From: Mycobacterium sp. PO1
GTDB taxonomy: Bacteria; Actinomycetota; Actinomycetes; Mycobacteriales; Mycobacteriaceae
Assembly: GCF_017312405.1 (NCBI RefSeq)
Contig: NZ_BLTG01000008.1
Span: 1-63,864, forward strand
Direction: 5' to 3'
Length of the DNA: 63,864 nucleotides
Shown here: one piece after another, positions 1 through 63,864 of the stretch
How positions within the stretch are numbered: the stretch's first letter is position 1
How the letters are laid out: each line of letters begins with the position of its first letter
Notes under the pieces: generated by a model
What the model was told of the DNA's origin: nothing
Seen by the model: only the letters and a program-made list of their open reading frames with translations
Databases searched by the model: none
Position numbers and translations under genes: made by a program

Positions 1-16
1 TCCAGACCAGGACGGT

Positions 17-874
17 TCAGTGGGGGCGGCGGTGGTTGTATTCGTCGACGAAGGCGTCGAGTTGAGTTTGCAGCTCAGCGAGGGTCGCGGCGCGGGGTTG
101 GCCGCTGAGCCACTTTTTGAGGGTTTGGTGGAAGCGTTCGACTTTTCCGCAGGTGGTGGGGTGGTTGGGGGTGGAGTTGATTTGGTGGACGTCGAGGCGG
201 CGCAGTTGGGCTTCGAATTCGTTGCGTCCGCCTTTGCCGCCTGCGAATCGGGTGGTGAAGACCATGCCGTTGTCGGTGAGCGTGGAGTATGGGATGCCAT
301 GGCGGGCAATGGCGTTGGTGAACTCTTTGACGACGATGGCGCCGGTGACGCGGCGGTGGGCGGTCACCGAGATCGCCAAGCGGGAGCAGTCGTCGAGCCA
401 GCACAGAATTTCGACGTCGGTGCCGCCGACCAGGCGCCAGTGGGTGAAGTCGGCTTGCCAGCGTTCATTGGGTTGCGCGGCGGCAAAGCGGATGTAGGAC
501 GACTTGGGTCGCTTCTGCGGGGCGGGGTCGACCAGGCCGGCGGCGCGCAGATGGCGGCTGATCGAGGCGGTCGACACCCGTAGCTGGTGGTGGTGCTCGA
601 GGTGCCAGGCGATGGTGTGCGGTCCGGCGTCGAGGCCTTTGCCGGCTAGGTGGTGTCGCAGTTCGATGATCAGGTCGATGGTGGCCTGGGGTAGCCGGGT
701 GGGGCTGGAATGGGGGCGTCGCGAGCGTGGTTCGAACGCGGCCTCGCCTTCGAGGGTGTAGCGCGTGATCAGCCGGGAGATCCAGCTTTGGGAGACGCCG
801 TAGTCGCGGGCGACCTGCGACTGGGAGCGGCCTTCGACGAGGACGGCGGTGATGACCAGGCGAGCCTTCGACAC
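17..874 (-). CDS. IS481-family DDE transposase, probably C-terminally short
   Basis: This 285-aa protein has an N-terminal helix-turn-helix (about residues 10-45, including SQSQVARDYGVSQSWISR) and an rve/DDE integrase core. The catalytic triad is visible as the Asp in WQADFTHW, the Asp in LTDNGMVF and the Glu in KVERFHQTLKKW, so the core looks intact. It starts at a GTG (874). The reading frame stops directly after EYNHRRPH, where family members usually run on for another few dozen residues. The protein is therefore slightly truncated or frameshifted at its end. It has no functional link to the neighbouring metabolic genes. Confidence 0.9.
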   Translation of the reverse strand: MSKARLVITAVLVEGRSQSQVARDYGVSQSWISRLITRYTLEGEAAFEPRSRRPHSSPTRLPQATIDLIIELRHHLAGKGLDAGPHTIAWHLEHHHQLRVSTASISRHLRAAGLVDPAPQKRPKSSYIRFAAAQPNERWQADFTHWRLVGGTDVEILCWLDDCSRLAISVTAHRRVTGAIVVKEFTNAIARHGIPYSTLTDNGMVFTTRFAGGKGGRNEFEAQLRRLDVHQINSTPNHPTTCGKVERFHQTLKKWLSGQPRAATLAELQTQLDAFVDEYNHRRPH

Positions 875-895
875 CAGCTGAAACTGGCCCAGCCA

Positions 896-941
896 CCTAT
901 GCCGATGTCTTGAGACACCCTATTCCGATGTCCTGAAACAC
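896..941. repeat. Two tandem 23-bp repeats at the IS end
   Basis: Two adjacent 23-bp units (896-918 and 919-941) match at 20 of 23 positions and share the core CCGATGTC followed by TGA and ACAC. They lie 22 bp upstream of the transposase start. They are likely binding sites for the transposase at the element end, and may also affect its promoter. Confidence 0.7.
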
Positions 942-965
942 CACACTGTCCCCGCTACTAGGTGG

Positions 966-997
966 AACGGCCCCCGGACGCTAGTCCGGGGGCCGTT
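966..997 (-). terminator. Strong hairpin terminator downstream of the PPOX gene
   Basis: A perfect 14-bp stem (AACGGCCCCCGGAC paired with GTCCGGGGGCCGTT) closes a GCTA tetraloop. It lies 56 bp past the stop of the minus-strand gene ending at 1054. There is no long U tract, which is usual for mycobacterial hairpin terminators. It separates the carotenoid operon from the insertion sequence and could act in both directions. Confidence 0.8.
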
Positions 998-1053
998 CTC
1001 ATTCGCGGACCGCGACCGTGTGGCCGCAGTGTGACCGTGTGGCACAGCCACCG

Positions 1054-1488
1054 TCAGGAGGCGCCGCGCCCGTCGGGCTGATCGTTGTTCTTCTGCGCAC
1101 CCCAGCCGTGGATCCGGTCGATCTCGATGAGCGCGCTGACGCGGGGCCGGTCCCGGTCCGGGTACGGCTTGCCCTGATAGTGCTGCGACAGCGCGTCGAT
1201 GTCTTCGAGACCTTCATCGTCGTACATGCGCAAGACGCGGCCGATGGCGGTGACGTGGGTGTACCAGTCGTCGCCGTCGATCACGGTGAGCGAGACCCGA
1301 GGGTCTCGGCGCATGTGGGCCAACCGTTTTCGGGCGACGTCCATGTTGACGAGCAGCTGGTCGTCACGGAGCAGATACCAGGTGGCGGCCGAAACCGGTT
1401 GGCCGTCGCGGCGGGTGGTGGCGATGACGGCAGGGTTGGGCCTACCCAGCATCTGTCGTGCGTCGTCGGAGAGCGGTGCTGAAGTCAT
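1054..1488 (-). CDS. PPOX-class F420/FMN-dependent split beta-barrel protein
   Basis: This 144-aa protein is a single flavin/F420-binding split beta-barrel of the pyridoxamine-phosphate-oxidase-like superfamily. It has the usual order: an N-terminal strand with AVIATTRRDGQPVSAATWY, then KRLAHMRRDPRVSLTVIDGDDWYTHVTAIGR split here by the central turn, and a C-terminal GKPYPDRDRPRVSALIEID segment. Length and motifs resemble the FDOR-B group (Rv1155-like), which reduce small molecules with F420H2. It is the last gene of the minus-strand carotenoid group, 41 bp after the amine oxidase, and is followed by the hairpin at 966-997. Its substrate is not evident. Confidence 0.75.
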   Translation of the reverse strand: MTSAPLSDDARQMLGRPNPAVIATTRRDGQPVSAATWYLLRDDQLLVNMDVARKRLAHMRRDPRVSLTVIDGDDWYTHVTAIGRVLRMYDDEGLEDIDALSQHYQGKPYPDRDRPRVSALIEIDRIHGWGAQKNNDQPDGRGAS

Positions 1489-1529
1489 GGAGTGGGGATG
1501 CCCCGACTACGCCTCGTTCACGCCGTCGG

Positions 1530-3089
1530 CTACCCGCGATCTTTACCCCGGCGCGGTATCTGCGGCACCCCCGCGAGCAGTCCGCGCTGCGGCACGCCGG
1601 TGATCGGCTCGGCGGCGGCGCCCAGTTCGGCCAGGACGTCGTTGGCCGCCAGCACACCGGACATCGCCGAGCGCTCCATCAAACCGGCCAGGTAGGGAAG
1701 TTCGATGTAGTCACCGGCCAGTCGCAGCCCGCGGGCGTCGGTGCGCACCCCGGGACGGCTGCCCGCCGAGCCGGGCGGGAACGCCGGGGCGGTGGCCTCG
1801 AGCCGGTTGTGCGCGTGGGTGACGGTCGCGTCGGCGGTTTCCGGCCACAGAACGGCCAGTTCGGCGCGCATCGCCGCGGCCGCCTCTGCGGCGTCGTCCA
1901 AACGGCATGAGTACGAATGCAGTTCGATTATCGATCCGCCCGTGGCGGCGGCCCACCGGATGCTGGGTTCCTCCAGTCGGGAGTACACCGCGATCGAATC
2001 GAGGTTGGGTTGCCCGCTGACGGCGCTGAACGGTGCCCGATCGGGTGCGACGTCGCGGTCCAGCCAGATCCGGCTGACCGCGAACGGTGGCGCCACCAGC
2101 AGGTTTCGGCACTTCTCGGCCAGCAGCGGGGCCGCCGCAGCGGTCACCGGGGAGTTGTCGATCACCGAGCGCAGCGCTCCGGGATCCAGCCCCAGGATCA
2201 CGTGCCGGGAGGTGAAGCGCCCTGCCTCGGTGTCGACGTGCCAGTCGGGACCGTCCGGTTCGACGGCCGTGACAGCGGAGCCCCGATGCACCCGGCCGCC
2301 GCGCTGTTCGAGGTAGCGCTGAAGCGGATGCCAGATGGCGGTGGCGTGATCGGTGTCGGGCACGTCGAAGCCGATGCCCTCGGGGTTGCCCAGGAAGTAG
2401 TAGTGGAACATCGCCACCAGTTCGGCCGCGGAGAGCTGACCCTGGTTGCAGAAGAACGACCGGGCGAACGCCTCGAACAGCATGGTGCGGGTCCGCTCGG
2501 TCATCCCGAGACCGTCGAGAAACGTTGCCGCGTCGATGTTGTCGAGTTCGGCCGTCGTGGTGGCGCGGTCGTAGGCCAACAGGGCGCGGCCCGTATCGGG
2601 GTCTGCTCGGGTCAGCTCGCGCCGGGTCAGGCTCTTCGACCGCAGCGCCAGCGCCAGCAGATTCAGCGGTGGCGCGGCGGGCAGCCCGGACAGGTCCTCG
2701 GCCGGCCAGCTCGCCGAGATCACCGGGTAGCTGGCTACCGGGGCGAGAAACGACAACTGCGGATCGGCGCGACGCAGAATCGAGCGCCAGGTGTAGTAGT
2801 GCCGGAAGAAGGCGTGGAAGCCGTGCTCGATGTACTGCTCGGTGCCGTCAGGGAGCCGCTCGGGCCAGGCGCCCAGGCGCCCGCCGAGATGGTCGTTGGC
2901 CTCCAGCACGGTGACCGCGACGCCCCGTTCGGCCAGCACGACGGCCGCCGACATGCCGGCGATGCCGCCACCGACGACGATCGCCGTGGCGCCGGGTGCG
3001 ACGTCGGCGGGCAGCAGCGGATCCGGTGTCACCAGCTGTCGGGGCCGCATCCGCAACGGCGCGGCGCGGCTTCTCAGCGCATCGGTCAT
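1530..3089 (-). CDS. FAD-dependent amine oxidase/carotenoid desaturase-like protein
   Basis: This 519-aa flavoprotein has an N-terminal dinucleotide-binding fold (VVGGGIAGMSAAVVLAERG, about residues 36-54) followed by EANDHLGGRLG, the arrangement of phytoene-desaturase and amine-oxidase family members. The C-terminus carries the usual second FAD motif around LRLAGDYIELPYLAGLMERS. The ATG at 3089 overlaps the TGA of the CruF-like gene (ATGA), so the two are translationally coupled. Position between a CruF-like hydratase and a PPOX protein suggests a late carotenoid oxidation such as a desaturation or ketolation. The exact reaction cannot be assigned. Confidence 0.75.
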   Translation of the reverse strand: MTDALRSRAAPLRMRPRQLVTPDPLLPADVAPGATAIVVGGGIAGMSAAVVLAERGVAVTVLEANDHLGGRLGAWPERLPDGTEQYIEHGFHAFFRHYYTWRSILRRADPQLSFLAPVASYPVISASWPAEDLSGLPAAPPLNLLALALRSKSLTRRELTRADPDTGRALLAYDRATTTAELDNIDAATFLDGLGMTERTRTMLFEAFARSFFCNQGQLSAAELVAMFHYYFLGNPEGIGFDVPDTDHATAIWHPLQRYLEQRGGRVHRGSAVTAVEPDGPDWHVDTEAGRFTSRHVILGLDPGALRSVIDNSPVTAAAAPLLAEKCRNLLVAPPFAVSRIWLDRDVAPDRAPFSAVSGQPNLDSIAVYSRLEEPSIRWAAATGGSIIELHSYSCRLDDAAEAAAAMRAELAVLWPETADATVTHAHNRLEATAPAFPPGSAGSRPGVRTDARGLRLAGDYIELPYLAGLMERSAMSGVLAANDVLAELGAAAEPITGVPQRGLLAGVPQIPRRGKDRG

Positions 3090-3910
3090 GGTCGCTCCGG
3101 TTCGCGGGCGCGCCGCCGCAGCAGGGCAAGCGTGAACGGGATGGCGATCGCTCCCATCACGATTCCCCCCATCACCGCGGACCCCGGCAGGCCGAAGAAG
3201 ACGAAATGCGCCATCACCGAGGAAAAGTACACCCAGAGGTACAGCGCGGCCGCCGGACCCGACGGGCCGTCGTGCGACGGCAGCGCCGTCTGCAGGGCGG
3301 CCATGATCAGGGTGGTGACCAGCAGCCACCCGAGATAATTGGTCAACGGGATGCCGGGAACGAGGGGCAGTCCGGGGTCGGGGTGGGCCCACGTCCAGTG
3401 CCCGGCGTCGACCATCTGCGGGTCCAGGAACACGTCCCAGGCGGTCAGCGCAAGCGCACCGACCGCCACGACCGCTACCGGCCGCCTGGCCAGAGTCCGG
3501 GCGACGACCAGCGCCGGCCAGGCCATCATCACCCACGCCAGCGGGATCACCACCGGCACGCCGAGCAGTTGCGGACCCAGCGTTCCGCTGTAGGCGTAGG
3601 CGCCGAACGGAAACCCGGTGTGCACACCGACCGCCTCGGCCAGCAGACCACCACCGCCGGCGATCGCGATCAGCAGCGCCGCGCCTCTACCGCCGTGCAC
3701 ACGGGTGACGTCGGCGACGGCGGCGAGGAAGAACAGCACGACGCTGATGGTCGTGACCTCGGTGCGCGGGCCGTCGGGCAGCAGCGGGTAGAGGATCTGG
3801 CTCGCGATCGCCGCCGCCACCAGCAACCATGCGGGATGGACCGCGCGCAGCGAGCGGGACGGCACGGCCAGCGCCACCTCTGCTACCTCCGTTCGCGACG
3901 AAGCGGTCAC
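3086..3910 (-). CDS. cruF: CruF-like carotenoid 1',2'-hydratase family membrane protein (DUF422)
   Basis: This 274-aa polytopic membrane protein has about seven hydrophobic segments. It belongs to the carotenoid biosynthesis family typified by CruF, which hydrates the psi end group of acyclic or monocyclic carotenoids. The signature region includes GFPFGAYAYSGTLGPQLLGV and a later TAWDVFLDPQMVDAGHW with acidic and histidine residues facing the likely active site. The start is GTG at 3910, 56 bp from the divergent glycosyltransferase. CruF and CruG are functional partners, and here they are divergently transcribed. Confidence 0.75.
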   Translation of the reverse strand: MTASSRTEVAEVALAVPSRSLRAVHPAWLLVAAAIASQILYPLLPDGPRTEVTTISVVLFFLAAVADVTRVHGGRGAALLIAIAGGGGLLAEAVGVHTGFPFGAYAYSGTLGPQLLGVPVVIPLAWVMMAWPALVVARTLARRPVAVVAVGALALTAWDVFLDPQMVDAGHWTWAHPDPGLPLVPGIPLTNYLGWLLVTTLIMAALQTALPSHDGPSGPAAALYLWVYFSSVMAHFVFFGLPGSAVMGGIVMGAIAIPFTLALLRRRAREPERP

Positions 3911-3966
3911 CCCAGGTGCGCCGCCGGGTGGTGGCGGACGGGGTGAGCGCTCCGTAGAGTTCTCAG

Positions 3967-5124
3967 GTGCCCGACGCGCGACGCCCCAAACCGTTCCGGA
4001 CGCTCGTCCTGGCGGGATCGTCGCTGGCGTGTTTGGGCACGGTCCACCAACTATTCAACCTACGTTACCTGCGGCGTCCGCCTTCAAAGCCGCCGTCGGT
4101 GAGCGTGCCGGTGTCGGTTCTGGTGCCGGCGCGTGACGAGGCCCATCGCATCGAGCCGACGATCCGGTCGCTGCTGGCCCAGCGCGGTCTCACCGATGTG
4201 GAGATCCTGGTGCTGGATGACAACTCCACCGATGGCACGGCCGACGTCGTGCGCGCTGTGGCCCCGGCCGATGCCCGGTTGCGGGTCCTGGCCGGGACCC
4301 CGCCGCCGGCCGGCACGCTGGGCAAACCGCACGCATGCGCGCAGCTGGCCGCCGCGGCGCGCGGCGTGATCCTGGTGTTCGTCGACGCCGACGTGGTGCT
4401 GTCCCCGGATGCCGTGGCCGCCTCAGTCGCCGTGTTGCGCGGCCCGGACCCGCTGGATCTGGTGAGTCCGTGGCCCCGCCAACTCACGACGGGGTGCTCC
4501 GGGCGTCTGATCCAGCCGTTGCTGGCCTGGTCGTGGCTGACCACGGTGCCGCTGCGCCTCGCGGAGCGGTCGGCCCGGCCGTCGATGGCGGTGGCCAACG
4601 GTCAGTTCCTCGTGGTCGAGGCCGACGCCCTGGCCCGGGCGGGCGGGTGGCAGTCGGTGTCCGGGGAGGTGCTCGACGACATTGCGCTGGCACGAAAGAT
4701 CCGCGCCGGCGGCGGGCGCACGGGCGTCGCCGACGGGTCCGCCATCGCGACCTGCCGGATGTACGACAACGGCCGTGAACTGCGCGACGGCTACCGCAAG
4801 TCGCTGTGGGCAGCGTTCGGCTCGCCGCCGGGAGCCATCGCGGTCGCCGCGGCTCTGGCCGTGGTCTACGTGGTGCCCCCAATCGCGGCGACGACGGGGT
4901 CCCGGATCGGCGCCGTCGGCTATCTCGCCGCGGTGCTGGGACGGATCCTGTCGGCGCGCTGGTGCGGTACGACGGAGCGAGGCGCGACCATTGATGTGGA
5001 GCGTGGCGCGATCATCGATGCCGTGGCGCACCCGTTCTCGGTGCTGACCCTGCTGTGGCTGCTCGGCTCGTCCTGGGTGGGTCGGCTCCGTGGTTCGCTG
5101 CACTGGAAGGGCCGGGCCCTATGA
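3967..5124 (+). CDS. cruG: Family 2 glycosyltransferase, CruG-like
   Basis: This 385-aa GT2-family protein has an N-terminal membrane segment (LVLAGSSLACLGTVHQLF), a GT-A nucleotide-sugar domain and C-terminal membrane helices. Visible motifs are VPARDEAHRI, EILVLDDNSTDGTADVV and the metal-binding VFVDADVVLSP (DAD). It starts at a GTG (3967). Its 3' end overlaps the next gene by ATGA. Beside a CruF-like hydratase and a CrtI-like desaturase it most likely glycosylates a hydroxylated carotenoid end group. The donor sugar is unknown. Confidence 0.75.
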   Translation: MPDARRPKPFRTLVLAGSSLACLGTVHQLFNLRYLRRPPSKPPSVSVPVSVLVPARDEAHRIEPTIRSLLAQRGLTDVEILVLDDNSTDGTADVVRAVAPADARLRVLAGTPPPAGTLGKPHACAQLAAAARGVILVFVDADVVLSPDAVAASVAVLRGPDPLDLVSPWPRQLTTGCSGRLIQPLLAWSWLTTVPLRLAERSARPSMAVANGQFLVVEADALARAGGWQSVSGEVLDDIALARKIRAGGGRTGVADGSAIATCRMYDNGRELRDGYRKSLWAAFGSPPGAIAVAAALAVVYVVPPIAATTGSRIGAVGYLAAVLGRILSARWCGTTERGATIDVERGAIIDAVAHPFSVLTLLWLLGSSWVGRLRGSLHWKGRAL

Positions 5125-6665
5125 GCCGGGTGGTGGTCATCGGGGCCGGACTGGGCGGGCTTGCGGCCGCGGCCCGGCTGGCGGCCGCCGGGCACTCGGT
5201 GACGGTGTTCGAGGGCGCCGACACCGTGGGCGGAAAGCTCGGACTCCTCGAGCGCGACGGCTTCACCTTCGACACCGGCCCGTCGCTGCTCACGCTGCCC
5301 GCGGTGTTGCAGCAGGTGTTCACCGACACCGGTGCCCCGCTCGAATTGCCGCTCAGCGCAGTCGATCCGGCGTGTGCGTACGTGTTCGGCGACGGGACGA
5401 CCCTGACGCTGCCGCACGACGCGGCTGGCGTTCCGGCGGCGCTCGACGCGGCGCTCGGCGCCGCCACCGGAACGGCGTGGCAGCGGCTGCACAACCGCTC
5501 GCGGAGGCTGTGGGAGCTGGTCGGCGAGCCGGTGCTGCGCCGTCCGGTGTCCCTGACCGCGATGGCGCGCATGAGCACCCGGCCGGCGGATCTGCGCGTG
5601 GTGGCGCCGTGGCTGACCATCGACGGTCTCGGCCGGCGCATGCTGCCCGACGCCCGATTGCGGACGTGGCTGAACCGCTACGCCACCTATTCCGGATCCG
5701 ACCCGCGCCGCACGCCCGCGGTGCTGTCGGTGACCGCGTTCGTGGAGCAGGAGTTCGGCGCGTGGTACGTACCCGGCGGGCTGCGGCGCATCGTGGAGGC
5801 GCTCGCCGAGCGCTGCCGTGAACTCGGTGTCGAGGTGCACACCGCGACGCCGGTCGAGTCGGTGAGCGTGCGCGACGGCCGCGCCACCGGCGTACGGGTC
5901 GGCGGGCGTGACGTGACCGCCGACATCGTCGTCAGCAATGCCGACGCCGCGGTGCTCTACGAGCGGCTGCTGCCGCGCGGCGCGGTGCGGGGTGCACAGC
6001 GCCGGGCGCGGCGCATGCCGCGCTCCATGGCGGGCTTCGTCCTGTTGCTCGGGCTGACGGGACGAGAGCCGGGCCCGGCGCATCGGGTCTACTTCCCCGC
6101 CGACTACGACGCCGAGTTCGACGCCATCTTCGGCCGGCGACCCGTGCCCGTCGCCGATCCCACCGTCTACGTGCACGCACCCGATGACCCGGCGCTGCGG
6201 CCCGACGAGAACTCGGAGGGCTGGTTCGTGCTGGTCAACGCGCCCGCGCACGATCCGGCGCGCGGGGTGGACTGGGACGAGCCCGGTCTGCGCGAGCGCT
6301 ACAGCCGGCACATCCTGGACGTGCTGGCCGCCCGTGGCGCCGACGTGCGCGACCGGATCCGCGTCCTGGAGACCGTGACTCCCGCCGACCTGCAGCGTCG
6401 TGCCGGTGCACCCGGAGGCGCCATTTACGGCACCGCCTCGCACGGCCCCCGCGCGGCGCTGCGCCGCCCGTCGAACCGCAGCCCGCTGCCCGGGCTCTAC
6501 CTGGTGGGCGGCTCGGCACATCCCGGCGGCGGCATCCCGCTGGTGCTGATGTCCGCCGAGATCGTCGCCGGACTCATCGGTCCGTCGGGTACGTCGCCGG
6601 GATCGAGCGACGAATCCCGAGCCACAGTTGCACCATCGCGACCACACCGGCGGCGGTCCACGTGA
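5121..6665 (+). CDS. CrtI-type phytoene desaturase family protein
   Basis: This 514-aa FAD-dependent carotenoid desaturase has an N-terminal Rossmann motif (VVIGAGLGGLAAAARLAAAG) and VFEGADTVGGKLG. It also has the family block GFTFDTGPSLLTLP and a C-terminal motif LYLVGGSAHPGGGIPLVLMS, which contacts FAD. The ATG at 5121 overlaps the glycosyltransferase stop, so the two form an operon. It may be a CrtI or a CrtD-type 3,4-desaturase, which fits the hydratase/glycosyltransferase context. The last about 30 residues overlap the convergent CDP-alcohol phosphotransferase gene by 92 bp and are low in complexity. Confidence 0.8.
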   Translation: MSRVVVIGAGLGGLAAAARLAAAGHSVTVFEGADTVGGKLGLLERDGFTFDTGPSLLTLPAVLQQVFTDTGAPLELPLSAVDPACAYVFGDGTTLTLPHDAAGVPAALDAALGAATGTAWQRLHNRSRRLWELVGEPVLRRPVSLTAMARMSTRPADLRVVAPWLTIDGLGRRMLPDARLRTWLNRYATYSGSDPRRTPAVLSVTAFVEQEFGAWYVPGGLRRIVEALAERCRELGVEVHTATPVESVSVRDGRATGVRVGGRDVTADIVVSNADAAVLYERLLPRGAVRGAQRRARRMPRSMAGFVLLLGLTGREPGPAHRVYFPADYDAEFDAIFGRRPVPVADPTVYVHAPDDPALRPDENSEGWFVLVNAPAHDPARGVDWDEPGLRERYSRHILDVLAARGADVRDRIRVLETVTPADLQRRAGAPGGAIYGTASHGPRAALRRPSNRSPLPGLYLVGGSAHPGGGIPLVLMSAEIVAGLIGPSGTSPGSSDESRATVAPSRPHRRRST

Positions 6666-7257
6666 CAGCGAACATGGTGCCCCAGTTCCACCCGGTGAGC
6701 GGCACCCCCGACCCCCGCACCGCCGCACCCGCGGCCGCCAGTGCGACGACGATCAGCCGGGTGGGACGTTCGCCGACGGTGATCGCGCCGGCGCCCGGCA
6801 TCCCGACGGCCTGGGCGCGGGCGCGCACGTACTCCAGCAGCAGCACGAGCGTCAGCGCCGCGATCACCCAGCCGGGCGCCGCGCCCAACGCCAGCAGAAC
6901 GGCGCCCAGCAGCAGATCACCGAGACGGTCGGCCGTCGAGTCGACCACCGCACCCAGCGGGCGGGCCCTTCCCGTGCGCAGCGCCACCGCGCCGTCCAGA
7001 CCGTCCAGCACGCCGGCCGCGATCACCAGCGCCACCGCCAGGGCCGGCCAGCCGGGGCCCGCCACGGCCGCCCACGCGCCCACCAACGCCAGCACACCCA
7101 GCAACGACAGGACATCGGGCGGAATGCGAACGATCGGACCGCGGGCCAACATTCGCACCATCGACAGCCAGCCCCGCACGAGGCGCGACGGTTGCACGCC
7201 ACTGTGCAGCGAGGACCAGCCCGCGTCACCGTCGCCGGCGGGTTGCTGCGCTGTCAT
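6574..7257 (-). CDS. CDP-alcohol phosphatidyltransferase family protein with altered motif
   Basis: This 227-aa membrane protein has several hydrophobic helices and the CDP-alcohol phosphotransferase signature. In LDGLDGAVALRTGRARPLG followed by AVVDSTAD all the Asp residues are present, but the usual Arg after DGxxA is replaced by Leu. Members transfer a phospho-alcohol from CDP-diacylglycerol or a similar donor. It starts at ATG 7257 and converges on the desaturase gene with a 92-bp overlap. The acceptor is unknown and no functional link to its neighbours is visible. Confidence 0.7.
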   Translation of the reverse strand: MTAQQPAGDGDAGWSSLHSGVQPSRLVRGWLSMVRMLARGPIVRIPPDVLSLLGVLALVGAWAAVAGPGWPALAVALVIAAGVLDGLDGAVALRTGRARPLGAVVDSTADRLGDLLLGAVLLALGAAPGWVIAALTLVLLLEYVRARAQAVGMPGAGAITVGERPTRLIVVALAAAGAAVRGSGVPLTGWNWGTMFAVTWTAAGVVAMVQLWLGIRRSIPATYPTDR

Positions 7258-7296
7258 GGTGTCAGCTTGCCAGCACGCTGCGACGGGTCGACGGGT

Positions 7297-8121
7297 ATGG
7301 CGGTGAACCGGGCACGCAGGCTGGCTGTTCAGGTCAGCAGAACGTTCCCCGGGACCGACCTCGCGCTGTGGGCGGCCGGAGCCACCTTCTTCGGAGTGAT
7401 CGGGCTGGTGCCGCTGGCGATGGCATCGCTGTGGGCGGCCGGACTGCTGGTCGGACAAGACACCGTGACCTCCTCGATGGACACGGCCATCTCGGGGTTG
7501 CCGTCCGGACACGGAACCCCCGAAGCGTTGCGGACCCTGACCTCGGTCGCGTTGGCGATGCCGTGGTGGCAGGCCCTGGTGGTGCTGTTCCCGGCCAGTC
7601 TCTACGGGGAGGGCCTGCGCCGCGCGTTCGTCCAACTGACCCCGGAGACAGACAAACTCACCGGGTGGCGCGGACGGGCAGGCCTGCTCGGCGTCGCGGC
7701 GGTCGCCCCGTTCCTGGTCCTGGCGGTGCTGGCGTTCGCGCCCTACGTGGCGCCGCTCTATACCGGCGAAGGGTGGTCGCTGGTGTGGGGGGTGTTCGTC
7801 GGGTTCCACGTCGTGTGGATCGCGGTCTCGACGGCGCTGGTGGGCGTGTACGGGCTCATCGCGCCCGGTCGGTTCGGCGTGAAGCCTTTGCTTACGGGGG
7901 CTTTCGGCAGCGGAGCGATCCTGGCCGGGTTCCTGCAGGGGTTCCTGCTGTTCTTGGCCATCCCGATCGAATGGTCCGCACCGTTCGGCGGCCTGCCCAT
8001 CGTCGGTGCGGTGTCGGCGTTGGCGCTGTGGCTGTACCTGATACACATCCTGGTGCTCTGCGGGTTCCGCGTCACCGTGTATCTCAACGGGGTGTTCGCC
8101 GCTCGTGCCGCGTCCGGCTAG
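7297..8121 (+). CDS. YihY/BrkB-like inner membrane protein
   Basis: This 274-aa protein has about six transmembrane helices. It resembles the YihY/virulence-factor BrkB family, which has no assigned biochemical role. Recognisable segments are LWAAGATFFGVIGLVPLAMA near the N-terminus and WWQALVVLFPASLYGEGLRR in the middle. The ATG at 7297 is 39 bp from the divergent phosphotransferase start. The stop codon overlaps the stop of the convergent SDR gene by 4 bp, which marks the left border of the catabolic island. Confidence 0.65.
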   Translation: MAVNRARRLAVQVSRTFPGTDLALWAAGATFFGVIGLVPLAMASLWAAGLLVGQDTVTSSMDTAISGLPSGHGTPEALRTLTSVALAMPWWQALVVLFPASLYGEGLRRAFVQLTPETDKLTGWRGRAGLLGVAAVAPFLVLAVLAFAPYVAPLYTGEGWSLVWGVFVGFHVVWIAVSTALVGVYGLIAPGRFGVKPLLTGAFGSGAILAGFLQGFLLFLAIPIEWSAPFGGLPIVGAVSALALWLYLIHILVLCGFRVTVYLNGVFAARAASG

Positions 8122-8975
8122 AAGCCCAACTTCAACCCGGCCCCGGCATCGACGAACAGTTGCTGACCGGTGACGAATCGGGATTCATCGGAGGCGAGGT
8201 ACACGACCGCATGGGAGATGTCCTCGGGTTCGACCCACGGCGTCGGCATCGCCTGCAACACCGGGAAGACCAGCTCGGCGTCTTCTCTGGTCGGTTGGTC
8301 GAGGTCGGGCCGGAAGACCTTGTACATCGGCACGTTGTGCAGCATGTCGGTATTGACGTTGGTGGGGTGGATCGCGTTGATGCGGATGCTGTGCGGCGCC
8401 ATCGTCAGAGCCAGCGCCTTGGTGTAGTCGCGCACCATCTTCTTGGCCATCCCGTAGCCCGCGCCGCCGGGCCCCTGTGGGCCACCACCGGTGGCGAGGT
8501 CCTTCTGGTCGATGAGGCCCGCGATCGAGCCTGTCACGATGACAGAACCGCCCGCCCCGAGATGGTCGAGACTGACGTGGATGGTGTTGACGACCCCGAC
8601 GAAGTCGACGTCGAACGCGTCGATGAAGCCCCGGAACGGGATGTGGTTGCCTTGCGGACAGATCCCGGCGTTGGCCACGACGACGTGCAGTCCACCCAAT
8701 TGCTCGACCGCATCGTCGAGCGCGGTCTTCAGGCCGGCGCGGTCGCGCACGTCGACGGCGGCGCTGACCACCCGCTGGCCGGATTTCTCGATCAGCTTCG
8801 CGGTCTCGTCGAGATCGTCGGGAGTCGCGAGGGGATACTCGTTGGATTCGATGTCGGCGCAGATGTCGAGGGCGATGATGTCGGCACCTTCGTCGGCGAG
8901 GTGCACCGCATGGCTGCGGCCCTGCCCGCGGGCGGCTCCGGTGACGAGGGCGACCTTGCCCTTGAGACGGTTCAT
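8118..8975 (-). CDS. Mycofactocin-coupled SDR family oxidoreductase
   Basis: This 285-aa short-chain dehydrogenase has VALVTGAARGQGRSHAVHLA, the glycine motif and following residues typical of the mycofactocin-dependent (carveol-dehydrogenase-like) SDR subfamily. The active-site Ser (VTGSIAG) and Tyr/Lys (GYGMAKKM) are present. Such enzymes hold NAD tightly and pass electrons to mycofactocin, oxidising secondary or terpenoid alcohols. I chose ATG 8975 because GGAGC lies just upstream and the glycine motif then falls at residue 9. Upstream lies operator 9024-9050, shared with the divergent SDR. Confidence 0.85.
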   Translation of the reverse strand: MNRLKGKVALVTGAARGQGRSHAVHLADEGADIIALDICADIESNEYPLATPDDLDETAKLIEKSGQRVVSAAVDVRDRAGLKTALDDAVEQLGGLHVVVANAGICPQGNHIPFRGFIDAFDVDFVGVVNTIHVSLDHLGAGGSVIVTGSIAGLIDQKDLATGGGPQGPGGAGYGMAKKMVRDYTKALALTMAPHSIRINAIHPTNVNTDMLHNVPMYKVFRPDLDQPTREDAELVFPVLQAMPTPWVEPEDISHAVVYLASDESRFVTGQQLFVDAGAGLKLGF

Positions 8976-9023
8976 GCATGCTCCGTTTCGATACTGCAGC
9001 GCCATTCTTGACCGAATGAATAG

Positions 9024-9050
9024 TAGAACAGATATTGTACTGTTGTCACA
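9024..9050. promoter_or_regulatory. Operator site 1 of the island regulon
   Basis: The left arm is TAGAACA and, after 13 bp, the right arm is TGTCACA. The spacer also holds TGTACTG 5 bp after the left arm, forming a 7-5-7 palindrome. The site lies in the 178-bp gap between the divergent SDR genes 8118-8975 and 9154-9960 and probably controls both. Confidence 0.7.
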
Positions 9051-9153
9051 CGCCATAGGCTGGAGCTCAGCTCCGCCGCGGCCGTCAGTTTATTGCTGGA
9101 AGACGGTGGCATCGCGGATGAGTGTCACGGTGTCCAATCCCTAAGGAGGACCG

Positions 9154-9960
9154 ATGGTGCTGAGTCGGCAGTCGGTGGCGCTGGACGGGCGGGTGGCGGT
9201 GGTGACCGGCGGCGGCGCGGGCATCGGGCGGGCGATCGCGGAGGCTCTCTCGGAATTCGGCGCACGGGTGGCCATCTGGGAGCGGGACCCGGACACGGCG
9301 GCCAACGCCGCGGATGCCGTCGGCGGCTTCGCCTCCGTCACAGACGTCCGCGACGAAGCCCAGGTCGACGCCGCGCTGGAGGCGACAGTCCGAGCGCTGG
9401 GTACGCCGTCGATACTGGTCAACAACGCGGGCGGCGTGTTCTGGTCGGGGCTGTTGGAGACCTCGGTCAACGGTTGGGACGCCCTCCTCAGAGTCAACCT
9501 GAGCCAGGTACTGCTGTGCACCCAGCGCGTCGCCAGGCAGATGATCGCCGAGGGCCAGGCAGGCAACATCGTCAACATCACCACCATCGAAGGTGTGCGG
9601 GCGGCCCCCGGGTTCGCCGCCTATGCCGCCGCCAAGGCCGGTGTCCAGAACTTCACGAAGACGGCGGCACTCGAGTTGGCGCCGTACGGCATTCGGGTCA
9701 ATGGCCTGGCCCCGGATTTCACGCTGACCGACAGCCTCCGCAGAATGGCCCCGGCCGGGGTCGAGAACGCGAAACTGATGGTTCCGCTGGGGCGAGCGGG
9801 CCATGTCGACGAGATGGCCGGTGCGGCCGTGTTTCTCGCGAGCGAGATGAGTGCCTACGTCACCGGACAGACACTGCACGTCGACGGGGGGACGAGCGCG
9901 GCAGGCGGTTGGTATCACCACCCCGAGGACGGGCACTACGTGCTGGGCTACTCACCGTGA
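9154..9960 (+). CDS. SDR family oxidoreductase
   Basis: This 268-aa classical short-chain dehydrogenase/reductase has the NAD(P)-binding motif VVTGGGAGIGRAIAEAL, the NNAGG motif and the active-site pair in YAAAKAG. The serine position reads NITTIEG, so Thr takes the place of the usual Ser. A strong AAGGAGG lies 6 bp upstream of the ATG. The C-terminus has an extra Trp/His/Tyr-rich tail (GGWYHHPEDGHYVLGY), which may line the substrate pocket. It stands alone under operator 9024-9050 and probably oxidises a hydroxyl group of the pathway substrate. Confidence 0.85.
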   Translation: MVLSRQSVALDGRVAVVTGGGAGIGRAIAEALSEFGARVAIWERDPDTAANAADAVGGFASVTDVRDEAQVDAALEATVRALGTPSILVNNAGGVFWSGLLETSVNGWDALLRVNLSQVLLCTQRVARQMIAEGQAGNIVNITTIEGVRAAPGFAAYAAAKAGVQNFTKTAALELAPYGIRVNGLAPDFTLTDSLRRMAPAGVENAKLMVPLGRAGHVDEMAGAAVFLASEMSAYVTGQTLHVDGGTSAAGGWYHHPEDGHYVLGYSP

Positions 9961-10047
9961 CCTCGCGAGCGGCGACCCGCGCCATGGCGAGCGGCGACCC
10001 GCGACATTGCGGACGACATAGCGACAGCGGGCCCTGGGTGCCAGTAG

Positions 10048-11346
10048 CTACATCACCGTACTGCTGTCGTGTCCCATCGCCGCGGGGTCACGCTGGAATT
10101 GGCGCACCATCGCCTGCACGGTGTAGGAGGCAGCGAGATGGCCATCTCGGGTGTACACCCGTCCCTCACCCTGCACCAGGCCGCGCCCGGACCAGAACGC
10201 ACGGTTGGCGTACAGCAGCCAGTCGGTGACGTCCACATCGTCGTGAAAGGCGATGGTGGCCTTCATGATCCCGGTAGACAGCGTCCGGTGTGCCATCGCT
10301 TCGCCGAAGCCGGGGTGTGGCAGCATTCCGGCCGCGATCGTCCAGTGGGTGGTCGATTGCGCCAGCAGAGCCTGGTGCAGGTAACGGGGGCCAGGATCGT
10401 CCCGAAAGCGGGCCCAGGCGTTGATCATCGGCGGTCCCACGCGAGCCGGATCCGGATCGTAGGCACCGTCGACGATGCGGAGCTCGCGTCCCGTCATGCT
10501 GAAACCGGCGAACGGGCTCGCCGCGTCGGGACCGGGAACCTCGGGCATGGGCTCGACGTCACGGATGACGTCGGACGCCCCCGAGTCGGCCAGGAGCAGG
10601 CCGATGCACCGCAGACTGTCGTGCTGGCTGATGCGCACCTCGGTCGTGGAGAAGGTCCGTCCGCGCCGCACGACGTCGACGGCCACGTCGACGGGCGCGG
10701 TGAACGACGCCGCCTTGGTGAAGATCATCGACGCCGACGTGACCCGTTGATCGGAAAGCTCCTTGGAGGTGGCCACGATGGCCTGTGCGGCGAACTGGCC
10801 GCCTTCGACCACGTCGCGTTGCGTCGGACCGTGTGCTGGACCGACGAACCGGGAGGGGCCGGATGCTTCGACGTCGATGAGTCGTCGCAACTCGGCGGCG
10901 TCACCCCAGAGCGGAAACTGCGCCGGGACCGCGGACCCGTCAGGCCAGTGCTCCACGACGACCACACGCACGTCGGTGTCGTAGAAGCAGACATGGCCTC
11001 GGAGGTCGCCGACCTCGGTGAGCGGATCCCGGTACGTCCACATCACGTCTCGACCCGCGGCGTCGGTATCGCGGAGGCTCCAATAGGTGGCCACACCCTT
11101 GAACGGGCACACCGTGGTGTGATCGGAGTCGACGAAATGCTCCCAGCGAACGCCTGATTCGGGAAAATAGAGTCTGTCGACGTGATCGGTCTCGGTCACG
11201 ACGAGGCAGTGGTCACTCTCGGCGACCAGCACATCACCGACCCATGCCTGCCCGGTCATCGCACACGCACGGATGTCGATGCGGTAGTCGGGGAATGCGG
11301 GCCACGCCGACTCAACCTGTGTCATGTGTTCTCGGTTCCCGTCCAT
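10048..11346 (-). CDS. DUF427 domain fused to TesB-like double-hotdog thioesterase
   Basis: This 432-aa two-domain protein has an N-terminal DUF427 fold (about residues 20-140), recognisable by TVCPFKGVATYWSL. The C-terminal half (about 170-430) is an acyl-CoA thioesterase II-like double hotdog with GGQFAAQAIVAT and HTLSTG-type segments. The likely activity is hydrolysis of a pathway acyl-CoA, and the DUF427 part may bind or position the acyl group. It is the last gene of the six-gene minus-strand operon that starts at 16373. The start is ATG 11346; ATG 11325 is an alternative. Confidence 0.75.
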   Translation of the reverse strand: MDGNREHMTQVESAWPAFPDYRIDIRACAMTGQAWVGDVLVAESDHCLVVTETDHVDRLYFPESGVRWEHFVDSDHTTVCPFKGVATYWSLRDTDAAGRDVMWTYRDPLTEVGDLRGHVCFYDTDVRVVVVEHWPDGSAVPAQFPLWGDAAELRRLIDVEASGPSRFVGPAHGPTQRDVVEGGQFAAQAIVATSKELSDQRVTSASMIFTKAASFTAPVDVAVDVVRRGRTFSTTEVRISQHDSLRCIGLLLADSGASDVIRDVEPMPEVPGPDAASPFAGFSMTGRELRIVDGAYDPDPARVGPPMINAWARFRDDPGPRYLHQALLAQSTTHWTIAAGMLPHPGFGEAMAHRTLSTGIMKATIAFHDDVDVTDWLLYANRAFWSGRGLVQGEGRVYTRDGHLAASYTVQAMVRQFQRDPAAMGHDSSTVM

Positions 11347-11352
11347 GTGAAT

Positions 11353-12342
11353 TCAGCCGAGTCGCCCGATGCGACGGAGCCACGAGACCAGTGTGCGCAG
11401 GGCGTCAGCGCGCCGCGTCGGCGTGTAACCGATCGCGCGTTCGGTCTTCGAGACGACCGGACGGGCGGGGTGGGGTTCGGTGACGATCTTGCGTGCCACC
11501 GCGACCAGCGTGGGTCCGTAGCGCGTGGTGAGGGCGGCCTGATCGCCGAGTGGGTCGACGTCGAGCACCCGGTGCCCGAACCCCGCGATGGCGATCGCTT
11601 CGTTGCACAGCGACGCCATGCTGGTGCGGTCGTCGGGATGCCCGAGAAACCAGTAGCGCGAACCGGCGCTGCCACGATCGAGGGCCGCCAGGGCTCCTCG
11701 TGCCACGTCGTCACCGGTGACCCAGCTGACCGGGTAGCCCAGCGACTCGGTCAACCGTCCGCGCAGGCCGGCGAGGATCACGCGGTTGAACGTCGTGCGT
11801 GCCAGCGCCCGTTCCGGAACCGGGCTCTCGCCGTAGATCGCGCCGGGGTGGCACGTCAGGGCGTCCAGGCCGGCGGCTGCGCGACGGTGGACCTCCTGAT
11901 ACGCAGCCAACTTGGTCAGGGTGTACGGATCGTCGGGAGGGGAGTCCAGCAGGGGAGCGTCTTCGAGATCAGGACAGGCCGCCATGTCGAGGAACGACCC
12001 GGTGCTGAATGCGACCACGCGGCGCAGGCCGACGGTTTCGGCGGCGTCGAGCACGTTTCGGGTGCCCTCGACATTGACGGCCTGAAAGGCGGCGCAGTCC
12101 TGGCTTTCGCCGCCGAGGAGTGCGGCAGTGTGGATCACCGCGTCCGCCCCCCGCGAGGCCGCGAGCACCGACGCCGCGTCGGTGACGTCACCGGCGACGA
12201 GTTCCGCCCCGACGGCGGCCAAGGCCTGCGCGGTCGAGGGGTTGCGCACCAGCGCGCGGGGCCGGTCGCCGCGCTCGGCAAGCTGTCGGCACACGTTGGA
12301 ACCGGTCAAACCAGTTGCCCCGGTGACGAGTACGACGGCCAC
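11353..12342 (-). CDS. NAD-dependent epimerase/dehydratase (extended SDR)
   Basis: This 329-aa extended SDR has VVLVTGATGLTGSNVCRQLA at the N-terminus (the GxxGxxG NAD site) and an active-site Tyr/Lys in YTLTKLAAY. Middle regions such as NVEGTRNVLDAA are typical of 3-beta-hydroxysteroid-dehydrogenase/epimerase-like proteins. It probably acts on a hydroxy or keto intermediate rather than a nucleotide sugar, given its place in the operon behind an acyl-CoA ligase. Gaps to its neighbours are 6 and 8 bp. Confidence 0.8.
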   Translation of the reverse strand: MAVVLVTGATGLTGSNVCRQLAERGDRPRALVRNPSTAQALAAVGAELVAGDVTDAASVLAASRGADAVIHTAALLGGESQDCAAFQAVNVEGTRNVLDAAETVGLRRVVAFSTGSFLDMAACPDLEDAPLLDSPPDDPYTLTKLAAYQEVHRRAAAGLDALTCHPGAIYGESPVPERALARTTFNRVILAGLRGRLTESLGYPVSWVTGDDVARGALAALDRGSAGSRYWFLGHPDDRTSMASLCNEAIAIAGFGHRVLDVDPLGDQAALTTRYGPTLVAVARKIVTEPHPARPVVSKTERAIGYTPTRRADALRTLVSWLRRIGRLG

Positions 12343-12350
12343 GGTGAATC

Positions 12351-12653
12351 CTAATCGCTGGCCGGGAGGGGTTTTGCCTCCTTGACCTGTAGCGGCGTCG
12401 AACCGATGGACAGCGTGCCCTTACCCGCCTTGGTGACGAGTATCTCGGAGCCGTCGGCGTCTACGTAGCGCTTGCCCATCAACGTGCCGCCCGCATAGTC
12501 CTCGTCCAGGCGGAGGCCGGCGTCAGGGGTGGCGTCCAGGGCGATCATCGGCGCGCCGCCGGCGCGCAGATCGTCCAGCGCATCGGAGGTGCGTACGACG
12601 ATCACCTGGGTGTCGCAGACTTGGCTCTGCAAGCGGGTGCCGTTCTTGATCAT
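12351..12653 (-). CDS. Small conserved-looking protein of unknown function, coupled to FadD
   Basis: This 100-aa soluble protein starts MIKNGTRLQSQVCDTQVIVV. It is mostly beta-strand-like, with one Cys, and ends in a charged tail. Its ATG overlaps the FadD stop codon (ATGA), so the two are co-translated. I do not recognise a named domain. Similar small proteins sit beside acyl-CoA ligases in mycobacterial lipid clusters, which hints at an accessory role for the ligase. That link is inferred only from position. Confidence 0.7.
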   Translation of the reverse strand: MIKNGTRLQSQVCDTQVIVVRTSDALDDLRAGGAPMIALDATPDAGLRLDEDYAGGTLMGKRYVDADGSEILVTKAGKGTLSIGSTPLQVKEAKPLPASD

Positions 12654-14155
12654 GCCGACTCCTTGACGCTGAGTTGCTCGACGAGTTCGCGGCGCAGCAC
12701 CTTGCCGGTCGCGTTGCTGGGTAGCTCGGTGCGGAACACGACCTTGTCGGGGGTGCGCGAGCCGCGCAGTTGCGCACGCACGAACGCGCGCAGATCCTCG
12801 ACGCCGGGTGAGGGACCCGGTGCGGGAACCACGACCGCGACGACGATCTGGCCCCACTGCGCGTCCTCGACGCCCACGACGGCGCAGTCGCGCACCTGGG
12901 GGTGCTCGACCAGGACGTCCTCGATCTCGGCGGGAGCGATGTTCTCCCCGCCCCGGATGATGGTGTCGTCCGAACGGCCGCCGATGAACAGGTATCCGTC
13001 TGCGTCGAGATAGGCGATGTCTTTGGTGGGGAACCAGCCGTCGGCGTCGAGTACGGAGCCGATGCCCGTGTAACGCCCCGAGACCTGCTCGCCGCGCACG
13101 TAGAGTTCCCCGGGTTCGTCGGGCCCCAGGACGGTGCCGTTGTCGGCGCGGATCTGCACCTCGACAGACGGCACCGGCCGGCCGACCGAGCCGAGCCGCC
13201 GCGCGACCATCGGGTCGTCGGAGCCGAACGCGTCGCGATGATCCTCAGGCCCCAGCACCGCGATGGTCGACGACGTCTCGGTCAGGCCGTAGGCGTTGAC
13301 GAAACCCGCCTGCGGCAGCGACTCGAGAGCCTTGCGGACAAGGGGGAGAGCGACTTTGGACCCTCCGTAGGCCAGCGTGCGAAGTGTCGGCAGCGTGGTC
13401 GAGCTGTTCTGCAGCGCATCGACGATACGGTCGAGCATGGTGGGGACGACGGTCGCCGACGTGACGCGCTCGGTGTCGACCAGGCGGACCCACTCCGCAG
13501 CGTCGAAGGCCGTGAGGTAAACGATCTTGCGGCCGGCATAGAGATTGGACAGCGCGGCCGACACCCCGGCGATGTGGTAGGGCGGCACACAGATCAGCGC
13601 TGCGTCACCTGGCTGGGCGGAGTCGAACTCGACCGTGCCCATGATGTAGCTGGTCAGGTTGTTGTGCGTCAACTCAACCGCTTTGGGCGCCGAGGTGGTG
13701 CCCGAGGTGAACAGCACCACCGCAACCGCATCGGGATCGGCGGACACCGAAGCCGACTCGGTGGTGCGCGCCGCGGCGAGGAAGTCTGCTGCGGACATGA
13801 CGTGCTTGCCGACGTCACCGACGGCGTCGAGGTACTCGTCGTCGGCGATCACGAGCGGTTCCGGCAGGCGTCTGATCAGGGTGCGCAGGCCGTCGGCCGA
13901 CAGGCGGTAGTTCAGCGGCGTGACCGGAACAGCTGCCCCTGCAGAGGCGAACAGCAGCAGCGGCAGCATCGGCCCGCCGGCGCCGACGTATGCCACGTGC
14001 GACGCCCCGGCTGCGGCGATGACGCCAGAACCACCGTCGGCGAGCGTGTTCAATTCCTCGACGGACCAGCGCAGTTCGCCCGACACCACCGCGGCATCCC
14101 CGTGGATCGCCAGCGACGAGCCCTGCGCCATCTCCAACAGCAACGAGATGCTCAT
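12650..14155 (-). CDS. Acyl-CoA synthetase (FadD family)
   Basis: This 501-aa ANL-family adenylate-forming enzyme has the P-loop motif VLFTSGTTSAPKAVELTH at about residue 150 and the YGLTETSS motif. The aspartate of the hinge (IGGRSDDTIIRGGENI) and the C-terminal catalytic Lys (SNATGKVLRREL) are present. It would activate a carboxylic acid with ATP and CoA. ATG 14155 overlaps the upstream SDR stop by 4 nt. The genes before it in the operon (aldehyde dehydrogenase, SDR) make acids, so this is the natural next step. Confidence 0.9.
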   Translation of the reverse strand: MSISLLLEMAQGSSLAIHGDAAVVSGELRWSVEELNTLADGGSGVIAAAGASHVAYVGAGGPMLPLLLFASAGAAVPVTPLNYRLSADGLRTLIRRLPEPLVIADDEYLDAVGDVGKHVMSAADFLAAARTTESASVSADPDAVAVVLFTSGTTSAPKAVELTHNNLTSYIMGTVEFDSAQPGDAALICVPPYHIAGVSAALSNLYAGRKIVYLTAFDAAEWVRLVDTERVTSATVVPTMLDRIVDALQNSSTTLPTLRTLAYGGSKVALPLVRKALESLPQAGFVNAYGLTETSSTIAVLGPEDHRDAFGSDDPMVARRLGSVGRPVPSVEVQIRADNGTVLGPDEPGELYVRGEQVSGRYTGIGSVLDADGWFPTKDIAYLDADGYLFIGGRSDDTIIRGGENIAPAEIEDVLVEHPQVRDCAVVGVEDAQWGQIVVAVVVPAPGPSPGVEDLRAFVRAQLRGSRTPDKVVFRTELPSNATGKVLRRELVEQLSVKESA

Positions 14156-14907
14156 ACGGTCATCGGGGGAGCCGGGGACTTGAGAGTCACGTGGTCCAAT
14201 CCCACGTTCGGATTGTCCAGTGCGCTGGCGACGATCCCCGCCAGCACGTCGGCGACTCCCTCGGGAGTCATGTGTGTCGCGGGAACCAGACCTCGCGAAA
14301 TCCACTCGCCCGCAACGACCCCGAGAAGGTCGGGATCGAAGTCGGAGATGAAGTCCGTCGGCACGGTTGCTCCGACCTCGACGCAGCTGAACCGGTAGCC
14401 AGGGTGCTCCAGCCGCCAGGCCACCAGGCTGCGTTCCATCGCCGCCTTGCTCGCGGAGTACGCACCGAGCGCCCGGTGGGGGTGGCGCACCGAGTCGGAC
14501 GACAGCACGGCCACCACTGCCGAGGGGGCCAGAACCGGCAGGTGAGCCTGGATGACCTGGTGCACCCCGATCACGTTCGTCGCCAGCACCTTCGTCCAGT
14601 CCTCGGCGTCGACGTCGGAGAATGCTTTGAGCGGCGCATAGCCGGCGCTGATCAGCAACAGATCGACTTCGCCGAGGGTGCTCGCCGCCGTTTCCCCGAT
14701 GCGCCTGCAATCGTCGGCATTGCGGATGTCAGCGGACACCGATGTCACCTGCGCGGCGTCGGCGAGAACTTCGGCGGGTAGCTCACGTCGCGCCACGACG
14801 ACGAGCCTCGCCCTATCCTCCAGCGCCTTCAGGGCGAATGCCCGGCCGATACCCGCCGAGCCGCCCACGACGACGACGCGCTTGCCCGCCAGCGATCGCT
14901 CCGTCAC
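14152..14907 (-). CDS. SDR family oxidoreductase
   Basis: This 251-aa SDR has VVVVGGSAGIGRAFALKALE as its cofactor motif. The catalytic Ser is in VLSSDS and the Tyr/Lys pair in AYSASKAAM. The usual NNAG is replaced by ISAGY. Translation starts at GTG 14907, which overlaps the aldehyde dehydrogenase stop (GTGA). It probably interconverts a keto and hydroxy group, or an alcohol and aldehyde, on the way to the aldehyde dehydrogenase. Confidence 0.85.
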   Translation of the reverse strand: MTERSLAGKRVVVVGGSAGIGRAFALKALEDRARLVVVARRELPAEVLADAAQVTSVSADIRNADDCRRIGETAASTLGEVDLLLISAGYAPLKAFSDVDAEDWTKVLATNVIGVHQVIQAHLPVLAPSAVVAVLSSDSVRHPHRALGAYSASKAAMERSLVAWRLEHPGYRFSCVEVGATVPTDFISDFDPDLLGVVAGEWISRGLVPATHMTPEGVADVLAGIVASALDNPNVGLDHVTLKSPAPPMTV

Positions 14908-16373
14908 CGGGCGCCCTCGGCGATCGACTTGGTCTCCAGATACTCCTCGAAGCCCGCCACACCCATCTCCCGTCCGATCCCGCTCTGTTTGTATCCCCCG
15001 AAGGGCACGTCGACCCCGTAGAACACGCCGCCGTTGACATTGACGGTGCCGGTGCGCATCCGGTTGGCGACGGCCCGCGCCCGCTCGTCCGATGCGCTCA
15101 CCACGGTGCCCGACAGCCCGTACCGCGAGTTGTTGGCGATCTGCACGGCGTGGTCGTCGCCGTCGTGCGGGATGACCACGAGCACCGGGCCGAAGATCTC
15201 GTCCTGTGCCACGGTCGAATCCGGGTCGACGTCGGCCAGCACAGTGGGTTCGACGTAGTACCCGGTGGGCAGGTGTGCGGGAATGCCGCCGCCGACGGCG
15301 ATCGTGGCGCCCTCCTCGACGCCCTTTTGGATGTAGCCGAGCACGCGTTGGCGCTGCTCTTCCCGGATCAACGGTCCCATCAGGACCGAGGAATCGGTGG
15401 GGTCGCCGTAAGGCCAGGTCTTCAGGGTTTCCGCGAGTGCGGCGATCCCGTCGCGATACTTGCTGCGCGGCAGCAGCAGCCGCGTGGTGTTGGCACAGCC
15501 CTGCCCCGCATGGGTGGTGGTGGCGAACGCCGCTGAGGTCACGACCGCGTCGATGTCGGCGTCGTCGAGTGCGACGAGTGCCGACTTGCCGCCGAGCTCC
15601 AGGAAGACCTTCTTGATGGTCGCCGCCGCAGCGGTCATGATTCGCGTACCCGTGGCGGTGGAGCCAGTGAACGAGATCATGTCGACCCGCGGGTCCTCGC
15701 ACAGCTGTTGGCCGACGGCATGACCGGCCGAGGTCACCACGTTGACCACGCCCGCGGGGATGTCGGTGTGCTCGGCGATCACCTGGCCGAGCAGAGTTGC
15801 CCCGTAAGGGGTGTCCGGGGCCGGCTTGAGGACGACCGTGTTGCCCGCGGCCAGCGCCGGCACGACCTTGGCGAGGTTGATCTGAACCGGATAGTTCCAC
15901 GGGGTGATCGCGCCGACCACACCGACGGGTTCCCGGCGCACCGTCCGGTGGGTTCTCATGCCGAAGGGTTCGGCGAACCCCAGGCTGGTCTCCCAGTGGT
16001 ACGTCTCGGCCAGGTCGGCGACCCAGGGCAACCCCGCCAGCGGAGCATCGAGCTGGGGGCCGTAGGTCAGCGCGACCGGACACCCGACTTCGGCCACCGT
16101 CGACGCCCTCAGCTCGTCGGCGTGCTTGGTCAGCGCCTCGTGCAGTTGCCTGATGCAGCGCACCCGGAAGGCGAGGTCATCGGCCCAGTCGGTGTGGTCG
16201 AACGCGTGCCGCGCCGCGGCGATCGCGCCGTCCATGTCGGTCGACGTTCCGTCGGCGGCCACGCCGATGACCTTTTCCGTCGCGGGATTGACGTTGTCAT
16301 ACGTCGCGCCGTCGGAGGCCGCGACGAGTCGCCCGTCGATCAGCATCCGTTCTTCGCGCCAGATCTCTGCCAT
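14904..16373 (-). CDS. Aldehyde dehydrogenase (NAD(P)-dependent)
   Basis: This 489-aa class 1/2-type aldehyde dehydrogenase has the TPWNYPVQ substrate/cofactor motif and the general-base Glu in FLELGGKSALV. The nucleophilic Cys is in THAGQGCANTTRLLLP, and the late motif is EIFGPVLVVIP. It oxidises an aldehyde to an acid that the downstream FadD could activate. I chose ATG 16373 because AGGAG stands at the right distance. It is the first gene of a six-gene minus-strand operon and lies 55 bp downstream of operator 16428-16454. Confidence 0.92.
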   Translation of the reverse strand: MAEIWREERMLIDGRLVAASDGATYDNVNPATEKVIGVAADGTSTDMDGAIAAARHAFDHTDWADDLAFRVRCIRQLHEALTKHADELRASTVAEVGCPVALTYGPQLDAPLAGLPWVADLAETYHWETSLGFAEPFGMRTHRTVRREPVGVVGAITPWNYPVQINLAKVVPALAAGNTVVLKPAPDTPYGATLLGQVIAEHTDIPAGVVNVVTSAGHAVGQQLCEDPRVDMISFTGSTATGTRIMTAAAATIKKVFLELGGKSALVALDDADIDAVVTSAAFATTTHAGQGCANTTRLLLPRSKYRDGIAALAETLKTWPYGDPTDSSVLMGPLIREEQRQRVLGYIQKGVEEGATIAVGGGIPAHLPTGYYVEPTVLADVDPDSTVAQDEIFGPVLVVIPHDGDDHAVQIANNSRYGLSGTVVSASDERARAVANRMRTGTVNVNGGVFYGVDVPFGGYKQSGIGREMGVAGFEEYLETKSIAEGAR

Positions 16374-16427
16374 CACCGCTCCTGAGTGCTGCACCCTGCC
16401 CACGCGGAGGTCGCGCGGTCAGCTTCA

Positions 16428-16454
16428 TAGAACAGTAGTACAGGAGTTGTACAG
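16428..16454. promoter_or_regulatory. Operator site 2
   Basis: The arms are TAGAACA and TGTACAG, 13 bp apart. A second left arm, TAGTACA, follows the first after 1 bp and pairs with TGTACAG at a 5-bp gap, so two overlapping palindromes are visible. TTGAACA follows directly. The site sits between the TetR gene stop (16481) and the aldehyde dehydrogenase operon, which it should control. Confidence 0.75.
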
Positions 16455-16480
16455 TTGAACAGAGGTGTGAAACGCTTCGT

Positions 16481-17092
16481 TCACCGCAGCCCGTTGACGG
16501 CGAACTTCTCCACGTACTTGCGCACCGTCTCGGGCTTGGACATGTCGAACGTCTGCGCCTCATTGACTGTCGAGAACGAATAGATGATGCGTGCCAGCCA
16601 CTCGCTGGCGGCTGTGACGTCGACTCCGGAACCCACCTCGCCGCGCTTCTGCGCGTCGCGCACGTAGGGAACCAGGAACTCGGTCGATCGGCGAATCGCG
16701 GAATCGCCGTCGGAAATCATGTGACGCATGAGTTCGGCGTCGTCGGCCATCAGTCGGTTCCGAGTGCGGTGATCCAACAGGATTCGAGCGTGCGTCTCGG
16801 CCATTGCGCCGAGCTTCTCGGCCAGTGTCGCCTCGTCGGCCATCGCCACGGCGACCAACTTGTAGAACTTCTGGGCACCGAACTCGATCGCGGCGTCGAT
16901 GAGGACGTTACGGTCCTCGAAGTAGCGGTAGACCGTCCCGCGCGAGACGTTGGCCATCCGAGCCACGTCCTGAACGCTGGTGCGTTGAATGCCCAATTGT
17001 GAGAAGCACTGGTTGGCGGCCTCGAGGATCTGGTCACGTCGGTCGAACTCGTCCTGCTCGTCGACCGCGGTGGCCGCTCGCTGGGTTGCCAT
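16481..17092 (-). CDS. TetR/AcrR-family regulator, candidate master repressor of the island
   Basis: This 203-aa one-domain TetR-type repressor has its DNA-binding helix-turn-helix at about residues 32-65 (TSVQDVARMANVSRGTVYRY, then FEDRN). The C-terminal ligand-binding domain is of normal length. ATG 17092 is preceded by AAGGAG. The gene is flanked by operator 17243-17269 upstream, with perfect 7-bp inverted arms, and operator 16428-16454 downstream. This is the pattern of an autoregulated local repressor. The ligand would be a pathway intermediate, perhaps an acyl-CoA. That it binds these sites is an inference. Confidence 0.88.
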   Translation of the reverse strand: MATQRAATAVDEQDEFDRRDQILEAANQCFSQLGIQRTSVQDVARMANVSRGTVYRYFEDRNVLIDAAIEFGAQKFYKLVAVAMADEATLAEKLGAMAETHARILLDHRTRNRLMADDAELMRHMISDGDSAIRRSTEFLVPYVRDAQKRGEVGSGVDVTAASEWLARIIYSFSTVNEAQTFDMSKPETVRKYVEKFAVNGLR

Positions 17093-17242
17093 AACGCTCC
17101 TTGCCTGTTGGGAGGCCCGTTTGGGGGACCCGCGACTACCTCGCCAAATTGACAATCCTACGCGACGGCCCCCTGATCGGCGCGTGGGCGCAGCCGTGCG
17201 ACACGCCGCGACTGCGGGGCGCCACCACCGCTGACTAATCAG

Positions 17243-17269
17243 TAGAACACATTGCGCACTGTTGTTCTA
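17243..17269. promoter_or_regulatory. Operator site 3, perfect arms
   Basis: TAGAACA and TGTTCTA form a perfect inverted repeat with a 13-bp spacer, the best outer arms of all fifteen sites. It lies between the TetR gene (start 17092) and the divergent SDR (start 17327) and should control both, including autoregulation of the repressor. Confidence 0.82.
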
Positions 17270-17326
17270 TGTGGCACGTTGGCGTTCCGACGACGCACCC
17301 AATCACTGACACGCAGGAGGCCGAGC

Positions 17327-18136
17327 GTGGAACTCGGAGTCACGGGCCGCAACTTTGTGCTGGTCGGTGGCACCACCGGCATGGGGTTCGGCGCTGCCCA
17401 CCAGCTCGCTGCCGACGGCGGCAACGTCGCACTGTTGGCGCGCGACGAGCGGCGCGCGGCGGAGCGCGCCAAACTGCTCAGCGACGAGTACGGGGTTCGC
17501 GCCACCGGTATCGGGGTCGATGCCGCAGCACCGGGCGACGGCGTCGACCGGGCGGTGGAACGTGCCGCTACCGAATTGGGGCCGCTGCGCGGGTTGGCCG
17601 TGACCGCGGGCCCGATGAACCAGCAGGGTCCCTTTCTCGAGCACGGCGACGACTCCTGGGACTGGTACTACCAGATGATCGTGATGGCGACTGTCCGCTC
17701 CTGCCGGGCGATCATCCCCCACCTCCAGCGCAACGGCGGCGGCACCATCGTCACCACCGCCGCCTACTCCGTCCGGGCGCCGAAGATTCTCATTCCGCCC
17801 TACAACGCGATGAAGGCGGCGGTCCTGACGATGTCGAAGATCCTGGCCAAGACGTATGGACCCGACGGCATCAGGGTGAACGTCATGTGTCCGGGACTGT
17901 TCGACACCGAGACGAACGACCACATCCGAGAGAAGCGCGCCGAGCAGTACGGCGTGCCTCTCGAGGACGCGATCTACACGCATCTGTCGAGCAACCCGGA
18001 CTGGAACATGCGGGTAGCCCTGGGCCGTGGGGGATTTCCGCATGAGGCAGGCGAACTGGTGGCCTTCCTGCTCAGCGATCGCGCGGCCTACATGACCGGT
18101 GCCGTGATTAACATCGACGGCGGCACCGACTTCTGA
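17327..18136 (+). CDS. SDR family oxidoreductase
   Basis: This 269-aa SDR has the cofactor motif FVLVGGTTGMGFGAAHQLA. The Tyr/Lys pair is in YNAMKAA and the C-terminus reads INIDGGTDF. The NNAG motif is changed to TAGPMN. GTG 17327 was chosen because AGGAGG ends 6 bp before it. The protein has a divergent active-site surround (TTAAYSVRAPKILIPP), suggesting an unusual substrate. It is a single gene under operator 17243-17269, convergent with the acyl-CoA dehydrogenase gene. Confidence 0.85.
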   Translation: MELGVTGRNFVLVGGTTGMGFGAAHQLAADGGNVALLARDERRAAERAKLLSDEYGVRATGIGVDAAAPGDGVDRAVERAATELGPLRGLAVTAGPMNQQGPFLEHGDDSWDWYYQMIVMATVRSCRAIIPHLQRNGGGTIVTTAAYSVRAPKILIPPYNAMKAAVLTMSKILAKTYGPDGIRVNVMCPGLFDTETNDHIREKRAEQYGVPLEDAIYTHLSSNPDWNMRVALGRGGFPHEAGELVAFLLSDRAAYMTGAVINIDGGTDF

Positions 18137-18137
18137 G

Positions 18138-19256
18138 CTACAGGCCGACTCGATCGGCCAACAGGCGGCGATGATGATCGGCGTCCCCGAGCAGCTGCGC
18201 CGAGGACGCCGCGCGCTTGAAGTACATGTGAGCGGGGTGTTCCCAGGTGAATCCGATGCCGCCGTGCAACTGGATGTTGGCGGCCGCGGCCCGCGCGTAG
18301 ACCTCGGAGCAGTGCGCCTTGGCCATTGCTGCGGCAGCCGGTAGCGACTCGGGATGCACGTCGGCGGCGTGCGCCGCGTACTGGACTGCCCCGCGCGCGC
18401 ATTCGATCTCGAGCATCAGGTCGGCACATCGGTGCCGGATGGCCTGGAACGATCCGATGGGCCGGCCGAACTGATGCCGCACCTTGGCGTAGCTCACCGC
18501 GTGATCGAGGCAGCGTTGTGCCCCGCCGACCTGTTCTGCGGCCAGCCCCGCCGCTGAGTAGGCGAGCGCCCGCTCGATGTCTGCTGTCGAGGCGGACACG
18601 CGGGTGGCGGGGGTGGCGGTCATCTGGATGACGGCCTGTCGGCGGGTCTGGTCCAGCGTCGACTGAGCCCGTCGCTGCAACGCCTGTGTGTCATCGACGC
18701 AGAACATGCCGGGGCCGTCGTCGGTGCGTGCCACGACGAGCACCAGATCGGCGATCATTCCGTCCGGCACGTAGTGCTTCGTGCCGGACAGCGCCCAGCC
18801 GTCACCGACGGGTTCCGCTCGGGTCTCGAGATCATCGAGGTCCCAACGCCCGCTACGCTCCGTCACGGCCACCGTGCCGATGGTGTGTCCGCTGGCGATA
18901 TCTGGCAGATAGCGCTTCTTGGCAACCTCGTCGGCACTGTGCAGCAGCGCGTTCGCCGCGAGCACCGCGGACGTGAAGTACGGTCCGGGCAGCAGTGCCG
19001 CGCCGGTTTCCTCGAGCACCAGTGCCAGTTCGGCACACCCGAAACCTTCGCCGCCGTATTCCTCCGGGATCACCAGACCCTGCAGGTTCAACTGGTCGGC
19101 CATCGCGCGCCACACCGTCGGTTCGTAACCGTCAGCCGAGTCCATCACCCGACGCACTTCGGCCTCGGGGCAGTGGTGCTGCAGGAAAGACCTGACAGAC
19201 GAACGGAAGTCGCGCTGCTCGTCGGTGAGTGTGAAGGCATTGCCCGGGTCGGACAT
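18138..19256 (-). CDS. Acyl-CoA dehydrogenase, beta-type subunit
   Basis: This 372-aa acyl-CoA dehydrogenase fold protein ends with the pattern QLHGGIGFTWEHPAHMYFKR. That pattern is typical of the FadE27/FadE29-type partner in mycobacterial heteromeric (alpha2beta2) dehydrogenases. The N-terminal FAD region VIPEEYGGEGFGCAELALVL is intact. It probably needs an alpha-type partner such as 34950-36152, the only alpha-type gene not already beside a beta-type gene. It is the last gene of the operon ECH-FadD-NTF2-FadE and starts 1 bp from the NTF2 stop. Confidence 0.85.
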   Translation of the reverse strand: MSDPGNAFTLTDEQRDFRSSVRSFLQHHCPEAEVRRVMDSADGYEPTVWRAMADQLNLQGLVIPEEYGGEGFGCAELALVLEETGAALLPGPYFTSAVLAANALLHSADEVAKKRYLPDIASGHTIGTVAVTERSGRWDLDDLETRAEPVGDGWALSGTKHYVPDGMIADLVLVVARTDDGPGMFCVDDTQALQRRAQSTLDQTRRQAVIQMTATPATRVSASTADIERALAYSAAGLAAEQVGGAQRCLDHAVSYAKVRHQFGRPIGSFQAIRHRCADLMLEIECARGAVQYAAHAADVHPESLPAAAAMAKAHCSEVYARAAAANIQLHGGIGFTWEHPAHMYFKRAASSAQLLGDADHHRRLLADRVGL

Positions 19257-19257
19257 G

Positions 19258-19923
19258 TCAGCGGTTCCTCGGGTCGTCGGTGGCGCGTCCGGTGGAATTG
19301 ACCCGGGGCGTCTGCGCACCGCGACGCAGCGTGCGGATCCAGTCGCCGACCGCAGCCGGGGCCGGCACGGGCGCGTCGAGTCGCCCGGGATCGGCAGCAT
19401 GGAACTCGCGCCAACTCGGAAACGCCGAGTGGAACGTGCCGTCGTGAGCCGGTGTGTCGGGCCAGCGCATCTTGCTCGGCCCCAACGGTGGATCGCTGAT
19501 GTCGCTCTGGTACCAGAACAACGGCGTGCGTCGCCGGAAGTACCAGCGCTCCTCCCGGCGTTCGTAGACGTCGAGGTACGCGAGCAGCTCGATCACCCAG
19601 ACCGTGGCGGTCTCGAGGTCGTTGCGGGAGTACACCAGGCCGGTCGCGTGGTCGGCGTCGTGCACATCGATGACGTGCCCGAGCACGCCGTGGGCGCTGC
19701 CGAGCAGATCGTGTCGCAGTTCGCGGTCGTACCACCGGCGCAGCGCCGACCTGCCACGCTCGTTGCCCGGCACCCCGACGTCGTCGACGAACAGGTTGAC
19801 CAGGGAGTCCAAGTCGCGCATGTCGAGCGCGACGGTGTACTTGGCCGCGAGTTGCCGAATCTCATCGAGTGCTTCGAGGCGATCGATGCGGGCTGCAAGT
19901 GCGGCGAGCGCGCTGTCGGTCAC
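19258..19923 (-). CDS. SnoaL/NTF2-like protein
   Basis: This 221-aa protein has an NTF2-like cone fold in its first about 150 residues (IRQLAAKYTVALDMRDLDSL, then VNLFVDDV) of the SnoaL_4 type, followed by a polar tail. Such proteins act as small dehydratases, isomerases or cyclases in natural-product and steroid degradation. Its GTG start overlaps the FadD stop (GTGA). Three NTF2-fold proteins occur in the island, so a repeated double-bond shift or hydration chemistry is plausible. The reaction itself is unknown. Confidence 0.75.
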   Translation of the reverse strand: MTDSALAALAARIDRLEALDEIRQLAAKYTVALDMRDLDSLVNLFVDDVGVPGNERGRSALRRWYDRELRHDLLGSAHGVLGHVIDVHDADHATGLVYSRNDLETATVWVIELLAYLDVYERREERWYFRRRTPLFWYQSDISDPPLGPSKMRWPDTPAHDGTFHSAFPSWREFHAADPGRLDAPVPAPAAVGDWIRTLRRGAQTPRVNSTGRATDDPRNR

Positions 19924-21563
19924 GCCAGAGTGCCTTCACTCATCATCGCGGTGAGCCTGCGCTTGTCGATCTTGTCGGTGGTGGTGTACGGAAGTGGTGC
20001 GGCGTCGTCGAGGATCACCCAGCGCTTGGGGACCTTGTAGGCCGCGAGTTGAGCACGGCACGCGGCCACGAGATCGTCTGCGCTGGCGTGGTCGCCGTCG
20101 TTGAGGACGACGGCCGCGCCGACGAGCGCGCCGCGTTCCGCATCGGGGACACCGACGACGTAGGCCACTCGCACCTGGGGAATGCGCCGCAACGCCGCTT
20201 CGACCTCCATCGGTGAGACGTTCGTCCCCGACGTCTTGATCATCTCGTCGATGCGTCCGGCGAAGTACAGGTGACCGTCGTCGTCGCGGTAACCGGCGTC
20301 CTTGGTGTGCAACCAGCCGTCCCGATCGACCAGTTCGTGCCAGTGCTTGCCGATCATGCCGCGCATCATCGCGATGCCACGAACGCAGATCTCGCCGGTC
20401 ACGCCGTTGGGGACTTCGACGCCGGCGTCGTCGACCACCTTGTGTTCGTAGCCCGGAGCCGACACTCCGAGCGAGCCGCGCTTGGATTCCGGCACTTCTT
20501 CGTGTGGTGGCCACCAGGTGTGGCTGCTGCAGGTCTCCGTCATGCCGAGTTGAGCGACCCGCAGCGACGGATCCCGGGTGCGCCGCTGCGGGGACAGCAG
20601 CACCTGTTGATAGCCCTCGCGGAGGCGGGAGAGATCGGTGTCGGCGTAGTCGGGGTGATTGACCAACGCCGGACCGACATGGGGAAACCCCGTTGTGTAG
20701 GTGGCTTTCTCGGTTTCGAGCAGCCGCAGCACGTGACCGGCGTCGAACTTGTGCTCGGTCAGCACCGTGGCGCCGTACTGCATCGGACCGAGCAGGCCGA
20801 ACACCAGGCCCGCCACCCAGAAGAACACCATCGGCACGTAGATGCGATCGTGCGACGACCAGCCGTGCTCGCCGGCGATGAATCGTGAATGCGTGATCGC
20901 GGTGCCGTGGGTGTGCACGATCCCCTTGGGATGGGAGGTGCTACCCGAGGTGTAGATGACCAGCAGATCGTCGGTGGGGCGGACGCTCTGCTCGCATTCG
21001 GCCAGGAATTCCGGGGGGACAGGTTCGGGCCACTCGCTGGGCCAGGACTGCGAAATGTCACCGAGCGGAAGGACATTGCGCAGCTGGGGCAGTGCCGGTG
21101 ACCGCATAGGCACATCCAGCCCGTCGGAGGCGGCCGCAAGGCGGGCGAGCATGTCCTTACCGAGAATCGATTCCACCGCCAGCACGGTGTGTACGTCGGC
21201 GTCGCGCAGCACCCATGCCAGCTCCGCGGGCTGCAGGAAGGTGTTCAGGGGAACCGCGACAGCACCGATCCTGGTCGCGGCCAGGAAAGCCACGACGAAC
21301 TCAGGGCCGTTCGGTGCGAGGATTCCGACCCGCACACCCTTGGTGACACCCGCGTCGAGCAGTCGTGCGGCCATCGTCGAGGATTCGGAATCGGCTTGCG
21401 CATAGGTGATTCGCTCGAGCGAGCCGTCCTCCAGGCATGTCACGACCAGGTCGGTGGCACCGTGCTCGGCCACCACCGACGACAGCATCGCCGGGATCAC
21501 GGCGTCATAGGGCAGCAGGGCGTAGGTGAACGTCCGTGCCGCGGTGCGGGCGGTCACGCTCAT
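19920..21563 (-). CDS. Acyl-CoA synthetase (FadD/cyclohexanecarboxylate-CoA ligase-like)
   Basis: This 547-aa ANL-superfamily ligase has the ATP motif LVIYTSGSTSHPKGIVHTHG at about residue 190 and LGMTETCSS. The hinge Asp is in FAGRIDEMIKTSGTNVSP and the C-terminal Lys in TTDKIDKRRL. The general layout is like medium-chain or alicyclic acid CoA ligases. ATG 21563 overlaps the enoyl-CoA hydratase stop. It would activate a second acid intermediate, separate from the substrate of the FadD at 12650. Confidence 0.9.
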   Translation of the reverse strand: MSVTARTAARTFTYALLPYDAVIPAMLSSVVAEHGATDLVVTCLEDGSLERITYAQADSESSTMAARLLDAGVTKGVRVGILAPNGPEFVVAFLAATRIGAVAVPLNTFLQPAELAWVLRDADVHTVLAVESILGKDMLARLAAASDGLDVPMRSPALPQLRNVLPLGDISQSWPSEWPEPVPPEFLAECEQSVRPTDDLLVIYTSGSTSHPKGIVHTHGTAITHSRFIAGEHGWSSHDRIYVPMVFFWVAGLVFGLLGPMQYGATVLTEHKFDAGHVLRLLETEKATYTTGFPHVGPALVNHPDYADTDLSRLREGYQQVLLSPQRRTRDPSLRVAQLGMTETCSSHTWWPPHEEVPESKRGSLGVSAPGYEHKVVDDAGVEVPNGVTGEICVRGIAMMRGMIGKHWHELVDRDGWLHTKDAGYRDDDGHLYFAGRIDEMIKTSGTNVSPMEVEAALRRIPQVRVAYVVGVPDAERGALVGAAVVLNDGDHASADDLVAACRAQLAAYKVPKRWVILDDAAPLPYTTTDKIDKRRLTAMMSEGTLA

Positions 21564-22327
21564 TCGACCACCCACCTCGGCTCGCGCTTCTCGGCGAAGG
21601 CCAGCATTCCTTCCCGGTAGTCGGGATGGGTCATCTGGTGGTGCAGAACGTAGCGGTAGGCGACGTCGTTGGCGGCGTGCAGCCCGACGTCGAGGCTGGT
21701 CCACATGGCTTTTATCGATGCTTGGGTGGTGGCCGGCGACAGCGCGGCGATCGACAGGGCGATCTCGCGGGCGCGCGCCTGCAACCGATCCCCGGGGACC
21801 ACTTCGTTGATGAGTCCGATCTCGAACCCGCGCTGCGCACTGATCCGGCCGTCTTTGGTCATCAGCGCCAGCTGCATGACCATCGAGATCGGCATCCGGC
21901 GCAGGAGCACCGCGGGCTCCAGCGCGAAGACGTTGCCCACCTTCAGATGGGTGTCGATGAGCTCGGCGTGCTCGGCGGCGATGATCAGGTCTGAATCGGC
22001 GACCTGGTGCAGGCCACCGCCCACCACCATGCCGTTGAGCGCGCAGATCACCGGCTTCCAGACGTTGTGGTGAAGCCGCGAGCCCGGCACCTTGTTGCGG
22101 ATGCCGCTGGCCGCGGTAGCCCGGACGTCCTGGCCGGCGCAGAACGCGCGCTCGCCGGCACCGGTGATGATCGCGACCCGGATCTCGGGATCGTCGCGAA
22201 CCTGTCCCCACGCCCAACCGAGCTCTGTCCGGGCCAGATCGTCGGTGGCATTGAGCCTTTCGGGCCGGTTCAGGGTGATCGTCGCGACGTGGTCACTGAC
22301 GTCGAACAGAATTCGTTCCAACTCCAC
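21560..22327 (-). CDS. Enoyl-CoA hydratase/isomerase family protein
   Basis: This 255-aa crotonase-fold protein has both oxyanion-hole segments: AFCAGQDVRA and NGMVVGGGLHQVADSDLI. The second catalytic Glu region (DTHLKVGNVFALEP) is modified from the usual PE motif. GTG 22327 is the best start because AAGGGG stands 6 bp before it and operator 22353-22379 lies just upstream. It opens the operon ECH-FadD-NTF2-FadE, a typical activation and beta-oxidation set. Confidence 0.87.
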   Translation of the reverse strand: MELERILFDVSDHVATITLNRPERLNATDDLARTELGWAWGQVRDDPEIRVAIITGAGERAFCAGQDVRATAASGIRNKVPGSRLHHNVWKPVICALNGMVVGGGLHQVADSDLIIAAEHAELIDTHLKVGNVFALEPAVLLRRMPISMVMQLALMTKDGRISAQRGFEIGLINEVVPGDRLQARAREIALSIAALSPATTQASIKAMWTSLDVGLHAANDVAYRYVLHHQMTHPDYREGMLAFAEKREPRWVVE

Positions 22328-22352
22328 TACGAGCCCCTTCACCACCGGTCGA

Positions 22353-22379
22353 TAGAACAGATCAGCAAAATGTGTTTTA
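22353..22379. promoter_or_regulatory. Operator site 4
   Basis: TAGAACA and TGTTTTA are separated by 13 bp, and the symmetry extends to CGA and TCG outside the arms. It lies 26 bp upstream of the GTG start of the crotonase gene (22327) and just after the stop of the SDR gene (22398). It therefore controls the four-gene operon 18138-22327. Confidence 0.8.
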
Positions 22380-22397
22380 TCGTACAGCCAGTTCGGG

Positions 22398-23159
22398 TCA
22401 CGGCATCCACTGGCCACCCGATACCGAGATCAGCTGCCCGGTGATGTGTTTGGCGCCGTCCGAACAGAGGAAGGCAACGGTCTTGGCGATGTCGCCGGGA
22501 TCGCCGATCGCGCCGGTCAGCGTCGATTCACGCATGACGTCGAGCTCCGCGTCGGACTTCTTGGACAGCAACCACGGGGTTGCGGTGGTACCCACGACCA
22601 CGGTGTTGACCCGGACGCCGCGCGGCCCCAACTGGACGGCCATCAGCCTGGACAGACCCTCGACGCCGGCTTTTGCCGCGGCATACGCAGGAGGACCGGT
22701 GCGGACCCCGTGGGCGGACACCGAGCTGATGTTGACGACCGCGCCGCCGCCGGCTTCGACCATCTGCCGGGCGGCGACCTGGGCCATGATGAACGTGCCG
22801 GTCAGGTTGACCGCGAGGATGCGGTCCCAGTCCTCGTCGGTCTGGTCGAGGAACGTCGCGGGCAGCGTCATCCCGGCGTTGTTGACCAGGGCGCAGATGG
22901 GGCCGTGGTCATCCGCCAGGCGCGCCAGCTCGCGCTCCACGGCGTCGCGGTCGGTGATCGAGAGCTCCACGGGGACAACCGATCCTGCCTGTGACGCGGC
23001 GCTGTCGCGGGTGCGTGCGATGGCCTTGGCGTTCACGTCGACCACTGCGACCCGGTAGTTCGCGGCGACCAGGTCGGTGACGATGGCCTCGCCGATCCCG
23101 CGGGCGCCGCCGGTGACGACGGCCAGCCGGCGTTCGGCCCTCGCCTGCTCACCCGACAC
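22398..23159 (-). CDS. SDR family oxidoreductase (FabG-like)
   Basis: This 253-aa classical SDR has AVVTGGARGIGEAIVTDLVA as the cofactor motif. It also has NNAGMTLP, ISSVSA (catalytic Ser) and AYAAAKAGVEGL (Tyr/Lys), so all catalytic residues are present. It resembles 3-ketoacyl-reductase/3-hydroxyacyl-dehydrogenase members. Its likely GTG start (23159) overlaps the TetR gene by 11 bp, so the two are co-translated. It may serve as the 3-hydroxyacyl-CoA dehydrogenase after the MaoC hydratase of the same operon. Confidence 0.87.
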   Translation of the reverse strand: MSGEQARAERRLAVVTGGARGIGEAIVTDLVAANYRVAVVDVNAKAIARTRDSAASQAGSVVPVELSITDRDAVERELARLADDHGPICALVNNAGMTLPATFLDQTDEDWDRILAVNLTGTFIMAQVAARQMVEAGGGAVVNISSVSAHGVRTGPPAYAAAKAGVEGLSRLMAVQLGPRGVRVNTVVVGTTATPWLLSKKSDAELDVMRESTLTGAIGDPGDIAKTVAFLCSDGAKHITGQLISVSGGQWMP

Positions 23160-23781
23160 GGCGGTCTCGCTCAGCTCGCAGAAGGCGCTCGATCCGGGTG
23201 ATCGACGGGCGCAGCAGCTCGATCGCCTGCGCCATGGATTCGACCAGGTCGCCCTGGCCGTCATGGGCCACCCACGTGTCGATGGCGGCGCGATTGGCTC
23301 CGTTGACGACGCTGACCGCCAGGCGCGGCCGCAGATCGGTCTCCGGGTCGGTGTCCAGCCGGTGAGCGACCTCCACGGTCATCTGGTCGATCCAGTCGTC
23401 GTTGATCCGTAGCCGGGTGGCGCGCAGGCCCGGGTGCCGGGCATACATGCGCGCGCGGACCAGGAAGATGTCCGGCTGCGCGGTGATGGCTTCGGCGACC
23501 GCCGCCGATGCCTCTGCCAGCGCGCCCCACAGCGACGTCGACCGAGATTCGCGAAATCGGTGGGTGGCCTGGTCGAGCCGGTCTGCGTACCCGTCGAAGA
23601 GCAGGTCGTCCTTCGTGGCGAAGTGATGGAAGAACGTTCGTGGCGCGACACCGGCGAGCGCCGAGATCTGTTCGATCGTGGTGGATTCGTATCCGTTCGC
23701 CTCGAACAGTTCGAGGGCGGCGGCGATGAGTGCTTCTCGATTGCGTTGACCGCGCATTCTCCGCTGATCCATGTCTGTCAT
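23149..23781 (-). CDS. TetR/AcrR-family regulator, second in the island
   Basis: This 210-aa TetR-family protein has its helix-turn-helix at about residues 32-58 (TTIEQISALAGVAPRTFFHH, then FATKDDLL). The C-terminal domain resembles TetR_C members that respond to small hydrophobic ligands. ATG 23781 overlaps the MaoC stop (ATGA). It is embedded between a hydratase and a dehydrogenase gene rather than divergent, so it shares their regulation. It could act on a subset of the operators or on different sites. No distinct second palindrome was found. Confidence 0.85.
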   Translation of the reverse strand: MTDMDQRRMRGQRNREALIAAALELFEANGYESTTIEQISALAGVAPRTFFHHFATKDDLLFDGYADRLDQATHRFRESRSTSLWGALAEASAAVAEAITAQPDIFLVRARMYARHPGLRATRLRINDDWIDQMTVEVAHRLDTDPETDLRPRLAVSVVNGANRAAIDTWVAHDGQGDLVESMAQAIELLRPSITRIERLLRAERDRRVG

Positions 23782-24602
23782 CCTCGCAGCGTGGCGGTGC
23801 CCGAGGACAGGGCGACGGTCGAGCCCTGGCTGGTGCGGAACCGCACGTCGGTGCCGTCGCGCCAGATCTCGGTGCGCAGCGGAGCGCCGAGCATCACGGG
23901 CTTGGCGAAGCGGCAGCTGATGGAGGCGAGCACCTCCGGATCGCCGTTGCCGACGCCGTTGACCAGCGCGCGGGTCGCGAAGCCGAATGTGCACAGGCCG
24001 TGCAGGAAGACATCGTCGAATCCGGCTTTGCGTGCCGCGGCGGGGTCGATGTGCAGCGGATTGCGGTCGCCGCTGAGGCGATAGATCGCCGCCTGTTCCG
24101 GTCGGATGTCGTCATCGACGGTCATGTCCGCACGGCCGTCGGGTTCGTCAGCGGTAGCCGGTCCTCGCTCGCCTCCGAAACCGCCACCGCCGAGCATCAT
24201 GGTCTGGCCGACGGCGACGAACAATTCCCCGTGCGCGTCCGCGCCCCGCGTGGTGACCTCGATCGACGCGTGTTTGCCCTTGTCCCACACCGCGGTCACC
24301 GCGCCGGTGACCGTGACCTCCCCGTGCGGCTGCAACGGCCGCGAAACGCTGAGCGACTGCCCACCGTGCACGATCGGGTGAGAGCCCAGGTTCAGCACGG
24401 CGCGCAGATCCCTGACCGCCCACCAGTTGGCGAGCAAGGCGAAACTGGGCAGGACGGCCGGCCCCTTGGACTCGTCGAGCAATCCGAGTTCGGCGGGGGG
24501 ACGGGCCCCGACGCCCAGGGCGTAGAGGACCGCGTCGGTCTCGGTCCACGCGAACGTCGTCGGATCCAGCGTGGTGCCCACGGCCTCCGCGGTGAGAGTC
24601 AA
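23778..24602 (-). CDS. MaoC-family enoyl-CoA hydratase 2 (double hotdog)
   Basis: This 274-aa protein has two hotdog halves. The C-terminal half has the hydratase-2 motif YRLSGDRNPLHIDPAAARKA (about residues 177-196) with catalytic Asp and His, followed by FLHGLCTFGFA. It resembles Rv3389c/MFE-2-type (R)-specific hydratases. The start is a TTG at 24602, supported by GGAGG 6 bp upstream. It heads the operon MaoC-TetR-SDR and is divergent from the LLM-FadD operon across operator 24627-24653. It would hydrate a trans-enoyl-CoA. Confidence 0.88.
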   Translation of the reverse strand: MTLTAEAVGTTLDPTTFAWTETDAVLYALGVGARPPAELGLLDESKGPAVLPSFALLANWWAVRDLRAVLNLGSHPIVHGGQSLSVSRPLQPHGEVTVTGAVTAVWDKGKHASIEVTTRGADAHGELFVAVGQTMMLGGGGFGGERGPATADEPDGRADMTVDDDIRPEQAAIYRLSGDRNPLHIDPAAARKAGFDDVFLHGLCTFGFATRALVNGVGNGDPEVLASISCRFAKPVMLGAPLRTEIWRDGTDVRFRTSQGSTVALSSGTATLRG

Positions 24603-24626
24603 CAGAACCTCCAGACAGACAATGAA

Positions 24627-24653
24627 CTGAACGGATTGACGATATCTGTTTCA
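24627..24653. promoter_or_regulatory. Operator site 5
   Basis: The arms are CTGAACG and TGTTTCA with a 13-bp spacer. Inside, ATTGACG pairs loosely with the right arm at a 5-bp gap. The site lies in the 97-bp gap between the divergent MaoC (start 24602) and luciferase-like (start 24700) operons and should control both. Confidence 0.65.
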
Positions 24654-24699
24654 TCGTGCAATATAGTCGCAGTTACTGCAACTAGTTTCTAGGAGCGTC

Positions 24700-25773
24700 A
24701 TGAAGTTCGGTGTCTTCATCCTCGGCGACAAGCCCAACCACCTGAGCTACGAACAGGTGTTCGCCAATGTCCTGGAGGAGGCCAGGTGGGCCGAGGAGCT
24801 CGGATATGACGAGGTCTGGCTGGCAGAACATCACTTCTCGCCGTACGGGATGCTGGCCGATCTGCCCCTGGTGGCCGCTGCCATCGCGGCGCAGACCGAA
24901 CGCATCCGGATCGGCACGGCATGCATGGTCAGCCCATTCCACGACCCCATCCAGCTCGCCGAACGCATCGCCATGGTGGACGTGCTGTCGGGTGGTCGCT
25001 TCGATGCCGGTTTCGGGCGGGGATACCAGGCCCACGAGTTCAAGGGATTCGGCATCCCGATGGACGAGGCCACTGGCAGGTACCAGGAGTGCCTGGAGAT
25101 CGTGAACCTGCTGCTCACCCAGGAGAACGTGAGCTACGAAGGCAAGTTCTTCCAGCTGGAGGACGTCACCATCTACCCCCGCCCGGTTCAGCAACCTGTC
25201 CCGGTATGGGGGACAGTCATGAAGACACCGTCGAGCTTCGAATGGTTGGCCGACAAGGGTTTCGGTGCCATCATCGGCAATCCGTACACGGTCGATCCGG
25301 ATCTGCAGGGTGCGCTCGACATCTATCTGGAGACGCAGGCCAAGAAGGGCCTCGACGCCGCCACCGAGAACGTCTGGGCGCTGCTCAACGCGTTCTGTCA
25401 TCACGACGACGCATTCGCCCGGTCCTATCCGCGGGACAGTGTCGAGCTTTCCATCGAGACACACCGCAAATATTCGAATCCCTTCGAGCGCGGTGGCGAG
25501 ATCCCGGCCGACTACAAGGCGTATTCCGACTGGTTCGAGAAGCACGACAAGCAGAGCTACGAGCAGGTCCTCAACTCGCACCTGACGCTGATGGGTGACC
25601 CCGAGCGCATCGTCGGCAAGATGCAGACGGTCATCGACATGGGATGGCGCAACATCATGCTCCGCATGTCGCGCGGAGGGGCCATGGACCGGGCGAAGGT
25701 GTACGACTCGATGAAGCTCTTCGCCCAAGAGGTGATCCCGGCGACCACGCAACTCGTGGCAGCACCGGCTTGA
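24700..25773 (+). CDS. LLM-class flavin-dependent monooxygenase
   Basis: This 357-aa bacterial luciferase-like TIM-barrel protein has the features EARWAEELGYDEVWLAEHHF, GTACMVSPFHDPIQLAERIA and DVLSGGRFDAGFGRGY. These are standard for the FMN- or F420-using LLM family. AGGAG stands 5 bp before the ATG. It leads a five-gene operon (LLM, FadD, Ltp, DUF35, NTF2). Possible roles are Baeyer-Villiger or other mono-oxygenation of a ketone intermediate. The cofactor, FMNH2 or F420, is not decided by sequence. Confidence 0.87.
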   Translation: MKFGVFILGDKPNHLSYEQVFANVLEEARWAEELGYDEVWLAEHHFSPYGMLADLPLVAAAIAAQTERIRIGTACMVSPFHDPIQLAERIAMVDVLSGGRFDAGFGRGYQAHEFKGFGIPMDEATGRYQECLEIVNLLLTQENVSYEGKFFQLEDVTIYPRPVQQPVPVWGTVMKTPSSFEWLADKGFGAIIGNPYTVDPDLQGALDIYLETQAKKGLDAATENVWALLNAFCHHDDAFARSYPRDSVELSIETHRKYSNPFERGGEIPADYKAYSDWFEKHDKQSYEQVLNSHLTLMGDPERIVGKMQTVIDMGWRNIMLRMSRGGAMDRAKVYDSMKLFAQEVIPATTQLVAAPA

Positions 25774-27266
25774 GCGACGACCTCGCCGCCCGCCTTCGGA
25801 CGATCCTGACACTCGATCCCGATGCCCCCGCCGTCGAGTTCGAAGGTCGGTGGACCGACTGGAAGTCCTTGAGTGCGATCGCAACCGGAGTCGAGCAGCA
25901 TCTCGCGACCGCGGGGTTGGGGCCGGGCGCACCCGTGGGGCTGGTACTGCGCAACCAGCCCGCGATGGTGGGGGCGCTGATCGGGGTGCTGTTTGCGGGC
26001 GCGACGGTGGTGACCGTCAACGCCTCACACGGCGACACCGGGCTGTGCGCCGACATCGCCGAACTCCGTCTCGCGGCCGTCGTCGCACTGGATGCCGACT
26101 GGCAACGCCCCGGGGTCAGGGACGCTGCCACGGGCGCGCTGGGTCTGCTGGTCCGGCACGACCCGGCCGTGGTCGAGGTACTTCCAGGTCTCGAGGCGCC
26201 CGGGCCGGGCCCGTTCCGCGCCGAACCCGACGGCATCGCCGTGGAGATGCTCACCAGTGGCACCACCGGTCCGCCCAAGCGGATACCCCTGTCCTACGAA
26301 GCCTTCGGCAACACGGTGGCAGCGGCCGGAGCGCACTACTCCGGCGCGGGCGACCGTTCGCCTCGATTGCGTTCGGGCGTGGCGATCGTCAGCTCACCGA
26401 TGGTGCACATGTCCGGGCTGTTCCGCACATTGCTCAACCTCGCCGAGGGCCGCAGGATCGCGCTGCTCGAGCGGTTCCGGGTAGACGACTTCGTCGATCT
26501 CGTGCGGCGGCACCAGCCGCGGGCGGTCAGCCTGGTGCCGTCGGCACTGGCGATGGTGCTCGACGCGGATGTCGCGCCCGAGGTGCTGTCCAGCGTGCAG
26601 GTCGTGACGTCCGGTACCGCCCACCTGCCGGTCGCCGTGCAAGAGGCATTCGAAAAGCGTTATGACGTGGCGGTGTTGCCGTCCTACGGTGCGACCGAGT
26701 TCGCCGGCGGCGTTGCGGGCTGGAATCTCGACCTGCACAGGAAATGGGCCACCTCGAAGCGCGGAAGCGTCGGACGCCCACAGCGGGGCCGCGAGATTCG
26801 CATCATGTCGCTGCAGGACGACATCGAACTCGGCCCCGATCAGCAGGGGCGGATCGAGGTCCGCACCACAGGCGGTGACTGGGTGCGGACCACCGACCTC
26901 GGACGCCTCGACGCCGACGGATTCGTCTATGTCGACGGACGCACCGACGATGTGATCATCCGGGGTGGGTTCAAGGTGACACCGGCAACCATCGTCGAGG
27001 CGCTGCGCAGTCATCCTGCGGTGCGGGATGCCGGGGTGACCGGCCTGCCCGACGAGCGTCTGGGTGCCGTCCCGGTCGCTGCGGTGGAGCTGGCCGCCGG
27101 GGCAAGTGCGGATGCCGAGGAACTACTGGAATTCTGCCGCGAACGTATGACGCGCTACCAGGTTCCGGCGCGGTTGATCGTCGTCGACGAATTGCCCCGT
27201 ACCGCATCGCTGAAGGTCAGTCAGCCGGGCTTGCGCGAGTTGTTCGACGAGGAGGTCACGGCGTGA
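25770..27266 (+). CDS. Acyl-CoA synthetase (FadD family)
   Basis: This 498-aa ANL-superfamily protein has EMLTSGTTGPPKRIPLSYEA as the ATP motif and VYVDGRTDDVIIRGGFKVTP as the hinge. The C-terminal Lys is in RTASLKVSQPGL. The usual YGxTE reads SYGATEFAGG. The start is TTG 25770, overlapping the LLM stop (TTGA). The alternative upstream start would overlap the LLM gene by over 100 bp. It is the third ligase of the island and sits directly before an aldolase-type thiolase, so it may activate the branched acid handled by that pair. Confidence 0.87.
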   Translation: MSDDLAARLRTILTLDPDAPAVEFEGRWTDWKSLSAIATGVEQHLATAGLGPGAPVGLVLRNQPAMVGALIGVLFAGATVVTVNASHGDTGLCADIAELRLAAVVALDADWQRPGVRDAATGALGLLVRHDPAVVEVLPGLEAPGPGPFRAEPDGIAVEMLTSGTTGPPKRIPLSYEAFGNTVAAAGAHYSGAGDRSPRLRSGVAIVSSPMVHMSGLFRTLLNLAEGRRIALLERFRVDDFVDLVRRHQPRAVSLVPSALAMVLDADVAPEVLSSVQVVTSGTAHLPVAVQEAFEKRYDVAVLPSYGATEFAGGVAGWNLDLHRKWATSKRGSVGRPQRGREIRIMSLQDDIELGPDQQGRIEVRTTGGDWVRTTDLGRLDADGFVYVDGRTDDVIIRGGFKVTPATIVEALRSHPAVRDAGVTGLPDERLGAVPVAAVELAAGASADAEELLEFCRERMTRYQVPARLIVVDELPRTASLKVSQPGLRELFDEEVTA

Positions 27267-28432
27267 CAGACATACGAGGAGCTGCCGCGGTCGTCGGAGT
27301 CGCCGACGAAGTCTCTGCTGACGGAGTGATCGACGTACCGCTGCGCGAGTTGGAGGCCCGCGTCATCCGCTCCGCGCTCGCCGACGCGGGGCTGACTCTG
27401 AGCGACGTCGACGGGTTGTGCACCTGCACCGGTGGCACGCTGATGCATTCGGTCGAACTCGCCGAATATCTCGGGATCGCAGCGAGATTCACCGACGCGA
27501 CCCAGACCGGAGGCGCAAGCTACGGACTCTATGTCGAGCATGCGGCGGCCGCGATCGCGGCCGGACTGGCCGAGACGGTGGTGATCGTCTACGCCTCGAC
27601 CCCTCGCGCCGCGCGCAAACGCGGTGAGAAGGGGCTGGGCGTCTTCGCCACGCCGGAGCGGCTCGAATGGGAGACGCCCTACGGTGTCATGCTGCCGATC
27701 AGCGCGTACGCGCTGGCCGCCAACCGGCACATGGCCACCTACGGGACCACTGCCGAGCAGCTGGCCCAGATCGCAGTGGACACCCGAACGTGGGCGGCGC
27801 GCAACCCTCGCGCGCACCTGCGAAACCCGATCGGAGTGGACGACGTCCTCGAGTCGGGCTACGTTGCCGAACCGGTGCACAAGCTCGAGTGCTGCCTCGT
27901 CACCGACGGGGCGGGTGCCATCGTGGTGACCAGCGCCGAACGGGCACGCACGCTGGCCAAACCGCCGGTGTTCGTGCTGGGCGCGGCGTCAGCGGCCTCC
28001 CACGCCATGATCTCGCAGATGCCCGACCTCACCGTGACACCCGGCGCAGTGTCGGGTCCCGCGGCGTTCGCCGCCGCAGGACTGACACCCGAGGATGTGG
28101 ACGTGGTCGAACTCTACGACTCGTTCACCATCACCGTCCTGCTCGCGCTGGAGGACCTCGGATTCTGCAAGAAGGGCGAGGGCGGTCCGTTCGCCGGCAG
28201 CGGGGTGCTGGCGCCGGGCGGGGCGCTGCCAGGTCAGACGACCGGGGGCGGGCTGGCTTACACGCACCCCGGTGCATTCGGTGCGTTCCTGCTCGTCGAA
28301 GCGACTCGGCAGCTGCGCGGTGAGTGCGACGACCGCCAGGTGGGGGGTGCCGACGTGGCGGTGGCGCACGGAACCGGCGGCGTGCTGTCGGCAACGTCGA
28401 CGGTGATCCTCGGAACGGAGGCCACTCTGTGA
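27263..28432 (+). CDS. Ltp-type thiolase-fold protein, Cys-less, probable aldolase
   Basis: This 389-aa thiolase-superfamily protein of the lipid-transfer-protein (SCP-X/Ltp) type has LYDSFTITVLLALEDLGFC and GGGLAYTHPGAFG, which are characteristic. The position of the nucleophilic Cys of true thiolases is Gly/Ala/Ser-rich (TGGASYGLY), so it should not be a normal thiolase. The known Ltp2-ChsH2 system cleaves beta-hydroxyacyl-CoAs by retro-aldol reaction with a DUF35 partner. Here such a partner follows immediately (GTGA overlap). The start is GTG 27263. Confidence 0.85.
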   Translation: MTDIRGAAAVVGVADEVSADGVIDVPLRELEARVIRSALADAGLTLSDVDGLCTCTGGTLMHSVELAEYLGIAARFTDATQTGGASYGLYVEHAAAAIAAGLAETVVIVYASTPRAARKRGEKGLGVFATPERLEWETPYGVMLPISAYALAANRHMATYGTTAEQLAQIAVDTRTWAARNPRAHLRNPIGVDDVLESGYVAEPVHKLECCLVTDGAGAIVVTSAERARTLAKPPVFVLGAASAASHAMISQMPDLTVTPGAVSGPAAFAAAGLTPEDVDVVELYDSFTITVLLALEDLGFCKKGEGGPFAGSGVLAPGGALPGQTTGGGLAYTHPGAFGAFLLVEATRQLRGECDDRQVGGADVAVAHGTGGVLSATSTVILGTEATL

Positions 28433-28488
28433 GCGAAAAACGGGTGAGCGAGAAACGAGTGAACGAGAACCGGGTGAGCCAGCAGGAA
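28429..28488 (+). repeat. Four tandem 15-bp coding repeats at a gene start
   Basis: Four consecutive 15-bp units, each starting with GTG, encode VSEKR, VSEKR, VNENR and VSQQE. They lengthen the N-terminus of the DUF35 protein by a charged stretch and present four possible GTG starts. In-frame slippage would change length without breaking the protein. Confidence 0.8.
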
Positions 28489-28878
28489 TCGAGCATCCCC
28501 GTTCCGGAACCCAGCGCGGCGTCTGAGCCGTTCTGGGCAGCGACCCGGGCACGGGAGTTGCACATGCAACGGTGCGCCGCGTGTGCCCGCCTGGTGTGGT
28601 ACCCGCGGTTCGCCTGCCCACACTGCGGACACGACCAGTTGGACTGGGAGCGGTTGTCCGGACAGGGCGTTGTCTACGCGGTCAGCGTGCATCACCGTCC
28701 CGCCCTTCCTGCGCTGGCGGACAAGGTGCCCTATGCGGTGGTGCTCGTCGACCTCGCCGAAGGTGCCAGGATCATGTCCACCATGTTCGGTCAGCCGCCC
28801 CGGGTCGGCGATCCGGTGACCGTGGCGTGGGCCCCGTTGCCCGACGGCAGGAACCTGCCGACGTTCGAGCTCTCATGA
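28429..28878 (+). CDS. Zn-ribbon/OB-fold DUF35 protein, Ltp partner
   Basis: This 149-aa protein has an N-terminal polar repeat, a zinc ribbon (CAACARLVWYPRFACPHCG, four Cys in CxxC pairs) and a DUF35 OB-fold (YAVVLVDLAEGARIMSTM). It is the expected partner of the Ltp-type protein upstream, as ChsH2 is of Ltp2. The GTG at 28429 overlaps the upstream stop. However, three further in-frame GTG codons follow at 15-bp steps (28444, 28459, 28474) because of a tandem repeat, so the true start may be any of these. Confidence 0.87.
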   Translation: MSEKRVSEKRVNENRVSQQESSIPVPEPSAASEPFWAATRARELHMQRCAACARLVWYPRFACPHCGHDQLDWERLSGQGVVYAVSVHHRPALPALADKVPYAVVLVDLAEGARIMSTMFGQPPRVGDPVTVAWAPLPDGRNLPTFELS

Positions 28879-29279
28879 GTGAGGAGGCTGACCTCCACCG
28901 GCGCCGGGAGGCTCTGGTGCTGCGGCACGTCCAGGCCGAGAACGACCGCGATCTGGAAGCCATCATGGCGACGTTCACCCGGGCACGCTATGAGATCGTG
29001 CCCACCGCCACGGTGTACGACGGCGACGCCGCCGTGCGGCAGATGATCCTGGCGCAGTGGGAGCAACTTCCGCAGATGCACTACACCGCTGAAGCGGTGT
29101 TCCACTCCGCCGACGGATTGGTGGTCGAAACCAGGACCACCTGCCCGGGCACCGCTGTCGACATGCTGAGCATCAACGTGTTCGGCTTCGACGGGGACGG
29201 GTTGATCCTCGAGCGGTGCTACTTCGATCGAATGCTGTTCGCCGCGGAACTGGAGAAAACCACGCGGCTGCACGATTGA
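28875..29279 (+). CDS. SnoaL/NTF2-like protein, small
   Basis: This 134-aa NTF2-like protein carries segments such as HVQAENDRDLEAIMATF and YEIVPTATVYDGDAAVRQM. The ATG overlaps the DUF35 stop (ATGA). It closes the operon LLM-FadD-Ltp-DUF35-NTF2. Its stop codon lies inside operator 29276-29302 of the next operon. A role as a small isomerase or hydratase is likely but not proven. Confidence 0.8.
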   Translation: MSEEADLHRRREALVLRHVQAENDRDLEAIMATFTRARYEIVPTATVYDGDAAVRQMILAQWEQLPQMHYTAEAVFHSADGLVVETRTTCPGTAVDMLSINVFGFDGDGLILERCYFDRMLFAAELEKTTRLHD

Positions 29280-29302
29280 ACACAATTCGTCATATTGTAG
29301 AC
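29276..29302. promoter_or_regulatory. Operator site 6
   Basis: TTGAACA and TGTAGAC stand 13 bp apart, with CGTCATA as a weak third arm. The left arm covers the stop codon of the preceding NTF2 gene, and the site ends 28 bp before the start of the E1 gene. It probably gives the E1 operon its own regulated promoter. Confidence 0.62.
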
Positions 29303-29330
29303 TGACTCGCCAGACCTTCGAGGAGTGTGA

Positions 29331-31352
29331 ATGTCCACCGAGCTACACACCGAGATCCCGTCGGCGAGCGGGGAACGCGCGTTGGCCCTGTACCGACTGA
29401 TGAGCAAGGTCCACCACGCAGACAAGCGCGTCCGCAAAGCCCTGTCGTCCGGCGAGGCGGCGATGAGCTACTGGCCGGTGGACGGCCAGGAGGCGATGTC
29501 GGCGGGCGCCATGCTCGCGCTCGCGGACGGCGACCAACTCGTCACTACCTACCGGGGGCTCGGGGACGTCCTGGCCAAGGGTGTCGACCTGCGCGGGTAT
29601 TTCGCCGAGATCCTCGGCCGCCGCGACGGGCTGTCCCGGGGCAAGGCCGGTGCCATGGGGATCTATGACCCCGCCCACGGCATCGCCTGGACCACCGGGA
29701 TCGTCGGCGCGGGGCCGTTGATCGCCAACGGCATCGCGCTGGCCGCGGATCTGCGGAAGACCGGACAGGTGGTGCTGGTCAGCTTCGGCGACGGGGCCAC
29801 CAGCATCGGGTACGTCCACGAGGCGATGAACATGGCCGCGTTGTGGTCGTTGCCGGTGGTCTTCTTCTGTCAGAACAATTTCTGGGCCGAGTGCACCTCA
29901 TACGGCCGGTACACCCGCACCGAGCGACTGTCCGACCGGGCCGCCGGCTACGGCATGCCCGGGACGACCGTGGACGGTTCGGACCCGCAGGCAGTTCACG
30001 ACGCCGTTGCGCAGGCCGCCGAGCGGGCACGCTCCGGGGCGGGGCCGTCCTTCGTCGAGGCCGTCGCATATCGCTTGCAGGGACATTATTTCGGCGACGC
30101 GATGGCCTACGCCGACCAGGACGAGCTCGCCGCCATGCGCGCCGATCCGCCCTTCGCGCGGTATCGCCGGCGCCTCGTCGACGAGGGCATCGCCGCCGTC
30201 GCCGACCTCGATGCGATCGATGCCGAGATCGCCGCCGAACTGGAGGAGGCGTTCGCAGCAGCCGTGGCCGCCGCTCCGCCCGAGACGGACGAACTCCGCC
30301 GAGATGTGTTCTGCGGCAATGGATCCGAGATTGCAGTGACCGGTCAGGTGCATGCCGGCCTCCCGGGCGGCGACACCGAGGAGCTGGGCCTCGTCCAGGC
30401 GATACACCGGACTCTGGACCGCGCGATGGCGGCCGACGACTCGATCATCCTGCTCGGCGAGGACATCGGCGATCCGTCGGGCGGGGGAATGTTCAAGGTC
30501 ACCGCCGGGCTGTCGGCCAAGTACGGTGAGGACCGGGTGCGCGACACCCCGATCGCGGAGTCGTCGATCATCGGTGCGGCGATCGGTGCGTCACTCGGCG
30601 GGCTGAGACCGGTAGCCGAATTGATGTTCATGGACTTCCTCGGCGTGGCGATGGACCAGATCGCCAACCACGCGGCCAAGGTCCGCTACATGTCCGGCGG
30701 CCGTAAGGGTGCGCCGATGGTCATCCGCACCATGGTGGGCATGGCGGCGGGTCCGCAACACTCGCAGGCGTTCGAAGCGTGGGCGATGCACACACCGGGC
30801 CTGAAGGTGGTGTGGCCCAGCACCGCCGCCGACGCGGCCGGTCTGCTCAAGGCCTGCCTCGCCGATAACGACCCCTGTCTGTTCATCGAATCGATGAAGC
30901 TCTATTACGGCGGCGGCAAGGGGCCCGTCCCGACCGCTGACTATGTCATCCCGCTGGGGCAGGCCGACATCAAACGCCAGGGGGCCGATGTCACGGTGGT
31001 GACCTACGGTGTCATGGTGCACGCGGCCCTCGAGGCAGCCAAAGAGGCACAAGAACAAGGCATCTCCGTGGAGGTCGTCGATCTGCGCACACTGGTGCCG
31101 CTGGATCTGGCCACGGTGCTCACGTCCGTGCGCAAGACCACCCGGCTGGTGGTGGCCCACGAGTCGGTCGGGTTCTGCGGCCCCGGTGCCGAGATCGCGG
31201 CGACGGTCGCGACCGAACTGTTCGGCGTACTCTCCGCCCCGGTCCAGCGGGTGGCCGGGACGTACACCCCGGTACCTCGAGCGGCCACGCTGGAGGCCGC
31301 GTGCCGGCCTGGTGCCGCCCAGCTCCTCGACGCCATCAGGAGGATCGCGTGA
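29331..31352 (+). CDS. Fused E1 alpha/beta thiamine-diphosphate dehydrogenase
   Basis: This 673-aa protein joins an E1-alpha (about 1-335) and an E1-beta (about 355-673) subunit of the 2-oxoacid/acetoin dehydrogenase type. The ThDP-binding block runs from FGDGATSIGYVHEAMNMAAL (GDG at about residue 152) to FCQNNFW about 30 residues later. The beta half has LLGEDIGDPSGGGMFKVTAG and RDTPIAESSIIGAAIGASLG, typical of E1-beta. GAGGAG precedes the ATG. It probably decarboxylates a 2-oxo acid or cleaves a 1,2-diketone and passes the acyl to the lipoyl protein encoded next. No E2 catalytic domain or E3 is encoded in the window. Confidence 0.9.
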   Translation: MSTELHTEIPSASGERALALYRLMSKVHHADKRVRKALSSGEAAMSYWPVDGQEAMSAGAMLALADGDQLVTTYRGLGDVLAKGVDLRGYFAEILGRRDGLSRGKAGAMGIYDPAHGIAWTTGIVGAGPLIANGIALAADLRKTGQVVLVSFGDGATSIGYVHEAMNMAALWSLPVVFFCQNNFWAECTSYGRYTRTERLSDRAAGYGMPGTTVDGSDPQAVHDAVAQAAERARSGAGPSFVEAVAYRLQGHYFGDAMAYADQDELAAMRADPPFARYRRRLVDEGIAAVADLDAIDAEIAAELEEAFAAAVAAAPPETDELRRDVFCGNGSEIAVTGQVHAGLPGGDTEELGLVQAIHRTLDRAMAADDSIILLGEDIGDPSGGGMFKVTAGLSAKYGEDRVRDTPIAESSIIGAAIGASLGGLRPVAELMFMDFLGVAMDQIANHAAKVRYMSGGRKGAPMVIRTMVGMAAGPQHSQAFEAWAMHTPGLKVVWPSTAADAAGLLKACLADNDPCLFIESMKLYYGGGKGPVPTADYVIPLGQADIKRQGADVTVVTYGVMVHAALEAAKEAQEQGISVEVVDLRTLVPLDLATVLTSVRKTTRLVVAHESVGFCGPGAEIAATVATELFGVLSAPVQRVAGTYTPVPRAATLEAACRPGAAQLLDAIRRIA

Positions 31353-31572
31353 CCGACGTGCGACTGCCCAAACCCGGGGACGCCATCACCGAAGCCGAGA
31401 TCACCCAGCTTCTCGTCGAAGACGGTGCCACGGTCAGCGAAGGCGATCCGCTGTACTCGATCGCCACCGACAAAGTCGAAATGGACATCGAGGCGCCGGC
31501 CTCCGGCACGGTGTCCTGGAAGATCGAGGAAGGCCGAACCTACGACATCGGCGTTCTCGTCGCCGTGATCTC

Positions 31573-31576
<4 letters not shown>
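31349..31576 (+). CDS. Free-standing lipoyl (biotinyl/lipoyl-like) carrier protein
   Basis: This 75-aa protein is nearly a minimal lipoyl domain. LPKPGDAITEAEITQLLVED leads to the lipoylation site ATDKVEMDIEAPASG, with the acceptor Lys in DKVE, and then GTVSWKIEEG. The GTG start overlaps the E1 stop (GTGA). In standard complexes the lipoyl domain is part of E2. Here it stands alone, with no acyltransferase domain. It probably shuttles the acyl made by the E1 to CoA or to another enzyme. Confidence 0.9.
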
Positions 31577-34194
<2,618 letters not shown>

Positions 34195-34198
<4 letters not shown>

Positions 34199-34953
34199 CC
34201 GACACCGCCGAGGACCCGTTGGTCCTTGTCGAAGACCGTGACGGCGTCGCGGTCGTCCTGCTGAACCGTCCGGCGCAGCGCAACTCGCTTCGCTACGAGT
34301 CCTGGACGCAGCTGTCGAACGCACTCTCCGAGGCTGCCGACGCGCGCGCCATCGTGATCGCCGGTGCCGAAGGCTTCTTCAGCGCCGGGGGTGACCTGAA
34401 GTCCGGTCCGGCGCACGGCGCCGGAGCGATGGGGCCGGCAGGTCGGGTCGAGCACGCCCAGCAGGTGATGGCCCAACTGCGTGCGATCGCGGTGCCGACT
34501 GTCGCCGCGGTCGAGGGTGCCGCCGTGGGTCTAGGGTGGAGTCTGGCGCTGTCCTGCGATCTAGTGGTCGCCGCGCGGGACGCGTTCTTCTCTGCGCCGT
34601 TCGTGGCACGTGCGGTGGTGCCGGACGGCGGCCTGGCCTGGCGACTGACCCAACAACTGGGACGACACCGGGCCTCGTCGCTGCTGTTACGCGGCAGCAG
34701 GTTGCCGTCCGAGGAGGCTCATCGGCTCGGCCTGGTGACCGACATCGCCGAGCCCGGCTCCGCGATCGACGAAGCGATCGCCGTCGCCCGCGAAGTCGCC
34801 GACGCCGACCCCGGCGCGGTGGAGCTGACCAAGCGTCTCGTCGCCTCCGTCGAGGCGGCCGGGCTGGCGTCGTTCCAGCCGCTCGAGCTCGCCGTAGCCA
34901 CCGTCGCGCAACAACGCTCGGCGGCGGCGGCCGGTCGCGCCACTTTCGGCTAA
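34195..34953 (+). CDS. Enoyl-CoA hydratase/isomerase family protein
   Basis: This 252-aa crotonase family protein has FFSAGGDLKSG and EGAAVGLGWSLALSCDLVVA for the oxyanion hole and ARAVVPDGGLAWRLTQQLG in the catalytic region. ATG 34195 overlaps the previous stop. It ends the six-gene operon, and its stop overlaps the stop of the convergent acyl-CoA dehydrogenase gene. The three crotonases of this operon are too different from each other to be recent duplicates, so they probably catalyse successive steps. Confidence 0.86.
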
Positions 34954-36152
34954 CGCGGAAGACCCAGTCCCGCTGTCGAAATGAGGTCGCGCTGGATCTC
35001 ACTGGTGCCGCCGCCGATCGTGTGCAGCAGTGACAGCAGTAGGCCTTCGGAGAAGTGGCCGTGCAACAGGACATCGGGATCGTCAGGAAGCAGGGCGCCC
35101 GCCGGGCCCAGGATCCTGGCTCCCAGTTGGCGCAACTCGGCGGTGAGCTCAGAGTGGTACAGCTTGGACAGCGACGGCAGTGCGGGGTCGAGCTGATCGG
35201 CCGCCTGCTGATGGGCCACCCGGTAGGACAGCGCCCGTCCCACCTCGACGCGTTCCACGGCACGGGCCAGCGCGAGCCGGTTGACGGGGTCGGCCAGGGG
35301 ATCATGAGAACTGCCGCGCTGAGCGCGACACCAGTCCACGAGTTCGTCGAGGTACCGCTGTGCCTGGGCGGCTCTGGTCACGTTCGAACGTTCGGCGACC
35401 AGCAGGGCCTTGGCGACCTTCCAGCCCTCGCCTTCGCCGCCGACCAAGTTGGCCGCCGGGACCCGGACACCGTCGAAGAACTCCTCGGCGAATGTCGGAT
35501 AGCCGGTCATCGCGCGGATCGGCCGGCGGGTCATGCCAGGCGTCTCGAGGTCGACCAGAAAGAACGAGATACCCGCTTGGCGCTTCTCGCCGAGTGGTGA
35601 CGTGCGCGCCAGCACGAAGATCCAGTCGGCCAGCACGCCGTTGCTGGTCCACGTCTTCTGACCGTCGAGAATGTAGTCGTCGCCGTCGCGGCGCGCCGTC
35701 ATCTTCAATGCGGCGAGGTCCGAACCTGCCTCGGGTTCGGAGTAGCCCTGCGCCCACATCCGCTCCGAGCGAGCGATCTTCGGTAGATGTTCCTCCTGTT
35801 GTTCTGGTGTCCCGAAGCGAAACAGCACCGGGGCGAGCATGTTGACGCCGTTGGTGTTCACCAGGGGAGCACCCGCGTAGGCGAGTTCTTCTCGGATCAC
35901 GACCTGCTCGACCACCCCGAGGCCGCCGCCGCCGAACGTGGCGGGCCACTGCGGCACGAACCAGCCCTGCTCGTGCAGCGCCTGGCAGAACTGCACGGCG
36001 CGCTCGTGCGCGTCACGCGGAAGATAATCGGGATTGGCGGCGGTGCGGCGGAACTCGTCGGGCAGGTGGTCAGCCAGCCAGGAGCGCAACCGGGCGCGCA
36101 ACTGGTCGACCTGCGGCCCGCCGCCGAACCGGACGATCGGCTCGAGTGGCAC
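34950..36152 (-). CDS. Acyl-CoA dehydrogenase, alpha-type subunit
   Basis: This 400-aa acyl-CoA dehydrogenase has the FAD/substrate motif WAQGYSEPEAGSDLAALKMT at about residues 132-151 and QKTWTSNGVLADW. The C-terminal GGGTSEIQRDLISTAGLGLP is of the FadE26/FadE28 type. The usual Glu before the GT motif is Gly, as in other such subunits that take their base from elsewhere. It starts with GTG 36152, 2 bp after the crotonase gene. It may pair with the beta-type subunit 18138-19256. Confidence 0.86.
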   Translation of the reverse strand: MPLEPIVRFGGGPQVDQLRARLRSWLADHLPDEFRRTAANPDYLPRDAHERAVQFCQALHEQGWFVPQWPATFGGGGLGVVEQVVIREELAYAGAPLVNTNGVNMLAPVLFRFGTPEQQEEHLPKIARSERMWAQGYSEPEAGSDLAALKMTARRDGDDYILDGQKTWTSNGVLADWIFVLARTSPLGEKRQAGISFFLVDLETPGMTRRPIRAMTGYPTFAEEFFDGVRVPAANLVGGEGEGWKVAKALLVAERSNVTRAAQAQRYLDELVDWCRAQRGSSHDPLADPVNRLALARAVERVEVGRALSYRVAHQQAADQLDPALPSLSKLYHSELTAELRQLGARILGPAGALLPDDPDVLLHGHFSEGLLLSLLHTIGGGTSEIQRDLISTAGLGLPR

Positions 36153-36154
36153 GC

Positions 36155-36967
36155 TCAGACCCGGTCCGACGGCTTGGCGGCTTTCTTCATGAGCTCGACC
36201 ATGTAGTCCTGGAACTCCTTGGAGCCCGTCACGACCGCCTGCAGGTCATTGCTGGCCTGCTGATGCGTCCGGAAGCCCATGTTCTCCCACGCCCGAAGGA
36301 TCCCGGCTTTGGTGGCCTGCAGCGTGATCAATGGAGCCTTGGCGATCTTGGCGGCGAGTTCCTCGACCTCGGCCTCGAGCTTGTCCCGCGGGACCACCCG
36401 GTTGACCAACCCGAATTCCAATGCCTGCTCGGCGGTGATCTTCTGGGCGGTGTAGAGGTACTCGGCAGCCCGCTTGTAGTTCATGAACACCCACGGCTCG
36501 AACATCGTCTCCGAGCCGGGCAGTCCGAAGCCAGGAACCAGCGGCATCTGGAACCAGGCGTCGTCGCTGCAGACGGTGATCTCGGGGATCAGAGCCCAGG
36601 TTGTGCCGCCGCCGATCGCGTACCCGTGCACCTGCGCGATGACGGGCTTGGGGAACTCCCACAGCTTGAGCACCGGCCAGAGGAACAACTGAGCCGCCGA
36701 GCGCCACACCTTGCCCGAGGCGTCCAGTTCGGCCTTGAACTCGGGGTAGCTGCCGTCGGGGACGTGGCCCGAGCAGAACCCCTTGCCGTTGGCCTTGATG
36801 ATGACGACTTTGATGTCGTAGTCGTACTGGGCATCGTCGAGAGCGGCATTGACGCTGTGCACCATCTCGGAGGTCTGGGCGTTGGCGCGCTCGGGGTTGT
36901 TCAGGATGATGCGCGCGATCGCCCCGTCCTTTTCATACACGACGTGGTCCATCTCCCGCGTCTCCAC
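36155..36967 (-). CDS. Crotonase-fold protein with atypical first oxyanion segment
   Basis: This 270-aa protein of the enoyl-CoA hydratase family has ARIILNNPERANAQTSEMVH at the start and HGYAIGGGTTWALIPEITVC as the second oxyanion segment. The first one is FCSGHVPDG, so the usual GGD is absent. It has a longer loop and the C-terminal GSKEFQDYMVELMKKAAKP. The GTG 36967 has GGAGG 8 bp upstream. It is the first gene of the two-gene operon with the acyl-CoA dehydrogenase and shares operator 37030-37056 with the P450 operon. Confidence 0.84.
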   Translation of the reverse strand: METREMDHVVYEKDGAIARIILNNPERANAQTSEMVHSVNAALDDAQYDYDIKVVIIKANGKGFCSGHVPDGSYPEFKAELDASGKVWRSAAQLFLWPVLKLWEFPKPVIAQVHGYAIGGGTTWALIPEITVCSDDAWFQMPLVPGFGLPGSETMFEPWVFMNYKRAAEYLYTAQKITAEQALEFGLVNRVVPRDKLEAEVEELAAKIAKAPLITLQATKAGILRAWENMGFRTHQQASNDLQAVVTGSKEFQDYMVELMKKAAKPSDRV

Positions 36968-37029
36968 CCGAAGTACCTCCTCGATGTCAATGTCCGAGCC
37001 GACTGAAATGCTAGCGCACGGTAGTGCAA

Positions 37030-37056
37030 TTAAACAGATCATGTAATAGTGTTCTG
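37030..37056. promoter_or_regulatory. Operator site 7
   Basis: TTAAACA and TGTTCTG are separated by 13 bp, with TGTAATA as a third arm in the spacer. The site lies 18 bp before the P450 start (37075) and 62 bp from the divergent crotonase start (36967). It should control both directions. Confidence 0.72.
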
Positions 37057-37074
37057 CATGGAGGGAAGGTGTCG

Positions 37075-38271
37075 ATGACCGCGACGGACTTGCGTTGGGA
37101 TCCTTTTGACCGCACCCTGCACGCCGAACCGTACACAGTGTGGCGGCGGATGCGGGACGAAGCGCCGGTGTACTACAACCAGGAGTTCGACTTCTACGCG
37201 CTGAGCCGGTTCGACGATGTGATGAACGCGTCGCTGGACACCGAATCCTTCTCGTCCGAGCACGGCATCACCCTCGACATGATCACCGAGGACCCCTGGG
37301 GGGATCCGAAGGCGATGATCATGATGGATCCGCCGAACCACACCGCGATGCGCAAGATGGTCAACCGCACGTTCTTCCGCAGTCGTATCGCCAAACTGGA
37401 GGATTACGTTCGGGATCTGTGCCGCGGTTACCTGGACCGCTATGTCGGCAGCGGCGGGTTCGATTACGTCAACGACTTCTCGGCCAAGCTCCCGGTGATG
37501 GTGATCAGCTCACTGCTCGGTTTTCCCGAGGAGGACCACGACAATCTCCGGGTGTGGTCGGACGCGCAGGTCCACCGCGACGAAGGCAACCCGGAGCGCA
37601 GCGCAGCCGGCGACGAGGCGTCGGCCAACTTGTTCCAGTACTACCGGCAGCAGATCGAGCTGCGACGGCGCAACCGCTTGACCGACGTGGTCAGCGACCT
37701 GATGGATTCCGACCTCGTCGAGCCCGACGTCGACCCGCGCCGGCTGGATGACGGTGAGCTGCTGGTCTTCATCGCGATGATCAACGTCGCCGGTAACGAG
37801 ACCGTGGCGCGGCTTCTCGGCTGGGCCGCGCTCACGCTGGCGCGCAATCCCGATCAGCGGGCGAAACTGGTCGCTGATCCCAGCCTGATCGGCAACGCAG
37901 TCGAAGAACTGCTCCGCTACGACGCGCCGTCGCCTGTGCAGGGACGATTCACGTTGCGTGACAGCACTTATCACGGCACCGTCATCCCGGCCGGGTCGAA
38001 GGTCGCGCTTCTCACCGGGTCGGCCGGGCGCGACGAGCGCCAGTACGAGCGCGCCGACACCTTCGACGTGACTCGTACCGGTATCCGCCACATCAGCTTC
38101 GGGCACGGTTCCCACTTCTGCCTGGGTGCTGCGCTGGCCCGGCTGGAAGCCAGGGTGGCCCTCGAGGAGACACTCAAGCGCTTCCCGGACTGGACGGTCG
38201 ACGAGTCCAACGTGGCCTACGTTCACACGAACTCGGTTCGTGGTCCGGCCAGCGTGCCCGTCCTGCTGTGA
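37075..38271 (+). CDS. Cytochrome P450
   Basis: This 398-aa soluble bacterial P450 has the I-helix oxygen-binding motif VAGNETVARLLG, the K-helix ExxR (EELLR) and the heme-ligand motif FGHGSHFCLGAALARLEAR. The Cys is about 50 residues from the C-terminus. The ATG at 37075 follows GGAGGGAAGG. It needs electrons from a ferredoxin such as the 65-aa one at 50005. A crotonase gene is coupled to it (GTGA overlap). It probably hydroxylates the hydrocarbon skeleton or a CoA-linked intermediate. Confidence 0.93.
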   Translation: MTATDLRWDPFDRTLHAEPYTVWRRMRDEAPVYYNQEFDFYALSRFDDVMNASLDTESFSSEHGITLDMITEDPWGDPKAMIMMDPPNHTAMRKMVNRTFFRSRIAKLEDYVRDLCRGYLDRYVGSGGFDYVNDFSAKLPVMVISSLLGFPEEDHDNLRVWSDAQVHRDEGNPERSAAGDEASANLFQYYRQQIELRRRNRLTDVVSDLMDSDLVEPDVDPRRLDDGELLVFIAMINVAGNETVARLLGWAALTLARNPDQRAKLVADPSLIGNAVEELLRYDAPSPVQGRFTLRDSTYHGTVIPAGSKVALLTGSAGRDERQYERADTFDVTRTGIRHISFGHGSHFCLGAALARLEARVALEETLKRFPDWTVDESNVAYVHTNSVRGPASVPVLL

Positions 38272-39068
38272 GCACCGGGCTGACGGCTCGCACCGATGCT
38301 GGTGTGCGGTGGTTGGTGCTCGACCGGCCGGAGGTCGGCAATTCGGTGACCCGCGCGATGCAGCGCGACCTGATCGACAATCTCGCCGCGGCATCCAGCG
38401 ACCCCGACATCCGAGCGGTGGTCTTCACCGCGAGCGGCGAGAGGCATTTCTGCACCGGGCCCAACCTGCGTGATCCCAACATGCGTCCCAGTCAGGAGCG
38501 CATCGCCGGTGACGCGGCCCGAATCCTGCGCACCGGGTCTCAGGCGGTCGTCGCTGCACTGCTGGACTGCGACAAGCCGGTGATCTGCGCGTTGAACGGC
38601 GTCGCTGCCGGCGTCGGCGCGAGCATGGTGCTGGCGTGCGACCTGATCATCGCTGTCCAGGACGCCCGCTTGATCGAACTGTTCGTCCGTCGCGGGCTGG
38701 CACCCGACGGCGGAGCTGCCTATCTGCTCACCCGGAAGGTGCCGTTCAACGTCGCCAAGCGGTTGATTCTCTTCGGTGAGGAACTGACCGCCACGGAGGC
38801 ACATCGCATCGGGCTGGTCAACGAAGTGGTGGCCGACCACCGCGAGCTGGACGCGCTGAGTGCCGAGTGGGCGCAACGGCTGGCGGGCGGCCCGACCCGG
38901 GCCATCGCCGCCGCCAAGGCGATGCTCAACCAGGCCTTGGACGTAGACCGGGCGGCCGCATTCCAGACCGAGGCGCTACTCGTCGAGCAGGTCGCAGGTA
39001 CCGACGACGTCGCCGAAGGCGTCGCCGCGTTCACCGAAAAACGGGACCCGCGATTCCTCGGTCGGTGA
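38268..39068 (+). CDS. Crotonase-fold protein with altered active-site motif
   Basis: This 266-aa enoyl-CoA hydratase family protein has VLDRPEVGNSVTRAMQRDLI at the start and NGVAAGVGASMVLACDLIIA as the second oxyanion segment. The first reads HFCTGPNL, where AGxDL is usual, and so lacks the Asp. RRGLAPDGGAAYLLTRKV carries an Asp in the later catalytic block. The GTG start overlaps the P450 stop. It ends against the convergent kinase-like gene. Confidence 0.84.
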   Translation: MSTGLTARTDAGVRWLVLDRPEVGNSVTRAMQRDLIDNLAAASSDPDIRAVVFTASGERHFCTGPNLRDPNMRPSQERIAGDAARILRTGSQAVVAALLDCDKPVICALNGVAAGVGASMVLACDLIIAVQDARLIELFVRRGLAPDGGAAYLLTRKVPFNVAKRLILFGEELTATEAHRIGLVNEVVADHRELDALSAEWAQRLAGGPTRAIAAAKAMLNQALDVDRAAAFQTEALLVEQVAGTDDVAEGVAAFTEKRDPRFLGR

Positions 39069-39076
39069 CGGCGGCA

Positions 39077-39091
39077 GCGCCCACTGGGCGC
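39077..39091. terminator. Small hairpin between convergent genes
   Basis: GCGCCC and GGGCGC pair around a 3-nt ACT loop in the 28-bp gap between the convergent genes ending at 39068 and 39097. The stem is short and has no U tract, so a bidirectional terminator role is only possible. Confidence 0.35.
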
Positions 39092-39096
39092 GGGCA

Positions 39097-40437
39097 TCAG
39101 TCGAGCAGCTCGCTCAACGGAGTGACGTGCCCGATCCGTCCTCCGGTCAGCATCGGTTCGATGAGTAGGAGCTGACGCAGCACGCGGCGGTGGAGCAGCA
39201 CGATCAGTGCGGGATCCTGGTCGGGCGCTGCCGCCAGTACGGCCTCTTCGAGTGCCTGATCGCCCGCTGCCCGGTCGGCAGGCCGTTCCCCGAGGAGTTC
39301 CTCGATGTCATCGAGATCCGCGGCGTCGATGGCGTGACCGTATGTGCCGACTCGATGGGACAACTGGGCGACAGCCGCAGCGCACCTGCGCTCGTGCTCG
39401 GCGATGCCGGGGGGCACGGCCAGCGATTCGATCATGCCGGGCAGTCCCGCGAGGGCCCCTTGATAGGACATCGGCACGGGATCGGGAAGCGTCACCGTCG
39501 ACAGCGGAACGCCCGCCTGCCGCGCGATGGATTCGATCGTGTGCAGGGACAACAGATGAAACCACTCGATGTACTGAACGATGTCGGTCAAGGGCAGGTC
39601 CAAGTGCAGGACTATCGCCACTCCCAGTGGGGTGCACAGCGCGAACTTGGCGGTGTGGAATTCGACCGCAGCACGGTCCAGGGGTAGCCCTGAGCGCTGC
39701 TCGTAGCGTCGCAACACCCGACCCAGGTCGCCCATCGGTTCGGTCACGTTGCGCAGTCGAAGGCCCGCGAGGTCATGGCAGACGTCACCGATGTGGGCCA
39801 GTTCGACGTCGATCAAGCCGGTGATCCGGCCGTCGGCATACATGAACTGCCCGGTGTCGCCCAGCACGAAGCGCGGGGTGGCGCGATGCGCGGGAACATG
39901 GCGTCTCAGCCAGCCGATCGCGAACTCCAGCAACGGCTCCGGACGTTGCTTGAAGTCGCGATATCGCGTGACGAATGATTCGAGGTAGTCGAGTGCGACC
40001 GCGTCGGGGCCGGTCGGAATCTGTAGGCCGGCGCCGGCGAGAGCGGTCGGATCGATGGCGTGGGCGCGGACCAGCGCGTCGACATAGTCGTCCATCACCA
40101 CGTCGACCTGCTGGGGCCCGATGCCGCTGCACGGGCTGGGATCGCCGGGCAGCCAGTCCATCACAACCGCTGACGCATCAGGGATCTCGCCGTAGATGTG
40201 CGGGACCGGGATGCCGTGCGCTTCCATCGCGCGCAGCACCGCCGCCTCGGCTGAGACCGTCGCGAACCCGAATCCTTCGCGATCGCCCCGCACGTAGAGG
40301 CGCATCTGTTGACCGTCACGCACCGCCGTCACGAACCACGCTGGCCGCCAACGCTGCTGGCGCTCGATGGTGCGAACGGGACCGATGTTCGCCGACACCC
40401 AGGCCTCGACCACACCGTCTTCTACAGCGCCAGCCAC
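39097..40437 (-). CDS. Aminoglycoside phosphotransferase (APH)-fold kinase-like protein
   Basis: This 446-aa protein has an APH/choline-kinase-like fold, as in the kinase half of ACAD10/ACAD11. It has AEAAVLRAMEAHGIPVPHIY, the catalytic loop FVLGDTGQFMYADG and the metal motif GLIDVELAHIGD. In the loop the usual HGDxxxxN lacks the His and the Asn, so activity is uncertain. The C-terminal about 110 residues form a helical extension (HLLSLHTIESIARQAGVPLS and after). No ribosome-binding site is visible. GTG 40437 is chosen because operator 40445-40471 ends 8 bp before it; ATG 40452 would lie inside the operator. Confidence 0.72.
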   Translation of the reverse strand: MAGAVEDGVVEAWVSANIGPVRTIERQQRWRPAWFVTAVRDGQQMRLYVRGDREGFGFATVSAEAAVLRAMEAHGIPVPHIYGEIPDASAVVMDWLPGDPSPCSGIGPQQVDVVMDDYVDALVRAHAIDPTALAGAGLQIPTGPDAVALDYLESFVTRYRDFKQRPEPLLEFAIGWLRRHVPAHRATPRFVLGDTGQFMYADGRITGLIDVELAHIGDVCHDLAGLRLRNVTEPMGDLGRVLRRYEQRSGLPLDRAAVEFHTAKFALCTPLGVAIVLHLDLPLTDIVQYIEWFHLLSLHTIESIARQAGVPLSTVTLPDPVPMSYQGALAGLPGMIESLAVPPGIAEHERRCAAAVAQLSHRVGTYGHAIDAADLDDIEELLGERPADRAAGDQALEEAVLAAAPDQDPALIVLLHRRVLRQLLLIEPMLTGGRIGHVTPLSELLD

Positions 40438-40444
40438 TCGACAA

Positions 40445-40471
40445 TGATACATATTCTGTGCTTCTGTAAGT
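40445..40471. promoter_or_regulatory. Operator site 8
   Basis: TGATACA and TGTAAGT are 13 bp apart, with TGTGCTT as an inner right arm. It lies between the APH-like gene (8 bp from its likely start) and the divergent luciferase-like gene (start 40516). Outer arms are weak, but the spacing and position agree with the other sites. Confidence 0.58.
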
Positions 40472-40515
40472 GCAGATCGCCGTCGGCGAGCGAAGGATTC
40501 GCGCAGGAGGGCAGC

Positions 40516-41445
40516 ATGCATTTCGTCCTGACCCATCCGATGCACACGCATCCGTATCACCCGGAACTGGTCACGGGCTCCGGTGTGGCAGCTGTTGCCG
40601 CGGCGGCGGAGCAAGCAGGCTTCGACGGGTTCGGCTTCACCGACCATCCCGCTCCGACACAGCGCTGGTTGGAGTCGGGCGGCCACGACGCGCTGGACCC
40701 CTTTGTCGCCATGGGTTTTGCCGCTGCGGTGACATCCACGCTGCGCCTGATCCCCAACCTCGTCGTGCTGCCCTACCGCAATCCGCTTCTGGTCGCGAAG
40801 GCAGGGGCCACCCTCGACGTGCTCTCGGGTGGGAGATTCGTCCTCGCGGTAGGTGTCGGTCATCTCAAACCCGAATTCGCCGCGCTAGGTGTCGACTACG
40901 AGCAACGAGCCCGGATCGTCGACGAGGGGCTGGACGTGATTCGGCGCGTCTGGACCGAAGACGACGTGAGCTTCTCGGGTGAGCACTTCGAGCTCCGCGG
41001 CGTCACCGCGCGCCCGCGCCCCGCGGTCCGTCCCCGGATCTGGATCGGCGGCAACACCGCGGCTGCACGGCGTCGCGTCGTGGCGTTCGGCGACGGATGG
41101 TGCCCCTTCGCTGCGTCCGAGATCCTGGCCAAAGCCACTCGGACGGCCACCATGGATGCCGATGCGGAACTGGTCGAGGGAATCGACGATCTACGGCGCC
41201 GATGTGACCGCGCGCAAAGGGACATTGCGACGATCGACATCACCTTCAACGGCCTCCGTGGTACTCCCGGGACCCCCGGGTTCAACGCCGATGCCTACCT
41301 GACCGAGGTGAGCAGACTCGCTCAACTCGGGGTCACCGCAATGCAGGTCAGTGTGCCCGGTGACGGTCTTGCGCACGCACTCGAGGCGATCGAGGAATTC
41401 GGTGAGTGTGTCGTGAGCCAAGTGCGCGAGGGGGCGGCATCGTGA
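40516..41445 (+). CDS. LLM-class flavin-dependent oxidoreductase, F420-type candidate
   Basis: This 309-aa luciferase-like protein has AAAAEQAGFDGFGFTDHPAP, NLVVLPYRNPLLVAKAGATL and DVLSGGRFVLAVGVGHLKPE. Later comes RIWIGGNTAAARRRVV, where LLM enzymes bind the flavin or F420 phosphate. This overall pattern resembles the TIGR03619-type F420-dependent group more than FMN luciferases. AGGAGG stands 6 bp before ATG 40516. It is a single gene under operator 40445-40471 and may reduce or oxygenate a ring intermediate. Confidence 0.82.
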   Translation: MHFVLTHPMHTHPYHPELVTGSGVAAVAAAAEQAGFDGFGFTDHPAPTQRWLESGGHDALDPFVAMGFAAAVTSTLRLIPNLVVLPYRNPLLVAKAGATLDVLSGGRFVLAVGVGHLKPEFAALGVDYEQRARIVDEGLDVIRRVWTEDDVSFSGEHFELRGVTARPRPAVRPRIWIGGNTAAARRRVVAFGDGWCPFAASEILAKATRTATMDADAELVEGIDDLRRRCDRAQRDIATIDITFNGLRGTPGTPGFNADAYLTEVSRLAQLGVTAMQVSVPGDGLAHALEAIEEFGECVVSQVREGAAS

Positions 41446-41525
41446 GCGTCCGCGACAGGTCGACCGAGCGTGATGCGATGGCCGGGCCGTCGACGCCGGA
41501 TGTCTCGCCGATCACGACTAAACAC

Positions 41526-41552
41526 TAGTACATTATGTGTACTCTTGTTTCG
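41526..41552. promoter_or_regulatory. Operator site 9
   Basis: TAGTACA and TGTTTCG are 13 bp apart, with TGTACTC in the spacer giving a 7-5-7 palindrome. It lies 44 bp upstream of the TTG start of the five-gene operon 41597-46141, in the 151-bp gap after the luciferase-like gene. Confidence 0.72.
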
Positions 41553-41596
41553 ACGTTGGGGCCGGGCCGGCTCCGCCACCTGCTCTAGGAGACGCC

Positions 41597-42418
41597 TTGA
41601 GTTTGTTCGATGCCTTTTCCTACCAAGGCAAGCGTGTACTGGTCGTCGGCGGGGCTACCGGGATGGGTAACGCCACCGCCCGGTTGGCCCTCGACGCCGG
41701 TGCTGACGTCGTGGTGATGGATTACGCTCCGTGTGACCTGGCGGATGTGACGGCTATCAGGTTGAACCTGGCCGACAAGGCCAGCATCGATGCTGCGGTC
41801 GCCGATTGCGGCGGCACGGTGGACGCGTTGTTCGCGTGCGCCGGCGTGGCCGACGGTCCGGGCATCGAGCGGATCAACTTCATCGGACATCGCTACCTCA
41901 TCGATCGCCTACGCGACAACGCCATGTTGCCGCGAGGATCGGCGATCGGGTTCATCTCCTCCGCGGCGGGGTTGGCGTGGCGCTCCAACATCGGGCAGCT
42001 CAACGAGTTCCTCGACATCACCGACTTCGACGCCGCGGCCGCATGGGCGGTCGACAATGGATGTGCCCACTACATGTTCACCAAGCAAGCGGTGTGCGCC
42101 TATGTGGCGCGGGAGGCGATGAGCCTCATGTCGGAGGGCATCCGGATCAACGCGATCTGCCCCGGGCCCACCGATACGCCGTTGGCGCAGGCGAATGCGG
42201 AACTGTGGCTGGACTTCGGCGCCGACTACCGCGCAGCGGTGGGTGTCGACGCAGCGACGCCGCTGGAGCAGGCCTACCCGCTGGTGTTCCTGTGCAGTCC
42301 TGCTGCCAGTGTGGTCAGTGGCATCACGATGGTCACCGACTCCGGATATCTGAGCGCCGGCATCACCGAGGTCTTCCCCGCCGGCACCCCCATGGCCACC
42401 ATGCTGCTGGACGGGTAA
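41597..42418 (+). CDS. SDR family oxidoreductase (3-alpha-hydroxysteroid-dehydrogenase-like)
   Basis: This 273-aa SDR has VLVVGGATGMGNATARLALD. The variant ACAGVADGP replaces NNAG, FISSAAGLAW holds the Ser and HYMFTKQAVC the Tyr/Lys pair. Its layout, with an inserted helix before the Tyr, is that of the 3-alpha-HSD/carbonyl-reductase branch. The TTG start at 41597 is supported by AGGAG 6 bp upstream. It heads the operon SDR-SDR-NTF2-lactonase-cyclase. It would oxidise an alicyclic hydroxyl. Confidence 0.84.
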   Translation: MSLFDAFSYQGKRVLVVGGATGMGNATARLALDAGADVVVMDYAPCDLADVTAIRLNLADKASIDAAVADCGGTVDALFACAGVADGPGIERINFIGHRYLIDRLRDNAMLPRGSAIGFISSAAGLAWRSNIGQLNEFLDITDFDAAAAWAVDNGCAHYMFTKQAVCAYVAREAMSLMSEGIRINAICPGPTDTPLAQANAELWLDFGADYRAAVGVDAATPLEQAYPLVFLCSPAASVVSGITMVTDSGYLSAGITEVFPAGTPMATMLLDG

Positions 42419-42423
42419 CGGTC

Positions 42424-43200
42424 GTGAGTTCCGATTTCACCGGTCACGCTGTCGTCATCACCGGGGCCAGTGGGGGAATCGGTCGCGTGATGGCGCGGCG
42501 ATACGCCGCCCGGGGCGCGAACGTCGCCCTGGTCGCCAGGCGGCCTGACGAACTGGCGGTCACGGCCGGCATCATCGCCGAGGAGGGCGGTGCGGCATCG
42601 GTGCACGTGGCCGACATCCGCGACGAGCAGCAATGCCGCGACGTCATCGGCGCGATCGTGCAACGATGGGACAGGCTCGACGTGCTCGTCAACAACGCGG
42701 CTGTGCCCGGCTCCGACCAGCCCGTCAGTGAGGCCACGATCGACAACTGGCAGAACGTGTTCGCGACCAATCTCTTCGCGCCTGTGGTTCTGACGCGGGA
42801 AGCGCTGAGCCAAGCGATGATTGCAGCGGGTAGCGGGAACATCCAGTTGGTGTCGTCGGCCGCCGCGCGGGTCGTGCAACCGAAGAAGGCACACTACGCG
42901 GCAGCCAAGCTCGGTCTGACAGCGTTGGCGCAAACGTTGGCCCTCGAACTCGGCACCAGTGGTATCCGGGTCAACACCCTGGTGGTCGGCAGCGTCGCCG
43001 GTGAGCTCTTCGACACCTACGTGGCCCGCCGCGCAGCCGAGGACGGCCTCGATCCCGCAGAGTTGCGAAGTCGACTCTCCGCGCTGAACAAGCTGGGCCG
43101 GCTCGTGCAGCCCGACGAGATCGCCGAAGTGTCGATGTGGCTCGCCTCTGGCGCGGCCTCGGCCATCACGGGCCAGGACATCAACGTCACGGGGGGCTGA
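42424..43200 (+). CDS. SDR family oxidoreductase
   Basis: This 258-aa classical SDR has AVVITGASGGIGRVMARRYA, LVNNAAVPGS, LVSSAAARVV and HYAAAKLGLTAL, so the catalytic set is complete. The GTG at 42424 lies 5 bp after the previous stop and has only a weak ribosome-binding site, suggesting translational coupling. It may act with the first SDR on a diol or on the two carbonyls of a ring. An NTF2-fold gene follows directly. Confidence 0.86.
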   Translation: MSSDFTGHAVVITGASGGIGRVMARRYAARGANVALVARRPDELAVTAGIIAEEGGAASVHVADIRDEQQCRDVIGAIVQRWDRLDVLVNNAAVPGSDQPVSEATIDNWQNVFATNLFAPVVLTREALSQAMIAAGSGNIQLVSSAAARVVQPKKAHYAAAKLGLTALAQTLALELGTSGIRVNTLVVGSVAGELFDTYVARRAAEDGLDPAELRSRLSALNKLGRLVQPDEIAEVSMWLASGAASAITGQDINVTGG

Positions 43201-43728
43201 ATGTCCACCACCGACGACCCTCGGATCGAGGCGATGCTTGCCCGGGAGGAAATTCGATCGCTGCCCATCCGCTACGCCGCCGCCGTCGAGGCGCGGGACG
43301 TCGACGCGATGGCCGAGTTGTTCTCTCCCCACGCCCGGTTCGGCAGCTACGGAGAGGGCCCCGACGGACTGCGCCGATTGATGACCGACAGTCTGACGGG
43401 AAGCCTGTTCGCCGTCATCCTGGTGGCCAATCACCTCATCGATCTGTCGGACGAAGCCCATGGCTCCGGGCAGGTCTGGGCGCACTGCTACGCCCACACT
43501 CGCGCGGACGGGTTCGTCGATCAGCTGATCAGGTACGAGGATCGGTATGAAAAGCTCGACGGACGATGGTTGTTCGGGCACCGGCGGCACAGGCTGTGGT
43601 ACGGCTCCTCGCACGCCAACTCGCCTCTGGCGCAGCCCGCCGCGAACTGGCCGGCCAGCCAGGTCGGGGTCGGTGACATCCCGCTCGCCGATCCCGAGTT
43701 CGAGTCCTGGTGGCGGTCCATCCGGTGA
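43201..43728 (+). CDS. SnoaL/NTF2-like protein
   Basis: This 175-aa protein has an NTF2-like domain: IRSLPIRYAAAVEARDVDAM followed by AELFSPHARFG, and later FGHRRHRLWYGSS. The His/Tyr-rich C-terminal strand suggests an active site. Its ATG follows the SDR stop without a gap. It is the third NTF2-fold protein of the island and longer than the one at 28875. The reaction is not known; dehydratase or isomerase activity is typical of the fold. Confidence 0.78.
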   Translation: MSTTDDPRIEAMLAREEIRSLPIRYAAAVEARDVDAMAELFSPHARFGSYGEGPDGLRRLMTDSLTGSLFAVILVANHLIDLSDEAHGSGQVWAHCYAHTRADGFVDQLIRYEDRYEKLDGRWLFGHRRHRLWYGSSHANSPLAQPAANWPASQVGVGDIPLADPEFESWWRSIR

Positions 43729-44663
43729 ACGCGGTGCGCTGTGTGGCAGAGGGTCTGGCCTTTCCGGAAAGCCCGATCTGGTGTGCGGACGGCTCCATCC
43801 TGCTGTCCGAGATGGCAGCGGGGCGCATCTCTCGGGTTCGGCCGGACGGGCGGGTGGAACTGGTCGCCGACGTCGGCGGCGGGCCGAATGGAATCGGCAT
43901 GCTGCCCGACGGCCGGTTGGTCGTGTGCCAGAACGGCGGCTCCACATTCGGTACCGGTTGGTGGCCATACGATTTCGACGGCTGTGTGCAACTGTTCCGT
44001 CCGGTCGGGGCGGCCCAGAACCCCGTGACCCCGCAGCTCCAGCTCGTCGGCGTCGACGGGTCGGTGCACACGCTGGCAGTGGAGTTCGATGCTCGCGGTG
44101 GTCGCGCGGTGCCGCTGGTCCGGCCCAGCGACCTGTGCGTCGACGCCGAGGGCGGCTTCTATATGACTGACGGCGGTACCACCCACGGCCGAACGCGCAC
44201 CATGACCGGCCTGCTGTACGGGACACCGGACGGGCGCCTCGAGGAAATCGTCTACCCGTTGGAAATGCCGAACGGTGTCGGCCTGGCGCCGGGAGGTGAC
44301 CGCGTCTACGTGGCCGAGACACGCACGCGCCGGGTGTGGGAGTTCACGTTGTCGGGCCCCGGTCGCGTCGTCGGCGGTCGTGGACTCGCCACCGTGCCCA
44401 GCGGCGGTCCGCTGAACATCGGGGGCGCGGACGGCCTCTGCATCGCGTGCGACGGCACCATCCTGGTGGCGACGCTCGGGGCCGGTGGCGTCACCGCCTT
44501 CTCGCCCGATGGTCAACTGCTCGGGGCGCTGACGCTCGACGATCCGATGACGACCAACATGACACTCAGCGGGGACGAGGCGACGCTCTACGTCACGCTC
44601 GCATCGGCTGGGCGTCTGATGGCCGTCGACGATTGGCGATCGGCGCTCGACCCACCGCAGTGA
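43725..44663 (+). CDS. SMP-30/gluconolactonase-like beta-propeller hydrolase
   Basis: This 312-aa six-bladed beta-propeller of the SMP-30/LRE-like family has the N-terminal AEGLAFPESPIWCADGSILL with the metal-binding Glu. Other blades carry GGPNGIGMLPDGRLVV, RPSDLCVDAEGGFYMTDGG, LEMPNGVGLAPGGDRVYVAE and NIGGADGLCIACDG. These are the conserved Glu, Asn and Asp metal ligands. Such enzymes hydrolyse lactones. With Baeyer-Villiger-type flavin enzymes in the same regulon a lactone intermediate is plausible. The GTG start overlaps the NTF2 stop. Confidence 0.85.
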   Translation: MNAVRCVAEGLAFPESPIWCADGSILLSEMAAGRISRVRPDGRVELVADVGGGPNGIGMLPDGRLVVCQNGGSTFGTGWWPYDFDGCVQLFRPVGAAQNPVTPQLQLVGVDGSVHTLAVEFDARGGRAVPLVRPSDLCVDAEGGFYMTDGGTTHGRTRTMTGLLYGTPDGRLEEIVYPLEMPNGVGLAPGGDRVYVAETRTRRVWEFTLSGPGRVVGGRGLATVPSGGPLNIGGADGLCIACDGTILVATLGAGGVTAFSPDGQLLGALTLDDPMTTNMTLSGDEATLYVTLASAGRLMAVDDWRSALDPPQ

Positions 44664-46141
44664 GCGCCCGGTTCGGCAGGGGGTTCGCGATGCCCCCCGC
44701 CCCTCGGGCGGCGCTCGCGCTGGGGACCCTGTTCCCGAGTGTCTGCGGTGCTGTGGTGATCGGCGTCATGGCCTCCCTGGGATTGCCGACCGGGTCAGCA
44801 CTGGCAGACCCGTCGGTACTGCGTACGAATGTGTGCGCCGCTGTCGTATACATGGTGGTCTCGATACCGTCGGCCTGCGTTCTGGGGTTGTGGTGGACCA
44901 CTGTTCCCGTGGGCTCCGATCAGTTGACGCGGCACGCCGTCCTGATGAGGATTCCCGCCCGCCTGACGTCAATCAGCGCGACGGTCTGGACGGTTGCGGC
45001 GGCCGTGCTGGTCACGGTCAACGGTCACCGGTTGTGGCTCGCGACGACGTTGGGCGTCTCGACACTGTTGGGGGCAACCGTCACCGCCACCCTGACGTAC
45101 TGGTGGTGCACGCGGATCTTGCGTCCGCACGTCGCGCCGGTGCTCACGCGGAATCCACCGCTGCGCCGGCAACGCCCCAGTCTTCGCACTCGAGCGGTGG
45201 CCGCGTGGGTGGTGGGCACCGGAGTGCCGCTGCTGATGCTGATGTTCGTCGCGGTCAGTTCGCTGGTGGTCGAGTACCCCGGGGATCGTCTGGCAGTGGT
45301 GGTCCTCGGTCTCGGCGGCGGCGCGGCGTTGAGCGGCTTGTTCGTGACGATCTTCACGGCGACCACGACCGCAGATCCGATCGAGGAGGTGCGCCGGGGG
45401 ATGTCGCGGATCGCCGACGGGCACTACGACGTCACGGTGCCCGTGTTCGACGCCTCGGAGCTGGGGCTCCTGCAGGCCGGTTTCAATGCGATGGCCGAAG
45501 GGCTGCGTGAGCGGGAGCGGCTGCGCGATCTGTTCGGCAGGCATGTCGGTCGTGACGTAGCGCGATTGGCCGAAGAGAATCAGTCGCCCCAGTTGGTCGG
45601 GGTCAACCGAGAGGTGGCGGTGCTGTTCGTGGACTTGGTGGGATCGACGAGGATGGCACTCCACATGGCCCCCGAGGAGCTCGTGGCGGTACTCAACAGC
45701 TTCTTCGCCGTGGTCGTGGACGTCGTGGAACGCCACAGCGGGTGGGTCAACAAGTTCGAAGGCGATGCTGCGCTGGCCGTGTTCGGTGCGCCACAGAGCA
45801 TTCCGGACCACGCCGGTTCGGCACTCGCGGCGGCGCGAGAGCTGTCGGCGACGATGGCATCGGCTGACCCGCGCATGGCAGCCGGGATCGGTGTATCCGC
45901 CGGAATCGCAGTGGCGGGCAACATCGGTGATCCACGCCGCTACGAGTACACCGTCGTCGGTGACCCGGTCAACGAGGCGGCCCGGCTGTCCGAATATGCG
46001 AAGAGCCACGGCGGAATCGCCGCGTCGGGGTCGACGCTGCAGCGGGCCGGCTCCGAAGAGGCGGCCCGCTGGCGCGTCGTCAGTTCGTGCATTCTCAGAG
46101 GACGCGACACCACGACCGACATCGCCATGCCCTCGGCCTAG
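44660..46141 (+). CDS. Membrane class III adenylate cyclase with HAMP domain
   Basis: This 493-aa protein has six N-terminal transmembrane helices (about residues 15-230), a HAMP linker (PIEEVRRGMSRIADGHYDVT) and a class III nucleotide cyclase domain (about 310-470). The cyclase domain shows VAVLFVDLVGSTRMALHMAP and NKFEGDAALAVFGAP, with both metal Asp residues, and YTVVGDPVNEAARLSEYAK. It resembles the Rv1318c-Rv1320c/Rv3645 group. The GTG at 44660 overlaps the lactonase stop; ATG 44690 with AGGGGG upstream is an equally good start. Co-transcription with catabolic genes is unusual and suggests that cAMP is made when the regulon is on. Confidence 0.88.
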   Translation: MSARFGRGFAMPPAPRAALALGTLFPSVCGAVVIGVMASLGLPTGSALADPSVLRTNVCAAVVYMVVSIPSACVLGLWWTTVPVGSDQLTRHAVLMRIPARLTSISATVWTVAAAVLVTVNGHRLWLATTLGVSTLLGATVTATLTYWWCTRILRPHVAPVLTRNPPLRRQRPSLRTRAVAAWVVGTGVPLLMLMFVAVSSLVVEYPGDRLAVVVLGLGGGAALSGLFVTIFTATTTADPIEEVRRGMSRIADGHYDVTVPVFDASELGLLQAGFNAMAEGLRERERLRDLFGRHVGRDVARLAEENQSPQLVGVNREVAVLFVDLVGSTRMALHMAPEELVAVLNSFFAVVVDVVERHSGWVNKFEGDAALAVFGAPQSIPDHAGSALAAARELSATMASADPRMAAGIGVSAGIAVAGNIGDPRRYEYTVVGDPVNEAARLSEYAKSHGGIAASGSTLQRAGSEEAARWRVVSSCILRGRDTTTDIAMPSA

Positions 46142-46186
46142 GGACCGCTGACGGCCGGCGCAGGCACGTCGCGTGCGGGTGGGTGC

Positions 46187-47491
46187 CTAGTTCTTCTGCT
46201 CCTTGTTGGCCATCTGATTGGCGAGGTTCTCGATGAAGGCGCCGTAGCCGACGCCGCCGTGGTCAGACATCACGGCGTCGTAGTCGTACTCCGGGGGCTC
46301 GCCGTTGTTGGGCCGCCACCCGCTGTCGGCGGTGCAGGATTTGAATCCCTCTTCGGGGAAGGCATACCAACGCCGGGCGTTGTGTTCGACGATCTTGGCT
46401 GCGTCTTCGTCCGGCACGGAGGCCAGCATCTCTTCGGCGCGTGCGCGGCTCTTGGGCCAGAACGAGTCGGAATGGGGATAGTCGCACTCCCAGGTGATGT
46501 TGTCGATGCCGATCTGATGGCGCATCGCGACGCCCACCTCGTCTTCGATGAAGCAGCCGGTGATGTTGCGGTGGAACAACTCCGACGGCGCGATTGTGGG
46601 ATGGATGTTCTGGTAGTACTTGTGCTTGCGCCACACGTAGTCGGCACGTTCGACGAGGTAGGGCATCCAGCCGATGCCGCCTTCGGAGAACGCGACCTTG
46701 AGGTTGGGATGCTTGTGGAAGACGGGGGAGAAGACCAGCTCGATCGCGGCGGCCATCGAGGTGGTGCCCATCAGGGTCACCATCACCGCAAACGGCGCCT
46801 CGGGTGCCGTGGACGGCGGCATCCCGCCGGAGCCGAAGTGCATGACCGCGGTCATGTTGGTCTCCTCGAGCGCGGACCAGACCGGATCCCAGTGCGTGGT
46901 GTGAAAGCTCGGGAGCCCGAGATTCATCGGGTTGTCGGGCAGTCCGACGGCGCGGCAGCCCTTGGCGGCATTGCGTTCGATCTCGGCGACCATCAACTGG
47001 GTGTCCCACAGCGGGCTGATCATCATCGGGATGAAGCGGGCGGGGTCGGTCGCGCACCACTCGTCGAGGGAGAAGTCGTTCCAGGCCTGGACACTCAGCA
47101 GGGCCAGATCCTTATCCTCGCCCTCGAGGAACACCGTTCCACAGAACCGGGGGAACGACGGGAAGCACAGCATGGCGTGCACGCCGTCGATGTCCATGTC
47201 CGCCAGCCGCGCTTTGGGGTCATAGCACCCCGGGATCATGTCGTCGTAACGCACCGGGTCGACGCCGAACTCCTCGGGAGACTTGCCGGCGACCGCATTC
47301 AATCCGATGTTCGGGTAACTGCGGCCTTCGTACACCCACTGATGCACCGGCGGCTTTCCTTCGCGGGGGAACTCCACGATTCGGGGGCCGTCCTCGATGT
47401 ACTTCTTCGGGAGCCGGTCCGTCCACACATGTGGAGGCTCGATCAGGTGGTCGTCGACGGACAGGAGCTTCATGGACGGTTGCAGCGGCAT
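46187..47491 (-). CDS. Amidohydrolase 2 (ACMSD-like) family protein
   Basis: This 434-aa TIM-barrel metal hydrolase of the amidohydrolase_2 family has SVDDHLIEPPHVW at the N-terminus (the metal-binding strand). It also has MHFGSGGMP, VAFSEGGIGWMPYLVERADY and WECDYPHSDSFWP, with the conserved late Asp/His. Members are decarboxylases (ACMSD type) or hydrolases, and mycobacterial ones often sit in catabolic clusters. AAGGA precedes ATG 47491. It is alone on its strand, with operator 47543-47569 shared with the small gene 47596-47790. Confidence 0.84.
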   Translation of the reverse strand: MPLQPSMKLLSVDDHLIEPPHVWTDRLPKKYIEDGPRIVEFPREGKPPVHQWVYEGRSYPNIGLNAVAGKSPEEFGVDPVRYDDMIPGCYDPKARLADMDIDGVHAMLCFPSFPRFCGTVFLEGEDKDLALLSVQAWNDFSLDEWCATDPARFIPMMISPLWDTQLMVAEIERNAAKGCRAVGLPDNPMNLGLPSFHTTHWDPVWSALEETNMTAVMHFGSGGMPPSTAPEAPFAVMVTLMGTTSMAAAIELVFSPVFHKHPNLKVAFSEGGIGWMPYLVERADYVWRKHKYYQNIHPTIAPSELFHRNITGCFIEDEVGVAMRHQIGIDNITWECDYPHSDSFWPKSRARAEEMLASVPDEDAAKIVEHNARRWYAFPEEGFKSCTADSGWRPNNGEPPEYDYDAVMSDHGGVGYGAFIENLANQMANKEQKN

Positions 47492-47542
47492 CGTCGGTCC
47501 TTCTCGGTCTCGGCTGTTAAGCTGGCGGTTGGCGCAGAACAA

Positions 47543-47569
47543 TAGAACAGATTCTGCTTATTTGACTAT
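47543..47569. promoter_or_regulatory. Operator site 10
   Basis: TAGAACA is followed after 13 bp by TGACTAT, a weaker right arm. It lies between the divergent amidohydrolase (start 47491) and the small 64-aa gene (start 47596), 52 and 26 bp from the starts. Confidence 0.68.
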
Positions 47570-47595
47570 AGCGCGACACGACAGGAAGGGCGAGT

Positions 47596-47790
47596 ATGGA
47601 CGCCGGCGACCGTATCCCGCATGACGACTGGGTCGATCAGGACCTTCTGACCCGTGACGAAGCCTCGGAGCGCCTGGTGGCCGAAATCGCCGAAGTGACG
47701 CGCAGGATTGAGGCGGGTGAGGGCGACGAGCTGATGGAGCGCCGGTTGTCCGGCATGAAAGAAGCCCTCGAGCATTACCGCAACCGCTGA
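47596..47790 (+). CDS. Small 64-aa protein of unknown function under its own operator
   Basis: This 64-aa protein is acidic, helical and highly charged (DDWVDQDLLTRDEASERLVA then EIAEVTRRIEAGEGDEL), with no membrane segment. AGGAAGG stands 7 bp before the ATG. It has its own promoter and operator (47543-47569) and faces the convergent acyl-CoA dehydrogenase gene 7 bp away. Predicted coiled helices point to a protein-protein adaptor. I recognise no named family. The spacing, codon use and ribosome-binding site make it a real gene. Confidence 0.72.
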   Translation: MDAGDRIPHDDWVDQDLLTRDEASERLVAEIAEVTRRIEAGEGDELMERRLSGMKEALEHYRNR

Positions 47791-47797
47791 GCGCGCA

Positions 47798-48937
47798 TCA
47801 CTTCCGCGGCAACCCGAGCACCCGCTGCGCGACGATGTTGCGCTGGACCTGCGCGGTACCGCCATAGATGCCCGCGGCGCGCGACCACACGTAGAGGTCC
47901 CACTCCAGGCCCTCGGCCACCAGCGGGTCGCTTCCCCGCAGGTCCATCGTGGTGTGGCCGAACGTCTGGTCGGCCCGGGCCATCAGCAGCTTGTCCACCG
48001 AGCCCTCGGCGCCGGGGAGTGCGCCGTTGACGCGGTCGGTCAGTGAACGCTGCACCTTCACCTGCAACGCTCTCAGCTCGGTATACGCCTCACCGAGCCG
48101 GCTTCGTGCCGAGGGGGTGTCCGGCAGGCGGCCGGACCGCACGTCATCCTCGAGCGCGCGCAGCTGCACGGCGAGACGGCTGATCCAGTTGATGTCGCTG
48201 GGTCCGCGTTCGTAGGCCAGCAGCTGGTTCGCGATCGACCAGCCCTGACCCCGCTCGCCCAGCAGGTTCTCGACGGGTACGTCGACGTCGGTGAAGGTCA
48301 CCTCCGCGAACTCGCGGTTGCGCGCGGCGTTCACGATCGGGGCCACCTCGATGCCCGACGTCGACATCGGTACCAGCAGAACCGAGATGCCGGCATGCTT
48401 GGCGGCCTCGGGTTCGGTACGACACAGCAGGAAGCACCAGTCCGCCACGGCGGCGAAGCTGGTCCATATCTTGCGACCGTTGATGCGGAACATCGATCGA
48501 CCGTCGACCTCGACAACCTCGGCCCTCGTGGTGAGACTGGCGAGATCCGAGCCCGCCTCGGGCTCGCTGAACCCCTGACACCAGCGCACCGCTCCGGACA
48601 GCAGCCCCGGAAGCAGCTCATTGCGCTGCTGGTCCGAGCCGAACAGGCGAAGCGCATTCGACAGATGGCCCACACCCTCGATCGGAGGGGCGCCCGAACG
48701 GCCGAGTTCGTCGTTCAGGATCGCCTCGTAGATGGGCGACAGGCCGTGGCCGCCGTACTCCTCGGGGAACGACAGGCCGATGTAGCCGGCCTCGTACAGC
48801 GTGTGGTGCCAGGCGTTGGCGGCGTCCGCCCGCGCGCCGGGATCGTCGGGGATCACCGCTTCGGCCGCGTGTTCAGCCAGCCAGGTGCGCAGGCGAGCGC
48901 GGAACTCGGCTTCCTCGGGGGTATCGGTGAAATCCAT
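47798..48937 (-). CDS. Acyl-CoA dehydrogenase, alpha-type subunit (FadE26-like)
   Basis: This 379-aa acyl-CoA dehydrogenase has the FAD/substrate segment WCQGFSEPEAGSDLASLTTR, GRKIWTSFAAVADW and the C-terminal YGGTAQVQRNIVAQRVLGLP. The Glu position before GGT is Gly, as in its FadE26-type relatives. It lies 9 bp from a beta-type gene (48947-49993) and behind a ferredoxin gene. This is the same gene order type as Rv3503c-Rv3505 (fdxD-fadE26-fadE27). The two probably form an alpha2beta2 heterotetramer that dehydrogenates a branched acyl-CoA. Confidence 0.88.
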   Translation of the reverse strand: MDFTDTPEEAEFRARLRTWLAEHAAEAVIPDDPGARADAANAWHHTLYEAGYIGLSFPEEYGGHGLSPIYEAILNDELGRSGAPPIEGVGHLSNALRLFGSDQQRNELLPGLLSGAVRWCQGFSEPEAGSDLASLTTRAEVVEVDGRSMFRINGRKIWTSFAAVADWCFLLCRTEPEAAKHAGISVLLVPMSTSGIEVAPIVNAARNREFAEVTFTDVDVPVENLLGERGQGWSIANQLLAYERGPSDINWISRLAVQLRALEDDVRSGRLPDTPSARSRLGEAYTELRALQVKVQRSLTDRVNGALPGAEGSVDKLLMARADQTFGHTTMDLRGSDPLVAEGLEWDLYVWSRAAGIYGGTAQVQRNIVAQRVLGLPRK

Positions 48938-48946
48938 GATCCTCGT

Positions 48947-49993
48947 CTAGCTCAGCTCGCGGTCGGTGAGTCGCATGTCCGCAATGGCCGCGTACTGGAC
49001 ACTCTCGTCGCCGAACAGCCTGCGGTTGAGCAGGGTTCGGCGCAGGCGCAGGTGCGCCGCGTGCTCCCAGGTGATCGAGATGCCGCCGAGCACCTGCATC
49101 GCGGTCTCGACCACATCGCGACCGGAGGCCGACGCGTAGGCCTTCGCTGTCCGTGCGGCAAGCAATGCCTGGTCTGCGGGCAGATGGTCGACAGCCCAGG
49201 CGGCGTGCCACACACAGCTGCGTGCGCCCTCCATACGCACCAGCGAGTCGGCAAGCAGATGTTGAACGGCCTGGAACGTGCCGATCTTGACGCCGAACTG
49301 CACTCGCTCACCCGCGTACCGAACGGCGTCATCGAGCGCGCCGGCCATGACGCCGACGAGATCGGCCGCCACCGCGGTCAACGCCAGCGCCTGCACCGAC
49401 ATCCACCGATCGGCGGAGATCGGATCGCCCAGCGGCGTCGCAGAGTCGAGTTCGTCGGCGGCCACCGTGCGCACGCTGCGGGTGAGATCGAGACCGGCAT
49501 CGGAGACCGCCGCGGTGAGCGCCGCCGACGTCAGGCGCCGGTTGTCACCGTCTCGGACGGCGAACAGCACGCTGGTCGCACCGGCTGTGTCGACGGCGAT
49601 ACCGTTGTCGACGGAATCGGCGAAATCTGCCAGATCCCCGGCCAGCACGGGCGCCATCCGCAGGGTGCCTTCGGCGACCAGCTCGACTTCTTTGTCGGCA
49701 CCCGCGGCGTGCAGCAGCTCGGTGGTCAGCACCGCCTGCCCGAGCACGGGTACCGCGGTCAGGGCGCGCCCCAATTCCTCGAGAGCTAACGCGATCTCGA
49801 CGCCGCTGGCGTCCAGGCCGCACGACTCCGGTGCCCGCAGCGCCGGGAGGCCGAGGTCGACGATGCGCCTCCACTGGCCGTCGAGGCGGTCGCCGGAAGC
49901 CACGTCGTCGGCGTTGTCGGTCGCCATCGACGTCGCCAGCCGCGCCGTCGTGTCGCGGAGCATCTCCTGCTCAGCGGTCAACCCGATGTGCAT
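48947..49993 (-). CDS. Acyl-CoA dehydrogenase, beta-type subunit (FadE27-like)
   Basis: This 348-aa shorter acyl-CoA dehydrogenase-fold protein has VQFGVKIGTFQAVQHLLADS and the C-terminal QVLGGISITWEHAAHLRLRR. These are the marks of the beta subunit of mycobacterial heteromeric dehydrogenases. Its N-terminal FAD region is degenerate compared with the alpha subunit. ATG 49993 lies 11 bp after the ferredoxin stop. Partner: 47798-48937. Confidence 0.87.
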   Translation of the reverse strand: MHIGLTAEQEMLRDTTARLATSMATDNADDVASGDRLDGQWRRIVDLGLPALRAPESCGLDASGVEIALALEELGRALTAVPVLGQAVLTTELLHAAGADKEVELVAEGTLRMAPVLAGDLADFADSVDNGIAVDTAGATSVLFAVRDGDNRRLTSAALTAAVSDAGLDLTRSVRTVAADELDSATPLGDPISADRWMSVQALALTAVAADLVGVMAGALDDAVRYAGERVQFGVKIGTFQAVQHLLADSLVRMEGARSCVWHAAWAVDHLPADQALLAARTAKAYASASGRDVVETAMQVLGGISITWEHAAHLRLRRTLLNRRLFGDESVQYAAIADMRLTDRELS

Positions 49994-50004
49994 TGTCGCG
50001 GTGC

Positions 50005-50202
50005 CTAGTCGTCTTCGAGCAGTGTCAGAGCGATCTTCGGGCACAGTTGCACGGCCGAACGCACATCCTCTTCGCGAGCCGGGGGAACTTCGTCGACAGT
50101 GACCACAGCCAGGTCCTCGTCATCGAGGTCGAAGACATCCGGAGCAATCCCGACGCAGACCGCATTCGACTCGCAGAGATCGCGATCCACCTCTACTCGC
50201 AT
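50005..50202 (-). CDS. Small 3Fe-4S ferredoxin, P450 redox partner candidate
   Basis: This 65-aa ferredoxin has the pattern CESNAVC followed later by LCPKIAL. The motif is CxxNxxC with Asn where a fourth Cys would be, plus a CP motif, so a 3Fe-4S or labile cluster is expected. AAGGGG stands 7 bp before ATG 50202. Such variant ferredoxins are common next to mycobacterial P450s. Three P450 genes belong to this regulon and no other ferredoxin is encoded in the window. It opens the operon ferredoxin-FadE-FadE. Confidence 0.9.
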   Translation of the reverse strand: MRVEVDRDLCESNAVCVGIAPDVFDLDDEDLAVVTVDEVPPAREEDVRSAVQLCPKIALTLLEDD

Positions 50203-50255
50203 CCCGTACCCCTTCCTGGTGTCGAGCCGTGGCAGTCTGCCATGATACTGAATGA

Positions 50256-50282
50256 TAGAACGAATAATGTTCAACTGTTACA
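50256..50282. promoter_or_regulatory. Operator site 11
   Basis: TAGAACG and TGTTACA are 13 bp apart. The inner TGTTCAA lies 5 bp after the left arm and makes a strong 7-5-7 palindrome. The site ends 13 bp before the SDR start (50296) and lies 53 bp from the divergent ferredoxin start (50202). Confidence 0.78.
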
Positions 50283-50295
50283 TCCAGGAGGAACC

Positions 50296-51090
50296 ATGGG
50301 CCGCCTCGACGATCGAAACGCGATGGTCACCGGTGGGGCGCAAGGCCTCGGCCGGGCGATCTCGCGGCGGCTTGCCGGCGAAGGAGCGAGAGTCACGGTC
50401 GTCGACCTGAACGAGGACAAAGCCGCCGAATGCGTCGGGCTCATCGAGAGCGACGGCGGCACCGCCTCGTTCGTGAAGGCCAACGTGGCCAAGCGCGACG
50501 ACATCGCCGCGGCGGTCGAGGCCGCCGCGGCAGGTGGTGCATTGCATGTGCTGGTGAACGCGGCGCAGTACTTCGCGATGCCGAAAGCTCTGGAACTCGT
50601 GTCCGACAAGGACTGGGAATTGTCCGAGGCCACCGGCCCGAAGGCAACCTTTCGTTTCATGCAACTGGCGCATCCGTTCCTGAAGGCGGCGGGAAAGGCC
50701 TCGGTCATCAACTTCGTGTCCGGCTCCGCGCTGGGCGGAATCGCCTACACCGGGCCGTATTCGGCGGCGAAGGGCGCAATCGGCGCGTTGACCAAGGTGG
50801 CCGCCAACGAGTGGGCGGCTCATGGCATCCGGGTCAACGCGGTCTGTCCGTTCGCGTTGACCGACGTGCAGCGCGACATGATCGGTACCGAGTGGGACAA
50901 CTACACCCGCACCGCGGAGGCCTCACCTATGAAGCGCGGCGCCGATCCGGACGCCGAGATCGCACCGGCGGTGGCGTTCCTGGCCAGTGACGACGCCGCT
51001 TTCGTCACGGGGACCGTGCTGCACATCGACGGCGGGATGACCGAATTGTCCACCGTCGATTACTCGAAGTCGCCCGGCGTGTTCGAATAG
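50296..51090 (+). CDS. SDR family oxidoreductase
   Basis: This 264-aa classical SDR has AMVTGGAQGLGRAISRRLAG, VNAAQYFAM (variant NNAG), FVSGSALGGIAYT (Ser) and YSAAKGAIGAL. AGGAGG stands 5 bp before ATG 50296. It is comparable in position with the SDR Rv3502c beside fdxD/fadE26/fadE27 in M. tuberculosis, which supports a role with the neighbouring dehydrogenase pair. A second SDR follows after 86 bp. Confidence 0.86.
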   Translation: MGRLDDRNAMVTGGAQGLGRAISRRLAGEGARVTVVDLNEDKAAECVGLIESDGGTASFVKANVAKRDDIAAAVEAAAAGGALHVLVNAAQYFAMPKALELVSDKDWELSEATGPKATFRFMQLAHPFLKAAGKASVINFVSGSALGGIAYTGPYSAAKGAIGALTKVAANEWAAHGIRVNAVCPFALTDVQRDMIGTEWDNYTRTAEASPMKRGADPDAEIAPAVAFLASDDAAFVTGTVLHIDGGMTELSTVDYSKSPGVFE

Positions 51091-51176
51091 CCCACGGTGA
51101 CGCGACAATCGGTGTCCGCTCGCTTCTCCTACGATGACCGGTACCGAGCTCAGTCTCCGAGGAGTGGTGAACAGCG

Positions 51177-52019
51177 ATGTCGAACGTGGCAGTGGTTACC
51201 GGCGGCGCCGGGGGGATGGGGCTGGCTGCGGCGCATGTCCTCGGCCGTGACAGCGCGGTTGTGATCAGCGACGTCGATCCCGACCGTCTGCGCGCCGCGG
51301 AACGCGAACTCGGCGAAGCTGGGATCGCGTGCACGGCCACCGTCTGCGACATCACCGACCGTGGCTCGGTGGCCGCGCTCGTCGACCTGGCCCGACAGGT
51401 CGGCACCGTGACATCGGTCGTACACGCCGCCGGGGTCAGCCCGAGCATGGGCTCGGCGGACCTCGTCGTGAAGGTCAACGCTCTGGGAACGATCCTGATC
51501 GACCAGGCCTTTCTCGCCATAGCGCACCCGGGAATGGGCGTGGTCAACGTGGCGTCGGTCGCCGGGCATCAACTCCCGGCGTTTCTCGCTCCGGTCTGGA
51601 GCTACAGGCGAGCAACGGCCGACACCGACAGGTTTGTCACCCAGCTGCTCAGATTGTGCAACCTGGCTCCCCGAGCGCGACGACCACAACTGGCCTACGT
51701 GCTGTGCAAGAACTTCGTGATCTGGTACAGCAAGTCGATGGCTGCCGACTTCGGAGTGAAGGGGGCGCGGGTGCTCTCGGTGTCTCCGGGATCCTTCGAC
51801 ACCACCATGGGCCGGCTCGAGAAGAATGTCGGCGCGGGTGCGTTGGCGCAGCTCGGGGCGCTCAAACGGTTCGGCCATCCCGCCGAGATCGCCGAGCTCC
51901 TGGCGTTCTGCGCCAGCGACAAACCCGGATACCTCACCGGAACCGACATCGTCTGCGACGGTGGCGTCATGGCCGCCATGAGGATGGCGGACATGCTCAC
52001 ACTCGCTCGCCGTCAGTGA
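51177..52019 (+). CDS. SDR family oxidoreductase, divergent
   Basis: This 280-aa SDR has AVVTGGAGGMGLAAAHVLGR and HAAGVSPSMG, with the catalytic Ser in VVNVASVAGHQL. An inserted segment of about 45 residues comes before the Tyr/Lys pair in AYVLCKNFVIWYSKSMAADF. The insert is like that of the 41597 SDR, so both may take bulky ring substrates. GAGGAG lies about 13 bp before ATG 51177. No operator was found in the 86-bp gap, so it may be read from the 50296 promoter. Confidence 0.83.
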   Translation: MSNVAVVTGGAGGMGLAAAHVLGRDSAVVISDVDPDRLRAAERELGEAGIACTATVCDITDRGSVAALVDLARQVGTVTSVVHAAGVSPSMGSADLVVKVNALGTILIDQAFLAIAHPGMGVVNVASVAGHQLPAFLAPVWSYRRATADTDRFVTQLLRLCNLAPRARRPQLAYVLCKNFVIWYSKSMAADFGVKGARVLSVSPGSFDTTMGRLEKNVGAGALAQLGALKRFGHPAEIAELLAFCASDKPGYLTGTDIVCDGGVMAAMRMADMLTLARRQ

Positions 52020-52082
52020 TTCACCGAAAGTGCCCGGGATCGGGTCTGCGGACCAGTGCCCCGAGCGCGCTGCGGTATCGGA

Positions 52083-53276
52083 TCAGCGCAGCATCATCTC
52101 GACGCTGGTGTAGCCGCGGACCGTGGCTGTCAACACCCGTTCGTGTGCGCCGATCGCGTAGTTGGGGAACTTCTTGGCCACGGCCTCGAACACCATCTGC
52201 GCTTCGCGGCGGGCCAGCCACTGACCCAGACAGATGTGGATGCCCCAGCCGAAGTAGACGTCGGTGCCGCGCGGCCGGTCGAGGATGAAGCGATCGGGGT
52301 CGTCGTAGCGGCGCTCGTCACGGTTGGCGCTTCCGAGCAGCAGCAGCACCCAGTCGCCTGCCTCCATCGTCACGCCGTGCAGTTCGACGCGCCGAGTCAG
52401 CGTGCGTGCCACCCAGTGACTGGGCGTGTCGTAACGCAAGGCTTCGTTGACGGCGGCCGGAATGAGACTGTGGTCGTGGACGATTCGCTGCCACTGGTCG
52501 GGATGATCGTGCATGGCGACCAAGCCGTTGGAGATCAGCTTCTGGGTGGTTTCGGACCCGGCGGCCGACAGCAGGTTGCAGAACATCAGAACTTCATGCG
52601 GCGTCAGTGCCCTGTCGTCACCGATCTCGGGATCGTGAAACGTGGCCTGCAGGACGATGCTGATCAGATCGTCTCCGGGCTCGGTGCGCCTGGCCTCGAT
52701 GAGATCGCCGATGTAGGAACTGATCCTGCGGTTGGCCTCGATGGCGCTCGGTGGCATCGTGACCTCACCCTCGTGTCGGGTGAGAAACGCTTCCCACCAG
52801 ACGCGTAGCTGTTCGCGATCGGCGTGCGGGACGCCGAGCAGGTCACCGATGACATCGGTGGGAACGGAGAAGGCGAACGCCTCCATGGCATCCACGGTGG
52901 TTCCCGGTGTCAGCCGGTCGAGATGATGGTCGACCACCCGCTGCAGTGCGCCCTCCATGGCTGTGACCGCACGCGGCGTGAAGAAGCCCTTCAGCACGCC
53001 GCGGATCCGGTCGTGGCGGGGTGGGTCCATCGAGATGACCGAGTATTTGCGCCCGTCGTCATCAGGGTTCTCCGGCGCCGGTCCCAGTTTGGAGGAGTAG
53101 GTCTCCCAGTCGCGCAGTGCGCTCGCGACGTCGGCGAAGCGGGACAGCACCCACCAGCGTTCTCCCGGGTCGCGGTAGACGGGGGCTTCGGTGCGCAACC
53201 GGCGGTACACCGGGTAGGGGTCGTCGAAGATCGCCTTGGAGAAGGGGGAGTAGGTCAACTCGCTGGTCGCGGGCAC
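52083..53276 (-). CDS. Cytochrome P450
   Basis: This 397-aa soluble P450 has the I-helix motif LSAAGSETTQKLISN, the ExxR motif in NEALRYDTPS and the heme ligand motif FGWGIHICLGQWLARREAQ. Earlier, ISMDPPRHDRIRGVLKGFF is typical of bacterial class I P450s. The start is a GTG at 53276 without a clear ribosome-binding site, 20 bp after operator 53297-53323, so a leaderless transcript is likely. It is a single gene and probably takes electrons from the ferredoxin at 50005. Confidence 0.92.
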   Translation of the reverse strand: MPATSELTYSPFSKAIFDDPYPVYRRLRTEAPVYRDPGERWWVLSRFADVASALRDWETYSSKLGPAPENPDDDGRKYSVISMDPPRHDRIRGVLKGFFTPRAVTAMEGALQRVVDHHLDRLTPGTTVDAMEAFAFSVPTDVIGDLLGVPHADREQLRVWWEAFLTRHEGEVTMPPSAIEANRRISSYIGDLIEARRTEPGDDLISIVLQATFHDPEIGDDRALTPHEVLMFCNLLSAAGSETTQKLISNGLVAMHDHPDQWQRIVHDHSLIPAAVNEALRYDTPSHWVARTLTRRVELHGVTMEAGDWVLLLLGSANRDERRYDDPDRFILDRPRGTDVYFGWGIHICLGQWLARREAQMVFEAVAKKFPNYAIGAHERVLTATVRGYTSVEMMLR

Positions 53277-53296
53277 GGGGGCAGTCTATCATTCGA

Positions 53297-53323
53297 CTGA
53301 ACAATCGGACGAATAGTGACTAG
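53297..53323. promoter_or_regulatory. Operator site 12
   Basis: CTGAACA and TGACTAG are separated by 13 bp. TCGGACG inside is a weak second left arm. It lies 20 bp before the P450 start and 4 bp past the stop of the upstream glyoxalase-like gene, so it controls the P450 only. Confidence 0.6.
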
Positions 53324-53327
53324 TTGA

Positions 53328-53777
53328 CTAGCCCCGCCTTGGGGTGCGTTCGATCAGCTCGAGCAACGTGCCGTCCGGGTCGGTGAGGATCAGGCCCCGG
53401 TTACCGCCGTCGAAAACGACGCTGCGCTCGGCCAGCAGGCGCCCGCCATGAGCGACGATCGCGGCGCTCAACGCATCGACATCGTCCACCCGGAACGACA
53501 GATGGGTGAAACCGAGTGCATTCATCGCCCGGGCCTCGGGTACGCCGGTGCTGCCGGGTTCGGTGAAACCGAGGAGTTCCAGCCTGAAACCGTCGCGCTC
53601 GAGGTACACCAGCTCCAGCACCAGGCCGTCGACATCGAGGAGTCGGGCGCTGGCATCGTCGGCCACGTGCATGCCGCCGATCCTGCGGAAACCGAGTGCC
53701 GAGCAGTAGAAGTCACTGGACCGCTCGACGTCGCGAACGCAGAGGCCGACATGGGTGAGGCGGTGTCCGGACGTCAT
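53328..53777 (-). CDS. VOC/glyoxalase-fold protein
   Basis: This 149-aa vicinal-oxygen-chelate protein has two beta-alpha-beta-beta-beta modules: LTHVGLCVRDVERSSDFYCS with the first His, and GFTHLSFRVDDVDALSAAIV. Its last strand is LILTDPDGTLLELIERTP, with the C-terminal metal Glu. The family includes methylmalonyl-CoA epimerases, glyoxalases and dioxygenases. Linked by ATGA overlap to CoA-transferase genes, an epimerase-like role on a branched acyl-CoA is plausible. Confidence 0.84.
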   Translation of the reverse strand: MTSGHRLTHVGLCVRDVERSSDFYCSALGFRRIGGMHVADDASARLLDVDGLVLELVYLERDGFRLELLGFTEPGSTGVPEARAMNALGFTHLSFRVDDVDALSAAIVAHGGRLLAERSVVFDGGNRGLILTDPDGTLLELIERTPRRG

Positions 53778-55006
53778 CGCGCGACGTCGTCGGCCAGGCT
53801 GTGCACCACGTCGTTGTGCTCGCCCAACAGGGGGGCACGCGTCGGTGGGCCGATCGGACTGCCGCCGAACACGTAGGGGGCGCCGGGGTAGATCACGGTG
53901 CGGTCCAACTCCGGGTGCGCGACGGATACGTGCATTCCGCGCGCGACCGAGTGCTCGTCGTCGAACGCCTCGTGAGGAGGCAGGATGGCGCCGGCAGGGA
54001 ACCCGCGTCGCTGACTGGCCAAGAAGAACTCCTTGGCCGGCAGGTGAGACGCGATGAGCCTCATGGCATCGCGGGCCGCGCTCAGGATCGCGGTGGTCTC
54101 CGCGTCTTCGCCGATGGCGGCGAGGTCCACCGGTTGGTCGCGGCCCGCGGCCAACTCCAGGAAGAATGCCTCGGGAAGCTCCTCGGTGAGTCCCAGGTCC
54201 GACAGCCACTGGAGCAGTCGTGCGAATTCGTCGGGCTTGCGGGGCAGCACCCCGGTGGTCGCGTAATGTCCATCTGCACAACGCACTTGCACAGGAGAGC
54301 TGCGCGTCGGGTACGCATGGCGTCCGGTCTGCCTGAGGCAGACGGCTTGGTTCACCAGCCAGTGGTAGGTCGTCTGCTCACACGTCACGTTGCAGGCCGC
54401 GGTGACGTTGACGTCCACGATCTGGCCCACGCGGGTGTGGTCGCGGTGAGCGAGGGCGATGAGTGCGCCGATGGCGCCGTACATTCCCCCGATGTTGGCC
54501 GACTGGTCCCCGGAGCCCCGCATCGGCGGAATCCTGTGGTCGTCGTAGCCGCAGTTCCAGATCGGCCCGCCTCCGGCAAGCACGGTCAGGTCGGTGACGG
54601 GATCGTCGGTACGCGCACTCCCGATGCCGAAGGGCGAGATCGAGACCCAGATCAGGCCGGGGTGCTCTGCCGACAGCTCGGAATAGCTGAGGCGGTCACC
54701 GGCCACCCGGTCGCTGCCGGCGAGCACGACGTCAGCGCCGGCGATCACCCGGCGCAGCACCTCGAGAGCAGCCGAGTCTTCGACGTCGATGGTGACGCTG
54801 CGCTTCCCCGCGTTCGCGCCCCACCACCGGAGGCTGCGATCGAGGCCCGGCTCGCCGTCGACGAAGGGCGGACGGCGTCGGTGCGGCGAGCCCTCCGGCG
54901 GCTCGACGACGATGACGTCGGCGCCCAGTTCGGCCAGCACCCGGCCGGCGATCGGGGTGTACTGATCACTGATCTCGATGACCCGCAGGTCGGACAGCGC
55001 GCTCAG
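53774..55006 (-). CDS. Family III CoA-transferase (CaiB/BaiF), CTG start
   Basis: This 410-aa class III CoA-transferase/racemase-fold protein has RVLAELGADVIVVEPPEGSP at the start, GANAGKRSVTIDVEDSAALE and GSGDQSANIGGMYGAIGALI with a candidate catalytic Asp. The best start is CTG 55006, which overlaps the preceding stop as CTGA. No ATG, GTG or TTG lies near, and the first in-frame ATG (55120) would overlap the previous gene by 118 bp. It follows another CoA-transferase and may pair with it as a heteromer. Confidence 0.83.
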   Translation of the reverse strand: MSALSDLRVIEISDQYTPIAGRVLAELGADVIVVEPPEGSPHRRRPPFVDGEPGLDRSLRWWGANAGKRSVTIDVEDSAALEVLRRVIAGADVVLAGSDRVAGDRLSYSELSAEHPGLIWVSISPFGIGSARTDDPVTDLTVLAGGGPIWNCGYDDHRIPPMRGSGDQSANIGGMYGAIGALIALAHRDHTRVGQIVDVNVTAACNVTCEQTTYHWLVNQAVCLRQTGRHAYPTRSSPVQVRCADGHYATTGVLPRKPDEFARLLQWLSDLGLTEELPEAFFLELAAGRDQPVDLAAIGEDAETTAILSAARDAMRLIASHLPAKEFFLASQRRGFPAGAILPPHEAFDDEHSVARGMHVSVAHPELDRTVIYPGAPYVFGGSPIGPPTRAPLLGEHNDVVHSLADDVAR

Positions 55007-56226
55007 ATCACACCTCGCTCGGCCCAGTCGGCCAGCGCCTGGGCGTCGTGACCCAGTAGCGTGCCCAGAATTTCGTCGTTGTGCTGACCCAACTTGGGTG
55101 CGCCGGCGTCGAGATGCCACGGGGTGGCGGAGAACGTCATCGGGATGCCCTCCACCCGTACCCTGCCGATATCCGGGTGGGTGACGCTGGGGAACAACCC
55201 CATTCGGGTGAGATCGGCATCGCCGTCGATGCGTTCGGCCGGACTCTTCACCACACTGGCGGGCACCCCGGCGGCGACGAGGTCGTCGGCGAGCGTGGGC
55301 GCATCGCGGGACGTGGTGGCAGCGCCGACGAGCGCGTCCAGTTCTGCGACAGACGTCAGGCGTTGCGGCAACGTGGCAAAGCGGTCGGCGGTCAGTGCCG
55401 GCTCATCCAGCACTTTGGCCAGCAGAGCGACCTCTCTGTCGTCGCGACAGGCGATCGCGATCCACCGGTCCTCGCCCGCGCACGGGTAGATGCCGTGTGG
55501 TGCGTACTCGTCGAAATCGGCGCGATTGCCCGAGGGCTGGGTCATGCGGCGGTTGACGGTCCAATCGAGGATCTCGGTCGGCAGCATCGCCATCCCGGCC
55601 GGAACCGTTGCCAGATCCACGTGCTGGCCCTCGCCAGTGCGTTCACGGTGGTGCAGTGCGGCCATGATGGCCACGGTCATGTAGAACGCGGACCCGTGGT
55701 CCATGTAGGAAAACCCCCAGCCCGCAGGTTCGGTGTCGGGCAGGCCGGAGGTATAGGTCAGCCCGCTGACGGCCTGCACGATCGGCCCCCACGTCTTGAA
55801 ATCGCGATAGGGGCCGCTGTGGCCGAACCCGCAGTTGGACACGTAGACGATGTCGGACTTGATGCGCTTCAGTTCTTCGTAGCCGAAGCCGCGGTTCTCC
55901 ATCACGCCTGCGGCGAAGTTCTCACAGACGACGTCGCTGATGGCGATGAGTTCGCGCAGCAGTTGCTTGCCCTCGTCGGTGCGCAGATTGATGGTCACGC
56001 CGTACTTGCCCGCATTGTGGTTGTTGAACCCGGCGCCGAGGTCGACGCCCCGGCGTTCGTCGACGTACGGTCCCACACCGCGCAACGCATCCCAGAGGCC
56101 ACGGCTGACCGGGTCTTCGACTCTGATGACCTGCGCACCGAACGCGGCCAGGATCTTGGTCGCTCCGGCACCCGCCAGCTGCCCACTGAGATCGCACACC
56201 CGGAGGTGGGACAACGCACCCGTCAC
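55003..56226 (-). CDS. Family III CoA-transferase (CaiB/BaiF)
   Basis: This 407-aa protein has LRVCDLSGQLAGAGATKILA, FGAQVIRVEDPVSRGLWDAL, NNHNAGKYGVTINLRTDEGK and the catalytic-Asp region GWGFSYMDHGSAFYMTVAIM. It transfers CoA between acids, which spares ATP. The start is a GTG at 56226, 19 bp from operator 56245-56271, with no clear ribosome-binding site. It opens the three-gene operon with a second CoA-transferase and the VOC protein. Confidence 0.88.
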   Translation of the reverse strand: MTGALSHLRVCDLSGQLAGAGATKILAAFGAQVIRVEDPVSRGLWDALRGVGPYVDERRGVDLGAGFNNHNAGKYGVTINLRTDEGKQLLRELIAISDVVCENFAAGVMENRGFGYEELKRIKSDIVYVSNCGFGHSGPYRDFKTWGPIVQAVSGLTYTSGLPDTEPAGWGFSYMDHGSAFYMTVAIMAALHHRERTGEGQHVDLATVPAGMAMLPTEILDWTVNRRMTQPSGNRADFDEYAPHGIYPCAGEDRWIAIACRDDREVALLAKVLDEPALTADRFATLPQRLTSVAELDALVGAATTSRDAPTLADDLVAAGVPASVVKSPAERIDGDADLTRMGLFPSVTHPDIGRVRVEGIPMTFSATPWHLDAGAPKLGQHNDEILGTLLGHDAQALADWAERGVI

Positions 56227-56244
56227 TCGGCAACCATATCGCAA

Positions 56245-56271
56245 ATAAACATTTTCTGTTCTACTGTACAG
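56245..56271. promoter_or_regulatory. Operator site 13
   Basis: ATAAACA and TGTACAG are 13 bp apart. The inner TGTTCTA pairs with the left arm at a 5-bp gap and is the best inner arm of all sites. It lies between the divergent CoA-transferase genes 55003-56226 and 56402-57622. Confidence 0.78.
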
Positions 56272-56401
56272 GCAGTAACCGGCTGGGATCGCGCCGGACC
56301 TGCGTGCTGAACCGCCGCGTCGACCGGTTGGGGATGGTTGTCTGCCGACACGGGAGTTGCCGGCCGGGCGCTTTCCTGCCGAGAGAAGGAGACTCGAATC
56401 C

Positions 56402-57622
56402 ATGAGCGGACCGATGTCCGGAGTGCGTGTGCTCGAGGTGGCGCAGTGGACGTTCGTGCCGGCTGCGGGCGCCGTGCTGGCGGACTGGGGGGCCGACGTC
56501 ATCAAGATCGAGCATCCCCAGACCGGGGACTCCCAGCGCGGACTACGCCAGCTCGGCCACATCACCGTCGACGGCGCGCGCAACCCGGTCATGGAGCATG
56601 CCAACCGCGGCAAACGTTCGGTGGCGCTGGACATGTCGACTCCGGACGGGCACGAACTGCTGATGGACATCGCGCGCACAAGCGACGTATTCCTGACCAA
56701 TTTCCTGCCGGACGCCCGCAAGAAGCTGCGCATCGACGTCGATGACCTGCGCGCCGTCAACCCCGACATCATCTACGCGCGCGGAAGCGCGTACGGACCA
56801 CTCGGCGACGATGCGGGCACGGGTGGATATGACATGACCGGGTTCTGGAGCCGTGCCGGGGGAGCGCTCGGATCCACGCCGTGTGACATGGACGGTGTTG
56901 TGCCGCAGCCAGGCCCGGCCTACGGCGATTCGATCGGAGGCATGACGATCGCCGGCGGGATATCCGCAGCCCTGTTCGAACGCGAGCGGACGGGCAATGC
57001 CCGGATCGTCGACATCTCGCTGCTGGGCGTGGGGGTCTGGGCATCCGGGGTGGCGATCAACGCGGCGCTCGTCAGCGGCGAACCGTGGCAGACGAATCCG
57101 GCCGGCGCCAATGTCACACCGAACAACCCGCTGGTCGGCTTCTACCGAACGGCCGACGGTCGCCATCTCGGGCTGTCGATGCTGCAGGGCTTCCGGTACT
57201 TCGCGGAATTCTGTCGCCGCGTCGGTGCCGCCGATCTCGCCGCCGACGAACGGTTCGCCAGCCACGCGTCGCTGACCGCCAACGCACCTGCCGCCATCGA
57301 GGTGCTGCAGGCCACGATCGCCGCCCACCCCCTCGAGCATTGGCGCGAAGCCCTCGAGGGGTTCGACGGCCAGTGGGCGCCGGTGCAGAACACCGCGGAG
57401 GTCGCCGCCGACCCTCAGGTCCGCGCGAACGGCAACATCGTCGCGGTGCAGCACGACGGAGACACCTACGATCTGGTGGCCAGCCCGGTGCTCTACGACG
57501 AAACTCCGCTGGCATTGGCTCCGATGCCCGAATTCGCTGCCCACACCGAAGAACTGATCCTGGAGCTGGGCGGCGATTGGGACCGTATCCTGGCGCTCAA
57601 GGAAAGCGGTGCGATCGCCTGA
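56402..57622 (+). CDS. Family III CoA-transferase (CaiB/BaiF)
   Basis: This 406-aa protein has VRVLEVAQWTFVPAAGAVLA, DWGADVIKIEHPQTGDSQRG and NRGKRSVALDMSTPDGHELL. The catalytic Asp is in GPAYGDSIGGMTIAGGISAA. All hallmarks of formyl-CoA-transferase-like enzymes are present. AAGGAG lies about 12 bp before ATG 56402. It is a single gene, divergent from the other CoA-transferases, and its 3' end runs into a 14-bp tandem repeat. Confidence 0.88.
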   Translation: MSGPMSGVRVLEVAQWTFVPAAGAVLADWGADVIKIEHPQTGDSQRGLRQLGHITVDGARNPVMEHANRGKRSVALDMSTPDGHELLMDIARTSDVFLTNFLPDARKKLRIDVDDLRAVNPDIIYARGSAYGPLGDDAGTGGYDMTGFWSRAGGALGSTPCDMDGVVPQPGPAYGDSIGGMTIAGGISAALFERERTGNARIVDISLLGVGVWASGVAINAALVSGEPWQTNPAGANVTPNNPLVGFYRTADGRHLGLSMLQGFRYFAEFCRRVGAADLAADERFASHASLTANAPAAIEVLQATIAAHPLEHWREALEGFDGQWAPVQNTAEVAADPQVRANGNIVAVQHDGDTYDLVASPVLYDETPLALAPMPEFAAHTEELILELGGDWDRILALKESGAIA

Positions 57623-57674
57623 TCACACCTGCCTGATCACACCTGCCTGATCTCACCTACCTGCTCTCACACGG
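57619..57674. repeat. Four tandem 14-bp repeats between convergent genes
   Basis: Two identical units of CTGATCACACCTGC (57619-57632, 57633-57646) are followed by two diverged copies (57647-57660, 57661-57674). The array covers the stop codon of the CoA-transferase gene and the last codons of the convergent thiolase-fold gene. It probably arose by slippage. It is not a clear terminator. Confidence 0.8.
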
Positions 57675-58785
57675 CAAGCACCGCGGCAGCACAGGAACCG
57701 CCGCCTCCCACCGCCTGCACCAGCCCGAGGCGCGGGTGACGAACCTGCCGCTCTGCGGCCTCACCGCGCAGTTGGACGACAATTTCGGCGGCTTGCGCCA
57801 GCCCCGTCGCGCCGATCGGGTGTCCGCGTGCGATGCAACCGCCGTCGGTATTCGTCGGCAGTGCACCGTCGTGGGCCAACCCGCCGGACTCGGCGAGCTT
57901 GACCACGTCGGACGAGCTCGCCAGCCCCATCGCAAGCAGCGCCGTGATCTCCTCGCTGGCGCACATGTCGTGCAGGGACACCACGTCGATGTCGGACACG
58001 TCGATGTCGGCGCTCGAATAAGCTTGTCTCGCAGTCTTGGTCAACTGTGAGGGCGGCCCGACGACGGGCCCGACCAGAGGCCACTGCGGATCGCTGGGCC
58101 AGCTGGTCTGCTCCACCGAGAGCACCGACACCGACCGCGGGCGCTGGTCCGCGGTGACGACGATCGCCGCTCCTCCGTCCACCGAGGCATGGCACATCAT
58201 CTTGGTCAGGGGTTCGGCCACCATGCGGGCGGACAGGACGTCATCGGTGGTGATCGCATTGTCGCTTCGGCGGGCCGCCAACGGATTCAACCGGGCCTGG
58301 TTGTGCGACTTCGCGGCAACAGCCGCGATCACCTCCGGACCGCAGCCTGCGTCGTGCAGCCAGCGTGCCGCCTCGATCGCGTAATGCGTCTGTGGCGGGA
58401 AGCGATCCCAGAATCCCACCGCCGCGGGCACGACACCGCCCGCCTCCAGCGCGGTGGTCTTTTCGTAGCCGATCGCCAACGCGGTACGGCAGCGCCCGGA
58501 CGCCACCGCCCATACCGCGTGACGCAACGCGACCAGGCCGCCGGCCGAAGCGCTCTCGGTCGCGGTGACGGGAACCCCGGTGCGGCCCAACTCCAGCGCT
58601 ACCCGCAGCCCGGTCTGTGGCGGCGCGAGCGCGGACGCGGTGAACACCTCACCGACTTCGTCGTAGGCGATCTCGGCGTCGGCGAGCGCTTTGCGGGCCG
58701 CGGCGATGCCGAGATCGGCCAGCGGTGTGTCGCCGTGTCTGCCGAACTCGGTGACCCCGACGCCGCTGAGGAAAGTCCCGGTCAC
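57667..58785 (-). CDS. Thiolase-fold protein lacking the nucleophilic Cys, probable aldolase
   Basis: This 372-aa thiolase-superfamily protein has SGVGVTEFGRHGDTPLADLG at the start. At the active site it reads ATESASAGGLVALRHA, where true thiolases have ENACSSG, so Cys is replaced by Ser. The late block GGCIARGHPIGATGLAQAAE is complete. It starts at GTG 58785, overlapping a small OB-fold gene (GTGA). By analogy with Ltp2-ChsH2 this pair may catalyse retro-aldol cleavage. It is the second such pair in the island. Confidence 0.85.
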   Translation of the reverse strand: MTGTFLSGVGVTEFGRHGDTPLADLGIAAARKALADAEIAYDEVGEVFTASALAPPQTGLRVALELGRTGVPVTATESASAGGLVALRHAVWAVASGRCRTALAIGYEKTTALEAGGVVPAAVGFWDRFPPQTHYAIEAARWLHDAGCGPEVIAAVAAKSHNQARLNPLAARRSDNAITTDDVLSARMVAEPLTKMMCHASVDGGAAIVVTADQRPRSVSVLSVEQTSWPSDPQWPLVGPVVGPPSQLTKTARQAYSSADIDVSDIDVVSLHDMCASEEITALLAMGLASSSDVVKLAESGGLAHDGALPTNTDGGCIARGHPIGATGLAQAAEIVVQLRGEAAERQVRHPRLGLVQAVGGGGSCAAAVLAV

Positions 58786-59021
58786 TGCTCGTCCGCCGAG
58801 AACATGTCGACAGCCTCATCGTCGAGTGTGCGTGTGACCAGGCGGCCGGGAGTGCCAGGTGTCGGCCGGGCGCCGTCCACGAGTACCTGCAGACGGCCCT
58901 CGCCGGTGTCCACCCAGGCCACGCTGTAACCGTCCGCACCGTACTGCGAGTACGGAGATTTCGCGGGTATGAAGGTCGATGACCATACTGTCGCGGGGCG
59001 ATCAGGGGACGATGTCGGCAT
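58782..59021 (-). CDS. Minimal OB-fold DUF35-like protein, thiolase partner
   Basis: This 79-aa protein matches only the OB-fold part of DUF35 proteins (YGADGYSVAWVDTGEGRLQV, then LVDGARPTPGTPGRLV). It has no zinc ribbon. Its stop overlaps the GTG of the Cys-less thiolase-fold gene, and its start overlaps the 3' end of the CoA-transferase gene by 20 bp. It is probably the stabilising partner of 57667-58785. The fold is inferred from pattern only. Confidence 0.72.
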   Translation of the reverse strand: MPTSSPDRPATVWSSTFIPAKSPYSQYGADGYSVAWVDTGEGRLQVLVDGARPTPGTPGRLVTRTLDDEAVDMFSADEQ

Positions 59022-61128
59022 GTGTGGTCCTCGTGCGGTCGGGATGTGAGCTGCCCAGGGCAGGTGGGGGTTTCAGCGGCACAGGGCCTTCGCCGGCGAA
59101 ACGCCACGGCAATCCGACCAGTCGGCCGGTGTCGAGGTCGGGGTCGGGGTGCGCGATCTCCGGGAAGAAGCCCCGCGCGGCCAGGTGGGGATCGCCCAGC
59201 AGTTCGTCGGCACGGCGCACGACTGCTGCTTCGATTCCGGCCCCCTGCAGTTTGAATGCCGCATCGTCGGCTCGGTTGGTGGCGACCAGTGCGGCGACGA
59301 ACTCTGCCTGCGCCTGCTCGCACTGATCACCGCGCAATTCGACGGCCACCCAACGATCGTCGCTGGCCCGGTGCACCGTGCGCACCACGGCGGCATTCGC
59401 CACCACATCATCGGTGGATGCGGCCGCCACGAACTCCGAGACCGTCGACGCGACGACCTCGGCCATGGACAGATCGACGACGGCGCCGGTCGATCGGCTC
59501 GGTCCCAGTGCCCACGCGGCGATCACGACAGCGCCGACGACCGACGACAGCGGATCGGCCAGCACTGTGCCGAGGCGGGCAGGTGCTCCGTCCACCGCGG
59601 TGCAGAGGGCTGCGAGGCCACCGTAGGCCTGGACATTGTTGGCATAGACGCGGTATCCGGCCAGCGGACCGTCACTACCGAAGCCGGACACCCGCAGCGT
59701 CAACCGTCCGTCTCCGGCCAGCGTGGCCGGGTCGACGGCGAGCCTGTGCAGGCGCGCGGACCCGACGTTCTCGATCAGCACATCCGAGGCGGCCAGGATC
59801 GCCGCGACCTCTTCGGCAGCGTTGGCCGGGTCGAGTAGCACGCTGCCCTTGGAGTGATTGGCCACCGCAAAGTAGGCACCGCGTTCCGGTCCGGCGACAC
59901 CGTCGGCGAACGGCCCGCTGCGCCGGTAGATGTCGAGTCGCTCAGGGTCCTCGAGACGCAACACGGACGCACCCATCGCCCCGAGCAGTGCACCCACGAT
60001 GGGGCCGGCCAGCACGTGGGTCAGTTCGGCGATGCGCAACCCGGTCAGGCCGGGACGGACCGGGGAGCCCGCAGCTCCCGGGCCGACGGTCCACGGAGGG
60101 CCCAGCACGGTCGCGTCGCGCCCCTCGAGTCGGGTGGCCACCAGCGACCCACGATGCGCCAGCTGGGGGGATGCGAGTAGCTCGGAGGGCTGATTGACCG
60201 GCGTGGACGGTACGCCGTTGGCCTGCAGCAGCGCTGCGCAATCCGCCTTGTGTCGGGCGGCGGTCCACTCGGTGACGTGGGTGTTGATGAGCTCGGCGTG
60301 CTCGATGCGCGCGGGCCGCTCGTCCAGACCCGCCGCCCAGGGCGGTTCGCCGAGCGCCGCACGCAGCCCCCGCCACTGATGGTTCTCCACCGCGGTGATC
60401 CGGACCAGACCGTCGCGGCAGGCGAACAACCCGGAGGGGGCCAGGTATCGGCCGCTTCCCGCGCGTCCCGGGCAGCGATACATCACGTGTGCGCACTCGG
60501 GCAGCGCGGCGGTGAAGACGACTGCCTCCTGGGCGGATACGTCGACGACGACCGGCCCGCCGGCCTGATTGCGCCGTTCCAGCCCGTGCAGCGCGGCGAG
60601 CGCGGCCACCGCGCCGACTGCCTTCGACGCGACGTAGCCGGGAGCAGGAACCGGCGTGCCGTCCCCGTCCTCGATGGTGGCCATGAGCCCGCCGCTGGCC
60701 TGGGCGACGATTTCGCCTCCCGGTCGGTGGCTGTGGGGTCCGTCGGCGCCGAACGGGGAGATCACGACGAGCACTGCGCCCTCGGCAGGTTCCGGCGCCG
60801 GGACCGCGCCGTCAGCGATGACGATGTCGACACCCTCGAGATCCGGCACGGACTGTGTGGTCACAGCGCGCTTCTGCCGGTCCAACACGAGGTCGACAGC
60901 AGCCTCCGGCCCCGATGCCGAGTCGATGGTCGGGCCCCAACGGTCCTGCCGGGGCCTCGGCGCCCGCATGACTTCAGCGCCGAGCGATGCGAGCAGCGCC
61001 GCGGCGGACGAGCCGGCCACGCCGTTGCCGAGGTCCAGAACGCGCACACCCGCCAGGAACCCGGAGGGCGGCGCGACGTCGGTCACCGTGGCGTCATCTC
61101 CTGCAATCGTCGGGAGGCGGTGGATCAT
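59002..61128 (-). CDS. Tandem-fused family III CoA-transferase
   Basis: This 708-aa protein consists of two CaiB/BaiF-type halves (about 25-355 and 360-690). The first half starts LAGVRVLDLGNGVAGSSAAA and the second LTGLRIAELTHVLAGPIVGA. The expected catalytic-Asp region is GTVLADPLSSVVGAVVIAAW in the second half. In the first half the same place reads APGYVASKAVGAVAAL without Asp. So only the second half looks active. ATG 61128 lies 5 bp from operator 61134-61160; GTG 61086 with AGGAG upstream is an alternative start. It heads an operon with the OB-fold and thiolase-fold genes. Confidence 0.85.
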   Translation of the reverse strand: MIHRLPTIAGDDATVTDVAPPSGFLAGVRVLDLGNGVAGSSAAALLASLGAEVMRAPRPRQDRWGPTIDSASGPEAAVDLVLDRQKRAVTTQSVPDLEGVDIVIADGAVPAPEPAEGAVLVVISPFGADGPHSHRPGGEIVAQASGGLMATIEDGDGTPVPAPGYVASKAVGAVAALAALHGLERRNQAGGPVVVDVSAQEAVVFTAALPECAHVMYRCPGRAGSGRYLAPSGLFACRDGLVRITAVENHQWRGLRAALGEPPWAAGLDERPARIEHAELINTHVTEWTAARHKADCAALLQANGVPSTPVNQPSELLASPQLAHRGSLVATRLEGRDATVLGPPWTVGPGAAGSPVRPGLTGLRIAELTHVLAGPIVGALLGAMGASVLRLEDPERLDIYRRSGPFADGVAGPERGAYFAVANHSKGSVLLDPANAAEEVAAILAASDVLIENVGSARLHRLAVDPATLAGDGRLTLRVSGFGSDGPLAGYRVYANNVQAYGGLAALCTAVDGAPARLGTVLADPLSSVVGAVVIAAWALGPSRSTGAVVDLSMAEVVASTVSEFVAAASTDDVVANAAVVRTVHRASDDRWVAVELRGDQCEQAQAEFVAALVATNRADDAAFKLQGAGIEAAVVRRADELLGDPHLAARGFFPEIAHPDPDLDTGRLVGLPWRFAGEGPVPLKPPPALGSSHPDRTRTTHADIVP

Positions 61129-61133
61129 GACAA

Positions 61134-61160
61134 TTGAACAGTATTCGTTCTGTTGTTGTC
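61134..61160. promoter_or_regulatory. Operator site 14
   Basis: TTGAACA and TGTTGTC are 13 bp apart, and the inner CGTTCTG gives a 7-5-7 palindrome. It lies directly at the start of the tandem CoA-transferase gene (61128) and upstream of the divergent P450 gene. Confidence 0.7.
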
Positions 61161-61197
61161 CATCCTGGGGACACGCCTTCGGAGCTCGGCTTCACAA

Positions 61198-61224
61198 CAT
61201 CACACCATGTGTCCTATTGTTCAA
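61198..61224. promoter_or_regulatory. Operator site 15
   Basis: CATCACA and TGTTCAA are 13 bp apart, with inner TGTCCTA. The right arm ends 2 bp before the P450 ATG at 61227. With site 14, 64 bp away centre to centre, this promoter region holds two operators. Confidence 0.6.
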
Positions 61225-61226
61225 CC

Positions 61227-62441
61227 ATGGCGATCATGTCTGCGCTCTCCGAGGCTCGCTTCGACGACGCCTCGTTCTACCTCGGCGACCCCAACGCGAC
61301 GTTCCGTGAGCTGCGGGAGAACGATCCCGTGCACTGGTACGAGCAGGGCAAATTCTGGGTGATCACGAAATACGACGACATCAAGATGATTTCGGCGCGA
61401 CCGGAGAAGTTCAAGTCCGAACGGATCGCGATCATGATGGATCTCATCGCCAACCGCGAGGGACGAGACCCCCAGGGTTACGGGGCGCGCGGGATCATGT
61501 TCATGGATCCGCCGCAGCACCGGGCTCACCGCAAGGCGCTCGGCGTGCGGTTCACCCCCTCGGCGGTCGCCAAGATCGAGGGCCGTGTCCGCGAGGTGGC
61601 GGCATCGATCTTCGGCAGTCTGCCCGACGGCGAGTTCGACTGGATCGAGCGGGTCGCCGAGCCGTTCCCGGTGTATGTGTTCGCGCACATGCTCGGTGTG
61701 CCGGAGGAGGATTGGGCGAAGGTGGCCGGGTGGGCCACGACGATTGCCAAGACCGGCAGTGGGGTCGCCGACGACAGCGACATGGAGACCATTTTCGGTG
61801 AGATCGCTCCCTACCTGATGGCGCTCGTGGCCGAGCGGGCGAAAGAGCCCACCGATGACCTGTTGTCGATGCTGACCGAGGTCCGCATCGACGGTGAGCC
61901 CTTCAACGAGATCGAGGTGCTGACGTACGCGCTCACACTGCTGGCGGCGGGCAGCGAGACGACACAGAGCCTGATCGCCGGCATAGCGGCGTGTTTCGAT
62001 CTGCATCCCGACCAGGCGCAGCAGGCCTTCGCCGATCCCGAGGTGGGCAGCAACGCCGTCGAGGAGGTGATGCGATGGTGGACCCCTGTGATGAGCATGG
62101 CCCGCCAGTCGGCGCAGGACATCGACCTGCGCGGCCACATGATCCGCGAGGGTGACGGGCTACTGCTCGCCTACGCGTCTGCCAATCGCGACGTCGACCA
62201 CTGGGGCCCGACCGCGGAGGAGTTCGACGTGCACCGCGCGGACGCGGCGGGTCATCTGGGTTTCGGTGTCGGAGAACACTTCTGCATGGGTGCGGCGTTG
62301 GCTCGCCGCGAGGCGCGAGTCGTGCTGGACGAGCTCGTCGCCAGGACCAAGGGATTGCGTGTCACGGGCCAGGCGGTCATGCGGCCCTCGTCGCTCGTGC
62401 ACACCTACGACCGGCTGCCGGTGACGCTCGACTACCGGTGA
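61227..62441 (+). CDS. Cytochrome P450
   Basis: This 404-aa P450 has MFMDPPQHRAHRKALGVRFT, the I-helix LLAAGSETTQSLIAG, ExxR in EEVMRWWTPV and the heme ligand motif FGVGEHFCMGAALARREAR. It is the third P450 of the island and differs clearly from the other two, so a separate hydroxylation step is likely. ATG 61227 sits 2 bp after operator 61198-61224 and has no ribosome-binding site, which suggests a leaderless transcript; ATG 61236 is possible too. It is convergent with yrbEB. Confidence 0.92.
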   Translation: MAIMSALSEARFDDASFYLGDPNATFRELRENDPVHWYEQGKFWVITKYDDIKMISARPEKFKSERIAIMMDLIANREGRDPQGYGARGIMFMDPPQHRAHRKALGVRFTPSAVAKIEGRVREVAASIFGSLPDGEFDWIERVAEPFPVYVFAHMLGVPEEDWAKVAGWATTIAKTGSGVADDSDMETIFGEIAPYLMALVAERAKEPTDDLLSMLTEVRIDGEPFNEIEVLTYALTLLAAGSETTQSLIAGIAACFDLHPDQAQQAFADPEVGSNAVEEVMRWWTPVMSMARQSAQDIDLRGHMIREGDGLLLAYASANRDVDHWGPTAEEFDVHRADAAGHLGFGVGEHFCMGAALARREARVVLDELVARTKGLRVTGQAVMRPSSLVHTYDRLPVTLDYR

Positions 62442-62524
62442 GGTGTTGTCCTGAGCGGGGTGTTGTCCAGCCCGAGAGTCTCCTAACCCGACAGGTTCCT
62501 GTGGCTTCCCTAGCCCGACAGGTT
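62442..62524. repeat. Short duplications at the end of yrbEB
   Basis: Two kinds of short direct repeat stand here. GGTGTTGTCC occurs at 62442-62451 and 62459-62468. The 15-bp end of yrbEB, encoding NLSG and the stop (plus-strand form CTAGCCCGACAGGTT, 62510-62524), recurs with one change at 62483-62497. The copies suggest an old recombination or slippage event at the border between the island and the Mce-type genes. Confidence 0.7.
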
Positions 62525-63367
62525 GAAGTTGCCGTTGGAGCCGTAGATGGAGAGGGAGACCAGCAGGGTGACCGAGACGACGACGACCAGGGAGGTGCGT
62601 ACGGCGTTGCCGACCGCGGCGCCGACGCCGGAGGGTCCGCCGGAGGCGAAGTAGCCGAAGTAGGTGTGCACCAGCAGGATCGCGATCGCCATCAGGACGG
62701 CTTGCAGGAATGACCACAGCAGGTCGATCGGGTTCAAGAAGGTGTCGAAGTAGTGGTCATAGAGGCCGCCGGATTGGCCGAAGAGCACCACGGTGGTGAA
62801 CTGGGAGGCCAGAAACGACAGGATCACCGCGATGGAGTAGAGCGGGGTGATGGCGATCATGCCGGCCACGATGCGGGTGGAGACCAGGTATTCCACCGGG
62901 CGGATACCCATCGATTCCAGGGCGTCGATCTCCTCGTTGATGCGCATCGCGCCCAGCTGGGCGGTCACCCCGGCCCCGAACGTGGCCGCCAGCCCGATCC
63001 CGGCGACCACCGGCGCGGCGATGCGCACGTTGATGAACGCCGCCAGGAACCCGGTCAGCGCCTCGATGCCGATGTTGCCCAACGAGGAATACCCCTGAAT
63101 CGCCAGGGTGCCGCCGGCGGCCAGGGTCAAAAACCCCACGATGACCACCGTGCCGCCGATCATCGCCAACGTGCCCGCCCCCATCGAGATCTCGGCGATC
63201 AACCGCACGATCTCCTTGCGGAAATGCACCGCCGCGTGCGGCACCCCACCCAGCGCACGCCCGTAGAACAGCGTGTGATCACCGATGCGCGACAACAACG
63301 CCACCGGCCGCCCGGCATAGCCGACCAGCCGCGGGAACCGCGACCGCAACACCGCTGAGGTACCCAT
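62510..63367 (-). CDS. yrbEB: YrbEB, MlaE-family permease of an Mce-type transporter
   Basis: This 285-aa membrane permease of the MlaE/YrbE family has GRALGGVPHAAVHFRKEIVR near the start. The conserved cytoplasmic loop AQLGAMRINEEIDALESMGI followed by RPVEYLVSTR contacts the ATPase. There are about five hydrophobic helices. In Mce systems yrbEA and yrbEB precede six mce genes for import of lipids such as sterols. Here the next gene downstream is the convergent P450, so the six mce genes are missing at this place. It starts 9 bp after the yrbEA stop. Confidence 0.93.
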   Translation of the reverse strand: MGTSAVLRSRFPRLVGYAGRPVALLSRIGDHTLFYGRALGGVPHAAVHFRKEIVRLIAEISMGAGTLAMIGGTVVIVGFLTLAAGGTLAIQGYSSLGNIGIEALTGFLAAFINVRIAAPVVAGIGLAATFGAGVTAQLGAMRINEEIDALESMGIRPVEYLVSTRIVAGMIAITPLYSIAVILSFLASQFTTVVLFGQSGGLYDHYFDTFLNPIDLLWSFLQAVLMAIAILLVHTYFGYFASGGPSGVGAAVGNAVRTSLVVVVSVTLLVSLSIYGSNGNFNLSG

Positions 63368-63376
63368 GCGCCTCGC

Positions 63377-63864
63377 CTAGCCTGTCGTCATCCGGATACC
63401 GATGGCGGTGACCACCACATTGATCACGAACAACGCCATGAACGCATACACCACCGTCTCGTTGACCGCGTTACCGACCGCCTTGGCCCCGCCCCCGGTG
63501 ATCGTCAACCCCCGATAACAGGCCACCAGCCGGCGATCAACCCGAACAGGGCGGCCTTGACACAGGAGATGATCACCTCGGGCACCCCGGTCAACAACGT
63601 GATCCCCGCCGCGAACGCCCCCGGATTGACGTCCTGGACGAAAATCGAGAAGAAATACCCGCCCAAGATCCCGATGATCACCACCAAACTGTTCAACAGC
63701 AACGCCACCAACCCCGCGGCCAGCATCCGCGGCGTCACCAGGCGCTGCACCGGGTTGATGCCCAGCACCTCCATCGCGTCGATCTCCTCACGGATGGTGC
63801 GCGACCCCAGATCGGCACACATCGCCGTCGCCCCCGCTCCGGCCACGATCAACACCGTCACCAA
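63377..63864 (-). pseudogene. yrbEA: YrbEA permease, 3' part, with an apparent single-base frameshift
   Basis: The visible part encodes the conserved loop CADLGSRTIREEIDAMEVLG and INPVQRLVTPRMLAAGLVAL, then more membrane helices. The frame breaks near 63529-63532: in the expected frame GLIAG should continue as LVACYRGLTITGGG, but one base is missing and a stop follows at 63505. The remaining sequence down to the TAG at 63377 still encodes the normal C-terminus (AVNETVVYAFMALFVINVVV) in the shifted frame. Either a sequencing error or a young inactivating mutation explains this. The 5' part lies outside the window. Confidence 0.8.

What the first reader, a model, noticed from the sequence alone, without database searches (positions are those of the whole stretch)
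9024..61224. A 15-site, single-motif regulon spanning 52 kb
A 27-bp operator with 7-bp arms close to TAGAACA and TGTTCTA and a constant 13-bp spacer occurs at 9024, 16428, 17243, 22353, 24627, 29276, 37030, 40445, 41526, 47543, 50256, 53297, 56245, 61134 and 61198. Nearly every promoter gap of the catabolic island has one. I saw none in the carotenoid block or in the convergent gaps. The motif does not fit the KstR (TNNAACNNGTTNNA) or KstR2 patterns as I know them. This points to one undescribed regulon that binds the whole island together.
Basis: partly seen in the sequence, partly recalled or inferred. Interest (0 to 1): 0.93.

Follow-up and report, generated by a model that had tools for sequence, protein, structure and literature searches.

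The report
Mycobacterial catabolic island's shared TetR operator
Fifteen copies of one 35-letter palindromic DNA site sit in front of the genes of a large mycobacterial degradation island, and a TetR protein encoded there is predicted to bind them and switch the whole pathway off until its (unknown, likely lipid-derived) substrate appears.

Summary
The 15 sites are real, far beyond chance. PWM scores are 26.5-38.4; the next place in the window scores 14.3, the maximum in 400 kb of the same genome 15.7. A whole-genome pattern scan finds 18 places: 13 in the window, 3 on contig C76 carrying the rest of the island, 2 elsewhere. All 9 divergent gaps of the island carry a site. Of 148 genomes, the 21 others with the island's TetR (16481-17092) have a median of 17 hits, the 126 without it 3. 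In a complete relative 14 of 15 sites have counterparts. Sites stay with this TetR where the second TetR (23149) was not found, and at its duplicate, so it is the likely regulator. Binding, repression, ligand and substrate are untested. I read it as a KstR-like regulon; seven literature searches showed no report of it.

The parts
9016..9050 (.). operator 1, divergent gap mycofactocin-coupled SDR (8118-) / SDR (9154+)
   Evidence: PWM 36.4, LOO 33.6; EM; counterpart upstream of the same SDR (8118-) in G136
16428..16462 (.). operator 2, upstream of the Rv0768-family aldehyde dehydrogenase operon, just downstream of tetR1
   Evidence: PWM 33.7, LOO 30.5; counterpart in G136
17235..17269 (.). operator 3, divergent gap tetR1 (16481-) / SDR (17327+); would give autoregulation
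   Evidence: PWM 35.3, LOO 32.6; counterpart in G136
22353..22387 (.). operator 4, upstream of the enoyl-CoA hydratase operon (21560-)
   Evidence: PWM 35.9, LOO 33.2; counterpart in G136, score 22
24627..24661 (.). operator 5, divergent gap MaoC-like/TetR2/SDR operon (24602-) / LLM monooxygenase (24700+)
   Evidence: PWM 28.0, LOO 24.4; counterpart in G136, score 23
29268..29302 (.). operator 6, upstream of the fused 2-oxoacid dehydrogenase E1 operon (29331+)
   Evidence: PWM 33.4, LOO 30.4; counterpart in G136
37022..37056 (.). operator 7, divergent gap enoyl-CoA hydratase (36155-) / P450 (37075+)
   Evidence: PWM 35.2, LOO 31.9; counterpart in G136
40437..40471 (.). operator 8, divergent gap APH-family protein (39097-) / F420-type LLM oxidoreductase (40516+)
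   Evidence: PWM 29.0, LOO 24.8; the one site with no counterpart at PWM 18 or more in G136, where the gene order differs
41518..41552 (.). operator 9, upstream of the SDR operon (41663+)
   Evidence: PWM 36.6, LOO 32.0; counterpart in G136
47535..47569 (.). operator 10, divergent gap amidohydrolase (46187-) / 64-aa ORF (47596+)
   Evidence: PWM 38.4, LOO 35.7; counterpart in G136
50248..50282 (.). operator 11, divergent gap acyl-CoA dehydrogenase pair (47798-, 48947-) / SDR (50296+)
   Evidence: PWM 37.1, LOO 34.4; counterpart in G136
53297..53331 (.). operator 12, upstream of P450 (52083-)
   Evidence: PWM 26.5, LOO 21.5, the weakest; counterpart in G136
56237..56271 (.). operator 13, divergent gap CaiB-type CoA-transferases (55003- / 56429+)
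   Evidence: PWM 36.9, LOO 34.5; counterpart in G136
61126..61160 (.). operator 14, divergent gap two-domain CoA-transferase (59002-) / P450 (61227+), first of two
   Evidence: PWM 36.7, LOO 33.9; counterpart in G136
61190..61224 (.). operator 15, second site in the same gap, next to the P450 start
   Evidence: PWM 32.9, not used to build the PWM; counterpart in G136
16481..17092 (-). TetR-family regulator (TetR1, 203 aa), proposed repressor of the regulon
   Evidence: Pfam TetR_N 50 bits; best NCBIfam match ScbR-type at 50.5 bits, below its cut-off of 150; co-occurrence with sites; sites near it where TetR2 was not found, and at its paralogue
23149..23772 (-). second TetR (TetR2, MftR-like), itself in the operon behind operator 5; not found in G089 and G148 and not in the second G039 cluster, which keep sites
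   Evidence: TIGR03968 88.7 bits, below its cut-off of 224.9; TetR_C_14; no match in G089 and G148
8118..62441 (.). catabolic island in the window: 54 predicted genes (SDRs, acyl-CoA ligases, acyl-CoA dehydrogenases, enoyl-CoA hydratases, CaiB-type CoA-transferases, thiolases, three P450s, LLM oxidoreductases)
   Evidence: composition-based gene calls (two spurious ORFs under 20 aa left out); NCBIfam/Pfam; not every gene need be controlled

Best explanation
The 15 sites are copies of a 35-bp palindromic operator that the island's own TetR protein (16481-17092) likely binds, probably as two interlocked dimers, and it would thereby repress its own gene and the catabolic operons until a pathway intermediate, predicted to be an acyl-CoA, releases it. 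Shown here: the sites; their four-half-site geometry (ACA-N5-ACA-N5-TGT-N5-TGT); their position 20-128 bp from the nearest predicted start codon; their concentration in the island; their conservation in relatives; and that they follow this TetR also where the second TetR was not found. Inferred: that this TetR binds them; that binding represses (12 of 15 operator centres lie within 60 bp of a predicted start codon, where a promoter would be covered; TetR proteins are mostly repressors, recalled); that two dimers sit on arms 1+3 and 2+4; that the ligand is a CoA thioester (the genes are CoA-dependent and the closest solved folds include FadR and AibR); and that the substrate is a hydrophobic, branched or alicyclic lipid taken up by an Mce system.
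For: Sites. Genome-wide concentration, 16 of 18 hits in the window or on C76. De novo rediscovery in a relative's island. Conservation: counterparts of 14 of 15 in G136; at least one site in 39 of 39 TetR1 loci; a site within about 1.5 kb of tetR1 in 17 of 21 genus loci and in 0 of 8 paralogue loci (L006-L026, L027-L034; threshold 18, PWM without the two tetR1-flanking sites). Co-occurrence: 21 TetR1+ genomes (76-92% identity) with a median of 17 hits (3-23) against 126 others with a median of 3 (0-10), reversed-pattern control 1 against 2, not different. TetR1 rather than TetR2: (a) TetR2 was not found in G089 and G148. G089's only 0-mismatch hit lies 1.2 kb from tetR1; in G148 two of five hits lie 1.6 and 2.9 kb from tetR1, upstream of relatives (71% and 70%) of P450s 37075 and 61227, both of which have an operator in the window. 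(b) In G039, 18 of 21 hits fall into two clusters, 4 and 14, each with its own TetR1 homologue (83% and 69%), while that genome has one TetR2, in the larger cluster. tetR1 is flanked by operators on both sides in the window. Its recognition helix (VSRGTVYRYFEDR) is nearly constant among orthologues and differs in the 33-36% paralogues (VSRSTxYEYF). Pitch: the commonest spacing between like triplets is 8 (21 cases) and from ACR to YGT 16 (19 cases); 56 non-redundant sites show the same four triplets and little information outside 35 bp.
Against: No binding, expression or ligand data for this protein in what I read. G089 has only 3 hits in all (92% complete genome) and G148 5. Four of the 21 genus loci have no site near tetR1. 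Three of G039's 21 hits lie outside both clusters. Six TetR1-negative genomes have 8-10 hits. The genomes are related by descent and the island is inherited as a block, so p = 1.4e-12 overstates independence. Absence of TetR2 in G089 and G148 is an empty search, although the same query matched in 21 genomes. The two-dimer step is geometric: the invariant triplets of one proposed dimer are 16 bp apart, wider than the 32-38 A between recognition helices of DNA-bound TetR proteins (PMC11667970, passage) unless the bases read lie about 2 bp inward. Seven of 12 same-strand gaps of 40 bp or more have no site. The fold matches to FadR and AibR are weak (TM about 0.5-0.6; model pLDDT 81). The confidence given is for TetR1 as repressor through these sites; for the two-dimer step alone I would say about 0.6.
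Confidence: 0.87

Rival explanations
1. The MftR-like TetR2 (23149-23772) is the regulator that binds the sites; TetR1 only travels along.
For: TetR2 lies in the island, sits in the operon behind operator 5, and is found in 20 of the 21 other TetR1+ genomes and in none of the 126 others at E<=1e-40.
Against: Sites persist near TetR1 in G089 and G148, where TetR2 was not found, and at a second TetR1 homologue's cluster in G039, whose single TetR2 lies elsewhere. The MftR operator core GGCA-N5-TGCC (PMC8728441, passage) matches 0 of 15 sites. TetR2 is less conserved (65-85%) than TetR1 (76-92%) in the same genomes.
Confidence: 0.06
2. A regulator encoded outside the island (a global factor) binds the sites.
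For: Neither TetR has been tested. Another TetR locus (on C27) carries a site of similar shape that recurs in many genomes of the genus.
Against: TetR1-negative genomes of the same genus have few hits (median 3), so the binder would have to be gained and lost with the island; hits also cluster around a TetR1 duplicate.
Confidence: 0.04
3. The sites are activator sites or promoter elements rather than repressor operators.
For: No expression data; one TetR could activate some promoters, and operators 9 and 13 lie 128 and 175 bp from a + strand start.
Against: A long approximate palindrome with four half-sites is not a promoter shape; the centre lies 20-46 bp from the nearest predicted start codon in 10 of the 15, where an activator would have little room; TetR proteins are mostly repressors (recalled).
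Confidence: 0.08
4. One TetR dimer, not two, binds the inner arms; the outer arms are a weaker flank or minor-groove contacts.
For: The inner pair ACA-N5-TGT has a spacing comparable to that of tetO-like sites (recalled).
Against: Outer triplets are about as invariant as inner ones: outer C/G in 53 and 54 of 56, inner in 56 and 55 of 56 non-redundant sites.
Confidence: 0.3

Closest known systems
KstR / KstR2 regulons (cholesterol catabolism, mycobacteria)
   Same: A TetR protein inside a catabolic island with palindromic sites in divergent gaps; acyl-CoA dehydrogenases, P450s and an MCE gene are in reach of the sites here, as recalled for KstR.
   Different: The operator is 35 bp with four half-sites, not 14 bp (AnCAAGnnCTTGnT for KstR2, PMC3068626 passage; TNNAACNNGTTNNA for KstR, recalled). 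Neither pattern occurs in any of the 15 sites. TetR1 scores 26.1 bits against the KstR family cut-off of 280.
MftR, mycofactocin regulator
   Same: TetR protein of mycobacteria with a 27-bp palindromic operator and acyl-CoA ligands (PMC8728441, passages); TetR2 is distantly MftR-like; a mycofactocin-coupled SDR is in the island.
   Different: Operator core GGCA-N5-TGCC is absent from the 15 sites.
Mce3R (M. tuberculosis)
   Same: Closest solved chain to TetR1 by sequence, weakly (E 1.1e-10); regulates the mce3 operon and is tied to cholesterol metabolism (PMC11667970, abstract and passages).
   Different: Mce3R is a double TetR on asymmetric 25-bp sites (same passages); TetR1 is a single 203-aa TetR with a symmetric site.
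Dimer-of-dimers TetR proteins (QacR, CprB)
   Same: Two dimers on one long palindrome (CprB: two dimers on opposite sides of a 22-bp site, PMC4150764 passage; QacR: tetramer on a 28-bp palindrome, PMC4482099 passage).
   Different: Here 35 bp with an 8-bp pitch; stoichiometry not measured.

Membership tests
TetR family (the regulator) | N-terminal TetR_N helix-turn-helix and all-helical fold | tested here: met
   PF00440 50 bits over cut-off 24; helical model matching TetR proteins
TetR family (the regulator) | palindromic operator near its own gene | tested here: met
   operators at 16428 and 17235 flank tetR1; a site near tetR1 in 17 of 21 genus loci
TetR family (the regulator) | ligand-reversible DNA binding | not testable with these tools
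   needs protein and DNA
KstR/KstR2 | 14-bp operator TNNAACNNGTTNNA (recalled) / AnCAAGnnCTTGnT (PMC3068626) | tested here: not met
   0 of 15 operators for either
KstR | NCBIfam KstR model above cut-off | tested here: not met
   26.1 bits, cut-off 280
MftR | operator core GGCA-N5-TGCC; model TIGR03968 above cut-off | tested here: not met
   0 of 15 operators; TetR1 31.7 and TetR2 88.7 bits against 224.9
ScbR/ArpA (gamma-butyrolactone receptors) | NCBIfam ScbR model above cut-off | tested here: not met
   50.5 bits, cut-off 150
Mce3R | two TetR domains in one chain, asymmetric operator | tested here: not met
   203 aa, one TetR_N match; symmetric operator
dimer-of-dimers TetR operators | four subunits on one operator | tested here: inconclusive
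   four about equally conserved half-sites; stoichiometry not testable here

The most novel reading that the evidence does not exclude
A patchily distributed, Mce-linked catabolic pathway of mycobacteria, comparable in size to cholesterol breakdown and so far unnamed, is run by a single TetR master repressor that reads a new operator geometry: four half-sites on an 8-bp lattice held by two interlocked dimers. The regulator duplicates and carries its operator code to satellite gene clusters.
Probability: 0.5. Interest if true: 0.68.

Novelty: new member of a known kind. Interest (0 to 1): 0.55.

Why it matters
It gives a sharp, testable operator code (35 bp; at least 19 strong sites in this genome, 15 in the window and 4 on C76) and a candidate regulator for a large uncharacterised pathway shared by many environmental and opportunistic mycobacteria. 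Because the operons share one site, a single gene deletion or one pull-down could turn on or mark out the whole pathway and so lead to its substrate. The 8-bp four-half-site lattice is also a clean case for how TetR dimers pack on DNA.

Tried and rejected
KstR, KstR2 and MftR operators: patterns absent from the 15 sites. TetR2 as regulator: set aside on G089, G148 and the second G039 cluster. Substrate: P450, LLM and Rieske searches against solved structures gave only family-level matches (CYP125/CYP124/CYP130/vitamin D hydroxylase-like; luciferase-like; carnitine monooxygenase-like), so it stays open. Two look-alike sites in other genomes were followed and set aside: one at another TetR gene, one at a locus with an XRE-like regulator. 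A plasmid search with the tetR1 region found nothing. Literature: seven searches, including motif strings, showed no paper on this regulon; only open-licence PMC text is held, the motif logos of PMC4482099 are not in its text, and regulon databases were not available, so 'undescribed' is not proven.
Full report
What was checked. NCBIfam and Pfam give a catabolic island: SDRs including a mycofactocin-coupled one, acyl-CoA ligases, acyl-CoA dehydrogenases, enoyl-CoA hydratases, thiolases, CaiB-type CoA-transferases, three P450s, two LLM oxidoreductases, a fused 2-oxoacid dehydrogenase E1, an Rv0768-family aldehyde dehydrogenase and two TetR regulators.

The motif. I ran an expectation-maximisation search, palindromic and not, at six widths, on 31 intergenic gaps without telling it the sites. 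A non-palindromic run at width 27 also took one place at 10042, at a convergent gap, where the PWM reaches only -0.1. A PWM from the 14 scores the 15 sites 26.5-38.4, including the fifteenth (61190), which was not used. The next place in the window is 14.3 and is a register shift of a real site; leave-one-out scores of the 14 are 21.5-35.7. Twenty control stretches of the same genome (400 kb) reach 15.7 at most.

Geometry. From the window, C76, the TetR1 loci and the G136, G039 and G148 stretches, 189 places score 18 or more, with some places counted twice where loci overlap. After dropping those too near a locus end and those 70% or more identical to one already kept, 56 remain. Four triplets ACA, ACA, TGT, TGT stand at positions 5, 13, 21 and 29. 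The pitch is 8 bp, the central C or G is present in 53-56 of 56, and there is little information outside 35 bp. These sites were found with a PWM seeded in the window, so the count is not fully independent. The de novo search in G136 is independent: 18 of 44 gaps filled, 17 of them also PWM sites, same consensus; a control run on 49 gaps of ordinary genome gave a different, GC-rich pattern. The orientation of the triplets allows two interlocked dimers on arms 1+3 and 2+4. It does not allow dimers on arms 1+2, which are direct repeats. A single inner dimer is possible but leaves the equal conservation of the outer arms unexplained. This is inference.

Placement. All 9 divergent gaps between 8976 and 61226 hold a site (one holds two); 5 of 12 same-strand gaps of 40 bp or more hold one; 0 of 4 convergent gaps of 40 bp or more do. 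Operator centres lie 20-128 bp from the nearest predicted start codon, median 42. The region left of the island, with the carotenoid block, has a best score of 9.5.

Whole genome. The pattern WCARYWDDACRNWWWNYGTHHWRYTGW at up to 3 mismatches recovers 13 of the 15 window sites. It finds 18 places in 5.83 Mb: 13 in the window, 3 on contig C76, 1 on C24 (inside a predicted gene) and 1 on C27 (beside another TetR gene). The reversed control finds 1. The PWM itself was run only on the window and on fetched stretches. C76 (9,214 bp) carries 4 PWM sites and further genes of the same kind: thiolase, Rieske oxygenase, SDR, enoyl-CoA hydratase, two acyl-CoA dehydrogenases and an MCE protein.

Relatives. 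In the complete genome G136 the island is largely syntenic. The 100 kb fetched hold 19 sites in 67 kb, 14 of the 15 window sites have a counterpart, and most C76 genes adjoin the right end of the window's gene order; the MCE relative lies at the other end. The missing one is operator 8, where gene order differs. In the named-species scan, 39 loci with a close TetR1 (M. iranicum, M. aurum, M. gordonae, M. asiaticum, M. shimoidei, Mycolicibacter nonchromogenicus and others; some genomes twice) each have at least one site at PWM 18 or more; the two distant hits, L119 and L120, have none. Close to the gene (about 1.5 kb), 17 of 21 genus loci have a site and 4 do not (L018-L021); of 8 paralogue loci none does.

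Which regulator. Among 148 genus genomes (own included), 21 others have a TetR1 at 76-92% identity; 58 more have only paralogues (31-40%) at E<=1e-20. The 21 hold a median of 17 pattern sites (range 3-23) against 3 (0-10) in the other 126 (Mann-Whitney p = 1.4e-12; reversed control 1 against 2, p = 0.95). Shared descent makes this p-value optimistic. Six TetR1-negative genomes have 8-10 hits, and G089 has TetR1 but 3 hits. TetR2 co-occurs in 20 of the 21, so co-occurrence alone cannot separate the two. Three loci do. TetR2 was not found in G089 or G148 (M. asiaticum 1165133.8) at E<=1e-15; the tool warns that an empty answer is weak, but the same query matched in 21 genomes. G089's only 0-mismatch hit is 1.2 kb from tetR1. 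In G148 two of five hits lie 1.6 and 2.9 kb from tetR1, upstream of relatives of P450s 37075 (71%) and 61227 (70%), both behind operators in the window. In G039, 18 of 21 hits form two clusters, one with each TetR1 homologue (83% and 69%), and 3 lie elsewhere. The second cluster has 5 PWM sites with relatives of regulon genes (E1 fusion, enoyl-CoA hydratase, P450, Rieske oxygenase) behind most of them, and that genome's one TetR2 lies in the first cluster. The recognition helix is nearly constant in TetR1 orthologues and different in the 33-36% paralogues.

Mechanism. I commit to a TetR repressor with ligand release. Shown: sites, geometry, placement, conservation and linkage to TetR1. Inferred: binding, repression, two dimers and an acyl-CoA-type ligand. 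The ligand guess rests on the CoA-dependent gene content and on fold neighbours FadR and AibR; the model is of moderate confidence. Pathway substrate: P450 61227 is nearest to CYP125/CYP124 and vitamin D hydroxylase chains and P450 37075 to CYP130 and CYP125. With the MCE gene this suggests a hydrophobic terpenoid- or steroid-like compound, but it is a guess.

Known or new. KstR2 and MftR operators (PMC3068626, PMC8728441; passages seen) and the KstR operator (recalled) do not match. Mce3R's site is asymmetric (PMC11667970, passages). CprB shows two dimers on one palindrome (PMC4150764, passages). PMC4482099 and PMC5895659 were seen as passages; other papers only in search listings. I found no report of this regulon in seven searches, which cover open-licence papers only. 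I file it as a new member of a known kind, with a long and regular operator.

Noticed in passing
G000:C76 (locus L121, 1-9214): Small contig with four more operators and a Rieske oxygenase, thiolase, acyl-CoA dehydrogenase pair and an MCE protein; in G136 most of these genes adjoin the island's right end, while the MCE relative lies at the other end.
   Followed up: yes
L123:10007 (G000:C27:76611) and L155:5082: A site of similar shape (ACTGATTGACA-N5-TGTAATACTGT) recurs in many listed genomes of the genus and in two loci looked at lies beside another TetR gene (it looks like Rv2250c, a name recalled, not searched); hints that the 8-bp pitch is shared by other TetR proteins.
   Followed up: partly
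L151-L154: A palindrome close to ACGATAGGACAC...GTGTCCTATCGT lies upstream of what look like an aldolase-type and a DapA-type gene (judged by eye), with an XRE-like regulator next to it in three of the four loci and about 1 kb off in the fourth.
   Followed up: partly
G039:C1:510001-530000 (L129): Satellite cluster with its own TetR1 paralogue (69%), five operators and second copies of regulon genes (E1 fusion, enoyl-CoA hydratase, P450, Rieske oxygenase).
   Followed up: yes
L105 and G118:C150: Some genomes carry two TetR1 copies close together (71-82% identical to the window's).
   Followed up: no
window 62510-63861: Two MlaE/YrbE-type permease genes at the right end without an operator of this type in front of them in the window.
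   Followed up: no
window 1530-6665: Carotenoid block (CruF-like, CruG-like, CrtD/CrtI-like) with no operators, next to an IS481 transposase at 17-874.
   Followed up: no
window 44852-46141: HAMP plus adenylate/guanylate cyclase catalytic domain protein within the catabolic island; role unclear.
   Followed up: no
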